A stretch of 46,773 nucleotides of DNA from Oscillospiraceae bacterium (GTDB lineage: Bacteria > Bacillota > Clostridia > Oscillospirales > Oscillospiraceae). Where the stretch lies: positions 1-46,773 of the forward strand of contig JAFTFT010000006.1 of assembly GCA_017458335.1 (NCBI GenBank), read 5' to 3'. How positions within the stretch are numbered: position 1 is the stretch's first letter; the number at the start of each line of letters is the position of its first letter. Of this stretch, positions 1 through 46,773 are shown one piece after another. A program made the position numbers and the translations under genes. The notes under the pieces are model-generated. The model saw nothing but the letters and a program-made list of their open reading frames with translations, had not been told where the DNA came from and made no database searches.

Positions 1-73
1 CTAAATTATATCTCGTAAGCATGAAATAGTCAATGATGAAATGCGGTATATTTGCAATGAAATGCGTCAAATT

Positions 74-102
74 TTGAACTTATATGGATGGTTGAATATC
101 TC
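74..102 (+). promoter_or_regulatory. weak candidate promoter for the secreted protein
   Basis: TTGAAC and TATCTC are separated by 17 bases upstream of the gene starting at 241. The -10 match is poor, so this is tentative. The rest of 1-240 is A+T-rich and holds a short near-direct repeat (aatgaaatgcg-like, about 30-66), but no gene I can support. Confidence 0.25.
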
Positions 103-240
103 TTTTGAGTCAAACATACCTAAAAACGGAAATCGTCGTGACTAATTCAAACGGTATCATCGAGGATGCCGATTTCATCTCTGATGAAACCCGCGCCCGC
201 ACCACTGCAAAAAATACAAAGGCTTTAAAGGAGGTAAAAA

Positions 241-1869
241 ATGAAAAAAATTCTCAGCATTGTCTTAGCAGTTCTGCTTCTTTCCGCTCTGGGGATGTTG
301 GCTTATGCCGATGACACTGCAAGTCCCAAGACGCAGCTGCAGCTGATTGTTTCTCAGATTGACAGTCTGAAGCAGGACGACAGCACAAGAACCTGGTATT
401 ACTGCGTTACGGACATGGATCATGACGGCTGCCTGGAGTTTCTTGCGGGCTCACTTCATCCGGCGGATCGTTCGACCAATCTGAAAGTCTGGAGCGTCAG
501 CCCGGACGGCTCGGAGCTGAAAGAGTGCAGTCTGACCAAGGATAACGATGAGTCCTTCCCCGACATCATGGCCGACACCGTTGACACCTTTCATGTCAAG
601 GATACTGACACGTGGTACTACATGGTCAATGACAATGTCGTCCTTTCGGACGCCGAGGTCTATACCGTCAAAACCGCTGTCAATCTGAAAAACGGTGTTC
701 TCTCCTATGAAAGCTATGCTACGGAACACACGGTTGTGGACGGCACCGGCAAACGGCATGTCACCTGCACGGATGCGAAAGGACTCGGCATATCGGCTGC
801 TCAGTACAACGCCGCCGGCGTCAACAACTTTGCCGGCGCTGCGAGAAGCAACACGGCTTTTGAGTGGCTGGTCGCGGATGAGATTACAAATCTGGATCGT
901 CTGACAGAGAGCTATGAAGTCTTCCTGGGCACCAGAGAGCCGACCGAGGCCTTCCCGGTACCGAAGCCGGTTGCCCTTGGCGGAACACCGACTCCGGCCC
1001 CCTCGCCCCAGCCGGTTGCGCCCACGTATCTCGTGATCACCAAAAACCCCACCAACGAGAACAAAAATGTGGGCGAAAACGCGGTTTTTGTTGCCGGTGC
1101 CAGCGCGTATGAATCCCTGAACTGGACCTTTGTATCACCGGACGGCGGCGAATACACACCTGCAAACTTTGTAGCCGGCTCCGGTGCGACAATCGGCGGC
1201 GAAAACAGCTCGACAATCACCGTGATGGGTCTGGAAGAATGGATGGATGGCTGGGGTGCTTACTGCACCTTCTACTTCAAGGGCCAGACGGCACGTACCA
1301 GCACCGCCTATATCTGCGTCAACAGCGTGCCTCCCGTGCCCCCGACGCCGACTTACGGCACCATGAGCGGCACGGCCTCTGAAGCCGGCGGCGGATACGC
1401 CATCGATCTGCAGAACGGCGACCAGGTATATGTTGACAGCAATATCTGCAACATCGAGGGCAAGTTCTACGACGGCTGCTCCGCAACGGTCTATTACACC
1501 GACTATCCGAGCACCGACACCATCTACCAGGTGGATATCTGGGGCGATCCGGGATTCAATCCCCCCGACCCTCCCGAACCGACCTACGGCACCATGAACG
1601 GCACGGCCTCTGAAGCCGGCGGCGGATACGCCATCGATCTGGAAAACGGCGATCAGGTATATGTTGACAGCGGCATCTGCAATATCGAAGGCCAGTTTTA
1701 CGACGGCTGCTCCGCGATGGTGTATTATGTCGATTATCCCAGCAGCGACAACATTTACCAGGTAGATATCTGGGGCAACCAGGGGATGATCATTCCCGAA
1801 GAGCATGCCACAGGCTTTGATCCCCCCGACGATGAGCCGCATGCCACTGGTTTTAATCCTCCCGCATGA
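241..1869 (+). CDS. secreted protein with Ig-like domain and two C-terminal tandem repeats
   Basis: Predicted exported protein of 542 residues with a strong ribosome site (aaaggaggt) just before the ATG. Residues 1-23 form a Sec signal peptide ending in AYA. Residues 24 to about 230 are an unrecognised globular region. A Pro/Thr/Ala linker follows at about 240-260. Next is an Ig-like region at about 260-360 with the NPTNENKNVGENAVF and WGAYCTFYFKGQTARTSTAY patterns, which I associate with extracellular proteins of gut clostridia. The C-terminus has two nearly identical repeats of about 65-70 residues, each starting TYGTM(S/N)GTASEAGGGYAID and ending YQVDIWG, separated by proline-rich linkers. 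The last residues repeat HATGF(D/N)PP. No sortase LPxTG motif or membrane anchor is visible, so it is probably released. Binding partner and function are unknown. It is followed by its own terminator. Confidence 0.8.
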   Translation: MKKILSIVLAVLLLSALGMLAYADDTASPKTQLQLIVSQIDSLKQDDSTRTWYYCVTDMDHDGCLEFLAGSLHPADRSTNLKVWSVSPDGSELKECSLTKDNDESFPDIMADTVDTFHVKDTDTWYYMVNDNVVLSDAEVYTVKTAVNLKNGVLSYESYATEHTVVDGTGKRHVTCTDAKGLGISAAQYNAAGVNNFAGAARSNTAFEWLVADEITNLDRLTESYEVFLGTREPTEAFPVPKPVALGGTPTPAPSPQPVAPTYLVITKNPTNENKNVGENAVFVAGASAYESLNWTFVSPDGGEYTPANFVAGSGATIGGENSSTITVMGLEEWMDGWGAYCTFYFKGQTARTSTAYICVNSVPPVPPTPTYGTMSGTASEAGGGYAIDLQNGDQVYVDSNICNIEGKFYDGCSATVYYTDYPSTDTIYQVDIWGDPGFNPPDPPEPTYGTMNGTASEAGGGYAIDLENGDQVYVDSGICNIEGQFYDGCSAMVYYVDYPSSDNIYQVDIWGNQGMIIPEEHATGFDPPDDEPHATGFNPPA

Positions 1870-1881
1870 TATTGAATACGG

Positions 1882-1920
1882 CAGAGGGACGGTCAGAATC
1901 TGAACCGCCCCTCTGTTTTC
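1882..1920 (+). terminator. rho-independent terminator
   Basis: CAGAGGGACGGT pairs with ACCGCCCCTCTG with one mismatch, and the loop can extend the stem (TCAGA/TCTGA). A short T-run follows. It ends the secreted-protein gene and faces the convergent HD gene. Confidence 0.75.
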
Positions 1921-1945
1921 ATCTCTTCACTTTTTATCATCCGCG

Positions 1946-2533
1946 TTATTCTATCGTCCCCAGCTCATCCAGGTTGAGCTCAAAGGCCGGTATAAAGTGC
2001 TCCAGGAAGTAGTCCACCTCCGGCATGTGACTCTCTTCGAGAATCTTCCGGGTCTGGGCTTCCGCGGAGAGGAACTCGTTGTTGCCGGCCTTGCGCTCCT
2101 CAATGCACTTGATGTAGGCAGAGAGCTTGTCGGCGGCCTTGACGAGATCGTGGACGCGCTCCTCCGTCTCGCCGTCGAGGAGCGGCTCGTAGGCGCCGCG
2201 GAGTTCCTCCGGCAGGGTGGCGAGCAGCTTGTGGCAGGCCAGCGCCTCCACCTCCTTGTAGGCGTCTCGGATCTCATTGCTGTGGTACTTGATCGGCGTC
2301 GGGAGATCCCCGGTGAGGATCTCCGCGCTGTCGTGGAACAGCGCCACCGTGGCCGCCTCATCGGGGTTGCACGGCACATGAAACACATCGCGGCGGATCA
2401 CGCCCAGCGCGTGGGCCAGCACGGCGACCATATGGCTGTGCTCCTGAATGTTTTCCGGCAGGGAATTGCGCATCAGGCTCCAGCGGCCGATGTAGCGCAT
2501 GCGGGAGATATAGGCAAAAAAGTTCTCTTTCAT
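1946..2533 (-). CDS. yfbR: HD-domain 5'-deoxynucleotidase, YfbR-like
   Basis: A 195-residue HD-superfamily phosphohydrolase. The metal ligands of the family are visible: His32 in QEHSH, His67-Asp68 in LFHDSAE, and a downstream Asp in the helix around KAADKLSAY. Length and the opening FFAYISRMRYIGRWSLMR fit YfbR-type enzymes, which dephosphorylate deoxyribonucleoside 5'-monophosphates in the cytoplasm. It starts 25 bases after the alr stop on the same strand, so it is probably co-transcribed with alr from the promoter at 3721-3749. A related HD nucleotidase with different specificity is possible. Confidence 0.8.
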   Translation of the reverse strand: MKENFFAYISRMRYIGRWSLMRNSLPENIQEHSHMVAVLAHALGVIRRDVFHVPCNPDEAATVALFHDSAEILTGDLPTPIKYHSNEIRDAYKEVEALACHKLLATLPEELRGAYEPLLDGETEERVHDLVKAADKLSAYIKCIEERKAGNNEFLSAEAQTRKILEESHMPEVDYFLEHFIPAFELNLDELGTIE

Positions 2534-2558
2534 GAATGGATCCTTTCAGGGCGCCCGT

Positions 2559-3689
2559 TTACTCGTTCCGATAGACTCTCGGCACCCGCTTGGTGACCGA
2601 GCATAACAGCTCGTAGGGGATGGTCTGCGCCGCGTCGGAAATGGCCTGGATGTCGTTGTTCGGCCCGAAGATCTCCGCCTCGCTCCCGACCTCTGCCTCG
2701 GGAATGTCCGTGAGGTCCACCATGCACATGTCCATGCAGATGGTGCCCAGCTGCGGCGCGTCCTTTCCCTCGATCCGGTAGCTGCACCTGTTGGAGCTCA
2801 GCCGCGGCAGCCCGTCGGCGTAACCGGCGGCCAGCACGCCCATGCGGGTCCGGCGCTCCGTCATAAACCGGCGGCCGTAGCTGACACAGGTTCCGGCCTC
2901 GTGGTACTTGATGGTGCTGACGGTGGTGACCAGCCTCATTGCCGGCCGCAGGCCGAGTTTTCCACCGTCGCCGTAGCCGTAGAGCAGCAGGCCGGGCCGC
3001 ACCATGTCCATCGCCGTCTCGGGGTAGGAGACCACGGCCCCGCTGTTGGCGCAGTGCCGGATGGGGAAGCGGATCCCCGCCCTGGCCTCCACCGCGTCCA
3101 GCACCGCCGTAAAGAGCCGAAACTGCTCCCGCGTATAGGCCTGGCTTTCTTCGTCCGGCTCGTCGGACACGGCAAAGTGGGTGTAGAAGCCCTCAAAGTC
3201 CAGATTCGGCAGGCCGCAGGAGGTGATGATGTTCTGCACACCCTCCTCGAAGAGCTCGCCCTCGCAGAGATAGCCCAGGCGCGACATGCCGGTGTCGAGC
3301 TTGATGTGCAGCTTCAGCGTCTTCCCGAGCCGCACGGCCTCCTCGGAGTATTCCACGGCCTTGGCCAGGCACGTGGCCGTCTGCGTCAGGTCGTTTTGAA
3401 TGAGCATTCCGGTGTATTCTTTCGGGGTGTGCCCGAGAATCAGGACCGGCATCGTGATGCCGCCGCGGCGAAGCTCCATCGCCTCGTCCAGACAGCTGAC
3501 CGCGAGATAGTCCGCGCCCTCGTCCTGCAGCAGCTTTGAAACCCGCAGCGCGCCGTGCCCGTAGGCGTCGGCCTTCACCACGCCGAGAAAGCGGCAGCCC
3601 TCCGGAAGCACGCCTCGGATCGCATGATAATTGTGCCGGATGGCATCGAGGTCAATCTCGGCCCAGGTACGCTTCATTAAATCATCCAT
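2559..3689 (-). CDS. alr: alanine racemase
   Basis: PLP-dependent alanine racemase, supplying D-alanine for peptidoglycan. The N-terminal barrel carries the PLP lysine in VVKADAYGHG (Lys39 from the chosen start), and the C-terminal domain carries the catalytic tyrosine region VSYGRRF. The frame is open further upstream, but the ATG at 3689 is preceded by GAGG at a good distance. An overlapping ATG at 3692 is equally possible. Starts further upstream would run into the -10 box of the promoter. About 376 residues, normal for the family. First gene of a two-gene operon with the HD phosphohydrolase. Confidence 0.95.
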   Translation of the reverse strand: MDDLMKRTWAEIDLDAIRHNYHAIRGVLPEGCRFLGVVKADAYGHGALRVSKLLQDEGADYLAVSCLDEAMELRRGGITMPVLILGHTPKEYTGMLIQNDLTQTATCLAKAVEYSEEAVRLGKTLKLHIKLDTGMSRLGYLCEGELFEEGVQNIITSCGLPNLDFEGFYTHFAVSDEPDEESQAYTREQFRLFTAVLDAVEARAGIRFPIRHCANSGAVVSYPETAMDMVRPGLLLYGYGDGGKLGLRPAMRLVTTVSTIKYHEAGTCVSYGRRFMTERRTRMGVLAAGYADGLPRLSSNRCSYRIEGKDAPQLGTICMDMCMVDLTDIPEAEVGSEAEIFGPNNDIQAISDAAQTIPYELLCSVTKRVPRVYRNE

Positions 3690-3720
3690 CATCCTTGCCT
3701 CTGTTTCGAAATTCCCGGAT

Positions 3721-3749
3721 ATTATACGCATTTTCTCAGAAACTGTCAA
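3721..3749 (-). promoter_or_regulatory. sigma-A promoter of alr
   Basis: Reading the minus strand, TTGACA (3749-3744), a 17-base spacer and TATAAT (3726-3721) form a perfect consensus promoter. The leader would be only about 20 bases, which supports the alr start at 3689/3692. Confidence 0.9.
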
Positions 3750-3757
3750 TTCGCCTC

Positions 3758-3786
3758 TTGCAATCCGAATCGCTTTGTGTTACTCT
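3758..3786 (+). promoter_or_regulatory. candidate promoter of the pheST T-box operon
   Basis: TTGCAA, a 17-base spacer and TACTCT lie back to back with the alr promoter, about 30 bases before the T-box stem I. The -10 box is weak, but the position is right. Confidence 0.5.
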
Positions 3787-3814
3787 ATGCCTTGCTGTGA
3801 ACGGGAAAATAACG

Positions 3815-4147
3815 CCAAGCGGCTCGAAGAGAGTGGGGGTCACCGGCTGCAAGCCCCCTGGGTGCGCGGTGTTTGGTTCGCCCGGGAGCTCCGGCCAATC
3901 CCCGGCGTGTCGGGCGCGTTAAGCCCGTTGAAGAGTGCGGCAGCGCCCCGCCCGGTCTGTGGCCCCAACCGGCCAAAACCGGCCCAAGGGCCTGGCCCAT
4001 GACCGGCCAACCGGTCCCCACGGACCGAACCGGCCCAACGGCCCCGAGCGCGCAGCCGAAGATAGGTGGTACCGCGGAAGCTGAGCTTTCGTCCTGTTGC
4101 GTATGGCGCTGTTGCGCGCTGCGCGGGGGACGGGGGCTTGTTTTTTT
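3815..4147 (+). promoter_or_regulatory. T-box leader (tRNA-Phe sensing) of pheST
   Basis: An mRNA leader that senses uncharged tRNA and controls the downstream operon by antitermination. Landmarks are a lower stem I pairing of ggctc (3821-3825) with gagct (3886-3890); the AGAGAG element followed by a G-rich stem and the CUGCAAG-type distal loop (3829-3858); a UUC triplet at 3877-3879 placed as a phenylalanine specifier codon; and the near-consensus T-box taggtggtaccgcgg at 4063-4077, followed by the terminator. Between stem I and the T-box is an unusually long GC-rich stretch built of repeated ACCGGCC-like words (about 3950-4050). The pheST genes downstream agree with a Phe specifier. The specifier position is inferred by eye; a T-box covariance-model fold would settle it. 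Confidence 0.88.
4084..4147 (+). terminator. T-box attenuator terminator
   Basis: AGCTTTCGTCCT (4084-4095) pairs over 12 positions with GGGACGGGGGCT (4127-4138), and a run of seven T follows at 4141-4147. It lies directly after the T-box sequence, so it competes with the antiterminator. Confidence 0.85.
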
Positions 4148-4208
4148 ACCCGGCCTGCTGCGCAAACTGATGTCAGTGGAAACATATTTTCACCACAAGG
4201 AGAAACAC

Positions 4209-5234
4209 ATGAAAGAACTATTGCAGAAGCTGCACGACGCGGCGATGCAGGCGATCCTGGAGACCGAGGACGTGGACTCACTGGAGAGCCTGCGGGTGAA
4301 GTACCTGGGCAAGAAGGGCGAGCTCACGTCGATCCTGCGCCAGATGGGCCGCCTGTCGGCGGAGGAGCGTCCGGCTATGGGCCAGCTGGCGAACCAGCTG
4401 CGCGCCGAGATTGAGCAGACCCTGGAGACCCGCCGCGCGGCGCTGAACGAAGCCCGCCTGGAGATGAAACTCCTGCAGGAGACGGTGGACGTGACGCTCC
4501 CGGGCAAGAAGCAGCCCCAGGGCCACAAGCACCCCATGTACAACGTCCTGGACCAGATCAAGGACATCTTCATCGGCATGGGCTTTGAGATCGTGGACGG
4601 CCCGGAGGTGGAGCTCTCGGACTACAACTTCACGAAGCTGAACATTGACGAGGGCCACCCCTCGCGGGAGTGGACGGACACCTTCTACTTCACCGGCGAC
4701 AGCCGCATCTGCCTGCGGACCCAGACCTCCCCGATGCAGATCCACGCCATGGAGACCAGGCCCCTGCCGATCCGCATGATCGCGCCGGGCCGGGTCTACC
4801 GCAAGGACGAGGTGGACGCGACCCACTCTCCCATGTTCCACCAGATCGAGGGCATGGTCATCGACAAGGGCGTCACCATGTCGGACCTGAAGGCGACGCT
4901 GAACCTGGTGGTGGAGAAGATCTACGGCAAGGGCACGGTGACGCGCTTCCGTCCGCACCACTTCCCCTTCACCGAGCCGAGCTGTGAGCTGGACATCCAG
5001 TGCCACAAGTGCGGCGGCCGCGGCTGCCCCACCTGCAAGGGCGAGGGCTGGATCGAGGTCCTGGGCGCCGGCATGGTGCACCCGAAGGTGCTGGCGGGCT
5101 GCGGCATCGACCCGGACGTCTACTCCGGCTGGGCCTTCGGCATGGGCCTGGAGCGCCTGGCCATGGGCGAGTACAAGATCACGGACCTGCGTCTCATCTT
5201 CGAGAACGACGTGCGGTTCCTGGAGCAGTTTTAA
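4209..5234 (+). CDS. pheS: phenylalanyl-tRNA synthetase alpha subunit
   Basis: Catalytic alpha subunit of the (alpha-beta)2 enzyme that charges tRNA-Phe. It has an N-terminal coiled coil (about 1-90) and a class II catalytic core with the HPMYNVLDQI region, motif 2 around RVYRKDEVDATHSPMFHQIEG, and motif 3 GMGLERLAMGEYKI at the end. A CHKCGGRGCPTCKG four-cysteine stretch near residue 260 is seen in many clostridial PheS proteins. The ATG at 4209 has aaggag 6 bases upstream. Starts further upstream in this frame would lie inside the T-box leader. 341 residues, normal. Wobble positions are strongly G/C, more so than in most neighbours. pheT follows 12 bases later. Confidence 0.96.
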   Translation: MKELLQKLHDAAMQAILETEDVDSLESLRVKYLGKKGELTSILRQMGRLSAEERPAMGQLANQLRAEIEQTLETRRAALNEARLEMKLLQETVDVTLPGKKQPQGHKHPMYNVLDQIKDIFIGMGFEIVDGPEVELSDYNFTKLNIDEGHPSREWTDTFYFTGDSRICLRTQTSPMQIHAMETRPLPIRMIAPGRVYRKDEVDATHSPMFHQIEGMVIDKGVTMSDLKATLNLVVEKIYGKGTVTRFRPHHFPFTEPSCELDIQCHKCGGRGCPTCKGEGWIEVLGAGMVHPKVLAGCGIDPDVYSGWAFGMGLERLAMGEYKITDLRLIFENDVRFLEQF

Positions 5235-5246
5235 GGAGGTGCCGGC

Positions 5247-7943
5247 ATGAATCTTTCCAGAAAATGGCTCACCGAGTTCGTCGACCTGCCGCTCGCGGAG
5301 ATTGACGACCGCAGCTTTGCCGAGGCCATGACGGTCTCCGGCTCCAAGGTCGAGGTGACCGAGGACCTCTCCGCCCACCTGAAGAACGTCGTCGTCGGCC
5401 GCGTCCTCACGATGGAGCGCCACCCCGACTCGGACCACATGTGGGTCCTCCAGCTGGACGCCGGCCGCGCGGCCCCGGTCCAGATCGTCACCGGCGCCTG
5501 GAACGTCCACGAGGGCGACCTGGTGCCCGCGGCCCTGGACGGCGCGCTGCTCCCCACCGGGGCTGAGATCCGCGCCGGCACCCTCCGGGGCGTCCGCTCC
5601 GAGGGCATGCTCTGCTCCCTGAAGGAGCTGAACCTCACAACCCATGACTACCCCTATGCCGAGATTCACGCCGCCGCCGTCCTTGGGGACTACCACCCCC
5701 TGGACAAGGCAAAGCCCTCGATCCCGGCGGACATCGCCCCCGGCGACAAGATCTTCGGCAGCGTCCTGGCTGCCTCGGTCACGTCCCTCCGCCGCGGCGC
5801 GGACGGCGACACCTGGGACCTGGACCTGAGCCTCTCCGGCCGCTCCGTCACGGCCTCCACCCGCTGCTCCAACCTCCACCCGGGCGACCTCGTTGCCCTG
5901 GATACCCGCACAAACCACGTCTGCAAGCTGAGTGACCTCCGCGCCGAGCAGAAGGAGTTCCCCCACTGCATCCCCGACGGCATCTTCATCCTCCGCGAGG
6001 ACGCCCGCCCCGGCGACGACATCGCCGCCCTCACGGGAAACGACGACCACGTGGTGGAGTTCGAGATCACGCCCAACCGCCCCGACTGCCTCTGCATGAT
6101 CGGCCTGGCCCGCGAAGCCGCCGTGACCTTCCACAAGCCCCTGCTCCTGCACACCCCGGTGGTGAAGGCAGAAGCCGGCGGGGATATCCGGGACCTCACG
6201 AAGGTCGTCGTGGAGGAGCCGTCCCTCTGCCGCCGCTACACCGCCCGCATGGTGAAGAACGTCAGGATCGGGCCCTCCCCGGCCTGGATGCGCGAGCGGA
6301 TCCGCAACGCCGGCATGCGCCCCATCAACAACCTGGTGGACATCACCAACTACGTCATGATGGAGTACGGCCAGCCCATGCACGCCTTCGACTTCTCCTG
6401 CGTGAGCGGCGGCGAGATCCGCGTCCGCTGCGCCCGCCCGGGCGAGACCATCCAGACCCTGGACGGCACCGACCGCGCCCTGACCGAGACCATGCTCTGC
6501 ATCTGCGACACCGAGAAGCCTGTGGGCGTGGCCGGCGTCATGGGCGGCGCCAACAGTGAGATCGTGGGCGACACGGCCATGGTCCTCTTCGAGAGCGCCA
6601 ACTTCGACGGCGTCTCTATCCGCCGCACCGCCACCGCCCTGGGCATGCGGACGGATGCTTCTTCCCGCTACGAGAAGGGCCTCGACCCCGAGAACACCTA
6701 CGCGGCCGTCCAGCGCGCCTGCGAGCTGGTGGAGCTCCTGGGCTGCGGCGAGGTGGTGGAGGGCGTCATCGACGTCTACCCGGCCGGCCGCCGCGAGACC
6801 GTCCTCCAGCTCGAGCCGGAGAAGATCAACGCCCTCCTGGGCACCGACATCGACGTGCCCACCATGACCGCCATCCTCCGGGAGCTCGGCTTCACCGTCG
6901 AGGGCGAGACCGTCCGCGTCCCCAGCTGGCGCGGCGATGTGGAGCATTACTCCGACCTGGCCGAGGAGGTGGCCCGCTTCTACGGCTACAACGAGATCCC
7001 GACCCGCTTCACCGGCGCCATCAGCACCTGCGGCGGCTTCACCCCCGAGCAGCTCTGCGAGCGAAAGATCGGCGAGATCTGCCGCGGCATCGGCCTGGAC
7101 GAGATCATTACCTACTCCTTCATCAGCCCCACGTATTATGACAAGATCTGCCTTCCCGCCGACTCACCCCTGCGCGACAGCCTCCGGATCCTGAACCCCC
7201 TGGGCGAGGACACCTCCATCATGCGCACCACGATCCTGCCGTCCATGCTGGAGATCCTGACGCGGAATTATAATTACCGGAATCCGGCTGCCCGCCTCTA
7301 CGAGATCGGCCGGACCTACCACAAGAGGGAAGACGGCCTCGCGGACGAGCCGAAGACGGTCTCCCTGGGCGCCTATGGCCCTGACATGGACTTCTTCACT
7401 CTGAAAGGCTGGGTCGAGGAGCTGCTGGATGGCCTGGATACGGCGAAGCCGCGGTTCAAGGCCGAGACCTCGAACCCGTCCTACCATCCCGGACGCTGCG
7501 CCACCGTCTGGATCGGGGACCGCTGCGTCGGCACCCTGGGCCAGATCCATCCCCGGGTCATGCGGAATTACTCGGTGGACGCGGAATTTTACTGTGCCCA
7601 GCTGAGCTTCGAAGCCTTGTTCGAGGCCCGGGGCGGGGTACCGGTCTTCAAGCCCCTGCCGAAGTATCCGGCGGTCACCCGCGACATCGCGGTGATCTGT
7701 GATCTGACGATTCCGGCGGGCGAGATGGAAGAGACGATCCTGGCGGCCGGGGGAGAAAGGCTGATCGACTGCACGGTCTTCGACGTCTACACCGGCACCC
7801 ACATCGTCCAGGGCAAGAAGTCCGTCGCCTTTTCCCTGACCATGCGCGACGAGAACCAGACCCTGACCGACGAGCACGCAGAAGAGGTCGTAAGGAGCGT
7901 TCTGCAGGCCTTGAAGGAAAAATATGGCGCCGAAATGCGCTGA
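5247..7943 (+). CDS. pheT: phenylalanyl-tRNA synthetase beta subunit with an insertion
   Basis: Beta subunit of phenylalanyl-tRNA synthetase: N-terminal tRNA-binding OB fold, B3/B4 editing domain, B5 domains (GYNEIPTRF), and a C-terminal anticodon-recognition FDX-ACB domain (ITRDIAVICDL-like). The start has GGAGGT at an ideal distance. At 898 residues it is about 100 longer than the usual PheT. The extra length lies at about residues 138-238, splitting the junction that normally reads roughly HD(F/Y)PYA-IxDGIF. The inserted stretch contains GDKIFGSVLAA and ends EFPHC, and could form a small extra beta domain. Editing-domain and B5 motifs look intact, so the gene should be functional. It is co-transcribed with pheS under T-box control. 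Confidence 0.95.
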   Translation: MNLSRKWLTEFVDLPLAEIDDRSFAEAMTVSGSKVEVTEDLSAHLKNVVVGRVLTMERHPDSDHMWVLQLDAGRAAPVQIVTGAWNVHEGDLVPAALDGALLPTGAEIRAGTLRGVRSEGMLCSLKELNLTTHDYPYAEIHAAAVLGDYHPLDKAKPSIPADIAPGDKIFGSVLAASVTSLRRGADGDTWDLDLSLSGRSVTASTRCSNLHPGDLVALDTRTNHVCKLSDLRAEQKEFPHCIPDGIFILREDARPGDDIAALTGNDDHVVEFEITPNRPDCLCMIGLAREAAVTFHKPLLLHTPVVKAEAGGDIRDLTKVVVEEPSLCRRYTARMVKNVRIGPSPAWMRERIRNAGMRPINNLVDITNYVMMEYGQPMHAFDFSCVSGGEIRVRCARPGETIQTLDGTDRALTETMLCICDTEKPVGVAGVMGGANSEIVGDTAMVLFESANFDGVSIRRTATALGMRTDASSRYEKGLDPENTYAAVQRACELVELLGCGEVVEGVIDVYPAGRRETVLQLEPEKINALLGTDIDVPTMTAILRELGFTVEGETVRVPSWRGDVEHYSDLAEEVARFYGYNEIPTRFTGAISTCGGFTPEQLCERKIGEICRGIGLDEIITYSFISPTYYDKICLPADSPLRDSLRILNPLGEDTSIMRTTILPSMLEILTRNYNYRNPAARLYEIGRTYHKREDGLADEPKTVSLGAYGPDMDFFTLKGWVEELLDGLDTAKPRFKAETSNPSYHPGRCATVWIGDRCVGTLGQIHPRVMRNYSVDAEFYCAQLSFEALFEARGGVPVFKPLPKYPAVTRDIAVICDLTIPAGEMEETILAAGGERLIDCTVFDVYTGTHIVQGKKSVAFSLTMRDENQTLTDEHAEEVVRSVLQALKEKYGAEMR

Positions 7944-7968
7944 CTACTACAAAATGTGCAAAAAAGTC

Positions 7969-7996
7969 TTTACTTGAGCACAAGTTATGGTATAAT
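7969..7996 (+). promoter_or_regulatory. promoter of the ireB-prsW-XRE genes
   Basis: A perfect TATAAT (7991-7996) with an extended -10 TGG just before it, and TTTACT 16 bases upstream as a partial -35. It sits 42 bases before the IreB-family start. Confidence 0.8.
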
Positions 7997-8037
7997 GGCT
8001 TACAGAAGTCCATAGGAACGGAAGGGAAGTGGTTTTG

Positions 8038-8280
8038 ATGCAGGATGTCACGAGGAAGTTTGCGGCACTTGACAGTAAGGCCGAGATGAAGGAGATTCTC
8101 TCCTCCGTATACAATTCCCTCATGGTCAAGGGTTACAACCCGATTAACCAGATCGTCGGATATATCCTCTCTGAGGATCCGACCTATATCACCAGCTACA
8201 ACAACGCACGCAGCCTGATCTGCCGGCTGGACCGGGATGAACTGCTGCAGGAGCTGCTGAAGACCTATCTGGACAAGTGA
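8038..8280 (+). CDS. ireB: IreB-family regulatory phosphoprotein
   Basis: A small 80-residue cytosolic protein of the IreB/YrzL (UPF0297) family. The family pattern LDSKAEMKEILSSVYNSL, KGYNPINQIVGYILSEDP and YITSYNNARSLI is clear. In Enterococcus, IreB is phosphorylated by the PASTA kinase IreK and modulates envelope-stress responses; that role is transferred here from the family. I chose ATG 8038, which has GAAGGGAA about 9 bases upstream; an in-frame GTG at 8029 is too close to it. A hairpin and the PrsW-like gene follow. Confidence 0.9.
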   Translation: MQDVTRKFAALDSKAEMKEILSSVYNSLMVKGYNPINQIVGYILSEDPTYITSYNNARSLICRLDRDELLQELLKTYLDK

Positions 8281-8296
8281 GCATCCACTATTTTGA

Positions 8297-8319
8297 TAAG
8301 CCCGGCACTGCCGGGCTTA
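8297..8319 (+). other. intergenic hairpin between ireB and prsW
   Basis: TAAGCCCGGC pairs perfectly with GCCGGGCTTA around a 3-base loop. No T-run follows, so it is more likely an RNA-processing, stability or leaky-termination element than a full terminator. Confidence 0.6.
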
Positions 8320-8347
8320 TACTCTATACAGGGAGTCTGAAAAGAAC

Positions 8348-9142
8348 ATGGTTGATCTGATACTCATTGCGGCTGCGGTGGTTCCGGCGGTTTTCCTGAT
8401 GGTCAAAGTCTATCAGGCCGACCGGCTGGAGAAGGAGCCGATCGGGATGCTGATCGGGCTTCTGTTTCTGGGGATTATTTCAACCTCCCTGGCCGGAACT
8501 GCGGAGGAACTGGGAAGCATCGCCCTGGCGAATCTGTTTCCGAACGGCGGACTGCTTTCCGATGCGCTGCTGTACTTCATTGTCGTTGCGTTCTCGGAAG
8601 AAGGCTTCAAGTACCTGCTGCTGAAAGTCCGGACCTGGAAGAGCCCGCACTTTAACTGCCAGTTTGACGGCGTGGTTTACGCGGTGTTTGTTTCGCTGGG
8701 CTTTGCGCTCTGGGAGAACATCGCCTACGTGTTGCGCTTCGGTTTCGGGACGGCGGTGGCGAGGGCAGTGACCGCGGTTCCGGGACACGCGTGTTTCGGC
8801 GTCTTCATGGGGGTCTGGTACGGCGTCGCGAAGCGGTATGAGCTGGCCGGATATATGGAAGAATCCGCCCATGCACGCAAGATGGCGCTCTGGATTCCAA
8901 TCCTGTTGCACGGCGTCTATGATTTCATCGCGTCGATGCAAAACGACATCATGAGCATCATTTTCCTGATCTTTGTGGGATGGATGTTCCGTACGGCACT
9001 GAAACTTGTCCGAAAGGTTTCGGCAGAAGACAGTCCCCTCGTGCAGACCAATGGCCATTATGTTTCGGAGAACGGTCTACCGGGCACGGATATACAATAC
9101 AGGACTCAAGAATCATTCAAGGAGGAAGAATCATGGCGGTAA
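8348..9142 (+). CDS. prsW: PrsW-like intramembrane metalloprotease
   Basis: Multi-spanning membrane protein of 264 residues in the PrsW/CPBP-type protease group. Putative zinc-site motifs lie in membrane segments: SEEGFKYLLLK (EExxK type), LWENIAYV, PGHACFGVFMG and LLHGVYDF. In Bacillus, PrsW makes the first cut in anti-sigma factor RsiW under envelope stress. No sigma or anti-sigma gene lies beside this one, so its substrate is unknown. Its last 10 bases overlap the start of the XRE gene, suggesting translational coupling. The neighbourhood with IreB may mean a shared cell-envelope-stress theme. Confidence 0.85.
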   Translation: MVDLILIAAAVVPAVFLMVKVYQADRLEKEPIGMLIGLLFLGIISTSLAGTAEELGSIALANLFPNGGLLSDALLYFIVVAFSEEGFKYLLLKVRTWKSPHFNCQFDGVVYAVFVSLGFALWENIAYVLRFGFGTAVARAVTAVPGHACFGVFMGVWYGVAKRYELAGYMEESAHARKMALWIPILLHGVYDFIASMQNDIMSIIFLIFVGWMFRTALKLVRKVSAEDSPLVQTNGHYVSENGLPGTDIQYRTQESFKEEESWR

Positions 9143-9744
9143 AAAAAGTCGGAACCCTGATCCGGGAAGCGCGTACGGCGAAAAAGCTCTCACAGGAACA
9201 GCTGGCGAGCGGAATCGACGGACTCAGCGGAAGTGATATCGGCAAAGCAGAACGCGGGGAGAAGGATCTTTCTCAGACTCATCTGAAGGCGATCGCAAAA
9301 GCACTCGGCATTACCCAGAAGTCTCTTCTGGAGGCGCCAAAGGGCGGCAGCTCTGCCACCACGACATCCAAGACGACCTCTGCGTCAAAAACGACGGCCT
9401 CCAAAACCGCGGCCGCCAGGAAAACGACCTCGGCGAAGTCAACGACGGCTTCCAAGACTGCATCGGCGACAGCAAAGAAGACAAGCTCCGCGACATCGAA
9501 GAAGACCGCTTCCGGCACGACGGGCAAAACAACAAGTGTGTCCTCTCTCAGCGCTGCGGAGCAGAAACTGATTGAGCTCTATCGTGCGGCGGCTTCCGAC
9601 GACAAGAAGCTGGCAACCCGGATCCTGAAAGGGGAGAAGCTGGGGATCGCGGATCTGCTCCCGATGCTGATGGCCAGCGGAGCCGGCGGAGAGGACGGAC
9701 AGTCCGGTGGTCTGCTGAGTATGCTTCAGAACCTGGCAAAATAA
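9133..9744 (+). CDS. XRE-family regulator with Ser/Thr/Ala/Lys-rich histone-like linker
   Basis: A 203-residue predicted DNA-binding protein. Residues about 5-68 form an HTH_3/XRE domain (GTLIREARTAKKLSQEQLA, then an ERGEKDLSQTHLKAIAKALG helix). Residues about 73-138 are a low-complexity tract made almost only of S, T, A and K (TTSASKTTASKTAAARKTT style), resembling the tails of histone H1 or of Hc1/AlgP-type bacterial proteins. A small globular tail (LSAAEQKLIELYRAA to the end) follows. The start is fixed by GGAGGAAGAA just upstream and overlaps the PrsW end by 10 bases. The basic tract probably adds non-specific DNA binding. Targets are unknown. Confidence 0.85.
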   Translation: MAVKKVGTLIREARTAKKLSQEQLASGIDGLSGSDIGKAERGEKDLSQTHLKAIAKALGITQKSLLEAPKGGSSATTTSKTTSASKTTASKTAAARKTTSAKSTTASKTASATAKKTSSATSKKTASGTTGKTTSVSSLSAAEQKLIELYRAAASDDKKLATRILKGEKLGIADLLPMLMASGAGGEDGQSGGLLSMLQNLAK

Positions 9745-9821
9745 CAACGGAAACGGATCTGACACTCCGATTTGACAGGAAACCCAAAGGCCGGATCATG
9801 GCCTGATCAGAAGTCAGGAGA

Positions 9822-9864
9822 AAACGCAGGGCGGTGATTTGCTCAGAATCACCGCCCTGCGTTT
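9822..9864. terminator. bidirectional terminator
   Basis: A perfect 18-bp stem (AAACGCAGGGCGGTGATT with its complement) around a 7-base loop. T-rich tails on both strands serve the convergent XRE and antiporter genes. Confidence 0.85.
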
Positions 9865-9930
9865 ATATATTGTGTGCTGTTTATTATTGCTCCATATTCT
9901 GCGTGTATTGGAAATAGAAACAGATCCTGT

Positions 9931-12228
9931 TCAGTCTGCTGGAACTTCCGGAAGAGGATCCTCTTCATCCGTGTCGAATCCGCCGGCGAGGAGTTTTTCC
10001 GCCATTCTTCTGCTGCCGAGGATCCAGATAAAGTCGTCCGGCTGGATGGTCATGCTGAGATCCGGCTGAAGGATCGGCAGGCGGTTGCGCTGCAGCCCCA
10101 GAACCATGCAGTCGTACTTCTCCCGCAGCGCGCTGGAGCGGATGCTCTTTCCGGCAAGCTCCGAATCCTTCCTGACCTTGATGGCATAGGCGAAGACCGC
10201 GTAGGGGGAGTCGGCCTGCGCTTCCGTATAGGCGCGGAGCGTGGGAAGCTCTTCGTGCTCCGGCATGCCGAGGCTGAGGTGGAGCGAACGAAGATCTTCC
10301 GCCTTCCCGACCAGGACCAGCAGGTCGCCTTCGTGAAGTTCCAGTGTACCGGACGGCATGTTGCGGACCTTGCCCTTCCGGATGACCTGAATGACATTGA
10401 CGCTGAAATGACTGCCCCAGGCAAGCTGCTTCAGCGTCTTCCCGTAGAGTTCCTGCGGACAGCTGAGCTTCTGCACATAAAGCGCCTCGTCCAGCCATTC
10501 CATCTCATCTTCCACCCCAACCTCACGCTGGAGGTTCCGCTCGTTGAAGTTGGCCATAAACCGCGCCTCTGCCGAGACATAGGCGGAGGACATCCAGCCG
10601 CTGCGGTAGATGAGGAGAATCGCCGCCGCGATGAGCGGCAGGAGCAGCCAGCTGCGCGCCTGGAGAATCGTCTGCAGCGGGAAGAACGCGATCAGCACGA
10701 TCAGCATGAACCGCAGCGCGGTCAGCGCAATCAGGGGAAGGCGGTAGTAGCGGTTCTTCACCCAGAGCGTCGTGTATTCTGTGGAGTGCAGATCCAGCAT
10801 CGGACGGATGAACAGCGAGATCCCCAGCGCACAGAACAGAATGCTGACCGCCTGCGCGATCCGGGCGTCCGGCAGATTATCCTGCAGGAAGGGATAGACC
10901 AGCAGCTGCCCGATGAGTGTCGCCCCGAACATGAGCACCCCGTAGAGCACCGTGATCCTGACATACCGGCGCAGGTAATTGGCCCAGTCGCTGTCCTGGG
11001 TCTCCGAGGCCGGCGGCGTGTCGCTTGTGTATCGTTCCAGCTTTTCCCCGAGCTTCTTCGGCAGCAGGCGCCGGACCAGAAGGTAGAGCCGGTCCGCGTT
11101 CTTGATAAACGCCGGGGTAGTCAGCGTCGTGATCACCGAGACCGAGACAATGATCGGGTAGAGATAGTCGGAGATCACCCCCAGATTCATGCCCAGCGTC
11201 GCGATGATAAAGGCAAACTCACCGATCTGCGCCAGGGATGCGCCGCAGTGAACCGCGATGCGCAGCGGCTGGCCGGAGAGCAGCACGCCGAGGGATGAGA
11301 TGATGAGCTTGCCGAAAATGGTGACCAGCGTAATGATCAGGATCGGGAGTGCGTACTTGACGATCATTGACGGATCGATCATCATGCCGACCGAGAGGAA
11401 GAAGACTGTCCCGAACAGGTCTTTGATCCCGCCCGTCAGATGCTCCACCCGCTCCGCGTGGACGGTGCCGGCCAGCAGGGAGCCGGCCAGAAACGCGCCG
11501 AGGGCGGAGGAAAAGCCGAGCGCCTCCGCCAGCAGCACCATGCCGAAACAGATGCCCAGCGAGACAATCAGCAGCGTCTCATCGTTCATGAAATCTCTGG
11601 CTTTCTGCAGAAACGTCGGCAGAATATAAATCCCCAGAATCAGCCAGAGCGCCAGGTACAGCACCAGCTCTCCCAGCTGCAGCGCGAGGGCGGCGCCGGA
11701 GATGTTCTTGCTCACCGAGACGGTGGAGAGGATGATCATCATGAAGATGCCCGCGATGTCCTCAATGACCAGCGTCCCGAACACCAGTTCCGCAAACGGC
11801 TGCTTCCGGACGCCGAGCTCGTCAAAGGCTTTGATGATGATGGTGGTGGAACTCATGGAGAGCATACCCCCAAGGAAAATGCTGTCCATCATCGGCCAGC
11901 CCATGGCCTGACCTACGAGATAACCGAGAACCAGCATCCCCAGCACCTCGGTCAGCGCCGTGATCACGGCGGTGCCGCCGACGCTGGCGAGCTTGTGGAG
12001 ATTAAACTCCAGGCCGAGGCCGAACATGAGCACGATGATGCCGATCTCGCTCCAGGTCTCGATGGAAGCCGAGTCCGCGACCGTGAAGAAGAACGGCATG
12101 TAGGGACCGACCAGAAAGCCGGCCAGAATATATCCCAGTACAAGCGGCTGCCCCAGGCGCCGGAAGAGAATGGTGACGATGCCGGCGGTCAGCAGCATGA
12201 CCGCGAGATCCGATATCAGTTTAGGCAT
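9931..12228 (-). CDS. CPA2-family monovalent cation:proton antiporter with two RCK_C domains
   Basis: A 765-residue membrane antiporter of the KefB/CPA2 type. Residues about 1-390 are the Na+/H+ exchanger domain of about 12 helices, with FRRLGQPLVLGYILAGFLVGP at the start and GIIVLMFGLGLEFN. A second hydrophobic block of about four helices follows (about 420-560). Two RCK_C (TrkA-C) ligand-binding domains follow, at about 610-675 and 685-755. No nucleotide-binding Rossmann RCK_N domain is seen, unlike KefB/KefC. Probable role: K+ or Na+/H+ exchange gated by a small ligand bound to the RCK_C pair; cyclic di-AMP is a common RCK_C ligand in Firmicutes, but this is inference. GGAGG precedes the start. 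It lies 35 bases after dtd, likely in the same transcript. Confidence 0.88.
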   Translation of the reverse strand: MPKLISDLAVMLLTAGIVTILFRRLGQPLVLGYILAGFLVGPYMPFFFTVADSASIETWSEIGIIVLMFGLGLEFNLHKLASVGGTAVITALTEVLGMLVLGYLVGQAMGWPMMDSIFLGGMLSMSSTTIIIKAFDELGVRKQPFAELVFGTLVIEDIAGIFMMIILSTVSVSKNISGAALALQLGELVLYLALWLILGIYILPTFLQKARDFMNDETLLIVSLGICFGMVLLAEALGFSSALGAFLAGSLLAGTVHAERVEHLTGGIKDLFGTVFFLSVGMMIDPSMIVKYALPILIITLVTIFGKLIISSLGVLLSGQPLRIAVHCGASLAQIGEFAFIIATLGMNLGVISDYLYPIIVSVSVITTLTTPAFIKNADRLYLLVRRLLPKKLGEKLERYTSDTPPASETQDSDWANYLRRYVRITVLYGVLMFGATLIGQLLVYPFLQDNLPDARIAQAVSILFCALGISLFIRPMLDLHSTEYTTLWVKNRYYRLPLIALTALRFMLIVLIAFFPLQTILQARSWLLLPLIAAAILLIYRSGWMSSAYVSAEARFMANFNERNLQREVGVEDEMEWLDEALYVQKLSCPQELYGKTLKQLAWGSHFSVNVIQVIRKGKVRNMPSGTLELHEGDLLVLVGKAEDLRSLHLSLGMPEHEELPTLRAYTEAQADSPYAVFAYAIKVRKDSELAGKSIRSSALREKYDCMVLGLQRNRLPILQPDLSMTIQPDDFIWILGSRRMAEKLLAGGFDTDEEDPLPEVPAD

Positions 12229-12263
12229 AATCTGCCTCCGTCAGGTCCTTACCCTTATAATCC

Positions 12264-12707
12264 TTATAATTCATTGGTATCCAGCAGGATCGTGACCGGC
12301 CCGTCGTTTTCCGAGTCGACCTTCATCTCCGCGGCAAAAACACCCGTTTCCACGTGGAAGCCGCGGTCCCTGCATTCCCGGATCACCTGCTCGTAGAGCG
12401 GCACGGCGGTCTCGGGCCTCGCGGCGAGGGAGAAGCCCGGGCGGCGGGAGCGGCAGTCGGCAAACAGGGTAAACTGGCTGATGATCAGAAGCCCGGCGCC
12501 GGCCTTGTCGGGCGAAAGGTTCATCTTCCCGTTTTCATCCTCGAAAATCCGCAGGCCGCAGATCTTATCTGCGATTTTGGAAGCTTCCTTCTCCGTGTCA
12601 TCCCTGTGGACGCCGAGCAGGACAAGCAGGCCCTTCCCGATCTGACCGTGTACTTCACCGTCGATGACGACGGAGGCGTGATTGACTCTTGTAACAACAG
12701 CGCGCAT
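12264..12707 (-). CDS. dtd: D-aminoacyl-tRNA deacylase
   Basis: A 147-residue DTD enzyme, which hydrolyses D-aminoacyl-tRNA and so proofreads chirality in the cytoplasm. Family marks are the start MRAVVTRVNHASVVIDGEV, GLLVLLGVHRDDT, the active-site SQFTLFAD, and GPVTILLDT, which corresponds to the cross-subunit Gly-cisPro loop GPVT. The ATG at 12707 gives the expected N-terminus; the frame is open further upstream but only as antisense of mnmA. A possible extended -10 promoter (TGGTACAAT) lies about 35 bases upstream. Likely an operon with the antiporter. Confidence 0.94.
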   Translation of the reverse strand: MRAVVTRVNHASVVIDGEVHGQIGKGLLVLLGVHRDDTEKEASKIADKICGLRIFEDENGKMNLSPDKAGAGLLIISQFTLFADCRSRRPGFSLAARPETAVPLYEQVIRECRDRGFHVETGVFAAEMKVDSENDGPVTILLDTNEL

Positions 12708-12882
12708 AGCGAAACGTTCCTTTCCGTTTTTTCTCCTGTGATTGTACCACAGTTTCACGGAAAACAAAAGGACTATCCGAAAGAAAGCGGCGCTGCCCGC
12801 GTTAAGATTCCGAAAACGCGGGCGGCCGCGTGTCCCGGATCGTGAACGGGTATGAGCAAAAGGACAGGATGAGCAAAAGGGC

Positions 12883-12911
12883 TTGGCAGAAAGGCAAAGC
12901 AATGATATAAT
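12883..12911 (+). promoter_or_regulatory. sigma-A promoter of mnmA
   Basis: TTGGCA, a 17-base spacer and TATAAT lie 90 bases before mnmA in the 294-base divergent gap. The A+T-rich tract ttaatttaatt follows the -10 box. I see no other gene in this gap. Confidence 0.85.
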
Positions 12912-13001
12912 TAATTTAATTGTACGTTCGGGAAACCGGCACGGCGGCCACGGAAGGGACTGAATTCCCGCCTCCGCGGTTCTCCCGAGGGGAAGAGAGG
13001 C

Positions 13002-14096
13002 ATGATGAAAAAAGTACTGGTAGCCATGAGCGGCGGGGTGGACAGCAGCGTGGCCGCCCTTCTCCTGAGGGAGCAGGGCTTCGACTGCGTGGGCTGCACG
13101 ATGCGCCTGTTTGCCGGGGAAGAGAATCCGGCCGGAACGGAGAAGACCTGCTGCTCGCTGGACGATGTCGAGGACGCGCGCGGCGTGGCTTTCCGGCTCG
13201 GCATGCCGTTTTATGTCTTCAACCTCACCGAATCCTTTCACGACCGTGTGATCGCCCCCTTCATCGAGAGCTACCGGAACGGGAGAACCCCGAATCCCTG
13301 CATCGACTGCAACCGGTATCTGAAGTTTGAAAAGCTCTACGAGCGTGCGCAGGCCCTCTCCTGTGACGCCATTGCGACGGGACATTACGCCAGGGTCTGC
13401 TTTGACGGGGAACAATACAGTCTGAAAAAGGCGCTGGATCCCTCGAAGGATCAGAGCTATGTGCTCTATTCCCTGACGCAGGAGCAGCTCCGGAGGACGC
13501 TCTTTCCCCTCGGGGAGCTGACGAAACAGCAGACGCGGGAGCTTGCGGAGTCCCATGGCTTCCTGAACGCGAAGAAACCGGACAGCCAGGATATCTGCTT
13601 TGTACCGGACGGGGATTACGCCGCCTTCATCGAGCGGACGACCGGGCTCGTTTTCCCGGAGGGGGACTTCGTGAGTCCCGAGGGGAAAGTCCTCGGCCGG
13701 CACAAGGGGATCATCCGCTATACCGTCGGCCAGCGGAGAGGACTCGGGGTTTCGGCGAAGGAGCCGCTTTACGTTGCGGCCATTGACCCGGAGCGGAACA
13801 CGGTCACCCTGACAGGTGAGTCCGGTTTCCGGATCGACACCGTCTATGCCGAACGGGTCAATCTGATCTCCGGGGAGCCGCTCACCGCGCCGATCCGGGC
13901 GAAGGTGAAGCTCCGCTACCGCCAGCCTGAGCGCCCGGCAACTGTGAGCATGGAAGACGGCCGGCTTCGCATCTGCTTTGATGAGCCGCAGCGCGCCCCG
14001 GCACCCGGTCAGGCGGCCGTTCTCTACGGCGAAGACGGGGAGACCGTCCTGGGCGGCGGTACGATTATCAGCAGTGAAAGAAGGGAAAGGAAATGA
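13002..14096 (+). CDS. mnmA: tRNA-specific 2-thiouridylase
   Basis: A 364-residue MnmA, which thiolates U34 of tRNA-Lys, -Glu and -Gln using ATP and a persulfide donor. The PP-loop ATP motif AMSGGVDSS is at the N-terminus. The two catalytic cysteines are Cys103 in PNPCIDCN and Cys199 in DSQDICF, the same positions as in the studied enzymes. GHYARV and the C-terminal beta domains are present. Two adjacent ATGs follow GAGAGG; 13002 is used. The D,D-carboxypeptidase gene overlaps its stop by ATGA. Confidence 0.95.
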   Translation: MMKKVLVAMSGGVDSSVAALLLREQGFDCVGCTMRLFAGEENPAGTEKTCCSLDDVEDARGVAFRLGMPFYVFNLTESFHDRVIAPFIESYRNGRTPNPCIDCNRYLKFEKLYERAQALSCDAIATGHYARVCFDGEQYSLKKALDPSKDQSYVLYSLTQEQLRRTLFPLGELTKQQTRELAESHGFLNAKKPDSQDICFVPDGDYAAFIERTTGLVFPEGDFVSPEGKVLGRHKGIIRYTVGQRRGLGVSAKEPLYVAAIDPERNTVTLTGESGFRIDTVYAERVNLISGEPLTAPIRAKVKLRYRQPERPATVSMEDGRLRICFDEPQRAPAPGQAAVLYGEDGETVLGGGTIISSERRERK

Positions 14097-15427
14097 AAAA
14101 TCGGCTCCTGGCAATCCTCCTGGTATTCATCCTCTGTTTAGCCCTCCTCCCGTCCCCGGCTTTTGCGGATGGGGAGGCATTTTCGATGCAGATCACGGTA
14201 AACGGAGAACAGAAGGCGGTCCGCGCGTACAACGATTCCTATGAGGGAAATCTCTATCTCTCCCTGACTGATCTTGCCGCGGCTTTCAGCGCGACGGAGA
14301 AGCGCTTCCGCTTTGAGCGGATTGTCTCCTCTGCGGACGGAGAGTATTTTTCCGTCTCGACCGGCCAGACCCCGGTCCTCTCATCCGGCGCCGGCGGGGC
14401 GACGGGAAACAGCGCGCCGGTGGTGCTGAATCTTGCCCGCAACCGCCTGATCGTGGACGGGGGAGACAGAAAGTATTATACCTATAACCCCCAGAACGGC
14501 GATCTTTATATGAGCGTCACGGATGTTCAGCTGATGCTCGATATGACATTTGAAAAAAACGGCGGCACCTGGACCGCGAAACCGAACCAGCACTTTATTC
14601 CGGATGTGAAGGCGCTGCGCGACGCGGGCTACTTTGACAACATCAGCAGCGTGTATCTCGCAGATGCCGACAGCGGGGAAGCGCTCTTTCTTCTCAACGG
14701 GTACAATGAGCTTCCGGTGGCGAGTCTGACCAAGCTGCTGAGCTATTACATTCTGAAGGAGGGCATCGACGCCGGAGAGATCAGAAGCTCCGACACGGTC
14801 CGGATTTCAGACCATGCCTATGCCGTGTCCCGTACGCAGGACGGCATTGTTCCGATGGAGGCGGGGGCCGGGGTGCCCTTCGGGGAACTGGTGGAAGCCA
14901 TGTTGGTTGCCAGCAGCAATGAGTCGGCCGTCGCCCTGGCAGAGCATCTCTGCGGGAGCGAGGAGGCCTTTGTGGAGCGCATGAACGTAAGGGCCAGAGA
15001 GCTCGGCCTCTATTCCGCTGCGATGTATAACTGCAGCGGTCTGCCCTCCTATGACGGAGGCAGCACGCCCTTCAAGCGGCAGAACCGGATGAGCGCGGCG
15101 GATCTGTTCCTGCTGACGCAGCTGATTCTGCGGCAGTATCCGGAGATTACGGAGATCACCTCCACGACACTGGCGCATATGCCGAGCCTGAACGATTACT
15201 GGACGGCAAACTCCAACCCCCTGATCTACAACATGACCGGCATCACCGGGCTGAAGACCGGCTCCACGGACCGGGCGGGCTACTGTCTCGTGGCGACCAT
15301 GCCGGTTCAGAAGGACGGAGAGACGCATAATGTGGTGCTGGTTCTCCTGGGGGCGGAAACCGCGGCCGTCCGGGGGCAGGCTGCGGAGATTCTGCTGCGC
15401 TATGCCCGGGCGCAGGTTCAGCAGTGA
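14093..15427 (+). CDS. D-alanyl-D-alanine carboxypeptidase, peptidase S11 (DacA-like)
   Basis: A 444-residue exported penicillin-binding protein that trims D-alanine from peptidoglycan stem peptides. Residues 1-25 are a signal peptide (cut after AFA). Residues about 26-165 are an extra N-terminal region with two similar halves (LYLSLTDLAAAF and LYMSVTDVQLML), resembling the copper-amine-oxidase-N-like domains of clostridial wall proteins. The catalytic domain has SLTK (Ser211, Lys214), SSN (274-276) and KTG (388-390). The C-terminal membrane-anchor domain of DacA-type enzymes appears to be missing. It is translationally coupled to mnmA, with which it shares no obvious function. Confidence 0.9.
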   Translation: MKNRLLAILLVFILCLALLPSPAFADGEAFSMQITVNGEQKAVRAYNDSYEGNLYLSLTDLAAAFSATEKRFRFERIVSSADGEYFSVSTGQTPVLSSGAGGATGNSAPVVLNLARNRLIVDGGDRKYYTYNPQNGDLYMSVTDVQLMLDMTFEKNGGTWTAKPNQHFIPDVKALRDAGYFDNISSVYLADADSGEALFLLNGYNELPVASLTKLLSYYILKEGIDAGEIRSSDTVRISDHAYAVSRTQDGIVPMEAGAGVPFGELVEAMLVASSNESAVALAEHLCGSEEAFVERMNVRARELGLYSAAMYNCSGLPSYDGGSTPFKRQNRMSAADLFLLTQLILRQYPEITEITSTTLAHMPSLNDYWTANSNPLIYNMTGITGLKTGSTDRAGYCLVATMPVQKDGETHNVVLVLLGAETAAVRGQAAEILLRYARAQVQQ

Positions 15428-15444
15428 AGCGCGGCGCCGGGGAA

Positions 15445-15482
15445 TAAAAAACAGCTTTGATTCATAAGAAATCAAAGCTGTT
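15445..15482 (-). terminator. terminator of tRNA-Ser
   Basis: On the minus strand AACAGCTTTGATT pairs with AATCAAAGCTGTT and is followed by a T-run. The hairpin may also stop plus-strand transcripts from the carboxypeptidase gene, though the T tail there is short. Confidence 0.8.
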
Positions 15483-15486
15483 TGCG

Positions 15487-15578
15487 TGGCGCAGAAGGAG
15501 GGATTTGAACCCTCGCGTGCTTTTTAGACACCTACTCCCTTAGCAGGGGAGCCCCTTCGGCCTCTTGGGTACTTCTGC
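15487..15578 (-). tRNA. tRNA-Ser (GCU anticodon)
   Basis: A class II tRNA with a 7-bp acceptor stem GCAGAAG/CTTCTGC. The anticodon stem-loop CTCCC-CTGCTAA-GGGAG gives anticodon GCU. There is a long variable arm, a T-loop GGTTCAAATCC, discriminator G, and CCA encoded in the genome. It reads AGC/AGU serine codons. Confidence 0.96.
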
Positions 15579-15596
15579 AGATCCGAACGCTCAGCT

Positions 15597-15626
15597 ACTA
15601 TAGCACAAAAGATGGGCGCTTGTCAA
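15597..15626 (-). promoter_or_regulatory. promoter of tRNA-Ser
   Basis: On the minus strand, TTGACA, an 18-base spacer and TATAGT end about 19 bases before the tRNA 5' end. Confidence 0.85.
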
Positions 15627-15720
15627 GAAAAAGCTGTTTTATTTTTAAGGGATTGTCCGGGCTGCCGCGAAAGCCCGGTCAGTGCCGAACTTATATTTAT
15701 GTCAGAAGGGAAGAATTGAA

Positions 15721-17916
15721 ATGGAGACGGATCAGAACCGGCTGCGCCAGGATATTTCCCCGGCTGCGGCCTGGGCCTATGCCATCGGCACCAGCATCGG
15801 CTGGGGCTCTCTGGTGGTCACCTGCAACACCTATCTCGCTCAGGCGGGGATTCTCGGAAGCGTGATCGGAATGGTTCTGGGCGCCGCCGTCATGCTGATT
15901 ATCAGCCGGAACTATGCCTATATGATGCAGTGCTATCCGGAAGCCGGAGGCGCATATACCTTTGCCAAGGAGCAGTACGGGTATGACTATGGCTTCCTGA
16001 CGGCATGGTTTCTTTCCATGACCTATCTTGCGGTCCTCTGGGCAAACGCCACTTCTCTGCCGCTCTTTGCCCGGTATTTTGTGGGGGATATTTTCCGCTT
16101 CGGCAGGCTGTATTCGCTCTTCGGCTATGAGGTGTACCTCGGGGAGACGCTGCTTCCCATCGCGGCCGTGATTCTCACCGTGTTCTTTCTGACGAGGCAT
16201 AAAAAGGCCGCGGCACGGCTCATGGTGATCCTGGCGGCTGCCTTTGTACTCGGAATCGTTGTGGTGTTCGCCGGCGCCGTCCTCCGTCTGGACAGCTCGC
16301 TGGAGCCGGCCTATGTTCCGGAGAGCAGCGCGGTCTCGCAGATCATCAAAATTGCGGTCATTTCTCCCTGGGCCTTTATCGGCTTTGAGAATATCTCCCA
16401 TATGTCGGAGGAGTTTTCGTTCCGGCACAGCCGCTTTTTCCGTATTCTGGTCATCACGGTGATCTCCACTACGCTGCTTTATATCTTCATTTCGCTCCTT
16501 TCCGTCACGGCCTATCCGCCGGAGTACGCTTCCTGGCTGGACTATATGAGGGACATCGGGAAACTGGACGGACTCAAGGGGCTTCCGGCCTTCTATGCGG
16601 CGCAGCATTATATGGGCCGCTTCGGCGTGAGCATGCTGATGATTGCGCTGCTGGCGCTGATTGTCACCAGCCTGATCGGCAATACCACCGCGCTCAGCCG
16701 CCTCTTTTACGCGCTGGGAAAGGATCAGGTTCTGCCTGAAAAGTTCGCGGAACTGAATCGGCACGGCGCGCCGGGAAACGCGATCCTGCTGGTGGCGTGG
16801 CTCTCTCTGCCCGTCCCGTTTCTGGGGCGAACGGCAATCGGCTGGATTGTGGATATTACGACGGTCGGCGCGACCATCATTTACGCCCTCGTCTCGGCAA
16901 GCGCCCGGAAACTGGCAATCACCCGGAATGACCGGACGGAGAAGTGGACGGGTGCCCTCGGCTTTGTGGTCATGGCCTTCTTTCTGGCCTACGTTCTGCT
17001 TCCCAACCTGGTGGCGGAAAGCAACATGGCCAAGGAATCCTTTCTTCTATTTATCGTGTGGACGGTTCTCGGCTTTCTGTATTTCCGCAGCATCCTTCGG
17101 CGCGACCATGCCGCCCGCTTCGGCAAATCCCTGATTGTCTGGGTGGCGCTTCTGGCTCTGGTGCTGTTTATCGCCCTGATCTGGATGCGGCAGTCCATGG
17201 TGGATTCCAACCACCTGATGATGGAGAACATCAGCCGGTATTATCTTGCCTCACAGGACGGCCTCGCGGTTCGGATGGCGGACAGACAGTTCATTAATGA
17301 GCAGATGCGCAACCTCGAAAAAGCCGATACCCGCACCATCCTCATGGCGACAGGGATGTTTGCCTTCGCACTGGTCATCATGCTGAGCAACTACTCCTTC
17401 ATGAACAAACAGAAGGAGGAAATCGAGAAGCTTGCCAATACCGATTCCATGACCGGGGTCAGAAACAAGCACGCGTTCCTGATGACGGAACTGGAACTGG
17501 ACAACGCCATCCGCCGGAACACGGCGGCTGATTTTGCCGTGGTTGTCTGTGATGTCAACGGACTGAAATACATCAATGACAACTTCGGGCACAAGGCGGG
17601 CGATGAGTATATCCGCTCGGCCTGCGCGATAATCTGCGACCTGTTCAAACGCAGCCCGGTTTTCCGGACCGGCGGCGATGAATTTGTCATTGTGCTTCAG
17701 GGCCGTGATTATGAGAACCGGGAGAAGCTCATGGAGAACATGCGCCGGATTTCCGAGAGCCATGTCGGCACGGATCAGGCCGTCGTCTCATCGGGGATTT
17801 CGGATTATGTCCGCGGTTCCGATGAAAGCTGTCACGCTGTTTTTGAGAGAGCGGACAAGCTGATGTATGAAAACAAGCAGGCGCTCAAGCGCATGGGGGC
17901 CAGGTCGCGGTCGTGA
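15721..17916 (+). CDS. amino-acid-permease-like sensor fused to GGDEF domain
   Basis: A 731-residue membrane protein. Residues about 8-430 form an APC-superfamily permease module. Helix 1 carries AIGTSIGWGSL, matching the broken-helix binding motif, and helix 6 carries SPWAFIGFE. After it come a helix (about 465-485), an extracytoplasmic loop of about 60 residues, and another helix (about 540-560). A short linker leads to a GGDEF domain (about 570-725) with DSMTGVRNKHAF, CDVNGLKYINDNFGHKAGDE and an intact GGDEF at 651-655. The usual RxxD inhibitory site before GGDEF is absent. Domain content predicts a cyclic-di-GMP synthase gated by amino-acid binding or transport. The ATG at 15721 has GAAGGGAAG upstream. 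No clear promoter seen. It is a single-gene unit closed by a terminator and resembles the permease-kinase at 39210. Transport competence is unknown. Confidence 0.88.
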   Translation: METDQNRLRQDISPAAAWAYAIGTSIGWGSLVVTCNTYLAQAGILGSVIGMVLGAAVMLIISRNYAYMMQCYPEAGGAYTFAKEQYGYDYGFLTAWFLSMTYLAVLWANATSLPLFARYFVGDIFRFGRLYSLFGYEVYLGETLLPIAAVILTVFFLTRHKKAAARLMVILAAAFVLGIVVVFAGAVLRLDSSLEPAYVPESSAVSQIIKIAVISPWAFIGFENISHMSEEFSFRHSRFFRILVITVISTTLLYIFISLLSVTAYPPEYASWLDYMRDIGKLDGLKGLPAFYAAQHYMGRFGVSMLMIALLALIVTSLIGNTTALSRLFYALGKDQVLPEKFAELNRHGAPGNAILLVAWLSLPVPFLGRTAIGWIVDITTVGATIIYALVSASARKLAITRNDRTEKWTGALGFVVMAFFLAYVLLPNLVAESNMAKESFLLFIVWTVLGFLYFRSILRRDHAARFGKSLIVWVALLALVLFIALIWMRQSMVDSNHLMMENISRYYLASQDGLAVRMADRQFINEQMRNLEKADTRTILMATGMFAFALVIMLSNYSFMNKQKEEIEKLANTDSMTGVRNKHAFLMTELELDNAIRRNTAADFAVVVCDVNGLKYINDNFGHKAGDEYIRSACAIICDLFKRSPVFRTGGDEFVIVLQGRDYENREKLMENMRRISESHVGTDQAVVSSGISDYVRGSDESCHAVFERADKLMYENKQALKRMGARSRS

Positions 17917-17990
17917 GGCCGGGCGCCGGTACTTTGATCAGGTCCTGACGCGGCTGCGCCAGGGGTTCGCCCCGCCCGCGCGGGGAAGAA

Positions 17991-18024
17991 AAAACTGTCC
18001 CGGTCTCTGACCGGGACAGTTTTT
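17991..18024. terminator. bidirectional terminator
   Basis: AAAACTGTCCCGGTC pairs perfectly with GACCGGGACAGTTTT around a TCT loop, with A and T runs on each side. It serves the convergent permease-GGDEF and guaB genes. Confidence 0.9.
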
Positions 18025-18046
18025 GATCGGGGGAAACCCTTCGGGC

Positions 18047-19552
18047 TTACTTGAAGGAAGGGGTGGTGTCCTTCTGGATGACGTCGTGGGCGCCGCCTTC
18101 CACGATGCTCGTGGAGGAGACCAGCGTGAGCACGGCCTTTTCCTGCAGCTCGGGGATCGTCAGCGCGCCGCAGTTGCACATGGTGTGGCGCACCTTGCTC
18201 AGGGTCAGTGCGACGTTGTCCTTCAGGCTGCCGGCATAGGGAACGTAGGAATCGACGCCCTCTTCAAACGAGAGCTTCTTGTCGCCGCCCATGTCATAGC
18301 GCTGCCAGTTGCGGGCGCGTGCGGAGCCTTCGCCCCAGTATTCCTTATAATAAGTACCGCCGATGTTGACGCGGTTTGTGGGGCTCTCGTCGAAGCGGGC
18401 AAAGTATCTGCCCAGCATGACGAAGTCGGCGCCCATGGCGAGGGCGAGGGTGATGTGGTGGTCATAGACGATGCCGCCGTCGGAGCAGACGGGGACATAG
18501 ATCCCGGTCTCTTCATAGTAGCGGTCGCGCTCTGCGCAGACCTCAATGACGGCAGTGGCCTGGCCGCGGCCGATGCCCTTGGTTTCACGGGTGATGCAGA
18601 TGGAGCCGCCGCCGATGCCGACCTTGACAAAGTCCGCACCACAGTCGGCGAGAAAGCGGAAGCCGGCGGCGTCCACGACATTTCCGGCGCCGACCTTGAC
18701 GCTGTCTCCGTAGTGCTCCCGGATCCAGGCCAGGGTGAACTTCTGCCAGTCGGTATGCCCCTCGGAGGAGTCAATGCAGAGAACGTCCGCGCCGGCTTCG
18801 ATGAGGGCGGGGACGCGTGTGGCGTAGTCGCGGGTATTGATACCGGCGCCGACGACATAGCGCTTATGGGCGTCCAGCAGTTCGTTCGGGTTCTGCTTGT
18901 GCATGTCATAGTCCTTGCGGAATACGAAGTAGCAGAGGCGTCCGCTGTCGTCGATGATGGGGAGAGAGTTGAGCTTGTGCTCCCAGATGATGTCGTTGGC
19001 CTCTTTCAGGGTGGTGCCCTCTTTGGCCCAGACGAGCTTCTCAAACGGGGTCATAAACTCACGGACCTTCATCGAAGGCTCCATGCGGCTGACGCGATAG
19101 TCGCGGCTGGTAACGATGCCGATCAGCTTCCCGTCGGCGGTGCCGTCTTCGGTCACGGCGACGGTCGAGTGCCCGGTCTTTTCCTTGAGCGCCAGAATGT
19201 CGCTCAGGGTGGCGTCCGGACTGATGTTGGAATCACTGCGGACAAAGCCGGCCTTGTAGCTCTTGGCTCTGCGTACCATCGCGGCTTCGTCTTCTACCGT
19301 CTGCGAACCATAGATAAATGAAATACCGCCTTCCGTGGCGAGAGCGACTGCGAGCCGATCTCCGGAAACAGACTGCATGATCGCGGACACCATCGGAATA
19401 TTCATTGTGATGGCGGGCTCTTCTCCCTTGCGGAACTTCACAAGAGGAGTCTTCAGCGAAACATTCTCCGGGATGCACTTCGAGGAGGAATAGCCGGGGA
19501 TGAGCAGATACTCGTTAAAAGTATGAGCGGGTTCATTGATAATGGTCGCCAT
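18047..19552 (-). CDS. guaB: IMP dehydrogenase
   Basis: A 501-residue IMPDH, the NAD-dependent conversion of IMP to XMP that commits purine flux to GMP. The TIM barrel is interrupted by two CBS domains (about 95-210, with [20 protein letters not shown] and [10 protein letters not shown]). The catalytic cysteine lies in [21 protein letters not shown]-type sequence, and the GMP-binding [11 protein letters not shown] and the flap region follow. It starts from AAAGGAGAG at 8 bases and has its own strong promoter. No other purine gene is adjacent. Confidence 0.96.
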
Positions 19553-19572
19553 GAATTCTCTCCTTTCATATT

Positions 19573-19626
19573 ACGTCGAAAAAACGACATTTTGGTTATT
19601 ATAGGGAGCCGGGCGCCATTTGTCAA
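19573..19626 (-). promoter_or_regulatory. guaB promoter with small inverted repeat in the leader
   Basis: On the minus strand TTGACA (19626-19621), a 17-base spacer and TATAAT (19603-19598) form a consensus promoter. Just downstream, GTCG-TTTTTT-CGAC (19588-19575) forms a small inverted repeat that could be an operator or RNA hairpin before the ribosome site. Confidence 0.85.
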
Positions 19627-19702
19627 GCTTGGAAAGGCAGGGAAGAGACGCTTTTTTCAGCGCAATGACGCCTGTACATAAGTTTTTTACATTTTCCGGG
19701 AA

Positions 19703-19730
19703 AAACCTGATATAATAAACCTGATATAAT
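19703..19730 (+). promoter_or_regulatory. tandemly duplicated extended -10 promoter
   Basis: The 14-base word acctgatataataa occurs twice head to tail, giving two identical TGATATAAT extended -10 boxes (TATAAT at 19711 and 19725). TTTACA at 19686-19691 could act as -35 for the first at a 19-base spacing. It precedes the gene starting at 19803. Confidence 0.65.
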
Positions 19731-19802
19731 AATGAAATATGATCTGAAAAAACAGGCTCGGAAGACAGACGGCCGAAGGAAAACGGAGAGGAGGGACGCT
19801 GC

Positions 19803-22013
19803 TTGAAAACAACCGGATGGACAAGATTTCTGGCTCTGTGCCTTGCCGTTATCAGTCTCTCCATGCTGGTGTCCGGCGGACTCGGCATCCGGGCGGCGAA
19901 TAAGGAGCGGCGGAAAGACGAGTCCGAACTCCGGGACCTCCAAAGCCGGATTGACGAATACCGGGAAATCAGCGCCGCGCTGATGGACCGGGTTTCCTAT
20001 GAGGAACTGAACAAAACCCTGGAGGAAAAACAGAAGAAGTACGACACCGATACGGCGAAGCACCGCGCGGATCTGAGCACCTATACCGCGACAAACGGCG
20101 GCCTGGAAATGGGAACCGCCGCCCTCGACCAGGCGGAATCGGCGCTGGAAACCGGGAAGACGCAGATCGTGACCCTGAGAAAGGCACTTCGGAAGATGCT
20201 GAATATGCTTGAGCGGGTCACCGGATTGACCGGCGGCATCTCTTCGGGGCTGAGTACGGCGGAGGAGGTCATGTCCAAGATCCTGGAGATCCTCTCGGAT
20301 GACGGCGTCAGTGGAGGAAACAGCGGGTCCGTATTACGCCTGGAAAGCGCCGTTTCCGAATTGATTGATGCGCTTGAGAATTACAGCCCTCCTGCGGGTT
20401 CAGAACAGGCGGACGGGAACTCGTCCGGGGGCAATGGCGGAGCTGGATTCAATACGAATACAGGGGACGATGCTTCCAATAACAGTTCCGACGGCAGTGA
20501 AGAGCAGGAAAAGACCGGCGGCGAAGAGCAACTTGCGGAACCGGGTGACGGTCAGGAGAATCCCGTGACAGACCCGCCGGAAGACCCGGATACTGACCCG
20601 CCGGAAGACCCGCCGGAAGACCCGGATACAGACCCGCCGGAAGATCCTCCGGCAGACCCGCCGGAGGAGCCTGAGACAGACCCGGTGGAGGCCCCGCCGA
20701 GATCTCCCGAAACCGGGGAGACCGACTCCGGCGGGCAGAGAGTCCAAACGGCGCTGGACAATGTTGTGACGGAAATGAGGAAGCTCCTTGAGGATGCCGC
20801 AGTGATTCGCGGCAAAGCGGAGACTGTCGAAGTTCCGCCGAACATAATGGACGGTATTCTGCAGGCCGCGGAAGTGGGGAGCGCAGGGGAATTCATGTCA
20901 ATCATCAGGGAAGCGCTTCCCGGCGAAGACCCCGAGGCGGATGCCGAAACGCTTCAGCAAGTCTATGACATCCTTCAGACGATTGCCGCCATGGACGCGG
21001 GGAGTCAGCAGCTGGCAGACCGTATTCGGGAAGCGTCTGAACTGGCAGGAAACATTGAAGAGATCGGCGCTCTTGTGCGTGAAGCCATCAATCGGGTTCT
21101 GCTGGATGCTTTGACGGAAAATCCGGAATTTCCTTCCGGAAATGAGGAGTTCCTGAGACAGATCAAGGAAGCCTATGAAGCCAACAAAGGCGACATTCAA
21201 ATGATTCCGGAACTCCTTGAAGATGAGCGGGCAAGCGCTTACGAGGCTGTAAACAGCGCCTATGAGAAACTGACGGGACTGAACGGTCAGATCAGCGCGA
21301 TCACAAAAGCCCAATCCCAGCTCGCGGAGCAGCTTTCGGTTTTGCGGGAGACGGAAAAAGAGCTCGAAGAGGGCGAAGCGGCCCTGGCCGAGGGCCGGGC
21401 GCAGCTGGACGCGGCGAAGGACGAACAGAAGAAAAAGGCCGAAGAACTGGACAAAAAGAAGCGGGATCTGGATGCGCAGGAGAAGCTGCTTCAGCAGAGC
21501 GCGGAAGAGGCCGAGAAACAGAAAAAACTGGAGGAGCGAGAGAAAACGCTCAAATCGGCTCTCCTGTCCAGGGAAGAGATTCGACGCGGAAACCGGGACG
21601 GAATGGATCTCCTGACCGCGTCCGAGAAATGGCTGGAAGAGTATACGCGGCAGGCGGGAGAGAAGTATCGGGACCGGTTTGACGCCGGCGTGCTGATGAT
21701 GATCGGCGCGGTTCTGGCCATGGCCGGCGCACTGTTGAGTTTCGGAAAGAACGCCAATCCGTACTTCGCGCCGGTCGTGACGATCCTCTGCCTGGCCTTC
21801 TCCGGTTCCGCGGCATTCCTGCTCTACCGCATGGGGCGGGGGATCAGCTGGTCGGCCGCCGTGACGGCGCTGATCGCCGCGGCGGAACTGGTTTTGCTGA
21901 TTCCGTCGCTGCCCGTTTTCGGACAGGCGGCGGACCCGGGCGGGACGCGAAAGGCGCGAACGGGAAAAACCGGAACAAAATCAGCGGAAAACCCGGATGA
22001 AAAGAAGAAATAA
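19803..22013 (+). CDS. membrane-anchored coiled-coil protein with Pro/Asp/Glu-repeat spacer
   Basis: A 736-residue protein that I do not recognise. The only start with a good ribosome site (GGAGGG, 8 bases) is TTG at 19803. Residues about 6-26 are a signal anchor. A coiled coil spans about 35-150. An acidic Ser/Gly/Asn stretch leads into a PPEDPDTDPPEDPP-type repeat (about 255-300), then a helical region (about 310-490). A highly charged coiled coil at about 500-590 is rich in KKK and EEL. Three hydrophobic helices end the protein (about 625-650, 655-675, 680-705) with a basic tail. Probably the chain spans from a wall-exposed spacer to the membrane. The arrangement recalls Pip/YhgE-type envelope proteins with SAQ-like hairpins, but that is only a resemblance. 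It is separate from tig, which has its own promoter. Confidence 0.75.
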   Translation: MKTTGWTRFLALCLAVISLSMLVSGGLGIRAANKERRKDESELRDLQSRIDEYREISAALMDRVSYEELNKTLEEKQKKYDTDTAKHRADLSTYTATNGGLEMGTAALDQAESALETGKTQIVTLRKALRKMLNMLERVTGLTGGISSGLSTAEEVMSKILEILSDDGVSGGNSGSVLRLESAVSELIDALENYSPPAGSEQADGNSSGGNGGAGFNTNTGDDASNNSSDGSEEQEKTGGEEQLAEPGDGQENPVTDPPEDPDTDPPEDPPEDPDTDPPEDPPADPPEEPETDPVEAPPRSPETGETDSGGQRVQTALDNVVTEMRKLLEDAAVIRGKAETVEVPPNIMDGILQAAEVGSAGEFMSIIREALPGEDPEADAETLQQVYDILQTIAAMDAGSQQLADRIREASELAGNIEEIGALVREAINRVLLDALTENPEFPSGNEEFLRQIKEAYEANKGDIQMIPELLEDERASAYEAVNSAYEKLTGLNGQISAITKAQSQLAEQLSVLRETEKELEEGEAALAEGRAQLDAAKDEQKKKAEELDKKKRDLDAQEKLLQQSAEEAEKQKKLEEREKTLKSALLSREEIRRGNRDGMDLLTASEKWLEEYTRQAGEKYRDRFDAGVLMMIGAVLAMAGALLSFGKNANPYFAPVVTILCLAFSGSAAFLLYRMGRGISWSAAVTALIAAAELVLLIPSLPVFGQAADPGGTRKARTGKTGTKSAENPDEKKK

Positions 22014-22016
22014 TGA

Positions 22017-22045
22017 TTGATTTTATAAATGAAATCTGTTATGAT
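22017..22045 (+). promoter_or_regulatory. promoter of tig-clpP
   Basis: TTGATT, a 17-base spacer and TATGAT lie 35 bases before the trigger-factor start. Confidence 0.75.
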
Positions 22046-22079
22046 ACCGGAGCATGTGCAGATGAGGAGGAAAGATTCC

Positions 22080-23477
22080 ATGATTTTGAAAAACATCGAG
22101 AAGAAAGAGCACAATACTGCAGTATTTACAGTTGCCGCGGATTCGGCCGAATTTGAAAAGGCCGTCAACGGCGCTTATCTGAAGAACAAGAAGGATGTTT
22201 ATATTCCCGGCTTCCGCAAGGGCAAGGCCCCGCGTCAGGTGATTGAGGGCATGTACGGCAGGGAAGTCTTTTACCAGGACGCGATGGACGATCTGGCCCC
22301 CGAAGCCTTTTCCCTCGGCGTGAAGGAAGGGGAGCTTCGTGTGGTCGGCCAGCCCCGCATCTCCGACGTCAATGTGACGGAGGAAAAGGCCTGCGAGTTT
22401 ACTTTTGACGTGACCACCTATCCGGAAGTCGTCCTCGGCGACTACAAGGGCATCGAAGCCCTCCGCACGTCCGAGACGGTCTCGGACGAGACGGTCGATA
22501 ACGAGATTAAGAGTGTTCAGAAGCGCAATGCCCGTATGCTGACGGTCGAGCGCCCCGCCGAAATGGGCGACACCGTGAACATCGACTTTGAAGGCTTCCT
22601 CAACGGCGAGCCGTTTGACGGCGGCAAGGCGGAAGGCCATTCCCTCGAACTCGGCTCCAACTCCTTTGTCCCCGGCTTTGAGGAGCAGCTGGTCGGCATG
22701 AGCGCCGGCGAGGAGAAGGACATCGACATCACCTTCCCCGAGAACTATGCCGAGAATCTGGCCGGCAAGGCGGTGGTTTTCCACATCGTCTGCAACGAGG
22801 TCAGCGCTCCCGAGTATCCGGAGCTGGACGATGAGTTTGCCAAGGACGTCTCCGAGTTTGATACCTTTGAAGAATACAAGGCCGACGTGCGTGCGAATCT
22901 CCAGAAGCGCATGGACGACAGCGCCGAGACCGCGTTCAAGGATGAAGTGATCCGCAAGGCCTGTGAGAATATGACCGGCGAGATCCCCGAAGTGATGTTC
23001 GAGGAGAAGGTTGACGAGTTCCTGCGCAACTACGCCGCCCAGTTCGGCATGAACGACCGCGACATGACCCGCGAAGAGCTGCTCAAACTCTTCGGCATGA
23101 ACGAGGATTCCCTGAAGTTCTCCATCCGCCCGGCCGCCGAGGCCCAGGTGAAGACCGAGCTGCTTCTCGAGGCCGTCGCGAAGGCCGAGGGGCTGGAGCC
23201 GACGGAAGAGGAGCTCCAGGCCTATTATGAGAAGACCGCGAAAGACGTCGGCGCCACGGCGGACGATGTCAAGCGCTACTTCGGCGAGGACTTCCTGAAG
23301 AACGAGCTCAAGAAGGAGCAGGCCATGAACCTGATCGTCGGCAGCGCCGTCGCGAAGTCCGCGGATGAGATGGATCCGGAAGAGGCCGCGAAGGAAATGA
23401 AGGAAGAGTTTGCCGATGAGGTCGCCGGCGAAGCCGTCGCCGAAGCGGTGGAGCAGGCTGAGGAGAAGGCGGAATGA
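22080..23477 (+). CDS. tig: trigger factor
   Basis: A 465-residue ribosome-associated chaperone and peptidyl-prolyl isomerase. The ribosome-docking signature [11 protein letters not shown] lies in the N-terminal domain. The FKBP-type isomerase domain ([20 protein letters not shown] to HIVCNEV) follows, then the long helical C-terminal arms. The acidic tail ([10 protein letters not shown]) is typical. ATG 22080 has AGGAGG 9 bases upstream; an earlier in-frame start at 22029 would overlap the promoter. Its stop overlaps clpP by ATGA. Confidence 0.95.
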
Positions 23478-24055
23478 GTTTCATCCCCTATGTCGTGGAG
23501 CAGACCAGCCGTGGAGAGCGTTCTTATGATATCTTCTCCCGTCTGCTCAACGACAGGATCATCATGCTCTCGGAAGAAGTGAACGACACGACGGCAAGCC
23601 TCGTCGTGGCGCAGCTTCTTTTCCTCGAGGCCCAGGATCCGGACAAGGATATTCAGTTTTATATCAACAGCCCCGGCGGCAGTGTGAGCGCGGGTCTGGC
23701 CATCTACGATACCATGCGGTATGTGAAGCCGGACGTCTCCACCATCTGCATCGGAATGGCCGCCTCCATGGGAGCGTTTCTGCTCTCTTCCGGAGCAAAG
23801 GGCAAGCGCATCGCGCTCCCGAACAGCGAAATCATGATTCATCAGCCCTCCGGCGGCAGCCGGGGCCAGTGCACGGACATCCAGATCCAGGCGGAGCAGA
23901 TCCTGAAGATCAAGCAGCGCCTGAACGCGATCCTGGCGGAGAACACCGGCAAAACGGTGGAAGAGGTGGAACGCGACTGTGAGCGCGATCACTTCATGAC
24001 CGCCCAGGAAGCGCTGGAATACGGCATCATTGATCAGGTGATTACAAAGCGCTGA
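23474..24055 (+). CDS. clpP: ATP-dependent Clp protease proteolytic subunit
   Basis: A 193-residue serine peptidase that forms the tetradecameric barrel fed by ClpX. Catalytic Ser98 is in GMAASMGAF and His123 in MIHQPSGG, with the aspartate near the [10 protein letters not shown] helix. NSPGGSV and the hydrophobic-pocket regions are intact. It is coupled to tig by a 4-base overlap and followed by a strong hairpin, then clpX. Confidence 0.97.
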
Positions 24056-24060
24056 GTCAG

Positions 24061-24094
24061 AATATGGGGGAACACTTAGGTGCTCCCCCATATT
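24061..24094 (+). other. strong hairpin between clpP and clpX
   Basis: AATATGGGGGA pairs with TCCCCCATATT, and an inner CAC/GTG extends the stem. No T-run follows, so it may adjust the clpP:clpX transcript ratio by processing or partial termination. Confidence 0.6.
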
Positions 24095-24122
24095 GAGCTA
24101 TACTGCTTGAAGGAGAATTGGA

Positions 24123-25382
<1,260 letters not shown>

Positions 25383-25430
25383 GACAGGCGCTGCCCCGGA
25401 GCTCGCGGGCGGAGACCTGATTGAGGAAAG

Positions 25431-25481
25431 ACTTGGATATACAATGAACTTGGATATACAGTGAACTTGGATTGACAATGA
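25431..25481 (+). repeat. three tandem 17-bp repeats ending at the lon start
   Basis: ACTTGGATATACAATGA, ACTTGGATATACAGTGA and ACTTGGATTGACAATGA follow one another without gaps. Each unit carries ATG or GTG at the same place (25444, 25461, 25478), and the third is the lon ATG. The first two open tiny frames of six and four codons. No AGGAGG is placed for the lon start. Confidence 0.85.
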
Positions 25482-27883
25482 ACAAAGAAAACGAACAACG
25501 AAATATTCTGACGCTGCCGACGCTTGCGATGCGCGGTCTGCTGGTGCTTCCGAAGATGACGCTCTCGTTCGATATCGAGCGCCCTTCCTCCCTGCAGGCG
25601 GCGGAGATCGCCGCGGGCGGGGACCATCTGGTTTTCATGTCCATGCAGAAGAACCTGGAGGACGACGATCCGAAGCCGGGTGAGATCCGCTCCATCGGGA
25701 CCGTCTGCCGCGTTCGCCAGATGCTGCGCCAGCTGAATCAGGGCTACAGCCGCCTGATCGTCGAAGGCCTCTACCGCGCCGAAGCGGTCAGGATCGAGGA
25801 AAAGGGCGGAATCTGCTATGCCTCGGTTCAGGAACGGCCCGACCGGAAGGAGCGGATTCCGGAGGTGCGGAAGGAAGCGGCGGTGCGCACCTGCCTGGAG
25901 GCCTTTCATGAGTATCTGGAACTCACGCGGGACATTTCCTCCGCTCAGATCCTTCCGATCCTGGCAAACCCGGATACCGCCTACATCGCGTATTTTATTA
26001 CCCAGAATCTTCAGATCAACCCTGAAGACAAGCAGGAGGTTCTCGAGTGCGAGTATCCGACCCGGCGCTTCCTGCTGCTCAACCGGATCATCCGCAGCGA
26101 GATCCAGGTCCTGCAGATTGAGCAGGAGCTCTCTTCCCAGGCCCAGGAACAGATGGCCGAGAACCAGCGCGAGTATTTCCTGCGGGAAGAGCTGCGCGCG
26201 ATCCAGGCGGAGCTCGGCGAAGGGGACCAGGTCGACGATTTCGGCGACTACGCGGAACGGATCAAGAACCTGGCCTGCCCCGATGAGGTGCGGGAGAAGC
26301 TGGACAAGGAGCTGAGCCGCCTGCGCAAGCAGGCCTTCGGATCGTCCGAGGCGGCGGTTCTGCGGAGCTACCTGGACATCTGCCTGGAACTGCCCTGGGG
26401 AAAGAAGAACGAAGAAAGCACGGACCTTGCGCTGGCGCGGAAGATGCTGGATGAAGACCACTACGGCCTGGAAAAGGTGAAGGAGCGGATTCTGGAGTAT
26501 CTCGCCGTCCGGACCCTGGCGCCCGAAGTCAGGGGCGGCATGCTCTGCCTCGTGGGGCCTCCGGGAACCGGAAAGACAAGCATCGCCATGAGCATCGCCC
26601 GCGCCACCGGGAGAGAACTGGTGCGCGTTTCGCTGGGCGGCATTCATGATGAGGCGGAGATCCGCGGCCACCGCAAGACCTACATCGGCTCCATGCCCGG
26701 CCGCCTGATTAACGGCATCATCCAGGCGAAGAGCTGCAACCCCCTCATGGTGCTCGATGAGATCGACAAGCTGGGCTCCGACTACCGCGGCGACCCCTCG
26801 GCCGCGCTGCTGGAGGCGCTGGACCCGGAGCAGAACAAAACCTTCCGGGATCACTTTCTGGAGATTCCCTTCGACCTGTCGGAGGTCTTCTTTATTACTA
26901 CGGCCAACACCACCGAGACCATTCCCCGCGCCCTGCTCGACCGCATGGAAGTGATCGAGCTGACCAGCTACACCGACGAGGAGAAGCTGCACATCGCAAG
27001 GGGCCATCTCCTGCCCAAACAGCGGAAGCGCCACGGCCTGAAGGCGACCCAGCTGAAGATCGGCGACGACGCCGTGCGCGCCCTGATCCGCGGCTATACC
27101 CGTGAGTCCGGCGTGCGCCAGCTCGAGCGCGAGATCGCCGCCCTCTGCCGCAAGGCGGCCAGCGGCATCGCGGAAGGGCGCTTCAAGTCCCTCGCAGTAC
27201 GGCCGGAGAAGCTGGAAAAGCTGCTGGGCCCCGTCCGCTTCAAGCCGGATGAGCGCCGCAGCGCCCCCGCGGTCGGCCTGGTGCGCGGGCTTGCCTACAC
27301 CTCCGTGGGCGGGGAGGTGCTGGACGTCGAAACCGCCGTGGTGAGCGGCACCGGCAAGGTCGAACTCACCGGCAACCTGGGCGATGTGATGAAGGAATCG
27401 GCGCGGGCCGCCATCACCTACATCCGCAGCCGGGCGGAGCTTCTGGGGATCGACCCGGAGTTTTACAAGAACAAGGACATCCACATCCACTTTCCGGAGG
27501 CGGCGGTGCCGAAGGACGGCCCGTCCGCCGGCATCACCATGTGCATTGCGCTCATCTCCGCCCTGAGCGGGAAGCCGGTGCGCGGCGACATCGCCATGAC
27601 CGGCGAGATCAGTCTGCGCGGCCGCGTGCTGCCCATCGGCGGCCTGCGGGAGAAGACCATGGCCGCCCTGCGCGCCGGGGTCGGCACCGTGATCATACCG
27701 AAGGAGAACGAGTCGGATCTGGAAGAAATTGACCCCCTGGTGCGGGAAAAGCTGAGCTTCGTGGCGGTGGAACACGCGGACGAAGTGCTGAAGCTGGTCT
27801 TCCCGCCGCGGGACGAACCGCGGGAAACCGCCGGCGCGCCGGGCGGCCGGCAGGCGGCCGTGAACGGAACGGTGAGCGTCTGA
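25478..27883 (+). CDS. lon: ATP-dependent protease Lon
   Basis: An 801-residue LonA: N-terminal substrate domain (about 10-200), helical middle, AAA+ module with GPPGTGKTS and MVLDEIDK, and a C-terminal serine-lysine peptidase with PKDGPSAG (Ser683) and the lysine in the following helix region near ALSGKPVRG. It degrades misfolded and regulatory proteins in the cytoplasm. The start lies in the last unit of a 17-bp tandem repeat and lacks an evident Shine-Dalgarno sequence; a TTG two codons earlier is also possible. clpX is 95 bases upstream and engB begins 1 base after its stop. Confidence 0.95.
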   Translation: MNKENEQRNILTLPTLAMRGLLVLPKMTLSFDIERPSSLQAAEIAAGGDHLVFMSMQKNLEDDDPKPGEIRSIGTVCRVRQMLRQLNQGYSRLIVEGLYRAEAVRIEEKGGICYASVQERPDRKERIPEVRKEAAVRTCLEAFHEYLELTRDISSAQILPILANPDTAYIAYFITQNLQINPEDKQEVLECEYPTRRFLLLNRIIRSEIQVLQIEQELSSQAQEQMAENQREYFLREELRAIQAELGEGDQVDDFGDYAERIKNLACPDEVREKLDKELSRLRKQAFGSSEAAVLRSYLDICLELPWGKKNEESTDLALARKMLDEDHYGLEKVKERILEYLAVRTLAPEVRGGMLCLVGPPGTGKTSIAMSIARATGRELVRVSLGGIHDEAEIRGHRKTYIGSMPGRLINGIIQAKSCNPLMVLDEIDKLGSDYRGDPSAALLEALDPEQNKTFRDHFLEIPFDLSEVFFITTANTTETIPRALLDRMEVIELTSYTDEEKLHIARGHLLPKQRKRHGLKATQLKIGDDAVRALIRGYTRESGVRQLEREIAALCRKAASGIAEGRFKSLAVRPEKLEKLLGPVRFKPDERRSAPAVGLVRGLAYTSVGGEVLDVETAVVSGTGKVELTGNLGDVMKESARAAITYIRSRAELLGIDPEFYKNKDIHIHFPEAAVPKDGPSAGITMCIALISALSGKPVRGDIAMTGEISLRGRVLPIGGLREKTMAALRAGVGTVIIPKENESDLEEIDPLVREKLSFVAVEHADEVLKLVFPPRDEPRETAGAPGGRQAAVNGTVSV

Positions 27884-27884
27884 A

Positions 27885-28475
27885 ATGACCGGTCTGAACC
27901 TCAACCGGGCGGAGTTTATCCGCTCCGCCGCTGCGCCGAAGCAGTTTCTGCGCAGCTCCCTTCCGAAGGTGGCCTTTGCCGGGCGCTCGAACGTCGGCAA
28001 GTCCTCCGTCATCAACCGTCTCGTAAACCGCAGGCAGTTTGCCAAAGTCGGCGCGACGCCGGGAAAAACCATCCATGTCAATTACTTTGACATCGACGGA
28101 AAGCTCTGGCTCGTCGATCTGCCCGGCTACGGCTTCGCGAAGGTGTCCCAGGAGGAGCGGGACCGCTGGGCAAAGCTGATGGAGAGCTTCTTCGCCGAAG
28201 ACGGGACCTTTGACGCCGGGGTGCTGATCGTCGACGCGCGGCATAAGCCGACGGCGGACGATGTCCGGATGGCGGAGTATTTCAAGCGGTCCGGGCGTGC
28301 GTTCGTGGTGCTGGCCAACAAGCTGGACAAGCTGAAAAAGAGCGAGATCGACCCGGCCATGGCGCTGATCCGTGAGACGCTCCGCCTTACCGAAGGGACC
28401 GAGCTGATTCCCTTCTCCGCCGAGAAGGGGGACGGGCGGGAGGACCTGCTGGGCTGGCTGCTCCGCCTGCTGTAG
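27885..28475 (+). CDS. engB: ribosome biogenesis GTPase EngB (YsxC/YihA)
   Basis: A 196-residue TRAFAC-class GTPase needed for large-ribosomal-subunit assembly. G1 is GRSNVGKSS, G2 lies around ATPGKT, G3 is DLPGYGFA, G4 is NKLDK, and G5 falls in PFSAEKGDG. The lon-engB order is common in Firmicutes, and the two genes nearly abut here. Confidence 0.95.
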   Translation: MTGLNLNRAEFIRSAAAPKQFLRSSLPKVAFAGRSNVGKSSVINRLVNRRQFAKVGATPGKTIHVNYFDIDGKLWLVDLPGYGFAKVSQEERDRWAKLMESFFAEDGTFDAGVLIVDARHKPTADDVRMAEYFKRSGRAFVVLANKLDKLKKSEIDPAMALIRETLRLTEGTELIPFSAEKGDGREDLLGWLLRLL

Positions 28476-28495
28476 AAAGCGGGGGGGGGACCGGC

Positions 28496-29215
28496 ATGAT
28501 ACGCTTGGATAAATACATCGCCGACGCCGCCGGCCTGACCCGCAGCGAGGCCGGAAAAGCCATCCGCTCCGGCGCGGTCGCGGTGGACGGAACCGTGCTC
28601 CGAAAACCGGAGCGGAAGATCGACGAAGCCGCGGCCGCCGTTTCACTCAACGGGATGCCCTGCGTCTGGCGGCGGTTTCGCTATTATCTGCTGGATAAGC
28701 CGGCCGGCCTCATTACCGCCTCCAGGGACCGCACGCGGGAGACGGTCCTGGACCTGTTTCCGCCGGAGATCCGGAAAACGGACATCGCCCCGGTCGGAAG
28801 ACTGGACAAGGATACAAGCGGCCTGCTGCTCCTGACCAATGACGGCGAGTTTGCCCACCGGGTGATTTCCCCGAAGTATGAAGTGCCGAAAGTCTACCGC
28901 GCGGCGGTGGAACACCCGCTGGAGCCGGAGGACCCCGAACGCTTTCGAAGCGGCCTGGTCCTTGCCGACGGAACGGCGTGCCTGCCGGCGGAGCTTGAAA
29001 TCCTGGATGCGTGCGAGTGCCTCGTGACCGTGCGGGAGGGGAAGTACCACCAGGTGCGGCGGATGCTGGCCTCGGTCGGGAAACCCGTCCTGACGCTGCG
29101 GCGCCTCTCCGTGGGACCGCTTCGAGTCGAACCCGGTCCCGGCGCCGGGCGCTGGCGGGAACTGACGGAAGAGGAATTGTGCATGATGTTCAAGCTGCTG
29201 GGTATGGAAAAATAG
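28496..29215 (+). CDS. 16S rRNA pseudouridine synthase, RsuA family
   Basis: A 239-residue enzyme. An S4 RNA-binding domain (IRLDKYIADAAGLTRSEA) is followed by a pseudouridine synthase domain with the catalytic Asp in VGRLDKDTSGLLLLTNDG and the late motif EGKYHQVRRMLA. This fits the RsuA branch (16S U516) better than RluB, but subfamily assignment needs a tree. G-rich ribosome site about 5 bases before the ATG. Last gene of the engB cluster. Confidence 0.9.
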   Translation: MIRLDKYIADAAGLTRSEAGKAIRSGAVAVDGTVLRKPERKIDEAAAAVSLNGMPCVWRRFRYYLLDKPAGLITASRDRTRETVLDLFPPEIRKTDIAPVGRLDKDTSGLLLLTNDGEFAHRVISPKYEVPKVYRAAVEHPLEPEDPERFRSGLVLADGTACLPAELEILDACECLVTVREGKYHQVRRMLASVGKPVLTLRRLSVGPLRVEPGPGAGRWRELTEEELCMMFKLLGMEK

Positions 29216-29301
29216 TCAAAAACAGCCCCGGAAATTCTGCGGTTTTTGACTTGTTTGGCAATTCACCCGAAAAAATTCACAAAAATCCGACGCATTTTCT
29301 A

Positions 29302-29330
29302 TTGAAAATTACTGATATTAGAGTTATTAT
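29302..29330 (+). promoter_or_regulatory. promoter of the CdaR-like regulator
   Basis: TTGAAA, a 17-base spacer and TATTAT lie in the A+T-rich 29216-29455 gap. The gap begins with an imperfect TCAAAAAC...GTTTTTGA hairpin that may end the upstream operon. I see no gene in it. Confidence 0.7.
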
Positions 29331-29455
29331 AGTGCTATGTGATTTTCTACGTGGTTTTTTTATAATCATTTTGCCCAAATGGGGGCTCGATTCCTCTGCA
29401 CGGTCTTGACCGACCGGATTTTCAGCCGGAAACAGGCGGAATGGAGAATGCGTTT

Positions 29456-30550
29456 ATGCCGAGCAGAATTTTTCAGAATGTTATTATTCAGATGAAAGAC
29501 TCCGTCGACAGGACGGTCGGCGTTGTGGACGATCAGGGCTATATCATCGCCTGCAGTGAGCTTGCGGCCATCGGGTCGCGGGTGGAGGACTTCCGCCTCA
29601 ACCTTGTCGACAGTGTCAGTCACGAGCTCGTGACGGCCGGGCGGACCTATGTGCTTCTCAGTTCCGAGAGCGGCCAGCTCGGTTACGCGGCCTTCGTGGA
29701 CGGCACCGACGCCGTCGCGAAGACGGTCTGCGCCATCTCAGCCGTCGCCTTTGACGAGGCGCTGGCCAATTATGAGGAAAAGCACAACCGCGCGGCCTTT
29801 ATCAAGAACATCATCTCCGACAACATTCTGCCGGGGGATGTCTATGTCCGGGCGAAGGAACTCCATTTTGTCACGGATGAGCCGCGTACGGTCTTCCTCA
29901 TGCGTCAGACGGAAAACGCCGACGTGGCGGCCGGGGAGCTTGTGAGCCGGCTGTTCCCGGACCGGCAGCATGACTTCGTCCTGAACATCAACGAAAGCGA
30001 CATCGTGGTGGTCAAGTCCCTTCAGGCGGACACTTCGAAGGAAGAGATCCACGCCATCGCCGCGGGGATTGAGAAAGCGCTGTATGAGCAGCTCGGAATC
30101 CGCTGCGTCATCGGCATCAGCACCGAGGCCCGCCATCTGCGGGAACTGGCCGACCGCTACAAGGAGGCCCAGGTCGCCATCGACGTCGGCCGCGTCTTTG
30201 AAAGCGACAAGACCATCATCCATTATGAGAGTCTCGGCCTCGGCCGTATCATCTATCAGCTCCCCACCACCCTGTGTGAGATGTTCCTCAACGAGGTCTT
30301 CAAAAAGAACCCCATCGAGACCCTGGATGAGGACACCCTGGAGACGATCAACCGCTTCTTTGAGAACAATCTTAACGTTTCCGAAACATCCCGGAAACTG
30401 TATGTTCACAGAAATACGCTAGTATACAGGCTTGAGAAAATCAAAAAAATCACGGGCCTGGATCTTCGTGAGTTTGATCACGCCATCGTGTTCAAGGTCG
30501 CGATGATGGTAAAGCAGTATCTCGATTCCCTGAATACGTCGAAATACTGA
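29456..30550 (+). CDS. CdaR/PucR-family transcriptional regulator
   Basis: About 364 residues from the ATG at 29456, which has GGAG 9 bases upstream; an ATG at 29441 has a poorer site. The N-terminal sugar-diacid-recognition domain (IFQNVIIQMKDSVDRTVGVVD) is followed by a GGDEF-like middle fold without catalytic residues, and then a C-terminal PucR-type HTH (NLNVSETSRKLYVHRNTLVYRLEKIKKITG). CdaR regulates glycerate or glucarate use in E. coli, but no such genes lie here. It precedes ftsE by 51 bases, so it may be read together with the division genes. The ligand is unknown. Confidence 0.85.
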   Translation: MPSRIFQNVIIQMKDSVDRTVGVVDDQGYIIACSELAAIGSRVEDFRLNLVDSVSHELVTAGRTYVLLSSESGQLGYAAFVDGTDAVAKTVCAISAVAFDEALANYEEKHNRAAFIKNIISDNILPGDVYVRAKELHFVTDEPRTVFLMRQTENADVAAGELVSRLFPDRQHDFVLNINESDIVVVKSLQADTSKEEIHAIAAGIEKALYEQLGIRCVIGISTEARHLRELADRYKEAQVAIDVGRVFESDKTIIHYESLGLGRIIYQLPTTLCEMFLNEVFKKNPIETLDEDTLETINRFFENNLNVSETSRKLYVHRNTLVYRLEKIKKITGLDLREFDHAIVFKVAMMVKQYLDSLNTSKY

Positions 30551-30601
30551 CCTCTCTGTTCGGCCGGATCCCGGCGGAACCGAGTTTCTCGGAGGCAATT
30601 T

Positions 30602-31294
30602 ATGGTACAGATGACAGACGTCACGAAGATCTATGACAGCAGCAGTACGGTTGCGCTCGACGGGATCAATCTGACGATCAACGAAGGGGAATTTGTCTTT
30701 CTCGTCGGACCTTCCGGCTCGGGGAAGACGACCCTGATGAAACTCATCACCGGCGAAGTGCGTGCCACCGCCGGTGAGATTGTTGTCAATGATTTTGACA
30801 TGGTGAAAATCAGGCGCAGGAAGCTCCCCAAGGTACGCCGTACGCTCGGGGTGATTTTCCAGGACTACCGCCTGATTGAGAACATGACCGTCTATGACAA
30901 TGTGGCTTTTGCCATGCGCGTGGTCGGGGCCAAGGGCAAGAGCATCGCAAAGCGCGTGCCCTATGTGCTGGAGCTGGTCGGGCTCGAGGGGCGCGAGAAG
31001 CGTTTCCCGAACGAACTGTCCGGTGGTGAGCAGCAGCGTGTCGCCATCGCCCGTGCGCTGGTGAACAACCCGCGCATGATCGTGGCGGACGAGCCGACGG
31101 GAAACCTCGACCCGGTGCGCAGCCTCGAACTGATGCTGCTGTTTGAGAAGATCAACGAGATGGGCACGACGATTCTCGTTGTCACACATGAAAAGGAACT
31201 GGTCAACGCCTTTTCCAAGCGGGTCATCACGATCGACGACGGCCATGTGATCAGCGATGACGGAGACGGGTATTACAGCTATGAGCTTGAGTAA
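30602..31294 (+). CDS. ftsE: cell division ATP-binding protein FtsE
   Basis: A 230-residue ABC ATPase partner of FtsX. Walker A GPSGSGKTT, signature LSGGEQQR, Walker B MIVADEPTGNLD, and the His switch in VVTHEKE. FtsEX transmits cytoplasmic ATP hydrolysis to a peptidoglycan hydrolase outside the membrane. GGAGG lies 6 bases upstream. The end overlaps ftsX by 14 bases. Confidence 0.95.
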   Translation: MVQMTDVTKIYDSSSTVALDGINLTINEGEFVFLVGPSGSGKTTLMKLITGEVRATAGEIVVNDFDMVKIRRRKLPKVRRTLGVIFQDYRLIENMTVYDNVAFAMRVVGAKGKSIAKRVPYVLELVGLEGREKRFPNELSGGEQQRVAIARALVNNPRMIVADEPTGNLDPVRSLELMLLFEKINEMGTTILVVTHEKELVNAFSKRVITIDDGHVISDDGDGYYSYELE

Positions 31295-32168
31295 GAGTGC
31301 ATACCTCATTCGTGAGGGCTTCCGGAGCATCCGGACCCACGGTTTCATGTCCTTCGCCTCGGTGACGATCATCACGGCCTGCCTGATCATCATGGGCAGC
31401 ATCACGCTGCTCTCGCTGAACATCGACGCGCTGATCGCCGATCTGGAGCAGCAGAACGAAGTGGTGGCTTTCGTGGACGAGAGCATCGTGGACGAGGCTT
31501 CCGCCGAGGCGCTGAAGACCGACATCATGAACGTGCCGAACGTCTGGGGGGCGGATTTCGTCTCCCGTGATGCGGCCATGACGAGCTTCATGTCCAAGTA
31601 TGACGACCGCCTGATGGAGGGCATCGATTCGACGGTGTTCCGGCATCGTTTCGTCATCCACCTGACGGATATTTCCCAGATGGCCGACACCAAGGCCGAG
31701 CTGGAGGCGATCCCGGGGATCGCGAAGGTAAACGCCCAGATCGAGTATGCCGACCGCTTTGTCCGGATCCGGAACATCGTGAGCGTGGTGTCGCTGATCC
31801 TGACGGTGATTCTGACCTTTGTGTCCTTCTTCATCATGTCCAACACCATCAAGCTCACGACCTTCGGACGCCGTGAAGAGATCGCGATCATGAAGATGGT
31901 CGGCGCGACGAATTCCTTTATCCGCACGCCCTTCGTGATCGAAGGTCTGATTCTCGGCCTCCTGGGCGGCCTGCTGGGCTTCCTCGCGGTCTGGGGCATC
32001 TATACCGTCCTCAACAGCAGCCTGCTGGATACCCTGACGGGAAGCTTTGTTTCCCTGATCCCGTTTAACCGGGTGATGTTCCCGATGCTGGCCGCCTATG
32101 TGGGCGTCGGCGTTCTGATCGGCGTCTTCGGCGGTGTGAACGCCATCCGCAATTACCTGAAGGTGTAA
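31281..32168 (+). CDS. ftsX: cell division protein FtsX
   Basis: About 295 residues. One N-terminal helix (FASVTIITACLIIMGSITLL), a large extracytoplasmic loop that binds the hydrolase, then three helices including the FtsX-type SNTIKLTTFGRREEIAIMKMVGATNSFI segment. The ATG at 31281 inside the ftsE end matches normal FtsX N-termini (SLSKSAYLIREGFRSI); an ATG at 31257 is also in frame. Four bases separate it from the murein hydrolase gene. Confidence 0.94.
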   Translation: MSLSKSAYLIREGFRSIRTHGFMSFASVTIITACLIIMGSITLLSLNIDALIADLEQQNEVVAFVDESIVDEASAEALKTDIMNVPNVWGADFVSRDAAMTSFMSKYDDRLMEGIDSTVFRHRFVIHLTDISQMADTKAELEAIPGIAKVNAQIEYADRFVRIRNIVSVVSLILTVILTFVSFFIMSNTIKLTTFGRREEIAIMKMVGATNSFIRTPFVIEGLILGLLGGLLGFLAVWGIYTVLNSSLLDTLTGSFVSLIPFNRVMFPMLAAYVGVGVLIGVFGGVNAIRNYLKV

Positions 32169-32171
32169 GCA

Positions 32172-33467
32172 ATGAAACAGAGAAAAAGAATGATCTCCGT
32201 CATCGCCGTCATCATGGCGGTGCTGATGCTGCTCTCCCTGGTGGCGAGCGTGATTCCCTCGGCTTTCGCCATCTCCCAGAGCGATATTGACGCCCTGCAG
32301 GCGAAGAAGGATGAGATCTCCGCCCGTGTGAAGGAAGCGGAAGCGCGCGTCGACACGCTGAAGGAAGCCCAGGCGAACGTCCTGGACCAGAAGGCGGCCC
32401 TGGAAGAGAAAAATGACGCCGCGAAGGAAGCGCTCCGGCTCGTCGGGGAAGAGATCGTCATGTATGACGGCATCATCGAAGAGAAGACGGAGGAGCTCAA
32501 CCTTGCCCTGAACCGGGAGCAGACCCAGCTGGAAAAGTACCGCGTCCGGGTGCGCGCGATGGAGGAGACCGGCGGATATAATATTCTGACCGTTCTGCTG
32601 AGCTCCGGCGATTTCAATGAATTCCTCACCGCCCTCGACGATATGGAAAAGATCATGACCGCCGACCGCGACCTGGAAGACGCCTACATCGAAGCCCGTG
32701 AGGAGAGCGAGCGGGTCAAGGCGGAGTATGAAGACGTGAAGGCCGACTGCGAAGCCAAGCAGGAGGTTCTCAACGCCGAGAAGGAGATGCTGGATGCCCA
32801 GATCGCCGAGACCGAAGAGGATCTCGCCGAGCTGGAAGACCAGATTGACGAAGCCGTGACGGAGTACGAGGGCTTCCTGGCTGCCGAAGAAGCGGCAGCG
32901 CAGGAGATCGCGGCCATGATGGCGGCCTACCAGCGCCAGAAGGAAGAGGAAGCCGCCGCCCGCGCCGCGGCGATTGCCCAGCAGGCTGCCCAGAACGGCG
33001 GAGGCGGAGGCGGTGACGGCGGCCTGAATCCGGGCGGCGCCGTCGGAACCGGAAACCTGGGCTGGCCGGTACCCTGCAGCACGCGCATCACCAGCCGCTT
33101 CGGCAACCGCAGCGACCCCTTTACCGGTGAGACCCGTTACCACAGCGGCATCGACATCGACGGCTACGGCAACGACGGCGCGCCGGTGGTGGCCTCCGAC
33201 GGCGGCACGGTGGTGACCGCGACCTACAACGACGGCTACGGCAACTACGTGATCATCGACCACGGCAACGGCTATCAGACGCTTTACGCGCATATGTCCG
33301 GGCTTGCCGTCGGCGCGGGCCAGACGGTCTCCCAGGGCCAGACGGTCGGCTACCTCGGCGCCACGGGCCGGGCCACCGGGACCCACTGCCACTTTGAGGT
33401 CTTCATCAACGGTGAGCGCACCGACCCGGCGCAGTTCTTCTCCGGTCTGTCCTATTACAACTGCTGA
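32172..33467 (+). CDS. FtsEX-linked murein hydrolase activator/M23 peptidase (PcsB/EnvC-like)
   Basis: A 431-residue exported protein. A signal peptide (about 1-34, ending SAFA) leads into a long coiled coil (about 35-260) with a hinge region. A Gly-rich linker (about 275-295) leads to an M23/LytM domain with zinc ligands in HSGIDIDG and THCHFEVF. Gene order ftsE-ftsX-hydrolase and this layout match EnvC and clostridial or streptococcal hydrolases opened by FtsEX during septum splitting. Unlike EnvC, the M23 zinc ligands look intact, so it may itself cut peptidoglycan. Confidence 0.92.
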   Translation: MKQRKRMISVIAVIMAVLMLLSLVASVIPSAFAISQSDIDALQAKKDEISARVKEAEARVDTLKEAQANVLDQKAALEEKNDAAKEALRLVGEEIVMYDGIIEEKTEELNLALNREQTQLEKYRVRVRAMEETGGYNILTVLLSSGDFNEFLTALDDMEKIMTADRDLEDAYIEAREESERVKAEYEDVKADCEAKQEVLNAEKEMLDAQIAETEEDLAELEDQIDEAVTEYEGFLAAEEAAAQEIAAMMAAYQRQKEEEAAARAAAIAQQAAQNGGGGGGDGGLNPGGAVGTGNLGWPVPCSTRITSRFGNRSDPFTGETRYHSGIDIDGYGNDGAPVVASDGGTVVTATYNDGYGNYVIIDHGNGYQTLYAHMSGLAVGAGQTVSQGQTVGYLGATGRATGTHCHFEVFINGERTDPAQFFSGLSYYNC

Positions 33468-33554
33468 GCTCCTGTCGGCAGTATCGCCGGCGCTTCGGCG
33501 GCCTGAGCCGTCCGGAAGCGCTGGCGTATTTCAGTTTGGAAAAGGAGTGAGAGC

Positions 33555-34802
33555 ATGAGACGGATCTTCCACCACATGTTCGGCGGCGTGGGAATTTTCC
33601 TGCGGCGTCTGTTCAGTCTTGGAATTCCGCTGTGGTTTGTCCTGCTGATGGTGCTGGGCTCGCTCTTTGCCACGCGGATCATCACCCGCAACCAGGTGGT
33701 CCGGGAGGTCGGCGGAGCGGAGGACTTCGACGAGGCCATGCGCTACATCGAAATCAAGGACATCATTGACGAAAAGTTCATCGAACCTGTCGACCGCAAG
33801 AGCATGGGCTATTCCGCGGCCATCGCGATGGTCTCGGGCCTCGGCGATTCCTGGAGCAGCTTCCTGACCGATGATGAATACAAAACCTACCAGCTCTCGT
33901 CATCGAACGAATACGCCGACATCGGTATGAGCCTGGTCAAGGATTCCAGCGGCGGCTTCCAGGTGGTTACGGTCTACCCCGATTCCCCGGCGGCCCGCTC
34001 GGGCGTTGTGATCGGCATGCTGATCACCGCGGTGGACGGCCAGAGGGTCACGGAGTATTCCACCGATGAAGTCCGGACCCTGATTCGCTCAAAAATGAAC
34101 GGGAAGTTCAATCTCAGCGTCGTCGGCATGACCGACCCGCTGGAGATTGACGCGACCAATGTCAATTCCGAGGCCATCACCTACCGTCTGGAGAAGACGG
34201 GGGCCGGCTATGTCCAGATCCACAACTTTGAAGCGGGCAGCGGGCAGGCCGCGGTCGACGCGGTCGAGTACCTTCTGAGCCAGGGGGCGGTCTCTCTGGT
34301 CGTCGACGTGCGTGACAATTCCGGCGGCCTCACCACCGAAGCCGCGATCTTCCTAGACTACCTGCTTCCGTCGGGGCGGCTGTTTTCGGATATCAGCAAG
34401 GACGGCACCGAGCGTGTCACAGAATCCGACAGCATGAGTCTGGAACTGCCCATGGTGGTGCTCATCAACGCCGGCAGCTTCCGCGAGTCCGAGCTCTTTG
34501 CCCAGGTCCTGAAGGATTACCGCTGGGCAACCCTGATCGGCGAGCCCACCACCGGAAACACGCGAACCCAGGAAGTCATCGTCCTGAACGACGGAAGCGC
34601 CCTGCGCCTGAGTACGCACAGTCTGCTGTCCGCCAGCGGGATCGACATCGCCGCCGCGGGCGGCGTCGTACCCGATATGATCGTCTTCAACCGCAACGCC
34701 GCGGCCACCGGCACGACCGAGGGTACGGTCGGCGGGGAAGAGGGCACGGCGAGCGTGTCGGATGATACACAGCTGATGGAAGCACTCAGATTCCTGAGCT
34801 GA
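33555..34802 (+). CDS. S41-family C-terminal-processing peptidase homologue, catalytic Lys replaced
   Basis: A 415-residue CtpA/CtpB-like membrane-anchored protein. An N-terminal helix is at about 20-40, a PDZ domain at about 115-200, and the S41 core at about 210-390. The serine region INAGSFRESELFAQVLKDY keeps the Ser position of the SASASEI motif in relatives. The next motif, usually GE(x)TFGKGxVQ, reads GEPTTGNTRTQ: the catalytic lysine is Asn (codon AAC), while the Gln is kept. It may be an inactive scaffold or use altered chemistry. The position after the ftsEX-M23 genes suggests a role in regulating wall hydrolysis, by analogy with Ctp proteases that degrade hydrolases. Start has AAGGAG. 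Confidence 0.85.
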   Translation: MRRIFHHMFGGVGIFLRRLFSLGIPLWFVLLMVLGSLFATRIITRNQVVREVGGAEDFDEAMRYIEIKDIIDEKFIEPVDRKSMGYSAAIAMVSGLGDSWSSFLTDDEYKTYQLSSSNEYADIGMSLVKDSSGGFQVVTVYPDSPAARSGVVIGMLITAVDGQRVTEYSTDEVRTLIRSKMNGKFNLSVVGMTDPLEIDATNVNSEAITYRLEKTGAGYVQIHNFEAGSGQAAVDAVEYLLSQGAVSLVVDVRDNSGGLTTEAAIFLDYLLPSGRLFSDISKDGTERVTESDSMSLELPMVVLINAGSFRESELFAQVLKDYRWATLIGEPTTGNTRTQEVIVLNDGSALRLSTHSLLSASGIDIAAAGGVVPDMIVFNRNAAATGTTEGTVGGEEGTASVSDDTQLMEALRFLS

Positions 34803-34827
34803 ACAATCTTTTGAGGAGAGAAGAAAC

Positions 34828-35322
34828 ATGGCCAGTTCAAATTCCAATCGTTACAAAATGAGCCAGGAACGCCTGGAAGAGCTCAAGAAAGAGCTCAACT
34901 ACATGGAGACCGTCCGCGAAAAAGAGGTCTCCGAGCAGATCAAGGAAGCCAGAAGCTTCGGCGACCTGTCCGAGAACAGCGAGTACGATGAGGCGAAGAC
35001 CGAGCAGGGCAAGCTCTACTCCCGCATTGCCGAGTACAAGGACCTGATCGAGCACGCCGAAATCGTGGACAACGTGGACCACAATCTCCCGAAGGATGCC
35101 GTGACCCTGGGCAGCATTGTCATGGTGAAGGATCTGGACGAAGACTTTGAGGATAAGTATGAGATCGTCGGCTCCCAGGAGGCCAACCCCCGCGAGGGGC
35201 GGATTTCCGACGATTCTCCGGTCGGCAAGGGCCTGATCGGCCACCGTGCCGGCGATACCGTGACGATTCCGGTTCCCGCGGGCGAGATCCGGATTGAAGT
35301 GATCTCGGTCGAGAATCCGTAA
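34828..35322 (+). CDS. greA: transcription elongation factor GreA
   Basis: A 164-residue GreA: an N-terminal coiled coil that enters the RNA polymerase secondary channel, with the acidic tip in FGDLSENSEYDEAK, and a C-terminal FKBP-like domain (GLIGHRAGDTVTIPVPAGEI). It rescues backtracked polymerase by stimulating transcript cleavage. GAGGAG precedes the start. The greA-lysS pairing is frequent in clostridia. Confidence 0.96.
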   Translation: MASSNSNRYKMSQERLEELKKELNYMETVREKEVSEQIKEARSFGDLSENSEYDEAKTEQGKLYSRIAEYKDLIEHAEIVDNVDHNLPKDAVTLGSIVMVKDLDEDFEDKYEIVGSQEANPREGRISDDSPVGKGLIGHRAGDTVTIPVPAGEIRIEVISVENP

Positions 35323-35331
35323 GGAGAGCCC

Positions 35332-36849
35332 ATGGAAGAAGTAAAAGAAAGCACCCTGCCCCGGGGCTCCGAGGCGCAGGCTTCCGAACCGCAGGTGTCC
35401 GAACTTCTGCAGATCCGCCGTGACAAGCTGGCCGAGCTTCAAGCGGCTGGCCGCGACCCCTTCCGCGAGACCCGCTTTGACCGGGACGCGACCTCCGCCG
35501 GCATCAAAAACGCCTTTGACGAGTATGAGAACCGGCAGGTCTCCGTCGCCGGGCGCATCATGTCCAAGCGCGGCATGGGCAAGGCCATCTTCTGCCACAT
35601 CCAGGACCGCGAGGGCCAGATTCAGCTCTACATCCGCAAGGACGCCGTCAGCGAGACCGAGTTTGTCGACTTCCGGAAGTACGACGTCGGCGACATTATC
35701 GGTGTGCGCGGCTATGTCTTCAAGACCCAGACCGGCGAGATCACCGTCCATGTCGAGCACGTCACCCTTCTGACCAAGTCCCTCCGCCCCCTGCCGGAGA
35801 AGTACCACGGCATGACCAACACGGACCTGCGCTATCGCCAGCGCTACACCGACCTGATCATGAACGCCGAGGTGCGCGAGACCTTCATCCGCCGCTCCCG
35901 CATCATCTCCAGCATCCGCCGGTATCTCGACGCTCAGGGCTTCCTCGAGGTGGAGACCCCCATGCTGGTTCAGAACGCCGGCGGCGCCGCGGCGCGTCCC
36001 TTCCTGACCCACTTCAACGCCCTGGACCAGGATCTCAAGCTGCGCATCTCCCTGGAGCTGTATCTGAAGCGCCTGATCGTCGGCGGCCTGGAGAAGGTCT
36101 ATGAGATCGGCCGCGTCTTCCGCAACGAGGGCATGGACACGAAGCACAACCCCGAATTCACCCTGATGGAGCTGTACCAGGCCTATACCGACTTCCACGG
36201 CATGATGGACCTGACCGAGAACCTCTACCGCCACGTGGCGCAGGAGGTCCTGGGCACCACCGTCGTCACCTACAACGGGACCGAGATCGACCTCGGCAAG
36301 CCCTTTGCGCGCATCACCATGACCGACGCGGTGAAACAGTACAGCGGCGTGGACTTTCATGAGATCCATACCCTGGAAGAGGCGCGGGCTGCCGCGAAAG
36401 CGAAGGGGATCGAATATGAAGAGCGCCACCAGAAGGGCGATATCCTGAACCTGTTCTTCGACGCCTTTGTGGAAGAGCATCTGATCCAGCCCACCTTCCT
36501 GACCGAGCACCCTGTGGAGATCTCTCCGCTGACCAAGCGGAAACCGGATGACCCCGAGCATGTCGAGCGCTTTGAGCTCTTCATCAACGGCTGGGAGATG
36601 GCCAACGCCTACTCCGAGCTGAACGACCCTATCGACCAGCGCGAGCGCTTCCGTCATCAGGAGGAGCAGCTGGCCAAAGGCGACGAAGAGGCCAACACCA
36701 CGGACGAGGACTTCCTCAACGCCCTGGAGATCGGCATGCCGCCCACGGGCGGAATCGGCTACGGCATCGACCGCCTGTGCATGCTTCTGACCGACAGCCC
36801 GGCCATCCGCGACGTCCTGCTCTTCCCGACAATGAAGCCACTTGACTAA
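35332..36849 (+). CDS. lysS: lysyl-tRNA synthetase, class II
   Basis: A 505-residue enzyme. The N-terminal OB-fold anticodon domain ([18 protein letters not shown]) is followed by class II motif 1 (around FLEVETPML), motif 2 ([15 protein letters not shown]) and motif 3 ([12 protein letters not shown]). AAGGAG lies 5 bases before the ATG, and it is 9 bases from greA. It is the last clearly core gene before the composite accessory region begins a few bases after its stop. Confidence 0.96.
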
Positions 36850-36911
36850 AAAAGCCCGTAAAATCAAGGTTTTTACTCAGAAAAGCTTACGACTTACGAC
36901 ATTTTTACGAC
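36850..36911. repeat. possible integration-site region with three TTACGAC repeats
   Basis: Directly after lysS is a stretch aagcccgtaaaatcaaggttttt that resembles attachment-site cores I recall from clostridial integrative elements. TTACGAC follows three times (36887-36893, 36894-36900, 36905-36911), the third 11 bases from the second. Such spacing suits integrase arm sites. Site function is inferred; the repeats are plain in the sequence. Confidence 0.4.
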
Positions 36912-36955
36912 AGTCGGAAGAGGACATGCAAAGGGTTATAAGCATTTATAACGCA

Positions 36956-36989
36956 AGAGGCGTGGTAGACAATGAGCTATCACGCCTCT
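36956..36989. repeat. 13-bp inverted repeat in the gene-free gap
   Basis: AGAGGCGTGGTAG pairs with CTATCACGCCTCT with a single G-T pair around an 8-base loop, without a T-run on either strand. The gap 36850-37187 holds no gene that I can support. It is A+T-rich and also contains TTGTATGT/ACATACAA at 37098-37129 around CCTTAAGG. Confidence 0.6.
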
Positions 36990-37161
36990 AAACATGCCTA
37001 AAATGCGCTAGAATTGCTTCAAACAGGTCTGACGATATCTTGCCTGCCAGAACGATTTGAAATCAGCACAGAGGCGATTACAATGAATTCACGCTATTTG
37101 TATGTAGTGTTACCTTAAGGCACATACAAGGTATGGCATGTTTTTATTAAGAGAGAAAGTT

Positions 37162-37186
37162 AAAGCACCCAATTACGGGTGCTTTT
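37162..37186 (-). terminator. terminator after the DUF6262 gene
   Basis: AAAGCACCC pairs with GGGTGCTTT around AATTAC, two bases beyond the stop of the minus-strand gene, with a T-rich tail on that strand. It could also act on plus-strand transcripts. Confidence 0.7.
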
Positions 37187-37187
37187 C

Positions 37188-37733
37188 TCATTCAAGTGAA
37201 TTAAGAGGACTTTCTGCTCTGACTCGGAAGAAGCCGTTTTCGTCTACTTCTTTACCGCCTAACTTATACATGGTTCCGACATAGCGGAATTTGTGGTCTC
37301 TTATTCCCCTTAACCTCTCATTGATAAACTCAGTCAGAATAACTTCTTCTCTCTGATAAGTCGTAATCCGTTCTTTCAGTAAAGACACGTATTTAGCTTC
37401 CAGAACGGCTTTTTCTTTCTCAAGCTCGTTGATATCAAGAAGAAGTCTTTCGCTCTTGGTGAGCTTTGTAGCAGCTCTCGGCTTTACTTTGGATTTAGCC
37501 TTGATATACTCTAATATCTCATCGTGCTTATAGATGAAAGACGTAGAGCAGCCCACACCTAAAGCGACCCGCTTGACTGTGACAGGAGCACCAGCCTTAA
37601 CACAAGAGTCCACAAACGCTTTGCAGCGGCCTATGAGCTCTTCGCTGTTTCTCTTATTTGCTTTTGTTAAAACACGAACCGATGCAGGACGAGAGTCTTC
37701 TTTTTCGTCATCATCAATTCTTCCATCGACCAT
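37188..37733 (-). CDS. DUF6262/TnpC-like transposon accessory protein
   Basis: A 181-residue protein. The central APVTVKRVALGVGCSTSFIYKHDEILEYI pattern (an HTH with SxSFIYKN/H-type helix) and a long coiled coil (about 90-150, SERLLLDINELEKEKAVLEAKY) match DUF6262 proteins, the TnpC partners of Tn554-type tyrosine-recombinase transposons. TnpC guides orientation and efficiency of integration in Tn554. Here the partner recombinase upstream is truncated, so the gene is probably an orphan. The start lacks a good ribosome site; the frame is open 54 bases further upstream, suggesting it was once coupled to the recombinase gene. It is A+T-richer than the core genes. Confidence 0.65.
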   Translation of the reverse strand: MVDGRIDDDEKEDSRPASVRVLTKANKRNSEELIGRCKAFVDSCVKAGAPVTVKRVALGVGCSTSFIYKHDEILEYIKAKSKVKPRAATKLTKSERLLLDINELEKEKAVLEAKYVSLLKERITTYQREEVILTEFINERLRGIRDHKFRYVGTMYKLGGKEVDENGFFRVRAESPLNSLE

Positions 37734-37752
37734 GGCCTTGGCGATAACTTCC

Positions 37753-38000
37753 TCATAGGAGAGGTCTATCTCCTTCCAAGTCTAGATAGTATTGTCCGTC
37801 ATCAGATTTCTTCAGGGCTTCGGATTTTAAGTAGGCTAATTCACTAAACCTCATACCAAGCATTAAGAGTATATAAACCATCTTTCTGTATGGATTATTC
37901 ATCTTTGGAAGCACCGATACAATGCCATCAACTTCTTCTGTTGTTAGTGCACGATTTTTATTGTAGTACTTATAGCAGATATCGCTGCTTAGTATGGTGT
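37753..38000 (-). pseudogene. truncated tyrosine recombinase fragment
   Basis: On the minus strand, ALTTEEVDGIVSVLPKMNNPYRKMVYILLMLGMRFSELAYLKSEAL is a recognisable piece of a tyrosine recombinase core containing the first active-site box with its arginine (GMRFSEL). The HxxRH box and catalytic tyrosine are missing: the frame stops soon after YYLDLEG. Upstream, similarity ends at about 38000, where plus-strand ParB-like sequence begins. The gene is broken at both sides. Confidence 0.7.
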
Positions 38001-38976
38001 GCTGACCCCGGCGATTGCAAGACCGGATCCGGATGGAGGGTATGAAATCATTTCCGGACACCGGCGGATGCGGGCCTGTGAGCTTGCAGGAATCAAGACG
38101 CTGCCGGTGATCGTGCGGGATATGGACGACGATACCGCCATTATTTTCATGGTGGACGCCAATCTTCAGCGAGAGCATATCCTTCCCAGTGAGCGGGCAT
38201 TTGCGTACCGGATGAAGCTGGAGGCAATGAAGCACCAAGCTGGGAGACCGTCAAAAGAAAATTATTCCCAAGTTGGGAATAATTCCGGGAAAACATCAAG
38301 TCAGGAAAGGTCATATACACCGCAGCAGATGCAGGACGTTATCGTAAAGCTCCTGGATCAGTGGCAGAAGAAACGAAACAGAGATCAGTCAAGATATGCT
38401 GCCTATATGAAATACAGGCATTATCGGTCTGAAAGAAAAACCGTGAAGGAGCAGAAAAAGGCACAGAAGGCAAAGGAAAAGTCAGAGATTCACGGCAAGC
38501 AGAGCGTGAAGGATCTGGTCGGTCAGAACCAGGGCGTTTCCAACATGGAAATCGCCAAGACTGACCTGAAGGGCTTTGAGCGGGTGACCCGGAAGTACGG
38601 TGTGGACTATGCGATCCGGAAGGACCCTTCACAGGATCCGCCAAGGTATATCGTCTTCTTCAAGGCGAGGGATGCGGATGCGCTGACAGCCGCCTTTATC
38701 ACAAAAGAGCTTCTTTCAATTCTTGGTCATCAGAAGGACTATCACTGCCTGATAGACTACGGCTCAAAGGCAATCCGGCTCGAACCGGGGCTCCAGGATG
38801 CATATTACTGGGTTATTATCGCTGCCGAAAATATAGGCAACAGCGCGACGCGTGAGAGATGCCTTGCCACGGCCAGGCAGGAACTGACGGATGAAGAATA
38901 CGAAAAGCTGACACACATGCTGAACGCATCCAAAGTGGTGGATACGGCTATTTTGGCAGGTCAGTCGCAGGGATAA
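37999..38976 (+). pseudogene. chimeric frame: ParB fragment + PcfB/DUF3801 + BTAD fragment
   Basis: An uninterrupted 325-codon frame from a GTG, with three unrelated parts. Residues 1-102 are a ParB-like nuclease fragment lacking its beginning (GYEIISGHRRMRACELAGIK, NLQREHILPSERAFAYRMK), cut before the ParB helix-turn-helix. Residues about 103-233 match the mating-pore-associated PcfB/DUF3801 family of conjugative elements (VSNMEIAKTDLKGFERV, RKYGVDYAIRKDP, PPRYIVFFKARDADAL). Residues about 234-306 look like the end of a BTAD helical-repeat regulator (DYHCLIDYGSKAIRLEPG, LTDEEYEKLTHML). All joints are in frame. It is most simply a deletion scar, although a made protein cannot be excluded. No ribosome site precedes the GTG. 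Confidence 0.65.
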
Positions 38977-39050
38977 CATGATAGTGCAGGAGTGGTTACC
39001 GCACAATGCAGCAGCCGCTCTTGCTTTATCATGTATTGCCGGCATAAACA

Positions 39051-39112
39051 GAAACCACAATCGAGGCGGTTGTTTTTGCAGTAACCTGCATAAGCAGCCG
39101 TCTCTTTTTTGC
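39051..39112 (+). terminator. terminator, first copy of a repeated hairpin
   Basis: GAGGCGGTTGTTTTTGCAG pairs with CTGCATAAGCAGCCGTCTC, and a six-T run follows at 39105-39110. The sequence, including the leading AACCACAATCG, recurs almost identically at 46697-46757. Within the 38977-39209 gap there is also an ACATGATA/TATCATGT inverted repeat (38976-39034). Confidence 0.8.
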
Positions 39113-39141
39113 GTTTTTGGATCAGCTATATGCGATACGGA

Positions 39142-39179
39142 TTGACTAAATATAGACGATAATGTAAAATAATAGACGA
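39142..39179 (+). promoter_or_regulatory. promoter of the sensory cassette with a direct repeat
   Basis: TTGACT, a 17-base spacer and TAAAAT (39165-39170). ATAGACGA occurs at 39152-39159 and 39172-39179, exactly 20 bases apart, on both sides of the -10 box. This is the arrangement expected for an activator or repressor dimer. Confidence 0.7.
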
Positions 39180-39209
39180 AATGCTCTTTGATTAACCGGA
39201 GGAATATAC

Positions 39210-42029
39210 ATGGACGAACACAAGCCACAAACCTTAAAGCCGTTGGATCGCTATCTGTCTGTTATTGATGTCTGGGCGATGGCTTTTGGCTGCATGGTCG
39301 GCTGGGGCGTATTTGCGATGCCCGGAACGACGTTCCTCCCGGTCGCCGGTCCACTGGGCACGGTATGTTCCATGCTGATCGGTACGGTTATCATGCTGAT
39401 CATCGCCGGCAACCTGTCTTATATGATGGGCCGTTCATCGGTGACAGGCGGGATATATGCCTATACCAAAGAAGCCTTCGGAAGGGATCATGCCTTTTTG
39501 AGCTCCTGGTTTTTATGTCTTTCCTATCTGACTATCGTTTTTCTTAACGGCACAGCATTGTTCTTTATCGTCCGGACTCTGTTCTCCGATGCGGCGCAAA
39601 GCGGTGCTTATTACACCATCTCCGGACATAACATTTATCTTGGCGAGACTCTGGTGTCTGTTCTGGTACTTGCGGGTACAGGTATTCTTTTTGTTGCGGC
39701 AAAGCCTGCGCTCCAGCGGATCCATACGGTACTTTCTTTGATTCTTTTCGCCGGGATCATTGTGACGGCAGCGTTCTGTGTGCCGCATGTTTTTGCGGGC
39801 GGGGAACCGCAGCCCTTTGGAACATCCGGGGTCAACAGCGGCTATGCGGTGTTCAGCCTGGTGATCCTGGCTCCATGGGCCTTTGTGGGTTTTGAAGTAA
39901 CGGCATTCGATACGGCACATTTCAAGTTTCCGGTCCGAAATTCAAAAAAGGTTCTTTTCCTTGCCATCCTGGCTGCAGCGGCAGCGTATATTTCCATGAC
40001 ATTTGTCAGTATCGCTTCTGTTCCGGATGGATTTTTGTCATGGCAAGAGTACATTGGCAGTCTGGAAAATATGAAGGGCGTGGCATCTGTGCCGACCTTT
40101 TATGCAGCGAAATCCATCATGGGACCGGCAGGACTGGTCATCATGACACTGACGGCGGTTGCATCTATCCTTACAGGCATCATTGGAGGGTACCGGGCCA
40201 CGACCCGTGTCCTTTCAACGATGGCGGAGGATCGTATCCTTTCTGAGAGGTTCTCAAAAACGACCTACAGTATCGTGTTTATTATGGTGCTGTCCATCCT
40301 GCTTTCTTTGCTCGGCAGAAATACGCTGAACTGGTTTGTGGATCTTACATCCTTTGGCGCGATCGTCGGTTTCGGATATTCTTCGGCCGCAGCCTGGAAG
40401 CTGGCACGGGCTGAAGGAAACAAAAAAACGACTGTAACGGGGATGATCGGGACGATCCTGTCTGCAGTCTTTGTCATTGTTCAGCTTGTTCCACGCCTGA
40501 CGGCTAGGGAGGCGATGGGCAGCGAGGCTTTCCTGCTTCTTTCTCTCTGGTGCCTTCTTGGCTTTGTGTTCTACTGGAGGACTGTCGTCAGGAGTACGCT
40601 CACGGAATACAGCGGCATATCCACATCGGGCATTGTTCTGTTTGCCCTGCTGGTCTATTCCGCACTCATGTGGATGGCAAAGCTGCTTATCGCCGGAGAA
40701 AACGCAGACCAGATGAAGCAGGCTCTTTCCCGGGGCGGCCTCATCCTTATTGCAATCATATTCGTGGGCCTTGCTGTGATGCTGTATGTGCAGAATGTCG
40801 TCCGTACGAAACACGAAGCGGCCGAACGGGAAAAGATCCATGCGGTGGAAAGCAGCCTTGCCAAGAGCCGGTTCCTGTTTAATATGTCGCATGATATCCG
40901 CACCCCGATGAACGCGATCATCGGATATATCAATCTGGCACGAAAGGAATCGGATCCTGCGAAGATCCGCGGATATCTTGATAAGATCGACGGTTCCAGC
41001 CAGCACCTGCTCGCGCTGATCAATGACATTCTTGAAATGAGCCGTATCGAAAACGGTAAGATCGAATTGGAGTACGCGCCGCTGGATCTGGGTGTTGTGT
41101 TTGAGGAAATCAGGAGCCTGTTTTCAGAACAGATGAAACAGAAGCATCTGGACTTCCAGGTTCACACGGAGCAGGTGCAGAACCGCTATGTATGGTGCGA
41201 TAAAAACAGCCTGAACCGTGTGCTCCTTAACATCATAAGCAACGCATACAAATTTACGCCGGATGGAGGCACGATCACGGTTTCTCTTCTGGAAACAGGC
41301 AACGGAGAAAAAGGTTACGGCTCCTATGAGATCCGTGTGCAGGATAACGGTATCGGCATGTCCAAAGAGTTTGCTGAAAAGATGTTCATCGCTTTTGAAA
41401 GGGAGCGGACCTCCACGGAAAGCGGAATGGAGGGAACCGGCCTTGGCATGTCGATCACAAAGAGCCTTGTCGATCTGATGGGCGGTGTGATTGACGTCCT
41501 GACGGCACCCGGTTCCGGTACAACGATGATCATCCGTATCAAATTCAAACTGGCGGAAGAAAAAGATGTTCACAGTCCGGGAGGCAAAAGCAGTGATGAG
41601 GCTGATGTCGGAACGGAGGCAGGTCCTGAAATGGATTTTACCGGCCGGCGGCTTCTTCTTGCAGAGGATAATGCGATCAATATGGAGATCGCAGTTATGA
41701 TCCTGTCGCAGGCAGGCTTTACGGTGGAGACAGCAGAAAACGGGAAAGAAGCGCTGGATATGGTCGCATCCTCAAGCCCGGGCTATTATGACGCCATTTT
41801 AATGGATATACAGATGCCTGTCATGGATGGATATGAGGCTGCGAGGGCAATACGCGCTTTAGATAACCCGGAGCTGGCAGAGATCCCGATCATAGCGATG
41901 ACAGCAAACGCATTCAAAGAAGATGAACAGGCGGCAGAGCAGGCGGGCATGCAGGGACATATTGCAAAGCCGATCGACCTGCAGAAAATGATGGAGACGA
42001 TCCGCACAGTGATTCAAAGAAAAGGGTGA
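39210..42029 (+). CDS. amino-acid-permease-like hybrid histidine kinase
   Basis: A 939-residue membrane protein. Residues about 12-430 form an APC permease module: helix 1 has [15 protein letters not shown] and helix 6 has APWAFVGFE. Two more helices (about 475-495 and 510-530) flank a short outer loop. Then come a linker, HisKA ([14 protein letters not shown], His561), HATPase_c ([28 protein letters not shown]) and a receiver with phospho-acceptor Asp866 in [12 protein letters not shown]. No HPt or DNA-binding domain is present. Start has GGAGG 7 bases upstream. It probably senses an amino acid through a transporter-like fold, comparable in principle to CbrA (SLC5-type transporter with kinase) and yeast Ssy1. 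Whether it transports is open. It is first in a cassette with the XRE and SBP-kinase genes. Confidence 0.9.
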
Positions 42030-42032
42030 AAA

Positions 42033-42332
42033 ATGGACAACAGAATGATTTATCCTGAAGACAAACGGGAAGATGTAATAAATATCCTGACAGAGGAGCT
42101 TCCTATGCTGAGAGCCAAGCTTGGCATCTCACAGGAGAACCTGTGTGATATCGTCGGGATCAGCCGGCAGACATACAGCGGTATAGAAACGAAAAAGAAG
42201 AAGATGTCCTGGAGTGTTTTCCTGTCCCTGCTCATGCTTTTTACAAATAATGAGAAAACCGCTCCCATCATCCGGATCGCCGGTGCTTTTCCGGACGATC
42301 TGAAAGAATCGCTGAATATCAGCAACAGATAA
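42033..42332 (+). CDS. small XRE-family DNA-binding protein
   Basis: A 99-residue protein starting 3 bases after the permease-kinase stop, with AAAGGGTG upstream. The N-terminal half is an HTH_3 fold (LPMLRAKLGISQENLCDIVGISRQTYSGIE), and the C-terminal part (VFLSLLMLF onward) is a short helical tail. It has no receiver domain. Lying between two hybrid kinases that lack any DNA-binding output, it is the only candidate transcription factor in the cassette. It may autoregulate the operon or be the end point of the pathway; this is inference from context. Confidence 0.85.
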   Translation: MDNRMIYPEDKREDVINILTEELPMLRAKLGISQENLCDIVGISRQTYSGIETKKKKMSWSVFLSLLMLFTNNEKTAPIIRIAGAFPDDLKESLNISNR

Positions 42333-42348
42333 GAAGGGTGGAATCAGA

Positions 42349-45300
42349 ATGAAACAAAAGGCATTTACAATCCGATTTATGACAAGCCTGCTCATCGCTG
42401 TCTGTCTGATTTTATCCATGACGGCTCCGATTCCTGCCCATGCAGAGGGCACGAAGACAGTTCGGGTCGGCTATTATGAGAATGAGATCTTTCAGGAGGG
42501 CGCTCAGGAAGGTGCTGTAAAGTCAGGCTTTGGGTATGAGTATTACCGGAAGCTGGCAGAGTATACCGGCTGGAAATATGAGTATGTATACGGCTCCTTT
42601 TCTGATCTGTACCAGATGCTGCTGGACGGCGAGATCGACCTTCTGGCGGGGCTTGCCTTAAAGGAAGACAGGATCGGTCTGATCGGTTATCCGGATGCTG
42701 CTATGGGTCATGAGTCCTACAACCTGGTAAAGCATGAGAATGATACGGAAATCAATGCGGATCCGGCGACGCTTACAGGGAAAAGGATCGGCGTCATGGA
42801 AAGCGCCATCGTGGACACGCTGCGTGACTTTCTGGACTCGCACGGTGTGAAGGCGGAGGTCATAACATTCCCGGACTATGACAGTCTGTTTGATTCTTTT
42901 AATACAGGAGAAGTGGATGTTCTTGCGGGTGAGGGCGACAGCGGATTCAGTGCGGAGAATGCCGTGATCCTGTATTCCTTCGGGGCATCAGACTATTATC
43001 TTACGGTCAATATCAAAAGGCCGGATCTCCTTCAGCAGCTGAACAACGCACAGACGCTTTTGACGGTGGAGGAGCCGAATTATCTGAATTCCCTCAGTGT
43101 GAAATACTATTCCGGAAGTCTTGCGAGCCGTGCGCATTCCGCCGCAGAGACGGAATGGCTGGAGTCTCATAACGAGCTCAGAGTGGGCTATCTTGAGAAG
43201 TATCTGCCTTACAGCGACACAGACGAGAACGGACAGGCAACCGGCATTGTGACGGATGTCACGGAACAACTGCTGAAAAGTTTGAACATCGATTCTCTTT
43301 CTGTGAGCTATCATGGCTATCAGAATTACGATGATATGATCGCGGACCTTGTTTCAGGTGCGATCGATACCGGTTTCCCGGTGGGCGGCGGCCTGTATTA
43401 TTCGGAGGAGAGCGGGATCTATCAGAGCAATCCGGTCGTTTCCGCCGCGACGGAGATCGTTTTCAAAGGGGAATTCAGAAGGGATAGTATCTCACGTTTT
43501 GCCGTCAACGAGAACAACCGGATGCAGTATTACTATGTCCGTACACACTTTCCTGATGCAGAGATCACATACTATCCATCAGCGAATGACTGCCTCGATG
43601 CAGTTGTTTCAGGCAAAGAAGACGCGACTACATTAAACGGCCTCAGGGCCAACGACATGCTGAAAAACACCCGTTACGAGAGCCTTTCGCTTCTGCAGTT
43701 AAGCCAGAGCGATGACCGGTGCTACGGCGTGGCGATGGGCAGTGAAGGACTGTTGAAGCTCCTTAATCGGGGAATCAACGTGCTTGGCATTGATTATGGG
43801 CAGAACCAGGCTTACCGCTATGCCGACGGCCTGTATTCCTACAGCTTTTTCGATCTGGTACGGCAGCATCTCGGAATATTTATCCTGGGGATCCTTATGA
43901 TCGCCGCCGTCATTATTTCTCTGCTTATCCGCGACAACCAGCGCTCCCGCACGCAGATCAGGGAAAAAGAAAACGCCCGCATTGAATTGGAGGAAAACAA
44001 CAGAAGGCTTGAGGAGAGCAGGGAGGCCCTTCTGGAGAACAATGAGATCATTGCTTCTGCCGGATTTGGCGTCTGGCATATCATCCTGGAGGACGGCAAG
44101 GCTCCGCGCATGAGGGGAAATGCCAAGATGCTCGAGCTTCTGGGGATCACCGGACAGGATCTCACAGAGGAAGAAACATACGATTTCTGGTATTCCCGTA
44201 TTGATGAAGACGCCATCCCATCCGTGCAGAAGAGTGTTTCGGAAATGCTGGAGGGAAAACTGTCCGAAAACACATATCTGTGGAACCACCCGGAGAAAGG
44301 CATGATCTATGTCCGCTGTGGCGGGACATCAAAGACCCTGGATGAACATACGCACCATCTGAGCGGTTATCACAGTGACGTAACAGAGATTGTCAGGGCA
44401 GAGCAGGAAAAACAGAAGGCGCTTTCGGACGCGCTGATCGCAGCGGAGCATGCAAACCGGGCCAAGACGACTTTCCTGAACAACATGTCCCATGATATCC
44501 GCACGCCGATGAATGCCATTGTAGGGTTCACGGCACTGGCGGCTTCCCACATGGATCATCCGGAGCAGGTAAAGGATTATCTGGAGAAGATCACCGTATC
44601 CAGTCAGCATCTTTTATCCCTGATCAATGACGTGCTGGATATGAGCCGGATCGAAAGCGGAAAGGTGACGATCGAGGAAGCGGATGTCCATCTGCCGGAT
44701 GTCATCCATGACCTCAGAACCATTATCCAGGCTAATGTCACGGCAAAGCAGCAGGATCTGCTGATCGATACACAGGATGTGAAGCACGAGGATATCATTA
44801 CAGATAAGCTTCGCCTGAATCAGGTGCTGCTCAACATCCTGTCCAATGCCATTAAGTTTACGCCGGCCGGGGGAACCATCAGCTTCCGGCTGATCGAGGA
44901 GCCGTTGGTCCATGCGGATATCGCGAACTTTGTGTTCCGCATTAAGGATAACGGCATCGGGATGAGCAGGGAATTCCAGAAGACGATCTTCGATCCGTTT
45001 ACCAGAGAAAGGACCAGTACGGTCAGCGGCACGCAGGGCACCGGGCTTGGCATGGCGATCACCAAAAACATCGTGGATATGATGGGCGGCACGATCACTG
45101 TCCAGAGTGAAGAAGGAAATGGTTCGGAGTTTGTTGTGCGGATCCCGTGCAGGATCGGCGACAGCAAAGATATATCAGAAAAGATCCCGGAGCTTCAGGG
45201 ACTGCGTGCGCTGGTGGCGGATGATGATATGAATTCCTGCCTCTCTGTCAGTGCCATGCTGCGTGACATCGGCATGCGCCCCGACTGGACCAACTACGGA

Positions 45301-46026
45301 AAGGAAGCTGTAGTCCGTGCCAAAGAGGCAAAGGATCAGGCAGATGAGTTCAAGGTTTACATCATTGACTGGATGATGCCGGATCTGAACGGAATTGAGA
45401 CTGTGCGGAGGATCCGGAAGATCGTCGGTGACGATGCTCCGATCATTATACTGACAGCCTATGACTGGTCGGATATCGAGGAGGAGGCCAGACAGGCCGG
45501 GGTGACCGACTTCTGTTCAAAACCGCTCTTTATGTCGGAGGTGAGAAGCGTACTGGCTAAACCGTTCCTTGTTGAAAAACCGGCAGTCGAAGAAGCACCT
45601 GCCGCGGTGGATTTCACAGGGAAACAGATCCTGCTTGCGGAAGATAATGAAATGAACCAGATGATCGCGGTGGCGATCCTGGAGAATGCCGGCTTTACGA
45701 TCGATATCGCATCAAACGGAGCCGAAGCTGTTGAAAAAATGGAGCAGGCTCCGGCGGGAACATATGATGTGATCCTGATGGATATTCAGATGCCGATCAT
45801 GGACGGATATGAGGCGGCAAAGAGAATCCGCGCGATGGAGGATCAGAAGAAAGCAGAAATCCCGATTGTTGCCGTCACTGCCAATGCCTTTGAAGAGGAC
45901 CGGAAGATCGCGCTTGAAGCGGGAATGAACGGCCATCTGGCAAAGCCGTATGATATCGATGCCATTATGCAGACGCTGTCGGAAATATTGAATCTGAAAT
46001 GTACGATTTCAATTCATAAAACATAA
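42349..46026 (+). CDS. unorthodox sensor kinase: two SBP_bac_3 domains, PAS, HisKA, two receivers
   Basis: A 1225-residue BvgS/EvgS-like sensor. A signal peptide (about 1-33, AHA cut) leads to two periplasmic-type amino-acid-binding folds: about 35-260 (VRVGYYENEIFQ, DLLAGLALKEDR) and about 275-495 (LRVGYLEKYLPYSD). One helix spans about 505-530. A coiled coil and a PAS-like domain (about 565-685) follow, then HisKA with His715 ([14 protein letters not shown]), HATPase_c (NILSNAIKFTPAGG, GTGLGMAI), receiver 1 with Asp1007 (IIDWMMPDLNG) and receiver 2 with Asp1145 ([12 protein letters not shown]). No HPt domain. It shares kinase style with the permease-kinase upstream. The C-terminus (NLKCTISIHKT) may be altered, because a foreign fragment begins right after the stop in the same frame. 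Confidence 0.93.
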   Translation: MKQKAFTIRFMTSLLIAVCLILSMTAPIPAHAEGTKTVRVGYYENEIFQEGAQEGAVKSGFGYEYYRKLAEYTGWKYEYVYGSFSDLYQMLLDGEIDLLAGLALKEDRIGLIGYPDAAMGHESYNLVKHENDTEINADPATLTGKRIGVMESAIVDTLRDFLDSHGVKAEVITFPDYDSLFDSFNTGEVDVLAGEGDSGFSAENAVILYSFGASDYYLTVNIKRPDLLQQLNNAQTLLTVEEPNYLNSLSVKYYSGSLASRAHSAAETEWLESHNELRVGYLEKYLPYSDTDENGQATGIVTDVTEQLLKSLNIDSLSVSYHGYQNYDDMIADLVSGAIDTGFPVGGGLYYSEESGIYQSNPVVSAATEIVFKGEFRRDSISRFAVNENNRMQYYYVRTHFPDAEITYYPSANDCLDAVVSGKEDATTLNGLRANDMLKNTRYESLSLLQLSQSDDRCYGVAMGSEGLLKLLNRGINVLGIDYGQNQAYRYADGLYSYSFFDLVRQHLGIFILGILMIAAVIISLLIRDNQRSRTQIREKENARIELEENNRRLEESREALLENNEIIASAGFGVWHIILEDGKAPRMRGNAKMLELLGITGQDLTEEETYDFWYSRIDEDAIPSVQKSVSEMLEGKLSENTYLWNHPEKGMIYVRCGGTSKTLDEHTHHLSGYHSDVTEIVRAEQEKQKALSDALIAAEHANRAKTTFLNNMSHDIRTPMNAIVGFTALAASHMDHPEQVKDYLEKITVSSQHLLSLINDVLDMSRIESGKVTIEEADVHLPDVIHDLRTIIQANVTAKQQDLLIDTQDVKHEDIITDKLRLNQVLLNILSNAIKFTPAGGTISFRLIEEPLVHADIANFVFRIKDNGIGMSREFQKTIFDPFTRERTSTVSGTQGTGLGMAITKNIVDMMGGTITVQSEEGNGSEFVVRIPCRIGDSKDISEKIPELQGLRALVADDDMNSCLSVSAMLRDIGMRPDWTNYGKEAVVRAKEAKDQADEFKVYIIDWMMPDLNGIETVRRIRKIVGDDAPIIILTAYDWSDIEEEARQAGVTDFCSKPLFMSEVRSVLAKPFLVEKPAVEEAPAAVDFTGKQILLAEDNEMNQMIAVAILENAGFTIDIASNGAEAVEKMEQAPAGTYDVILMDIQMPIMDGYEAAKRIRAMEDQKKAEIPIVAVTANAFEEDRKIALEAGMNGHLAKPYDIDAIMQTLSEILNLKCTISIHKT

Positions 46027-46155
46027 GAAGCGACTCTTAGTATTAAAGGAAAGCTGGATTATGATCCGGACGCCCATTGCGATCACCATGGCCATCATCA
46101 CGACGGTGACTGCGGTTATGAGCACTGTGATGAGCATCATTGTACAGGAAACTGA
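46027..46155 (+). pseudogene. His/Cys-rich C-terminal remnant of a NifX/NifB-like metal-cluster protein
   Basis: Directly after the sensor-kinase stop and in the same frame, 42 codons read ...KGKLDYDPDAHCDHHGHH followed by HDGDCGYEHCDEHHCTGN and a stop. Such tails, with a GKLxYDPDA lead-in and clustered His and Cys, are typical of the end of small dinitrogenase iron-molybdenum-cofactor-like proteins in clostridia. No start codon or remaining body is present. It marks a recombination joint near 46020. Confidence 0.55.
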
Positions 46156-46168
46156 TCAGTTTTCTGAT

Positions 46169-46494
46169 ATGAATATAATCCTCGACCTTTTCTGACCTTC
46201 GCGAAGGTCGTGCTGTTTACCTTCGGTGGCGGATACGCCATGATCGCACTGATCGAAAATACCTTCGTGGAGAAAAAGCAGTGGATCAGTCACGATAAGG
46301 TGATGAACATCACGGCCATTGCTGAATCCGCGACGGGACCCATCGCGATCAACTGCGCGACCTATGTCGGGTATAAGCAAAAGGACTTTGTCAGAGCACT
46401 GGTTGCCACGATCGGGATGATTCGCCCCTCCTTCTGCATCATTTTTGCGATATCAAGGTTCATGAATCATTTGAACCGGTTTGAAATAAACTGA
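46169..46494 (+). pseudogene. chromate transporter (ChrA half) fragment, frameshifted and truncated
   Basis: ATG 46169 opens MNIILDLF and then stops because a T-run at 46188-46191 appears one base short. Adding one T restores LTFAKVVLFTFGGGYAMIALIEN, the hallmark of CHR-family transporters, followed by the ATGPIAINCATYVGYK loop motif. Similarity ends around SFCIIFAIS (about 46460), well short of a usual half-size ChrA. A GTG at 46210 could still start the second frame, but the product would lack helices. Confidence 0.75.
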
Positions 46495-46518
46495 TACTAT
46501 GAGCGTAATTATCTTGAG

Positions 46519-46620
46519 TAACGGCTGAGTAACGGCCCGGTAACAGGATTGTAACAGCCTGAAAAAATATTTTTCTTGATAACGTTCCAGTAACGGGGTT
46601 GATAACGGGCCCGGTAACGC
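46519..46620. repeat. array of eight TAACRG-type repeats in two groups of four
   Basis: TAACGG, TAACGG, TAACAG and TAACAG start at 46519, 46530, 46541 and 46552, an exact 11-base period. TAACGT, TAACGG, TAACGG and TAACGC start at 46580, 46591, 46603 and 46615. An A+T-rich stretch of about 20 bases separates the groups. It looks like an iteron array or a phased protein-binding array. The stretch 46495-46709 holds no gene that I can support. Confidence 0.8.
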
Positions 46621-46696
46621 CCGCCCGGTAGAGTGTGCGATGCAAAAGCAATATGCATCACATACGAAACGGACGGGTGAACGAAGTTGGAACAGG

Positions 46697-46757
46697 AACC
46701 ACAATCGGAGGCGGTTGTTTTTGCAGAAACCTGCAGAAGCAGCCGCCTTCTTTTTTT
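46697..46757 (+). terminator. terminator, second copy of the repeated hairpin
   Basis: GGCGGTTGTTTTTGCAG pairs at all 17 positions (with G-T pairs) with CTGCAGAAGCAGCCGCC, and TTCTTTTTTT follows. It is nearly identical to 39051-39112, including the leading AACCACAATCG. Confidence 0.85.
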
Positions 46758-46773
46758 ATGCGCTTTTTTAGGG

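Follow-up and report, generated by a model that had tools for sequence, protein, structure and literature searches.

An APC-family permease module in gut bacteria appears to act as a membrane sensor joined to several signalling enzymes

Two genes of an Oscillospiraceae bacterium (assembly GCA_017458335.1) raise the question of whether a permease of an amino-acid transporter family can serve as the input of a signalling protein, and whether the same input has been joined to more than one output. The window, that is the whole stretch of 46,773 nucleotides analysed here (contig JAFTFT010000006.1, forward strand), contains reading frames at 15721-17916 and 39210-42029 that are both open at these coordinates upon translation. 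They encode P0001 and P0002, whose features, together with those of two adjoining genes, are as follows.

15721..17916, + strand, P0001: APC permease module, two extra membrane helices and GGDEF domain, 731 aa
15721..17115, + strand, P0001 APC input module, SLC7-like with predicted LeuT fold, about residues 1-465
15799..15807, + strand, P0001 GWG, residues 27-29, helix 1; W28 aligned to GkApcT Thr43
15985..15987, + strand, P0001 Asp89, ahead of helix 3, from the alignment of sensors with output-less relatives
16366..16389, + strand, P0001 PWAFIGFE, residues 216-223, helix 6; W217 aligned to GkApcT Phe231 and E223 to GkApcT Asp237
17128..17436, + strand, P0001 added unit: helix 470-510, outer turn, and helix 517-572 heading to the GGDEF domain
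17434..17883, + strand, P0001 GGDEF domain, with an intact GGDEF motif at 17671-17685 (residues 651-655)
39210..42029, + strand, P0002: APC permease module, two extra membrane helices and HisKA-HATPase-REC, 939 aa
39255..40577, + strand, P0002 APC input module, with GWG at 39300-39308 and PWAFVGFE at 39873-39896
40632..40790, + strand, P0002 extra membrane helices from hydropathy, about residues 475-493 and 509-527, joined by a short outer loop
40860..41546, + strand, P0002 HisKA and HATPase_c, predicted phospho-acceptor His 561
41655..42005, + strand, P0002 receiver domain, predicted acceptor Asp 866
42033..42332, + strand, HTH_3-type gene, 99 aa, beginning 4 nt past P0002
42349..46026, + strand, second hybrid kinase, 1225 aa: two SBP_bac_3 stretches, HisKA-HATPase and two receivers

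The original prediction that the two proteins carry a homologous APC module agrees with Pfam, which assigns AA_permease_2 (PF13520) to residues 17-449 of P0001 (109 bits, cut-off 27) and 16-428 of P0002 (78 bits, cut-off 27), and with a pairwise alignment of the membrane parts (31% identity over 494 aa, E 1e-76). The motifs predicted to be common, GWG, (S/A)PWAF(I/V)GFE, P(A/T)FYAA and (V/I)YLGETL, occur in both, and the predicted outputs were also recovered by Pfam and motif inspection. P0001 ends in a GGDEF domain (residues 572-721, 86 bits, above cut-off) and, judged from its intact motif and domain, is a putative diguanylate cyclase. P0002 has HisKA (551-616), HATPase_c (664-779) and Response_reg (816-932) domains, each above cut-off, with catalytic motifs SHDIRTP at 560, NAYKFT, DNGIGM and GTGLGM and the receiver motif ILMDIQMP at 863; its phospho-acceptor His, ATP-binding boxes and receiver Asp are those of a predicted hybrid histidine kinase. 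The input of P0001 has the LeuT-type transporter fold in the predicted structure, in which residues ~5-469 match AdiC/ApcT-type transporters and two further helices then lead into the GGDEF domain.

These two helices had been predicted to form the same added helix-loop-helix unit in both proteins, a point borne out for 15 of 27 kinases but not clearly so for the pair in the window. The added unit of P0001 was modelled by AlphaFold with a pLDDT of 58-88 per ten residues. A profile of the unit built from GGDEF proteins matched 15 of 27 kinase tails at E ≤1.2e-10, whereas P0002, whose outer loop is much shorter, scored E 0.0069 against 0.015 for the best of 262 decoys, and homology of its added unit to that of P0001 is not demonstrated by sequence. 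Extending the profile over the end of helix 12 gave E 3.1e-6 for P0002 and ≤5.6e-5 for all 27 kinases, scores that include this helix end, which is part of the permease core and lies outside the added unit.

P0002, the 99-aa HTH gene and the SBP_bac_3 hybrid kinase, which begins 17 nt past the HTH gene, likely form one operon. An SBP_bac_3 hybrid kinase accompanies APC frames at four places (the window, L118, where the APC frame ends at the contig edge, L183 and L222). Just upstream of P0002 (window 37188-38976) lie a DUF6262 gene and a second gene with ParB_N and DUF3801; the two look like remnants of a mobile element. A tblastn search of plasmid records with P0002 matched 17, none covering 80% of the query, and the 10 of these 17 matches that were listed involve the kinase part only.

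A species-level scan with P0001 (one genome per species) returned 308 stretches with some relative, the best 80 of which were retained. All 80 retained loci have APC and GGDEF in a single frame, at 45-76% identity, so that the joins are real and assembly error is ruled out as their cause. By record title, 72 of the loci belong to Bacillota, four to Chloroflexota, three to Actinomycetota and one to Spirochaetota. Their names comprise 32 RUG (which we take to stand for rumen uncultured genome), 22 RGIG, two RUI, 16 SRR and four UBA; the RGIG titles refer to animal gut sites, mostly of ruminants, three of the 80 titles mention rumen, deer or sheep, and there is one isolate, Lachnospiraceae AD3010. 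Across evenly drawn whole genomes the distribution is patchy. The APC-module model A1 (1e-60) matched 21 of 295 genomes of the order, 15 of them in a high-scoring group above 540 bits and six distant ones near 265 bits, and at 1e-110 the APC-module model matched 10 of 398 genomes in the phylum sample and 10 of 391 in the class sample, the own genome being included in each count. The own genome has a third copy, an APC-kinase of 932 aa on contig 23, whose neighbours on either side are a hybrid kinase with PAS and a gene for PAS-GGDEF (L112, 664-8591).

In the fetched loci, local domain comparison sorted 153 distinct APC frames into 80 with GGDEF, nine with GGDEF-REC-(GGDEF)-EAL, 29 with a kinase (two being fragments), 26 high-scoring frames without any query domain and nine distant frames. 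Of these 26, two carry a C-terminal HD_5 domain, presumably of HD-GYP type given its sequence motif, and one more, L096, comprises 313 aa on a short contig. In examples scanned with Pfam, the layouts GGDEF-REC-EAL and HK-REC-REC were both recovered. The family is larger, with more output types, than originally seen, and the central expectation of one APC input joined to both c-di-GMP and phosphorelay outputs was upheld, such joins being widespread. Further APC sensors lie within the fetched stretch at 9 of the 80 loci (L016, a fragment, L018, L026, L039, L052, L064, L088, L090 and L093); at L064 (2628-12645) three follow one another, with HK-REC-REC, GGDEF-REC-EAL and GGDEF outputs. The G386/G714 kinases are divergent, the one scanned having no HisKA and a sub-threshold HATPase match in Pfam. 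Their tandem genes, APC proteins with divergent kinase outputs, adjoin a CheB-like gene (L183, 6504-12519; L184, 393-6601) and are possibly a chemotaxis-linked variant.

A careful tree built from the APC cores alone, without the outputs (86 cores, 461 columns), unites all 60 sampled sensors in a single clade (100/100; 100% of 200 bootstraps) and likewise all 33 sampled rows with c-di-GMP outputs in one of their own (100/100). It is therefore well supported that the input was fused once to an output and that outputs were replaced later. An outgroup-rooted quick tree (22 of 80 GGDEF rows; without the short hits, L102, L103, L157, L172, L189 and L203) places output-less permeases at the base and the kinases as a grade that gave rise to the c-di-GMP group. 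The sensors are thus related to transporters, both by APC homology and by the branching of their clade off output-less permeases. A kinase clade was found in 0% of bootstraps, yet it was unrejected by the AU test (p 0.081; 0.088 on an earlier row set); the kinase-first order, favoured by tree and bootstraps, is likely. On the earlier row set, a single clade of all output-less permeases was likewise unrejected (p 0.073). The earlier tree used 27 of 79 GGDEF rows and omitted the short hits L096, L105 and L016, and the tests giving p 0.088 and p 0.073 omitted L102, L103 and L172 as well. A single clade of HD/GYP outputs was unrejected (p 0.205), and a single clade of EAL outputs was rejected (AU p 0.00014), from which it follows that EAL was gained at least twice.

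Residues were counted in 61 sensors, 20 output-less relatives and nine outgroup APC proteins, with GkApcT as the aligned reference. In GkApcT, Thr43 and Phe231 seal the site from the outside and replacement of Asp237 by Ala abolishes transport, according to PMC5803215. W217 is present in 61 of 61 sensors and W28 in 59, the other two having gaps, and W28, N109 and W217 are invariant in all 46 aligned GGDEF proteins, which span four phyla by record title. The Trp that sensors have at the position of GkApcT Thr43 and AdiC Ser26 also occurs in 16 of 20 output-less permeases and 7 of 9 outgroup APC proteins, and GWG was accordingly discarded as a sensor-specific signature. At position 223, equivalent to GkApcT Asp237, Glu is found in 58 of 61 sensors and Asp in 19 of 20 output-less relatives; this change is no proof of transport loss, because Glu also occurs in 2 of 9 outgroup proteins. 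Position 107 is Trp in 55 sensors and Phe in six, compared with Pro in 17 of 20 output-less relatives, and at position 89 Asp occurs in 60 of 61 sensors, the remaining one having a gap, and in none of the 20 output-less relatives or nine outgroup proteins; further sensor-specific changes occur at positions 93, 108 and 335. The equivalents of GkApcT Glu115 and Lys191 are neither acidic nor lysine in sensors, and the same is true of output-less relatives. Read from the alignment, these shifts suggest an altered transport cycle at the origin of the receptor. Asp89, between helices 2 and 3, would lie on the inner face if the usual topology applies, and could contact the linker there.

Thirteen marker queries over the fetched loci revealed no metabolic gene that recurs beside the sensors, the single cases being PhnS2/PhnU2-like ABC genes at L019 and a cytidylyltransferase-like gene at L020. 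Among 17 output-less loci with flanks, five (L110, L111, L130, L132 and L182) have an HTH-nucleotidyltransferase, which on the basis of Pfam NTP_transferase plus HTH we read as LicC-like. L110 has a LicD family gene nearby and ABC genes whose best matches are 2-aminoethylphosphonate models, yet below cut-off; in this stretch (6810-16152) the output-less GWG permease adjoins the LicD, HTH-nucleotidyltransferase and ABC genes, one ABC permease being fused to a nucleotidyltransferase-like domain. At L186 (4756-11709), tandem output-less GWG permeases, a candidate taurine permease pair, are flanked by sulfoacetaldehyde acetyltransferase (TIGR03457, 772 bits, cut-off 676) and a class III aminotransferase. 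An aminotransferase occurs with methylmalonate-semialdehyde dehydrogenase (MMSDH, TIGR01722 above cut-off) at L190 and with alanine dehydrogenase at L187, while L207 has lysine 5,6-aminomutase, L216 and L217 alanine dehydrogenase and L189 aldehyde dehydrogenase. The flanks of five of the 17 loci (L131, L179, L180, L181 and L188) gave no clear ligand clue; those of L179 include an amino-acid adenylation protein. In sum, the neighbours of output-less permeases include LicC-like genes and genes of taurine, beta-alanine-type or lysine pathways. Among possible ligands a small amine or an amino acid is the likeliest; the best fit is with small amines, beta/omega-amino acids included, and alpha-amino acids are also compatible, making the amino-acid sensing originally predicted one option among several.

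As to the c-di-GMP context, the own genome, at 84% completeness, encodes GGDEF at 11 places above cut-off (13 matches) and EAL at four, with no PilZ match in this 84%. A search of it for c-di-GMP-I riboswitches returned 0 matches, as did the control, and so carries no weight.

In gut bacteria, a nutrient permease of an amino-acid transporter family appears to have become a membrane sensor wired to several signalling enzymes. We consider it probable that P0001 and P0002 are transporter-derived receptors that go back to one APC-lineage fusion, had their outputs swapped later and signal from the pocket. A permease of one APC (SLC7-like) lineage would have been joined once to an output, most likely a hybrid histidine kinase, after which the membrane input would have spread and diversified and its output been exchanged for c-di-GMP enzymes, namely GGDEF, to which EAL was added on two occasions or more, and a domain of HD/GYP type. 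A small external solute would pass into the pocket of LeuT type that lies between helices 1 and 6; the closing of these helices may move helix 12 and the added helix pair. In the P0001 model, the long helix 517-572 is predicted to span from the outside through the membrane towards the GGDEF domain. The movement of helix 12 and the added pair could alter the state of an output dimer, in a direction that we can only presume, whereupon P0001 would make c-di-GMP and P0002 would autophosphorylate and hand the phosphate to its receiver. Transport in the sensors would presumably be reduced or lost. A more specific reading, which we put forward tentatively, is that a beta/omega-amino permease lineage was converted once to a non-transporting receptor and re-plumbed to kinase, c-di-GMP-making and c-di-GMP-degrading outputs, the conversion being traceable in residues; it would have involved chiefly residues 89, 107, 108 and 223 and the added helix pair.

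The sensors might instead be true transceptors, with an APC module that has kept its transport activity and an output governed by turnover and not by binding. This may hold for CbrA, which binds and imports histidine while bearing a kinase (PMC13022988 and PMC7918813). In favour of this, the APC fold and the conserved residues of helices 1, 6 and 8 are largely retained in the sensors, but the sensor-specific changes at 223, 107, 89, 93, 108 and 335 fall at or near transport-critical positions, and we think continued transport unlikely. The equivalents of Glu115 and Lys191 are altered too, but equally so in output-less relatives. If, on the other hand, the APC module served without any solute as a membrane anchor, a platform for a partner such as a separate permease, or a sensor of membrane state, the lack of a recurring metabolic neighbour in the 13 marker queries, with single cases at L019 and L020 only, would be expected; invariant W28, N109 and W217 in the 46 GGDEF proteins would not, since an anchor would not require conservation of the pocket, and we regard this explanation as highly improbable.

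For the ligand, it is conceivable, with considerable doubt, that the inputs detect beta/omega-amino compounds (taurine, beta-alanine, 2-aminoethylphosphonate, or the ethanolamine or choline type) and not alpha-amino acids. The LicC-like genes, the sub-threshold 2-aminoethylphosphonate-like ABC genes of L110 and the enzymes accompanied by an aminotransferase at L186, L190 and L187 are consistent with this, as is Trp at the Thr43 position in sensors and 16 of 20 permeases. This Trp need not exclude alpha-amino acids, however, because GkApcT Thr43 contacts the carboxylate through its backbone (PMC5803215), and it recurs in the outgroup. The genes at L207, L216 and L217 are compatible with alpha-amino acids, the five loci without a clear clue do not help, and the ligands of permease and sensor may differ. 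Whichever solute is bound, a receptor derived once from an APC transporter is the reading that we prefer.

Yeast Ssy1 is an APC-family permease that acts as an amino-acid sensor; it and Gap1 are eukaryotic and are not known to have a fused enzyme output, and the parallel with Ssy1 is an analogy only. Gap1 is likewise an APC-family permease and amino-acid sensor, going by titles cited in PMC11109136, and that paper describes earlier membrane transceptors as few and exclusively eukaryotic. GkApcT, ApcT and AdiC differ from the proteins described here in being transporters without an output. CbrA and CrbS resemble the APC-kinases in that the histidine kinase takes its input from an entire LeuT-fold transporter domain of the same polypeptide, but they combine SLC5 (13 helices) with STAC and PAS where P0002 has an SLC7/APC module and two helices. 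The input was expected to be distinct from that of SLC5-based CbrA, and indeed the SSF family is absent from the Pfam matches of P0001 and P0002 up to E 1, AA_permease_2 being found instead; no Pfam domain was reported in the linker between transporter and kinase, using Pfam models alone, none of them STAC-specific. The terms GGDEF and diguanylate do not occur in the text of PMC7918813 on SLC5-STAC kinases. Ks-Amt5 resembles the sensors in that a transporter fold was recruited as a kinase receptor, binding ammonium without translocation (PMC5764959), and differs in having an Amt module in place of APC. The S-component/5TMR transceptors share a fold between transporters and sensor kinases and have several outputs, but theirs is the ECF S-component fold and they were discovered through structure predictions (PMC11109136). 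Among the matches listed from open-licence full text, no description of an APC or AA_permease architecture with GGDEF, kinase or transceptor function was found, in line with the earlier view, in which no described system with this APC input was known.

Few folds are known to underlie bacterial transporter-derived receptors, namely SLC5, Amt and the S-component (PMC7918813, PMC5764959 and PMC11109136). The APC sensors form a large family that can be followed by sequence and is built on a well-studied amino-acid transporter fold and, as close output-less relatives exist, the question of how a transporter becomes a receptor is directly testable by residue and output swaps. Through the APC-GGDEF proteins, nutrients may feed into c-di-GMP signalling in Bacillota of the rumen and gut, and the sensors are a possible biosensor chassis. 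If the reading is true, gut bacteria would possess a family of nutrient receptors built on the APC fold, in which the step from transporter to receptor is traceable.

What the first reader, a model, noticed from the sequence alone, without database searches (positions are those of the whole stretch)
15721..42029. Two homologous permease-like sensors with swapped outputs (GGDEF and kinase/receiver)
The proteins at 15721-17916 and 39210-42029 share an APC permease module: GWG motif in helix 1, (S/A)PWAF(I/V)GFE in helix 6, P(A/T)FYAA, (V/I)YLGETL, and (A/S)(K/E)(E/A)FLL..W..LGF.(Y/F). Both then have the same added unit of helix, outer loop and helix before the output. One ends in an intact GGDEF domain, the other in HisKA-HATPase-REC. 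This looks like one amino-acid-sensing input reused for cyclic-di-GMP and phosphorelay signalling, a bacterial counterpart of transceptors such as yeast Ssy1, distinct from the SLC5-based CbrA. I do not know of a described system with this APC input.
Basis: partly seen in the sequence, partly recalled or inferred. Interest (0 to 1): 0.87.

Follow-up and report, generated by a model that had tools for sequence, protein, structure and literature searches.

The report
Amino-acid permease turned signal receptor
Two proteins in this bacterium share an amino-acid-permease-like membrane part as their input, one joined to an enzyme domain that makes the messenger cyclic-di-GMP and one to a histidine kinase, and both belong to a large family of likely nutrient receptors whose named members are mostly listed as amino acid permeases.

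Summary
Both genes encode an AA_permease_2 (APC) domain, two added membrane helices and an intact output: GGDEF in one, HisKA-HATPase-REC in the other. Their membrane parts are 31% identical over about 490 residues. The joins are not assembly errors: each input part matched over 1,000 proteins, and near-identical full-length copies exist.

The same input also carries GGDEF-REC-GGDEF-EAL, PAS-GGDEF, HK-REC-REC and HD-GYP outputs. On a tree of 100 modules all fused forms group apart from plain permeases. Most of those plain relatives also carry GWG, so GWG is not the sensor mark. The marks are changes in helices 3, 6 and 8, such as GFD..PQ to GFE..S. Kinase forms often lie beside REC-EAL phosphodiesterases, other kinases or GGDEF forms, so the family seems centred on cyclic-di-GMP.

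Best reading: an APC permease domesticated once as a receptor whose ligand-driven movement passes through the added helices to interchangeable outputs. Ligand, transport and signalling were not tested. Ten literature searches, seven aimed at such fusions, found no description. Known analogues: CbrA, Ks-Amt5, an Amt-GGDEF structure, yeast Ssy1. New variant of a known kind.

The parts
15721..17916 (+). APC-GGDEF receptor gene (P0001, 731 aa)
   Evidence: translation; Pfam; AlphaFold2 model mean pLDDT 87.3, pTM 0.76
15721..17103 (+). P0001 residues 1-461: 12-helix APC (LeuT-fold) input domain
15799..15807 (+). P0001 G27-W28-G29 in TM1; W28 aligns with GkApcT T43
16366..16389 (+). P0001 PWAFIGFE (216-223) in TM6; E223 aligns with GkApcT D237 and is part of the sensor signature
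17128..17394 (+). P0001 residues 470-558: TM13, outer loop of about 46 residues, TM14
17434..17883 (+). P0001 residues 572-721: GGDEF domain
17671..17685 (+). P0001 residues 651-655: intact GGDEF motif, invariant in the 41 aligned sequences
39210..42029 (+). APC-hybrid histidine kinase gene (P0002, 939 aa)
   Evidence: Pfam; model mean pLDDT 73.6, pTM 0.54
39210..40592 (+). P0002 residues 1-461: APC input domain
39300..39308 (+). P0002 G31-W32-G33 in TM1
39873..39896 (+). P0002 PWAFVGFE (222-229) in TM6
40617..40802 (+). P0002 residues 470-531: TM13, short outer loop of about 16 residues, TM14
40860..41057 (+). P0002 residues 551-616: HisKA; H561 invariant in the 18 aligned sequences
41199..41546 (+). 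P0002 residues 664-779: HATPase_c
41655..42005 (+). P0002 residues 816-932: receiver domain; D866 invariant in the 18 aligned sequences
42349..46026 (+). next larger gene on the same strand: hybrid kinase with two SBP_bac_3 stretches, HisKA, HATPase_c, two REC (1225 aa); possible partner, not part of the APC family
   Evidence: a like neighbour occurs at L195

Best explanation
Both proteins are membrane receptors made from an APC-type amino-acid permease. The 12-helix domain binds a small ligand, most likely an amino acid or related amine or acid, at the usual LeuT-fold site between TM1 and TM6. Binding, with or without transport, shifts it between outward- and inward-facing states. The added pair TM13-outer loop-TM14 rides on this domain, and TM14 runs as one helix into the output, so the shift turns or separates the helices of a dimer. 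In P0001 this sets diguanylate cyclase activity; in P0002 it sets autophosphorylation and relay to REC and a partner, in many relatives probably a neighbouring REC-EAL phosphodiesterase. Shown here: domains, fold of P0001's input, homology of the inputs, intact catalytic motifs, one grouping of fused forms on the tree, gene neighbourhoods. Inferred: ligand class, conformational coupling, dimer, partner.
Against: No ligand, transport or signalling data. GkApcT's TM5 lysine is absent, but also in plain relatives, so it says nothing on lost transport. TM1 carries Trp where GkApcT has Thr43, so a ligand may not be bound as in known APC proteins. P0002's input has no PDB relative by single-sequence search at E<=0.01, its model is weaker and its fold was not searched. 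DSSP does not show TM6 of the P0001 model as broken. The signature separates two clades and may be one inherited event. 7 of 24 HK-form loci show no EAL gene or second kinase in the stretch. The fourth plain locus (L151) lies by purine genes. No named-transporter model reached its cut-off, so no substrate is indicated by name.
Confidence: 0.68

Rival explanations
1. CbrA-like true transceptor: the domain is a working amino-acid transporter and the output reports flux, so transport and sensing are one act.
For: The GxxxGWG and WAF.GFE elements of the substrate site are kept in the GGDEF forms aligned and nearly so in HK forms. CbrA binds and internalises histidine (passages of PMC13022988 and PMC8871633).
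Against: Sensors differ from plain relatives at several positions of the transport core: TM6 D to E, P to S, Q to H; TM3 P to W; TM8 F to N. In Ks-Amt5 a changed site goes with loss of transport (passages of PMC5764959), but this is only analogy.
Confidence: 0.35
2. The APC domain is mainly a docking platform: the signal comes from a partner (a neighbouring SBP-type hybrid kinase, a PnrA-like binding protein or a separate transporter) or from the TM13-loop-TM14 unit.
For: P0002 lies near a double SBP_bac_3 hybrid kinase, as does the APC-HK at L195; L142 has a PnrA-like binding protein next to the APC-HK. The outer loop is 35-57 residues in 89 of 91 GGDEF entries, duplicates included.
Against: P0001 has no such neighbour. 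The substrate-site segments are among the invariant parts of the GGDEF forms. The outer loop is short in the P0002 group and varies in sequence.
Confidence: 0.2
3. Reverse flow: the protein is a transporter and the GGDEF or kinase part regulates uptake by sensing cytosolic GTP, c-di-GMP or phosphorylation.
For: APC-fold transporters with nucleotide-regulated tails exist, for example KimA with c-di-AMP, among the structural matches.
Against: Outputs are complete enzymes with catalytic motifs kept, and other members carry EAL or HD-GYP, which is hard to read as mere tails.
Confidence: 0.08
4. Assembly or binning artefact.
For: The window comes from a 44-contig draft, 84% complete.
Against: Full-length copies at 98-99% identity over the input part stand for clusters of 75 and 260 member sequences (P0123, P0003); 80 kept loci match P0001 over nearly its whole length, among them L080, a strain-named record (Lachnospiraceae bacterium AD3010).
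Confidence: 0.01

Closest known systems
CbrA (SLC5-STAC-PAS-histidine kinase), Pseudomonas
   Same: transporter domain fused to a histidine kinase in one chain; amino-acid (histidine) input domain
   Different: SLC5 family, not APC; has STAC and PAS between membrane part and kinase, while P0002 has about 20 residues between TM14 and HisKA; no GGDEF, EAL or HD-GYP siblings in the passages read
Ks-Amt5 (Amt-histidine kinase), Kuenenia
   Same: transporter re-purposed as sensor with directly fused kinase and no HAMP (passages of PMC5764959)
   Different: Amt domain, ammonium, trimeric; no REC in the passages read
Amt-GGDEF protein of PDB 8qj3/8qj4/8qpf
   Same: listed as ammonium transporter; its region 411-625 matches our profile 528-729, which is TM14 and GGDEF
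   Different: Amt membrane domain by its PDB name; I saw only the listing and found no paper
Yeast Ssy1 (recalled, no call)
   Same: APC-superfamily protein working as amino-acid receptor
   Different: works with partner proteins and a long cytosolic N-terminal part; no fused enzyme
GkApcT (6f34/5oqt) and other APC transporters
   Same: fold and family of the input domain
   Different: plain 12-helix transporters with no output
5TMR (S-component-fold) receptors
   Same: transporter-related membrane fold with GGDEF, EAL or HK outputs (passages of PMC11109136)
   Different: ECF S-component fold, not APC

Membership tests
APC / AA_permease_2 (input domain) | Pfam AA_permease_2 match above curated cut-off | tested here: met
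   109.1 and 77.9 bits against 27
APC / AA_permease_2 (input domain) | overall APC (LeuT-type) fold | tested here: met
APC / AA_permease_2 (input domain) | TM1 and TM6 unwound at the substrate site | tested here: inconclusive
   DSSP breaks TM1 at 26-27 but calls TM6 one helix, 204-231
APC / AA_permease_2 (input domain) | transport of amino acids | not testable with these tools
   needs uptake assay
CbrA-type SLC5-STAC kinases | SLC5 (SSS) membrane domain | tested here: not met
   for the membrane part only AA_permease families match at E<=1e-3
CbrA-type SLC5-STAC kinases | STAC domain between membrane part and kinase | tested here: not met
   about 20 residues lie between TM14 end (531) and HisKA start (551) in P0002, one helix in the model, too few for a four-helix domain; no STAC model was sought by name
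Amt-type transceptors | ammonium-transporter membrane domain | tested here: not met
   Pfam
Diguanylate cyclase | GGDEF domain with intact GG(D/E)EF and metal/GTP residues | tested here: met
   G651 G652 D653 E654 F655, D611, N619, D628, K719 invariant in 41 sequences; roles of residues recalled; activity not tested
Diguanylate cyclase | product inhibition site RxxD upstream of GGDEF (optional) | tested here: not met
   read by eye and in the consensus (HSPVFRxGGDEF); rule recalled
Hybrid histidine kinase | HisKA His, ATPase boxes and REC Asp present | tested here: met
   (H561, D866, K920 invariant in 18); activity not tested
Ssy1-like APC receptor | APC fold without transport, acting as receptor | not testable with these tools
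   works-like comparison only

The most novel reading that the evidence does not exclude
An APC permease was domesticated once, in anaerobic gut bacteria or their ancestors, into a general plug-in receptor domain. It now drives the usual c-di-GMP enzyme types (GGDEF, GGDEF-EAL, HD-GYP) and phosphorelays that act on REC-EAL partners, and is often encoded in matched sets so that one nutrient pocket controls both making and breaking of c-di-GMP.
Probability: 0.42. Interest if true: 0.82.

Novelty: new variant of a known kind. Interest (0 to 1): 0.7.

Why it matters
If true, more than a thousand predicted proteins, whose few named members are mostly called amino acid permease, are receptors. Gut and rumen Clostridia would have a direct route from extracellular nutrients to c-di-GMP and phosphorelays. 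It would also give bacterial receptors on the APC fold, shared with human SLC7 transporters, in which receptor and transporter versions of one subfamily can be compared residue by residue. The plain GWG permeases and the sensors make a natural pair for finding what turns a transporter into a receptor.

Tried and rejected
GWG as the mark of sensors: rejected, it is in 13 of 19 plain relatives. Loss of the TM5 lysine as proof of lost transport: rejected, plain relatives lack it too. HK as the ancestral output: the careful tree puts HK forms as several lineages below the GGDEF group, and in 0 of 200 bootstrap trees are they one group (the bootstrap had not settled). The long outer loop shared by 8 HK forms with the GGDEF forms agrees. 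But the AU test does not reject HK as one clade (p 0.363 on the careful tree; on the earlier quick tree the held tree was better, p 0.841), so I do not claim it. In one search a cut row (L083) counted against HK; one search corrects that. Assembly error: rejected. TM13/TM14 were placed by hydropathy and models; no fold search was made with that part alone. A first held-out check of the signature by text pattern (34 loci given, 26 rows located, 23 of sensor length, 3 of these wrong hits) gave 20 of 20; it missed loci, so it was redone by alignment on all loci L155-L198: 30 new modules, 29 fused, 1 plain; W at position 43 in 27 of 29. The strict TM13 pattern alone fits only 27 of 86 GGDEF and 3 of 17 HK linkers; 18 and 6 fit neither form. 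Literature: 10 of 10 searches used; subscription papers are not held.

Full report
What is there. P0001 (15721-17916, 731 aa) and P0002 (39210-42029, 939 aa) are open and complete. Pfam finds AA_permease_2 in both, GGDEF in the first and HisKA, HATPase_c and REC in the second. The permease parts align at 31% identity over 494 columns, E 1e-76. P0002 has GGAGG seven bases before its ATG, P0001 a weaker GGGAAG (read by eye). Catalytic motifs of both outputs are intact and invariant in the alignments of 41 and 18 sequences.

Extent of the family. With the input part as query, 1140 proteins (P0002) and 1545 (P0001) matched at E<=1e-10 among about 8000 scored candidates each; the best 120 of each were listed. 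Few of these bear a name: nine are called amino acid permease and one signal transduction histidine kinase. A scan of one genome per species gave 308 relatives of P0001, of which 80 loci were kept; many titles name ruminant gut samples, and L080 is a strain-named record. A few records are labelled Coriobacteriaceae, Chloroflexi or Anaerolineaceae, and Treponema; two Chloroflexota-labelled loci (L014, L050) share neighbour genes, so these are probably not stray contigs. In genome surveys, matches including plain permeases were in 11 of 101 genomes of the family at E<=1e-25, 11 of 392 of the class, 8 of 299 of the phylum and 37 of 400 of the family, the last three at E<=1e-40. Samples overlap. 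The distribution is patchy, and some copies are pieces or carry stops (G954:C30, G1020:C91, G913:C21; L107).

Outputs. In L010-L089 the script found 75 full GGDEF forms, 8 full and 1 partial GGDEF form with EAL (REC seen between them in 7 of 9), 4 full and 1 partial HK-REC, 1 HK-REC-REC, and 2 modules without a recognised output (L083 runs off the locus; L085 has a 264-residue piece). Surveys added HD-GYP type outputs (L116, L123; Pfam HD_5) and PAS-GGDEF (L188).

Plain relatives and the sensor signature. Plain permeases of the same subfamily (up to 499 aa) mostly carry GWG too: 13 of 19, with 5 GFG and 1 gap. In an alignment of 128 rows (duplicate loci and modules with under 400 aligned residues left out), by GkApcT number, 237 is E in 88 of 88 GGDEF, 15 of 17 HK and 2 of 2 HD-GYP forms, D in 15 of 19 plain and E in none; 240 is P in 19 of 19 plain and in no sensor. 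With 18 distinct plain rows, 17 columns meet a rule of plain residue at 70% or more and nearly absent in sensors, among them 121 (P to W, TM3), 237, 240, 241 (Q to H, TM6), 319 and 321 (F to N in GGDEF forms, TM8) (helix numbers by the model). In 29 fused modules added later, 237 is E in 29 and 240 P in none; the one plain module added (L179) has D and P. One split of clades could give such differences: they mark the sensors but do not prove function.

Tree. On 100 modules (GGDEF rows over 66% alike thinned; the added helices left out), all 81 fused rows are one side of a branch, against 19 plain rows, with full support and in 200 of 200 bootstrap trees; the 63 GGDEF, GGDEF-EAL and HD-GYP rows are one group, 100/99, also in 200 of 200. 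This supports one domestication. HK forms fall as several lineages, with P0002's group nearest the plain side, but a single HK clade is not rejected (p 0.363). The plain rows were found with sensor queries, so a closer plain relative may have been missed.

Neighbourhood. Of the 80 GGDEF-query loci, 6 carry an APC-HK in the same stretch (L011, L013, L021, L059, L085, L088) and a seventh (L083) a cut module nearly identical to that of L085 (summed branch length about 0.03). A gene family clustered by BLAST, of which one member (L054) was scanned as REC-GGDEF-EAL, is in 14 of 81 loci, and the same domain order is fused behind the GGDEF form in others: fused in some, adjacent in others, hence likely one pathway. 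For HK forms I looked at 24 loci with flanks (window, L090, L139-L147, L184-L187, L189, L190, L192-L198; several share a genome): 10 have an EAL gene in the stretch (L139, L140, L144, L184, L185, L186, L189, L192, L194, and L090, whose copy has an in-frame stop); 16 have an EAL gene or another kinase, 17 with the tandem APC-HK pair of L147; 7 have neither (L145, L146, L187, L190, L193, L197, L198, though L145 and L190 show a GGDEF gene and L193 a REC gene). L059/L184 shows three family members in a row: APC-HK-REC-REC, APC-GGDEF-REC-EAL, APC-GGDEF. In the window P0001 stands between a tRNA-Ser and an IMP dehydrogenase gene, both on the minus strand; P0002 is followed by a short frame and the SBP_bac_3 hybrid kinase, with a like kinase at L195.

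Mechanism. The substrate-site segments are among the invariant parts of the input and the helix path to the output is continuous in the models. The likeliest working is ligand-driven movement of the APC core, passed through TM13-TM14 to a dimeric output. That the ligand is an amino acid rests on family membership and on 3 of 4 plain loci lying beside an amino-acid enzyme gene; no curated transporter model reached its cut-off. Whether it still transports is open. Ks-Amt5, where a transporter sensor lost transport, and CbrA, which takes up histidine though whether this drives its kinase is disputed, show that both are possible.

Known systems. CbrA differs by family and by STAC and PAS parts; Ks-Amt5 and the Amt-GGDEF structure differ by membrane domain; Ssy1 is an APC receptor without fused enzyme (recalled). 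Seven searches aimed at APC fusions found no report, nor did three on analogues. The kind, a transporter-derived receptor, is known; this APC family with many outputs appears undescribed in that library.

Noticed in passing
window 37188-38976: DUF6262 protein (-) and a ParB_N/DUF3801 protein (+) just before P0002: possibly remains of a mobile element.
   Followed up: no
window 42033-42332: A 99-residue frame between P0002 and the SBP kinase that reads like a small XRE-type DNA-binding protein (by eye; not scanned).
   Followed up: no
window 15487-15578: tRNA-Ser (gct) on the minus strand directly upstream of P0001.
   Followed up: no
window 29441-30550: PucR-type HTH protein with a GGDEF_2 (GGDEF-like) domain.
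   Followed up: no
L090 about 8650-10887 (own genome contig C23): A REC-EAL type gene near the third APC kinase reads with an in-frame stop after the REC part in this assembly.
   Followed up: partly
L152, L153, L150: Plain permeases of the subfamily occur in tandem copies beside class-III aminotransferases (L152, L153), or singly beside an ornithine-cyclodeaminase-family gene and a glutamate symporter (L150), a hint at their substrates.
   Followed up: partly
L142 6348-7442: A PnrA-like substrate-binding protein gene lies between an APC kinase and a hybrid kinase.
   Followed up: no
L146 10358-14739: An APC kinase next to two ABC exporter genes, one with a C39 peptidase (peptide export).
   Followed up: no
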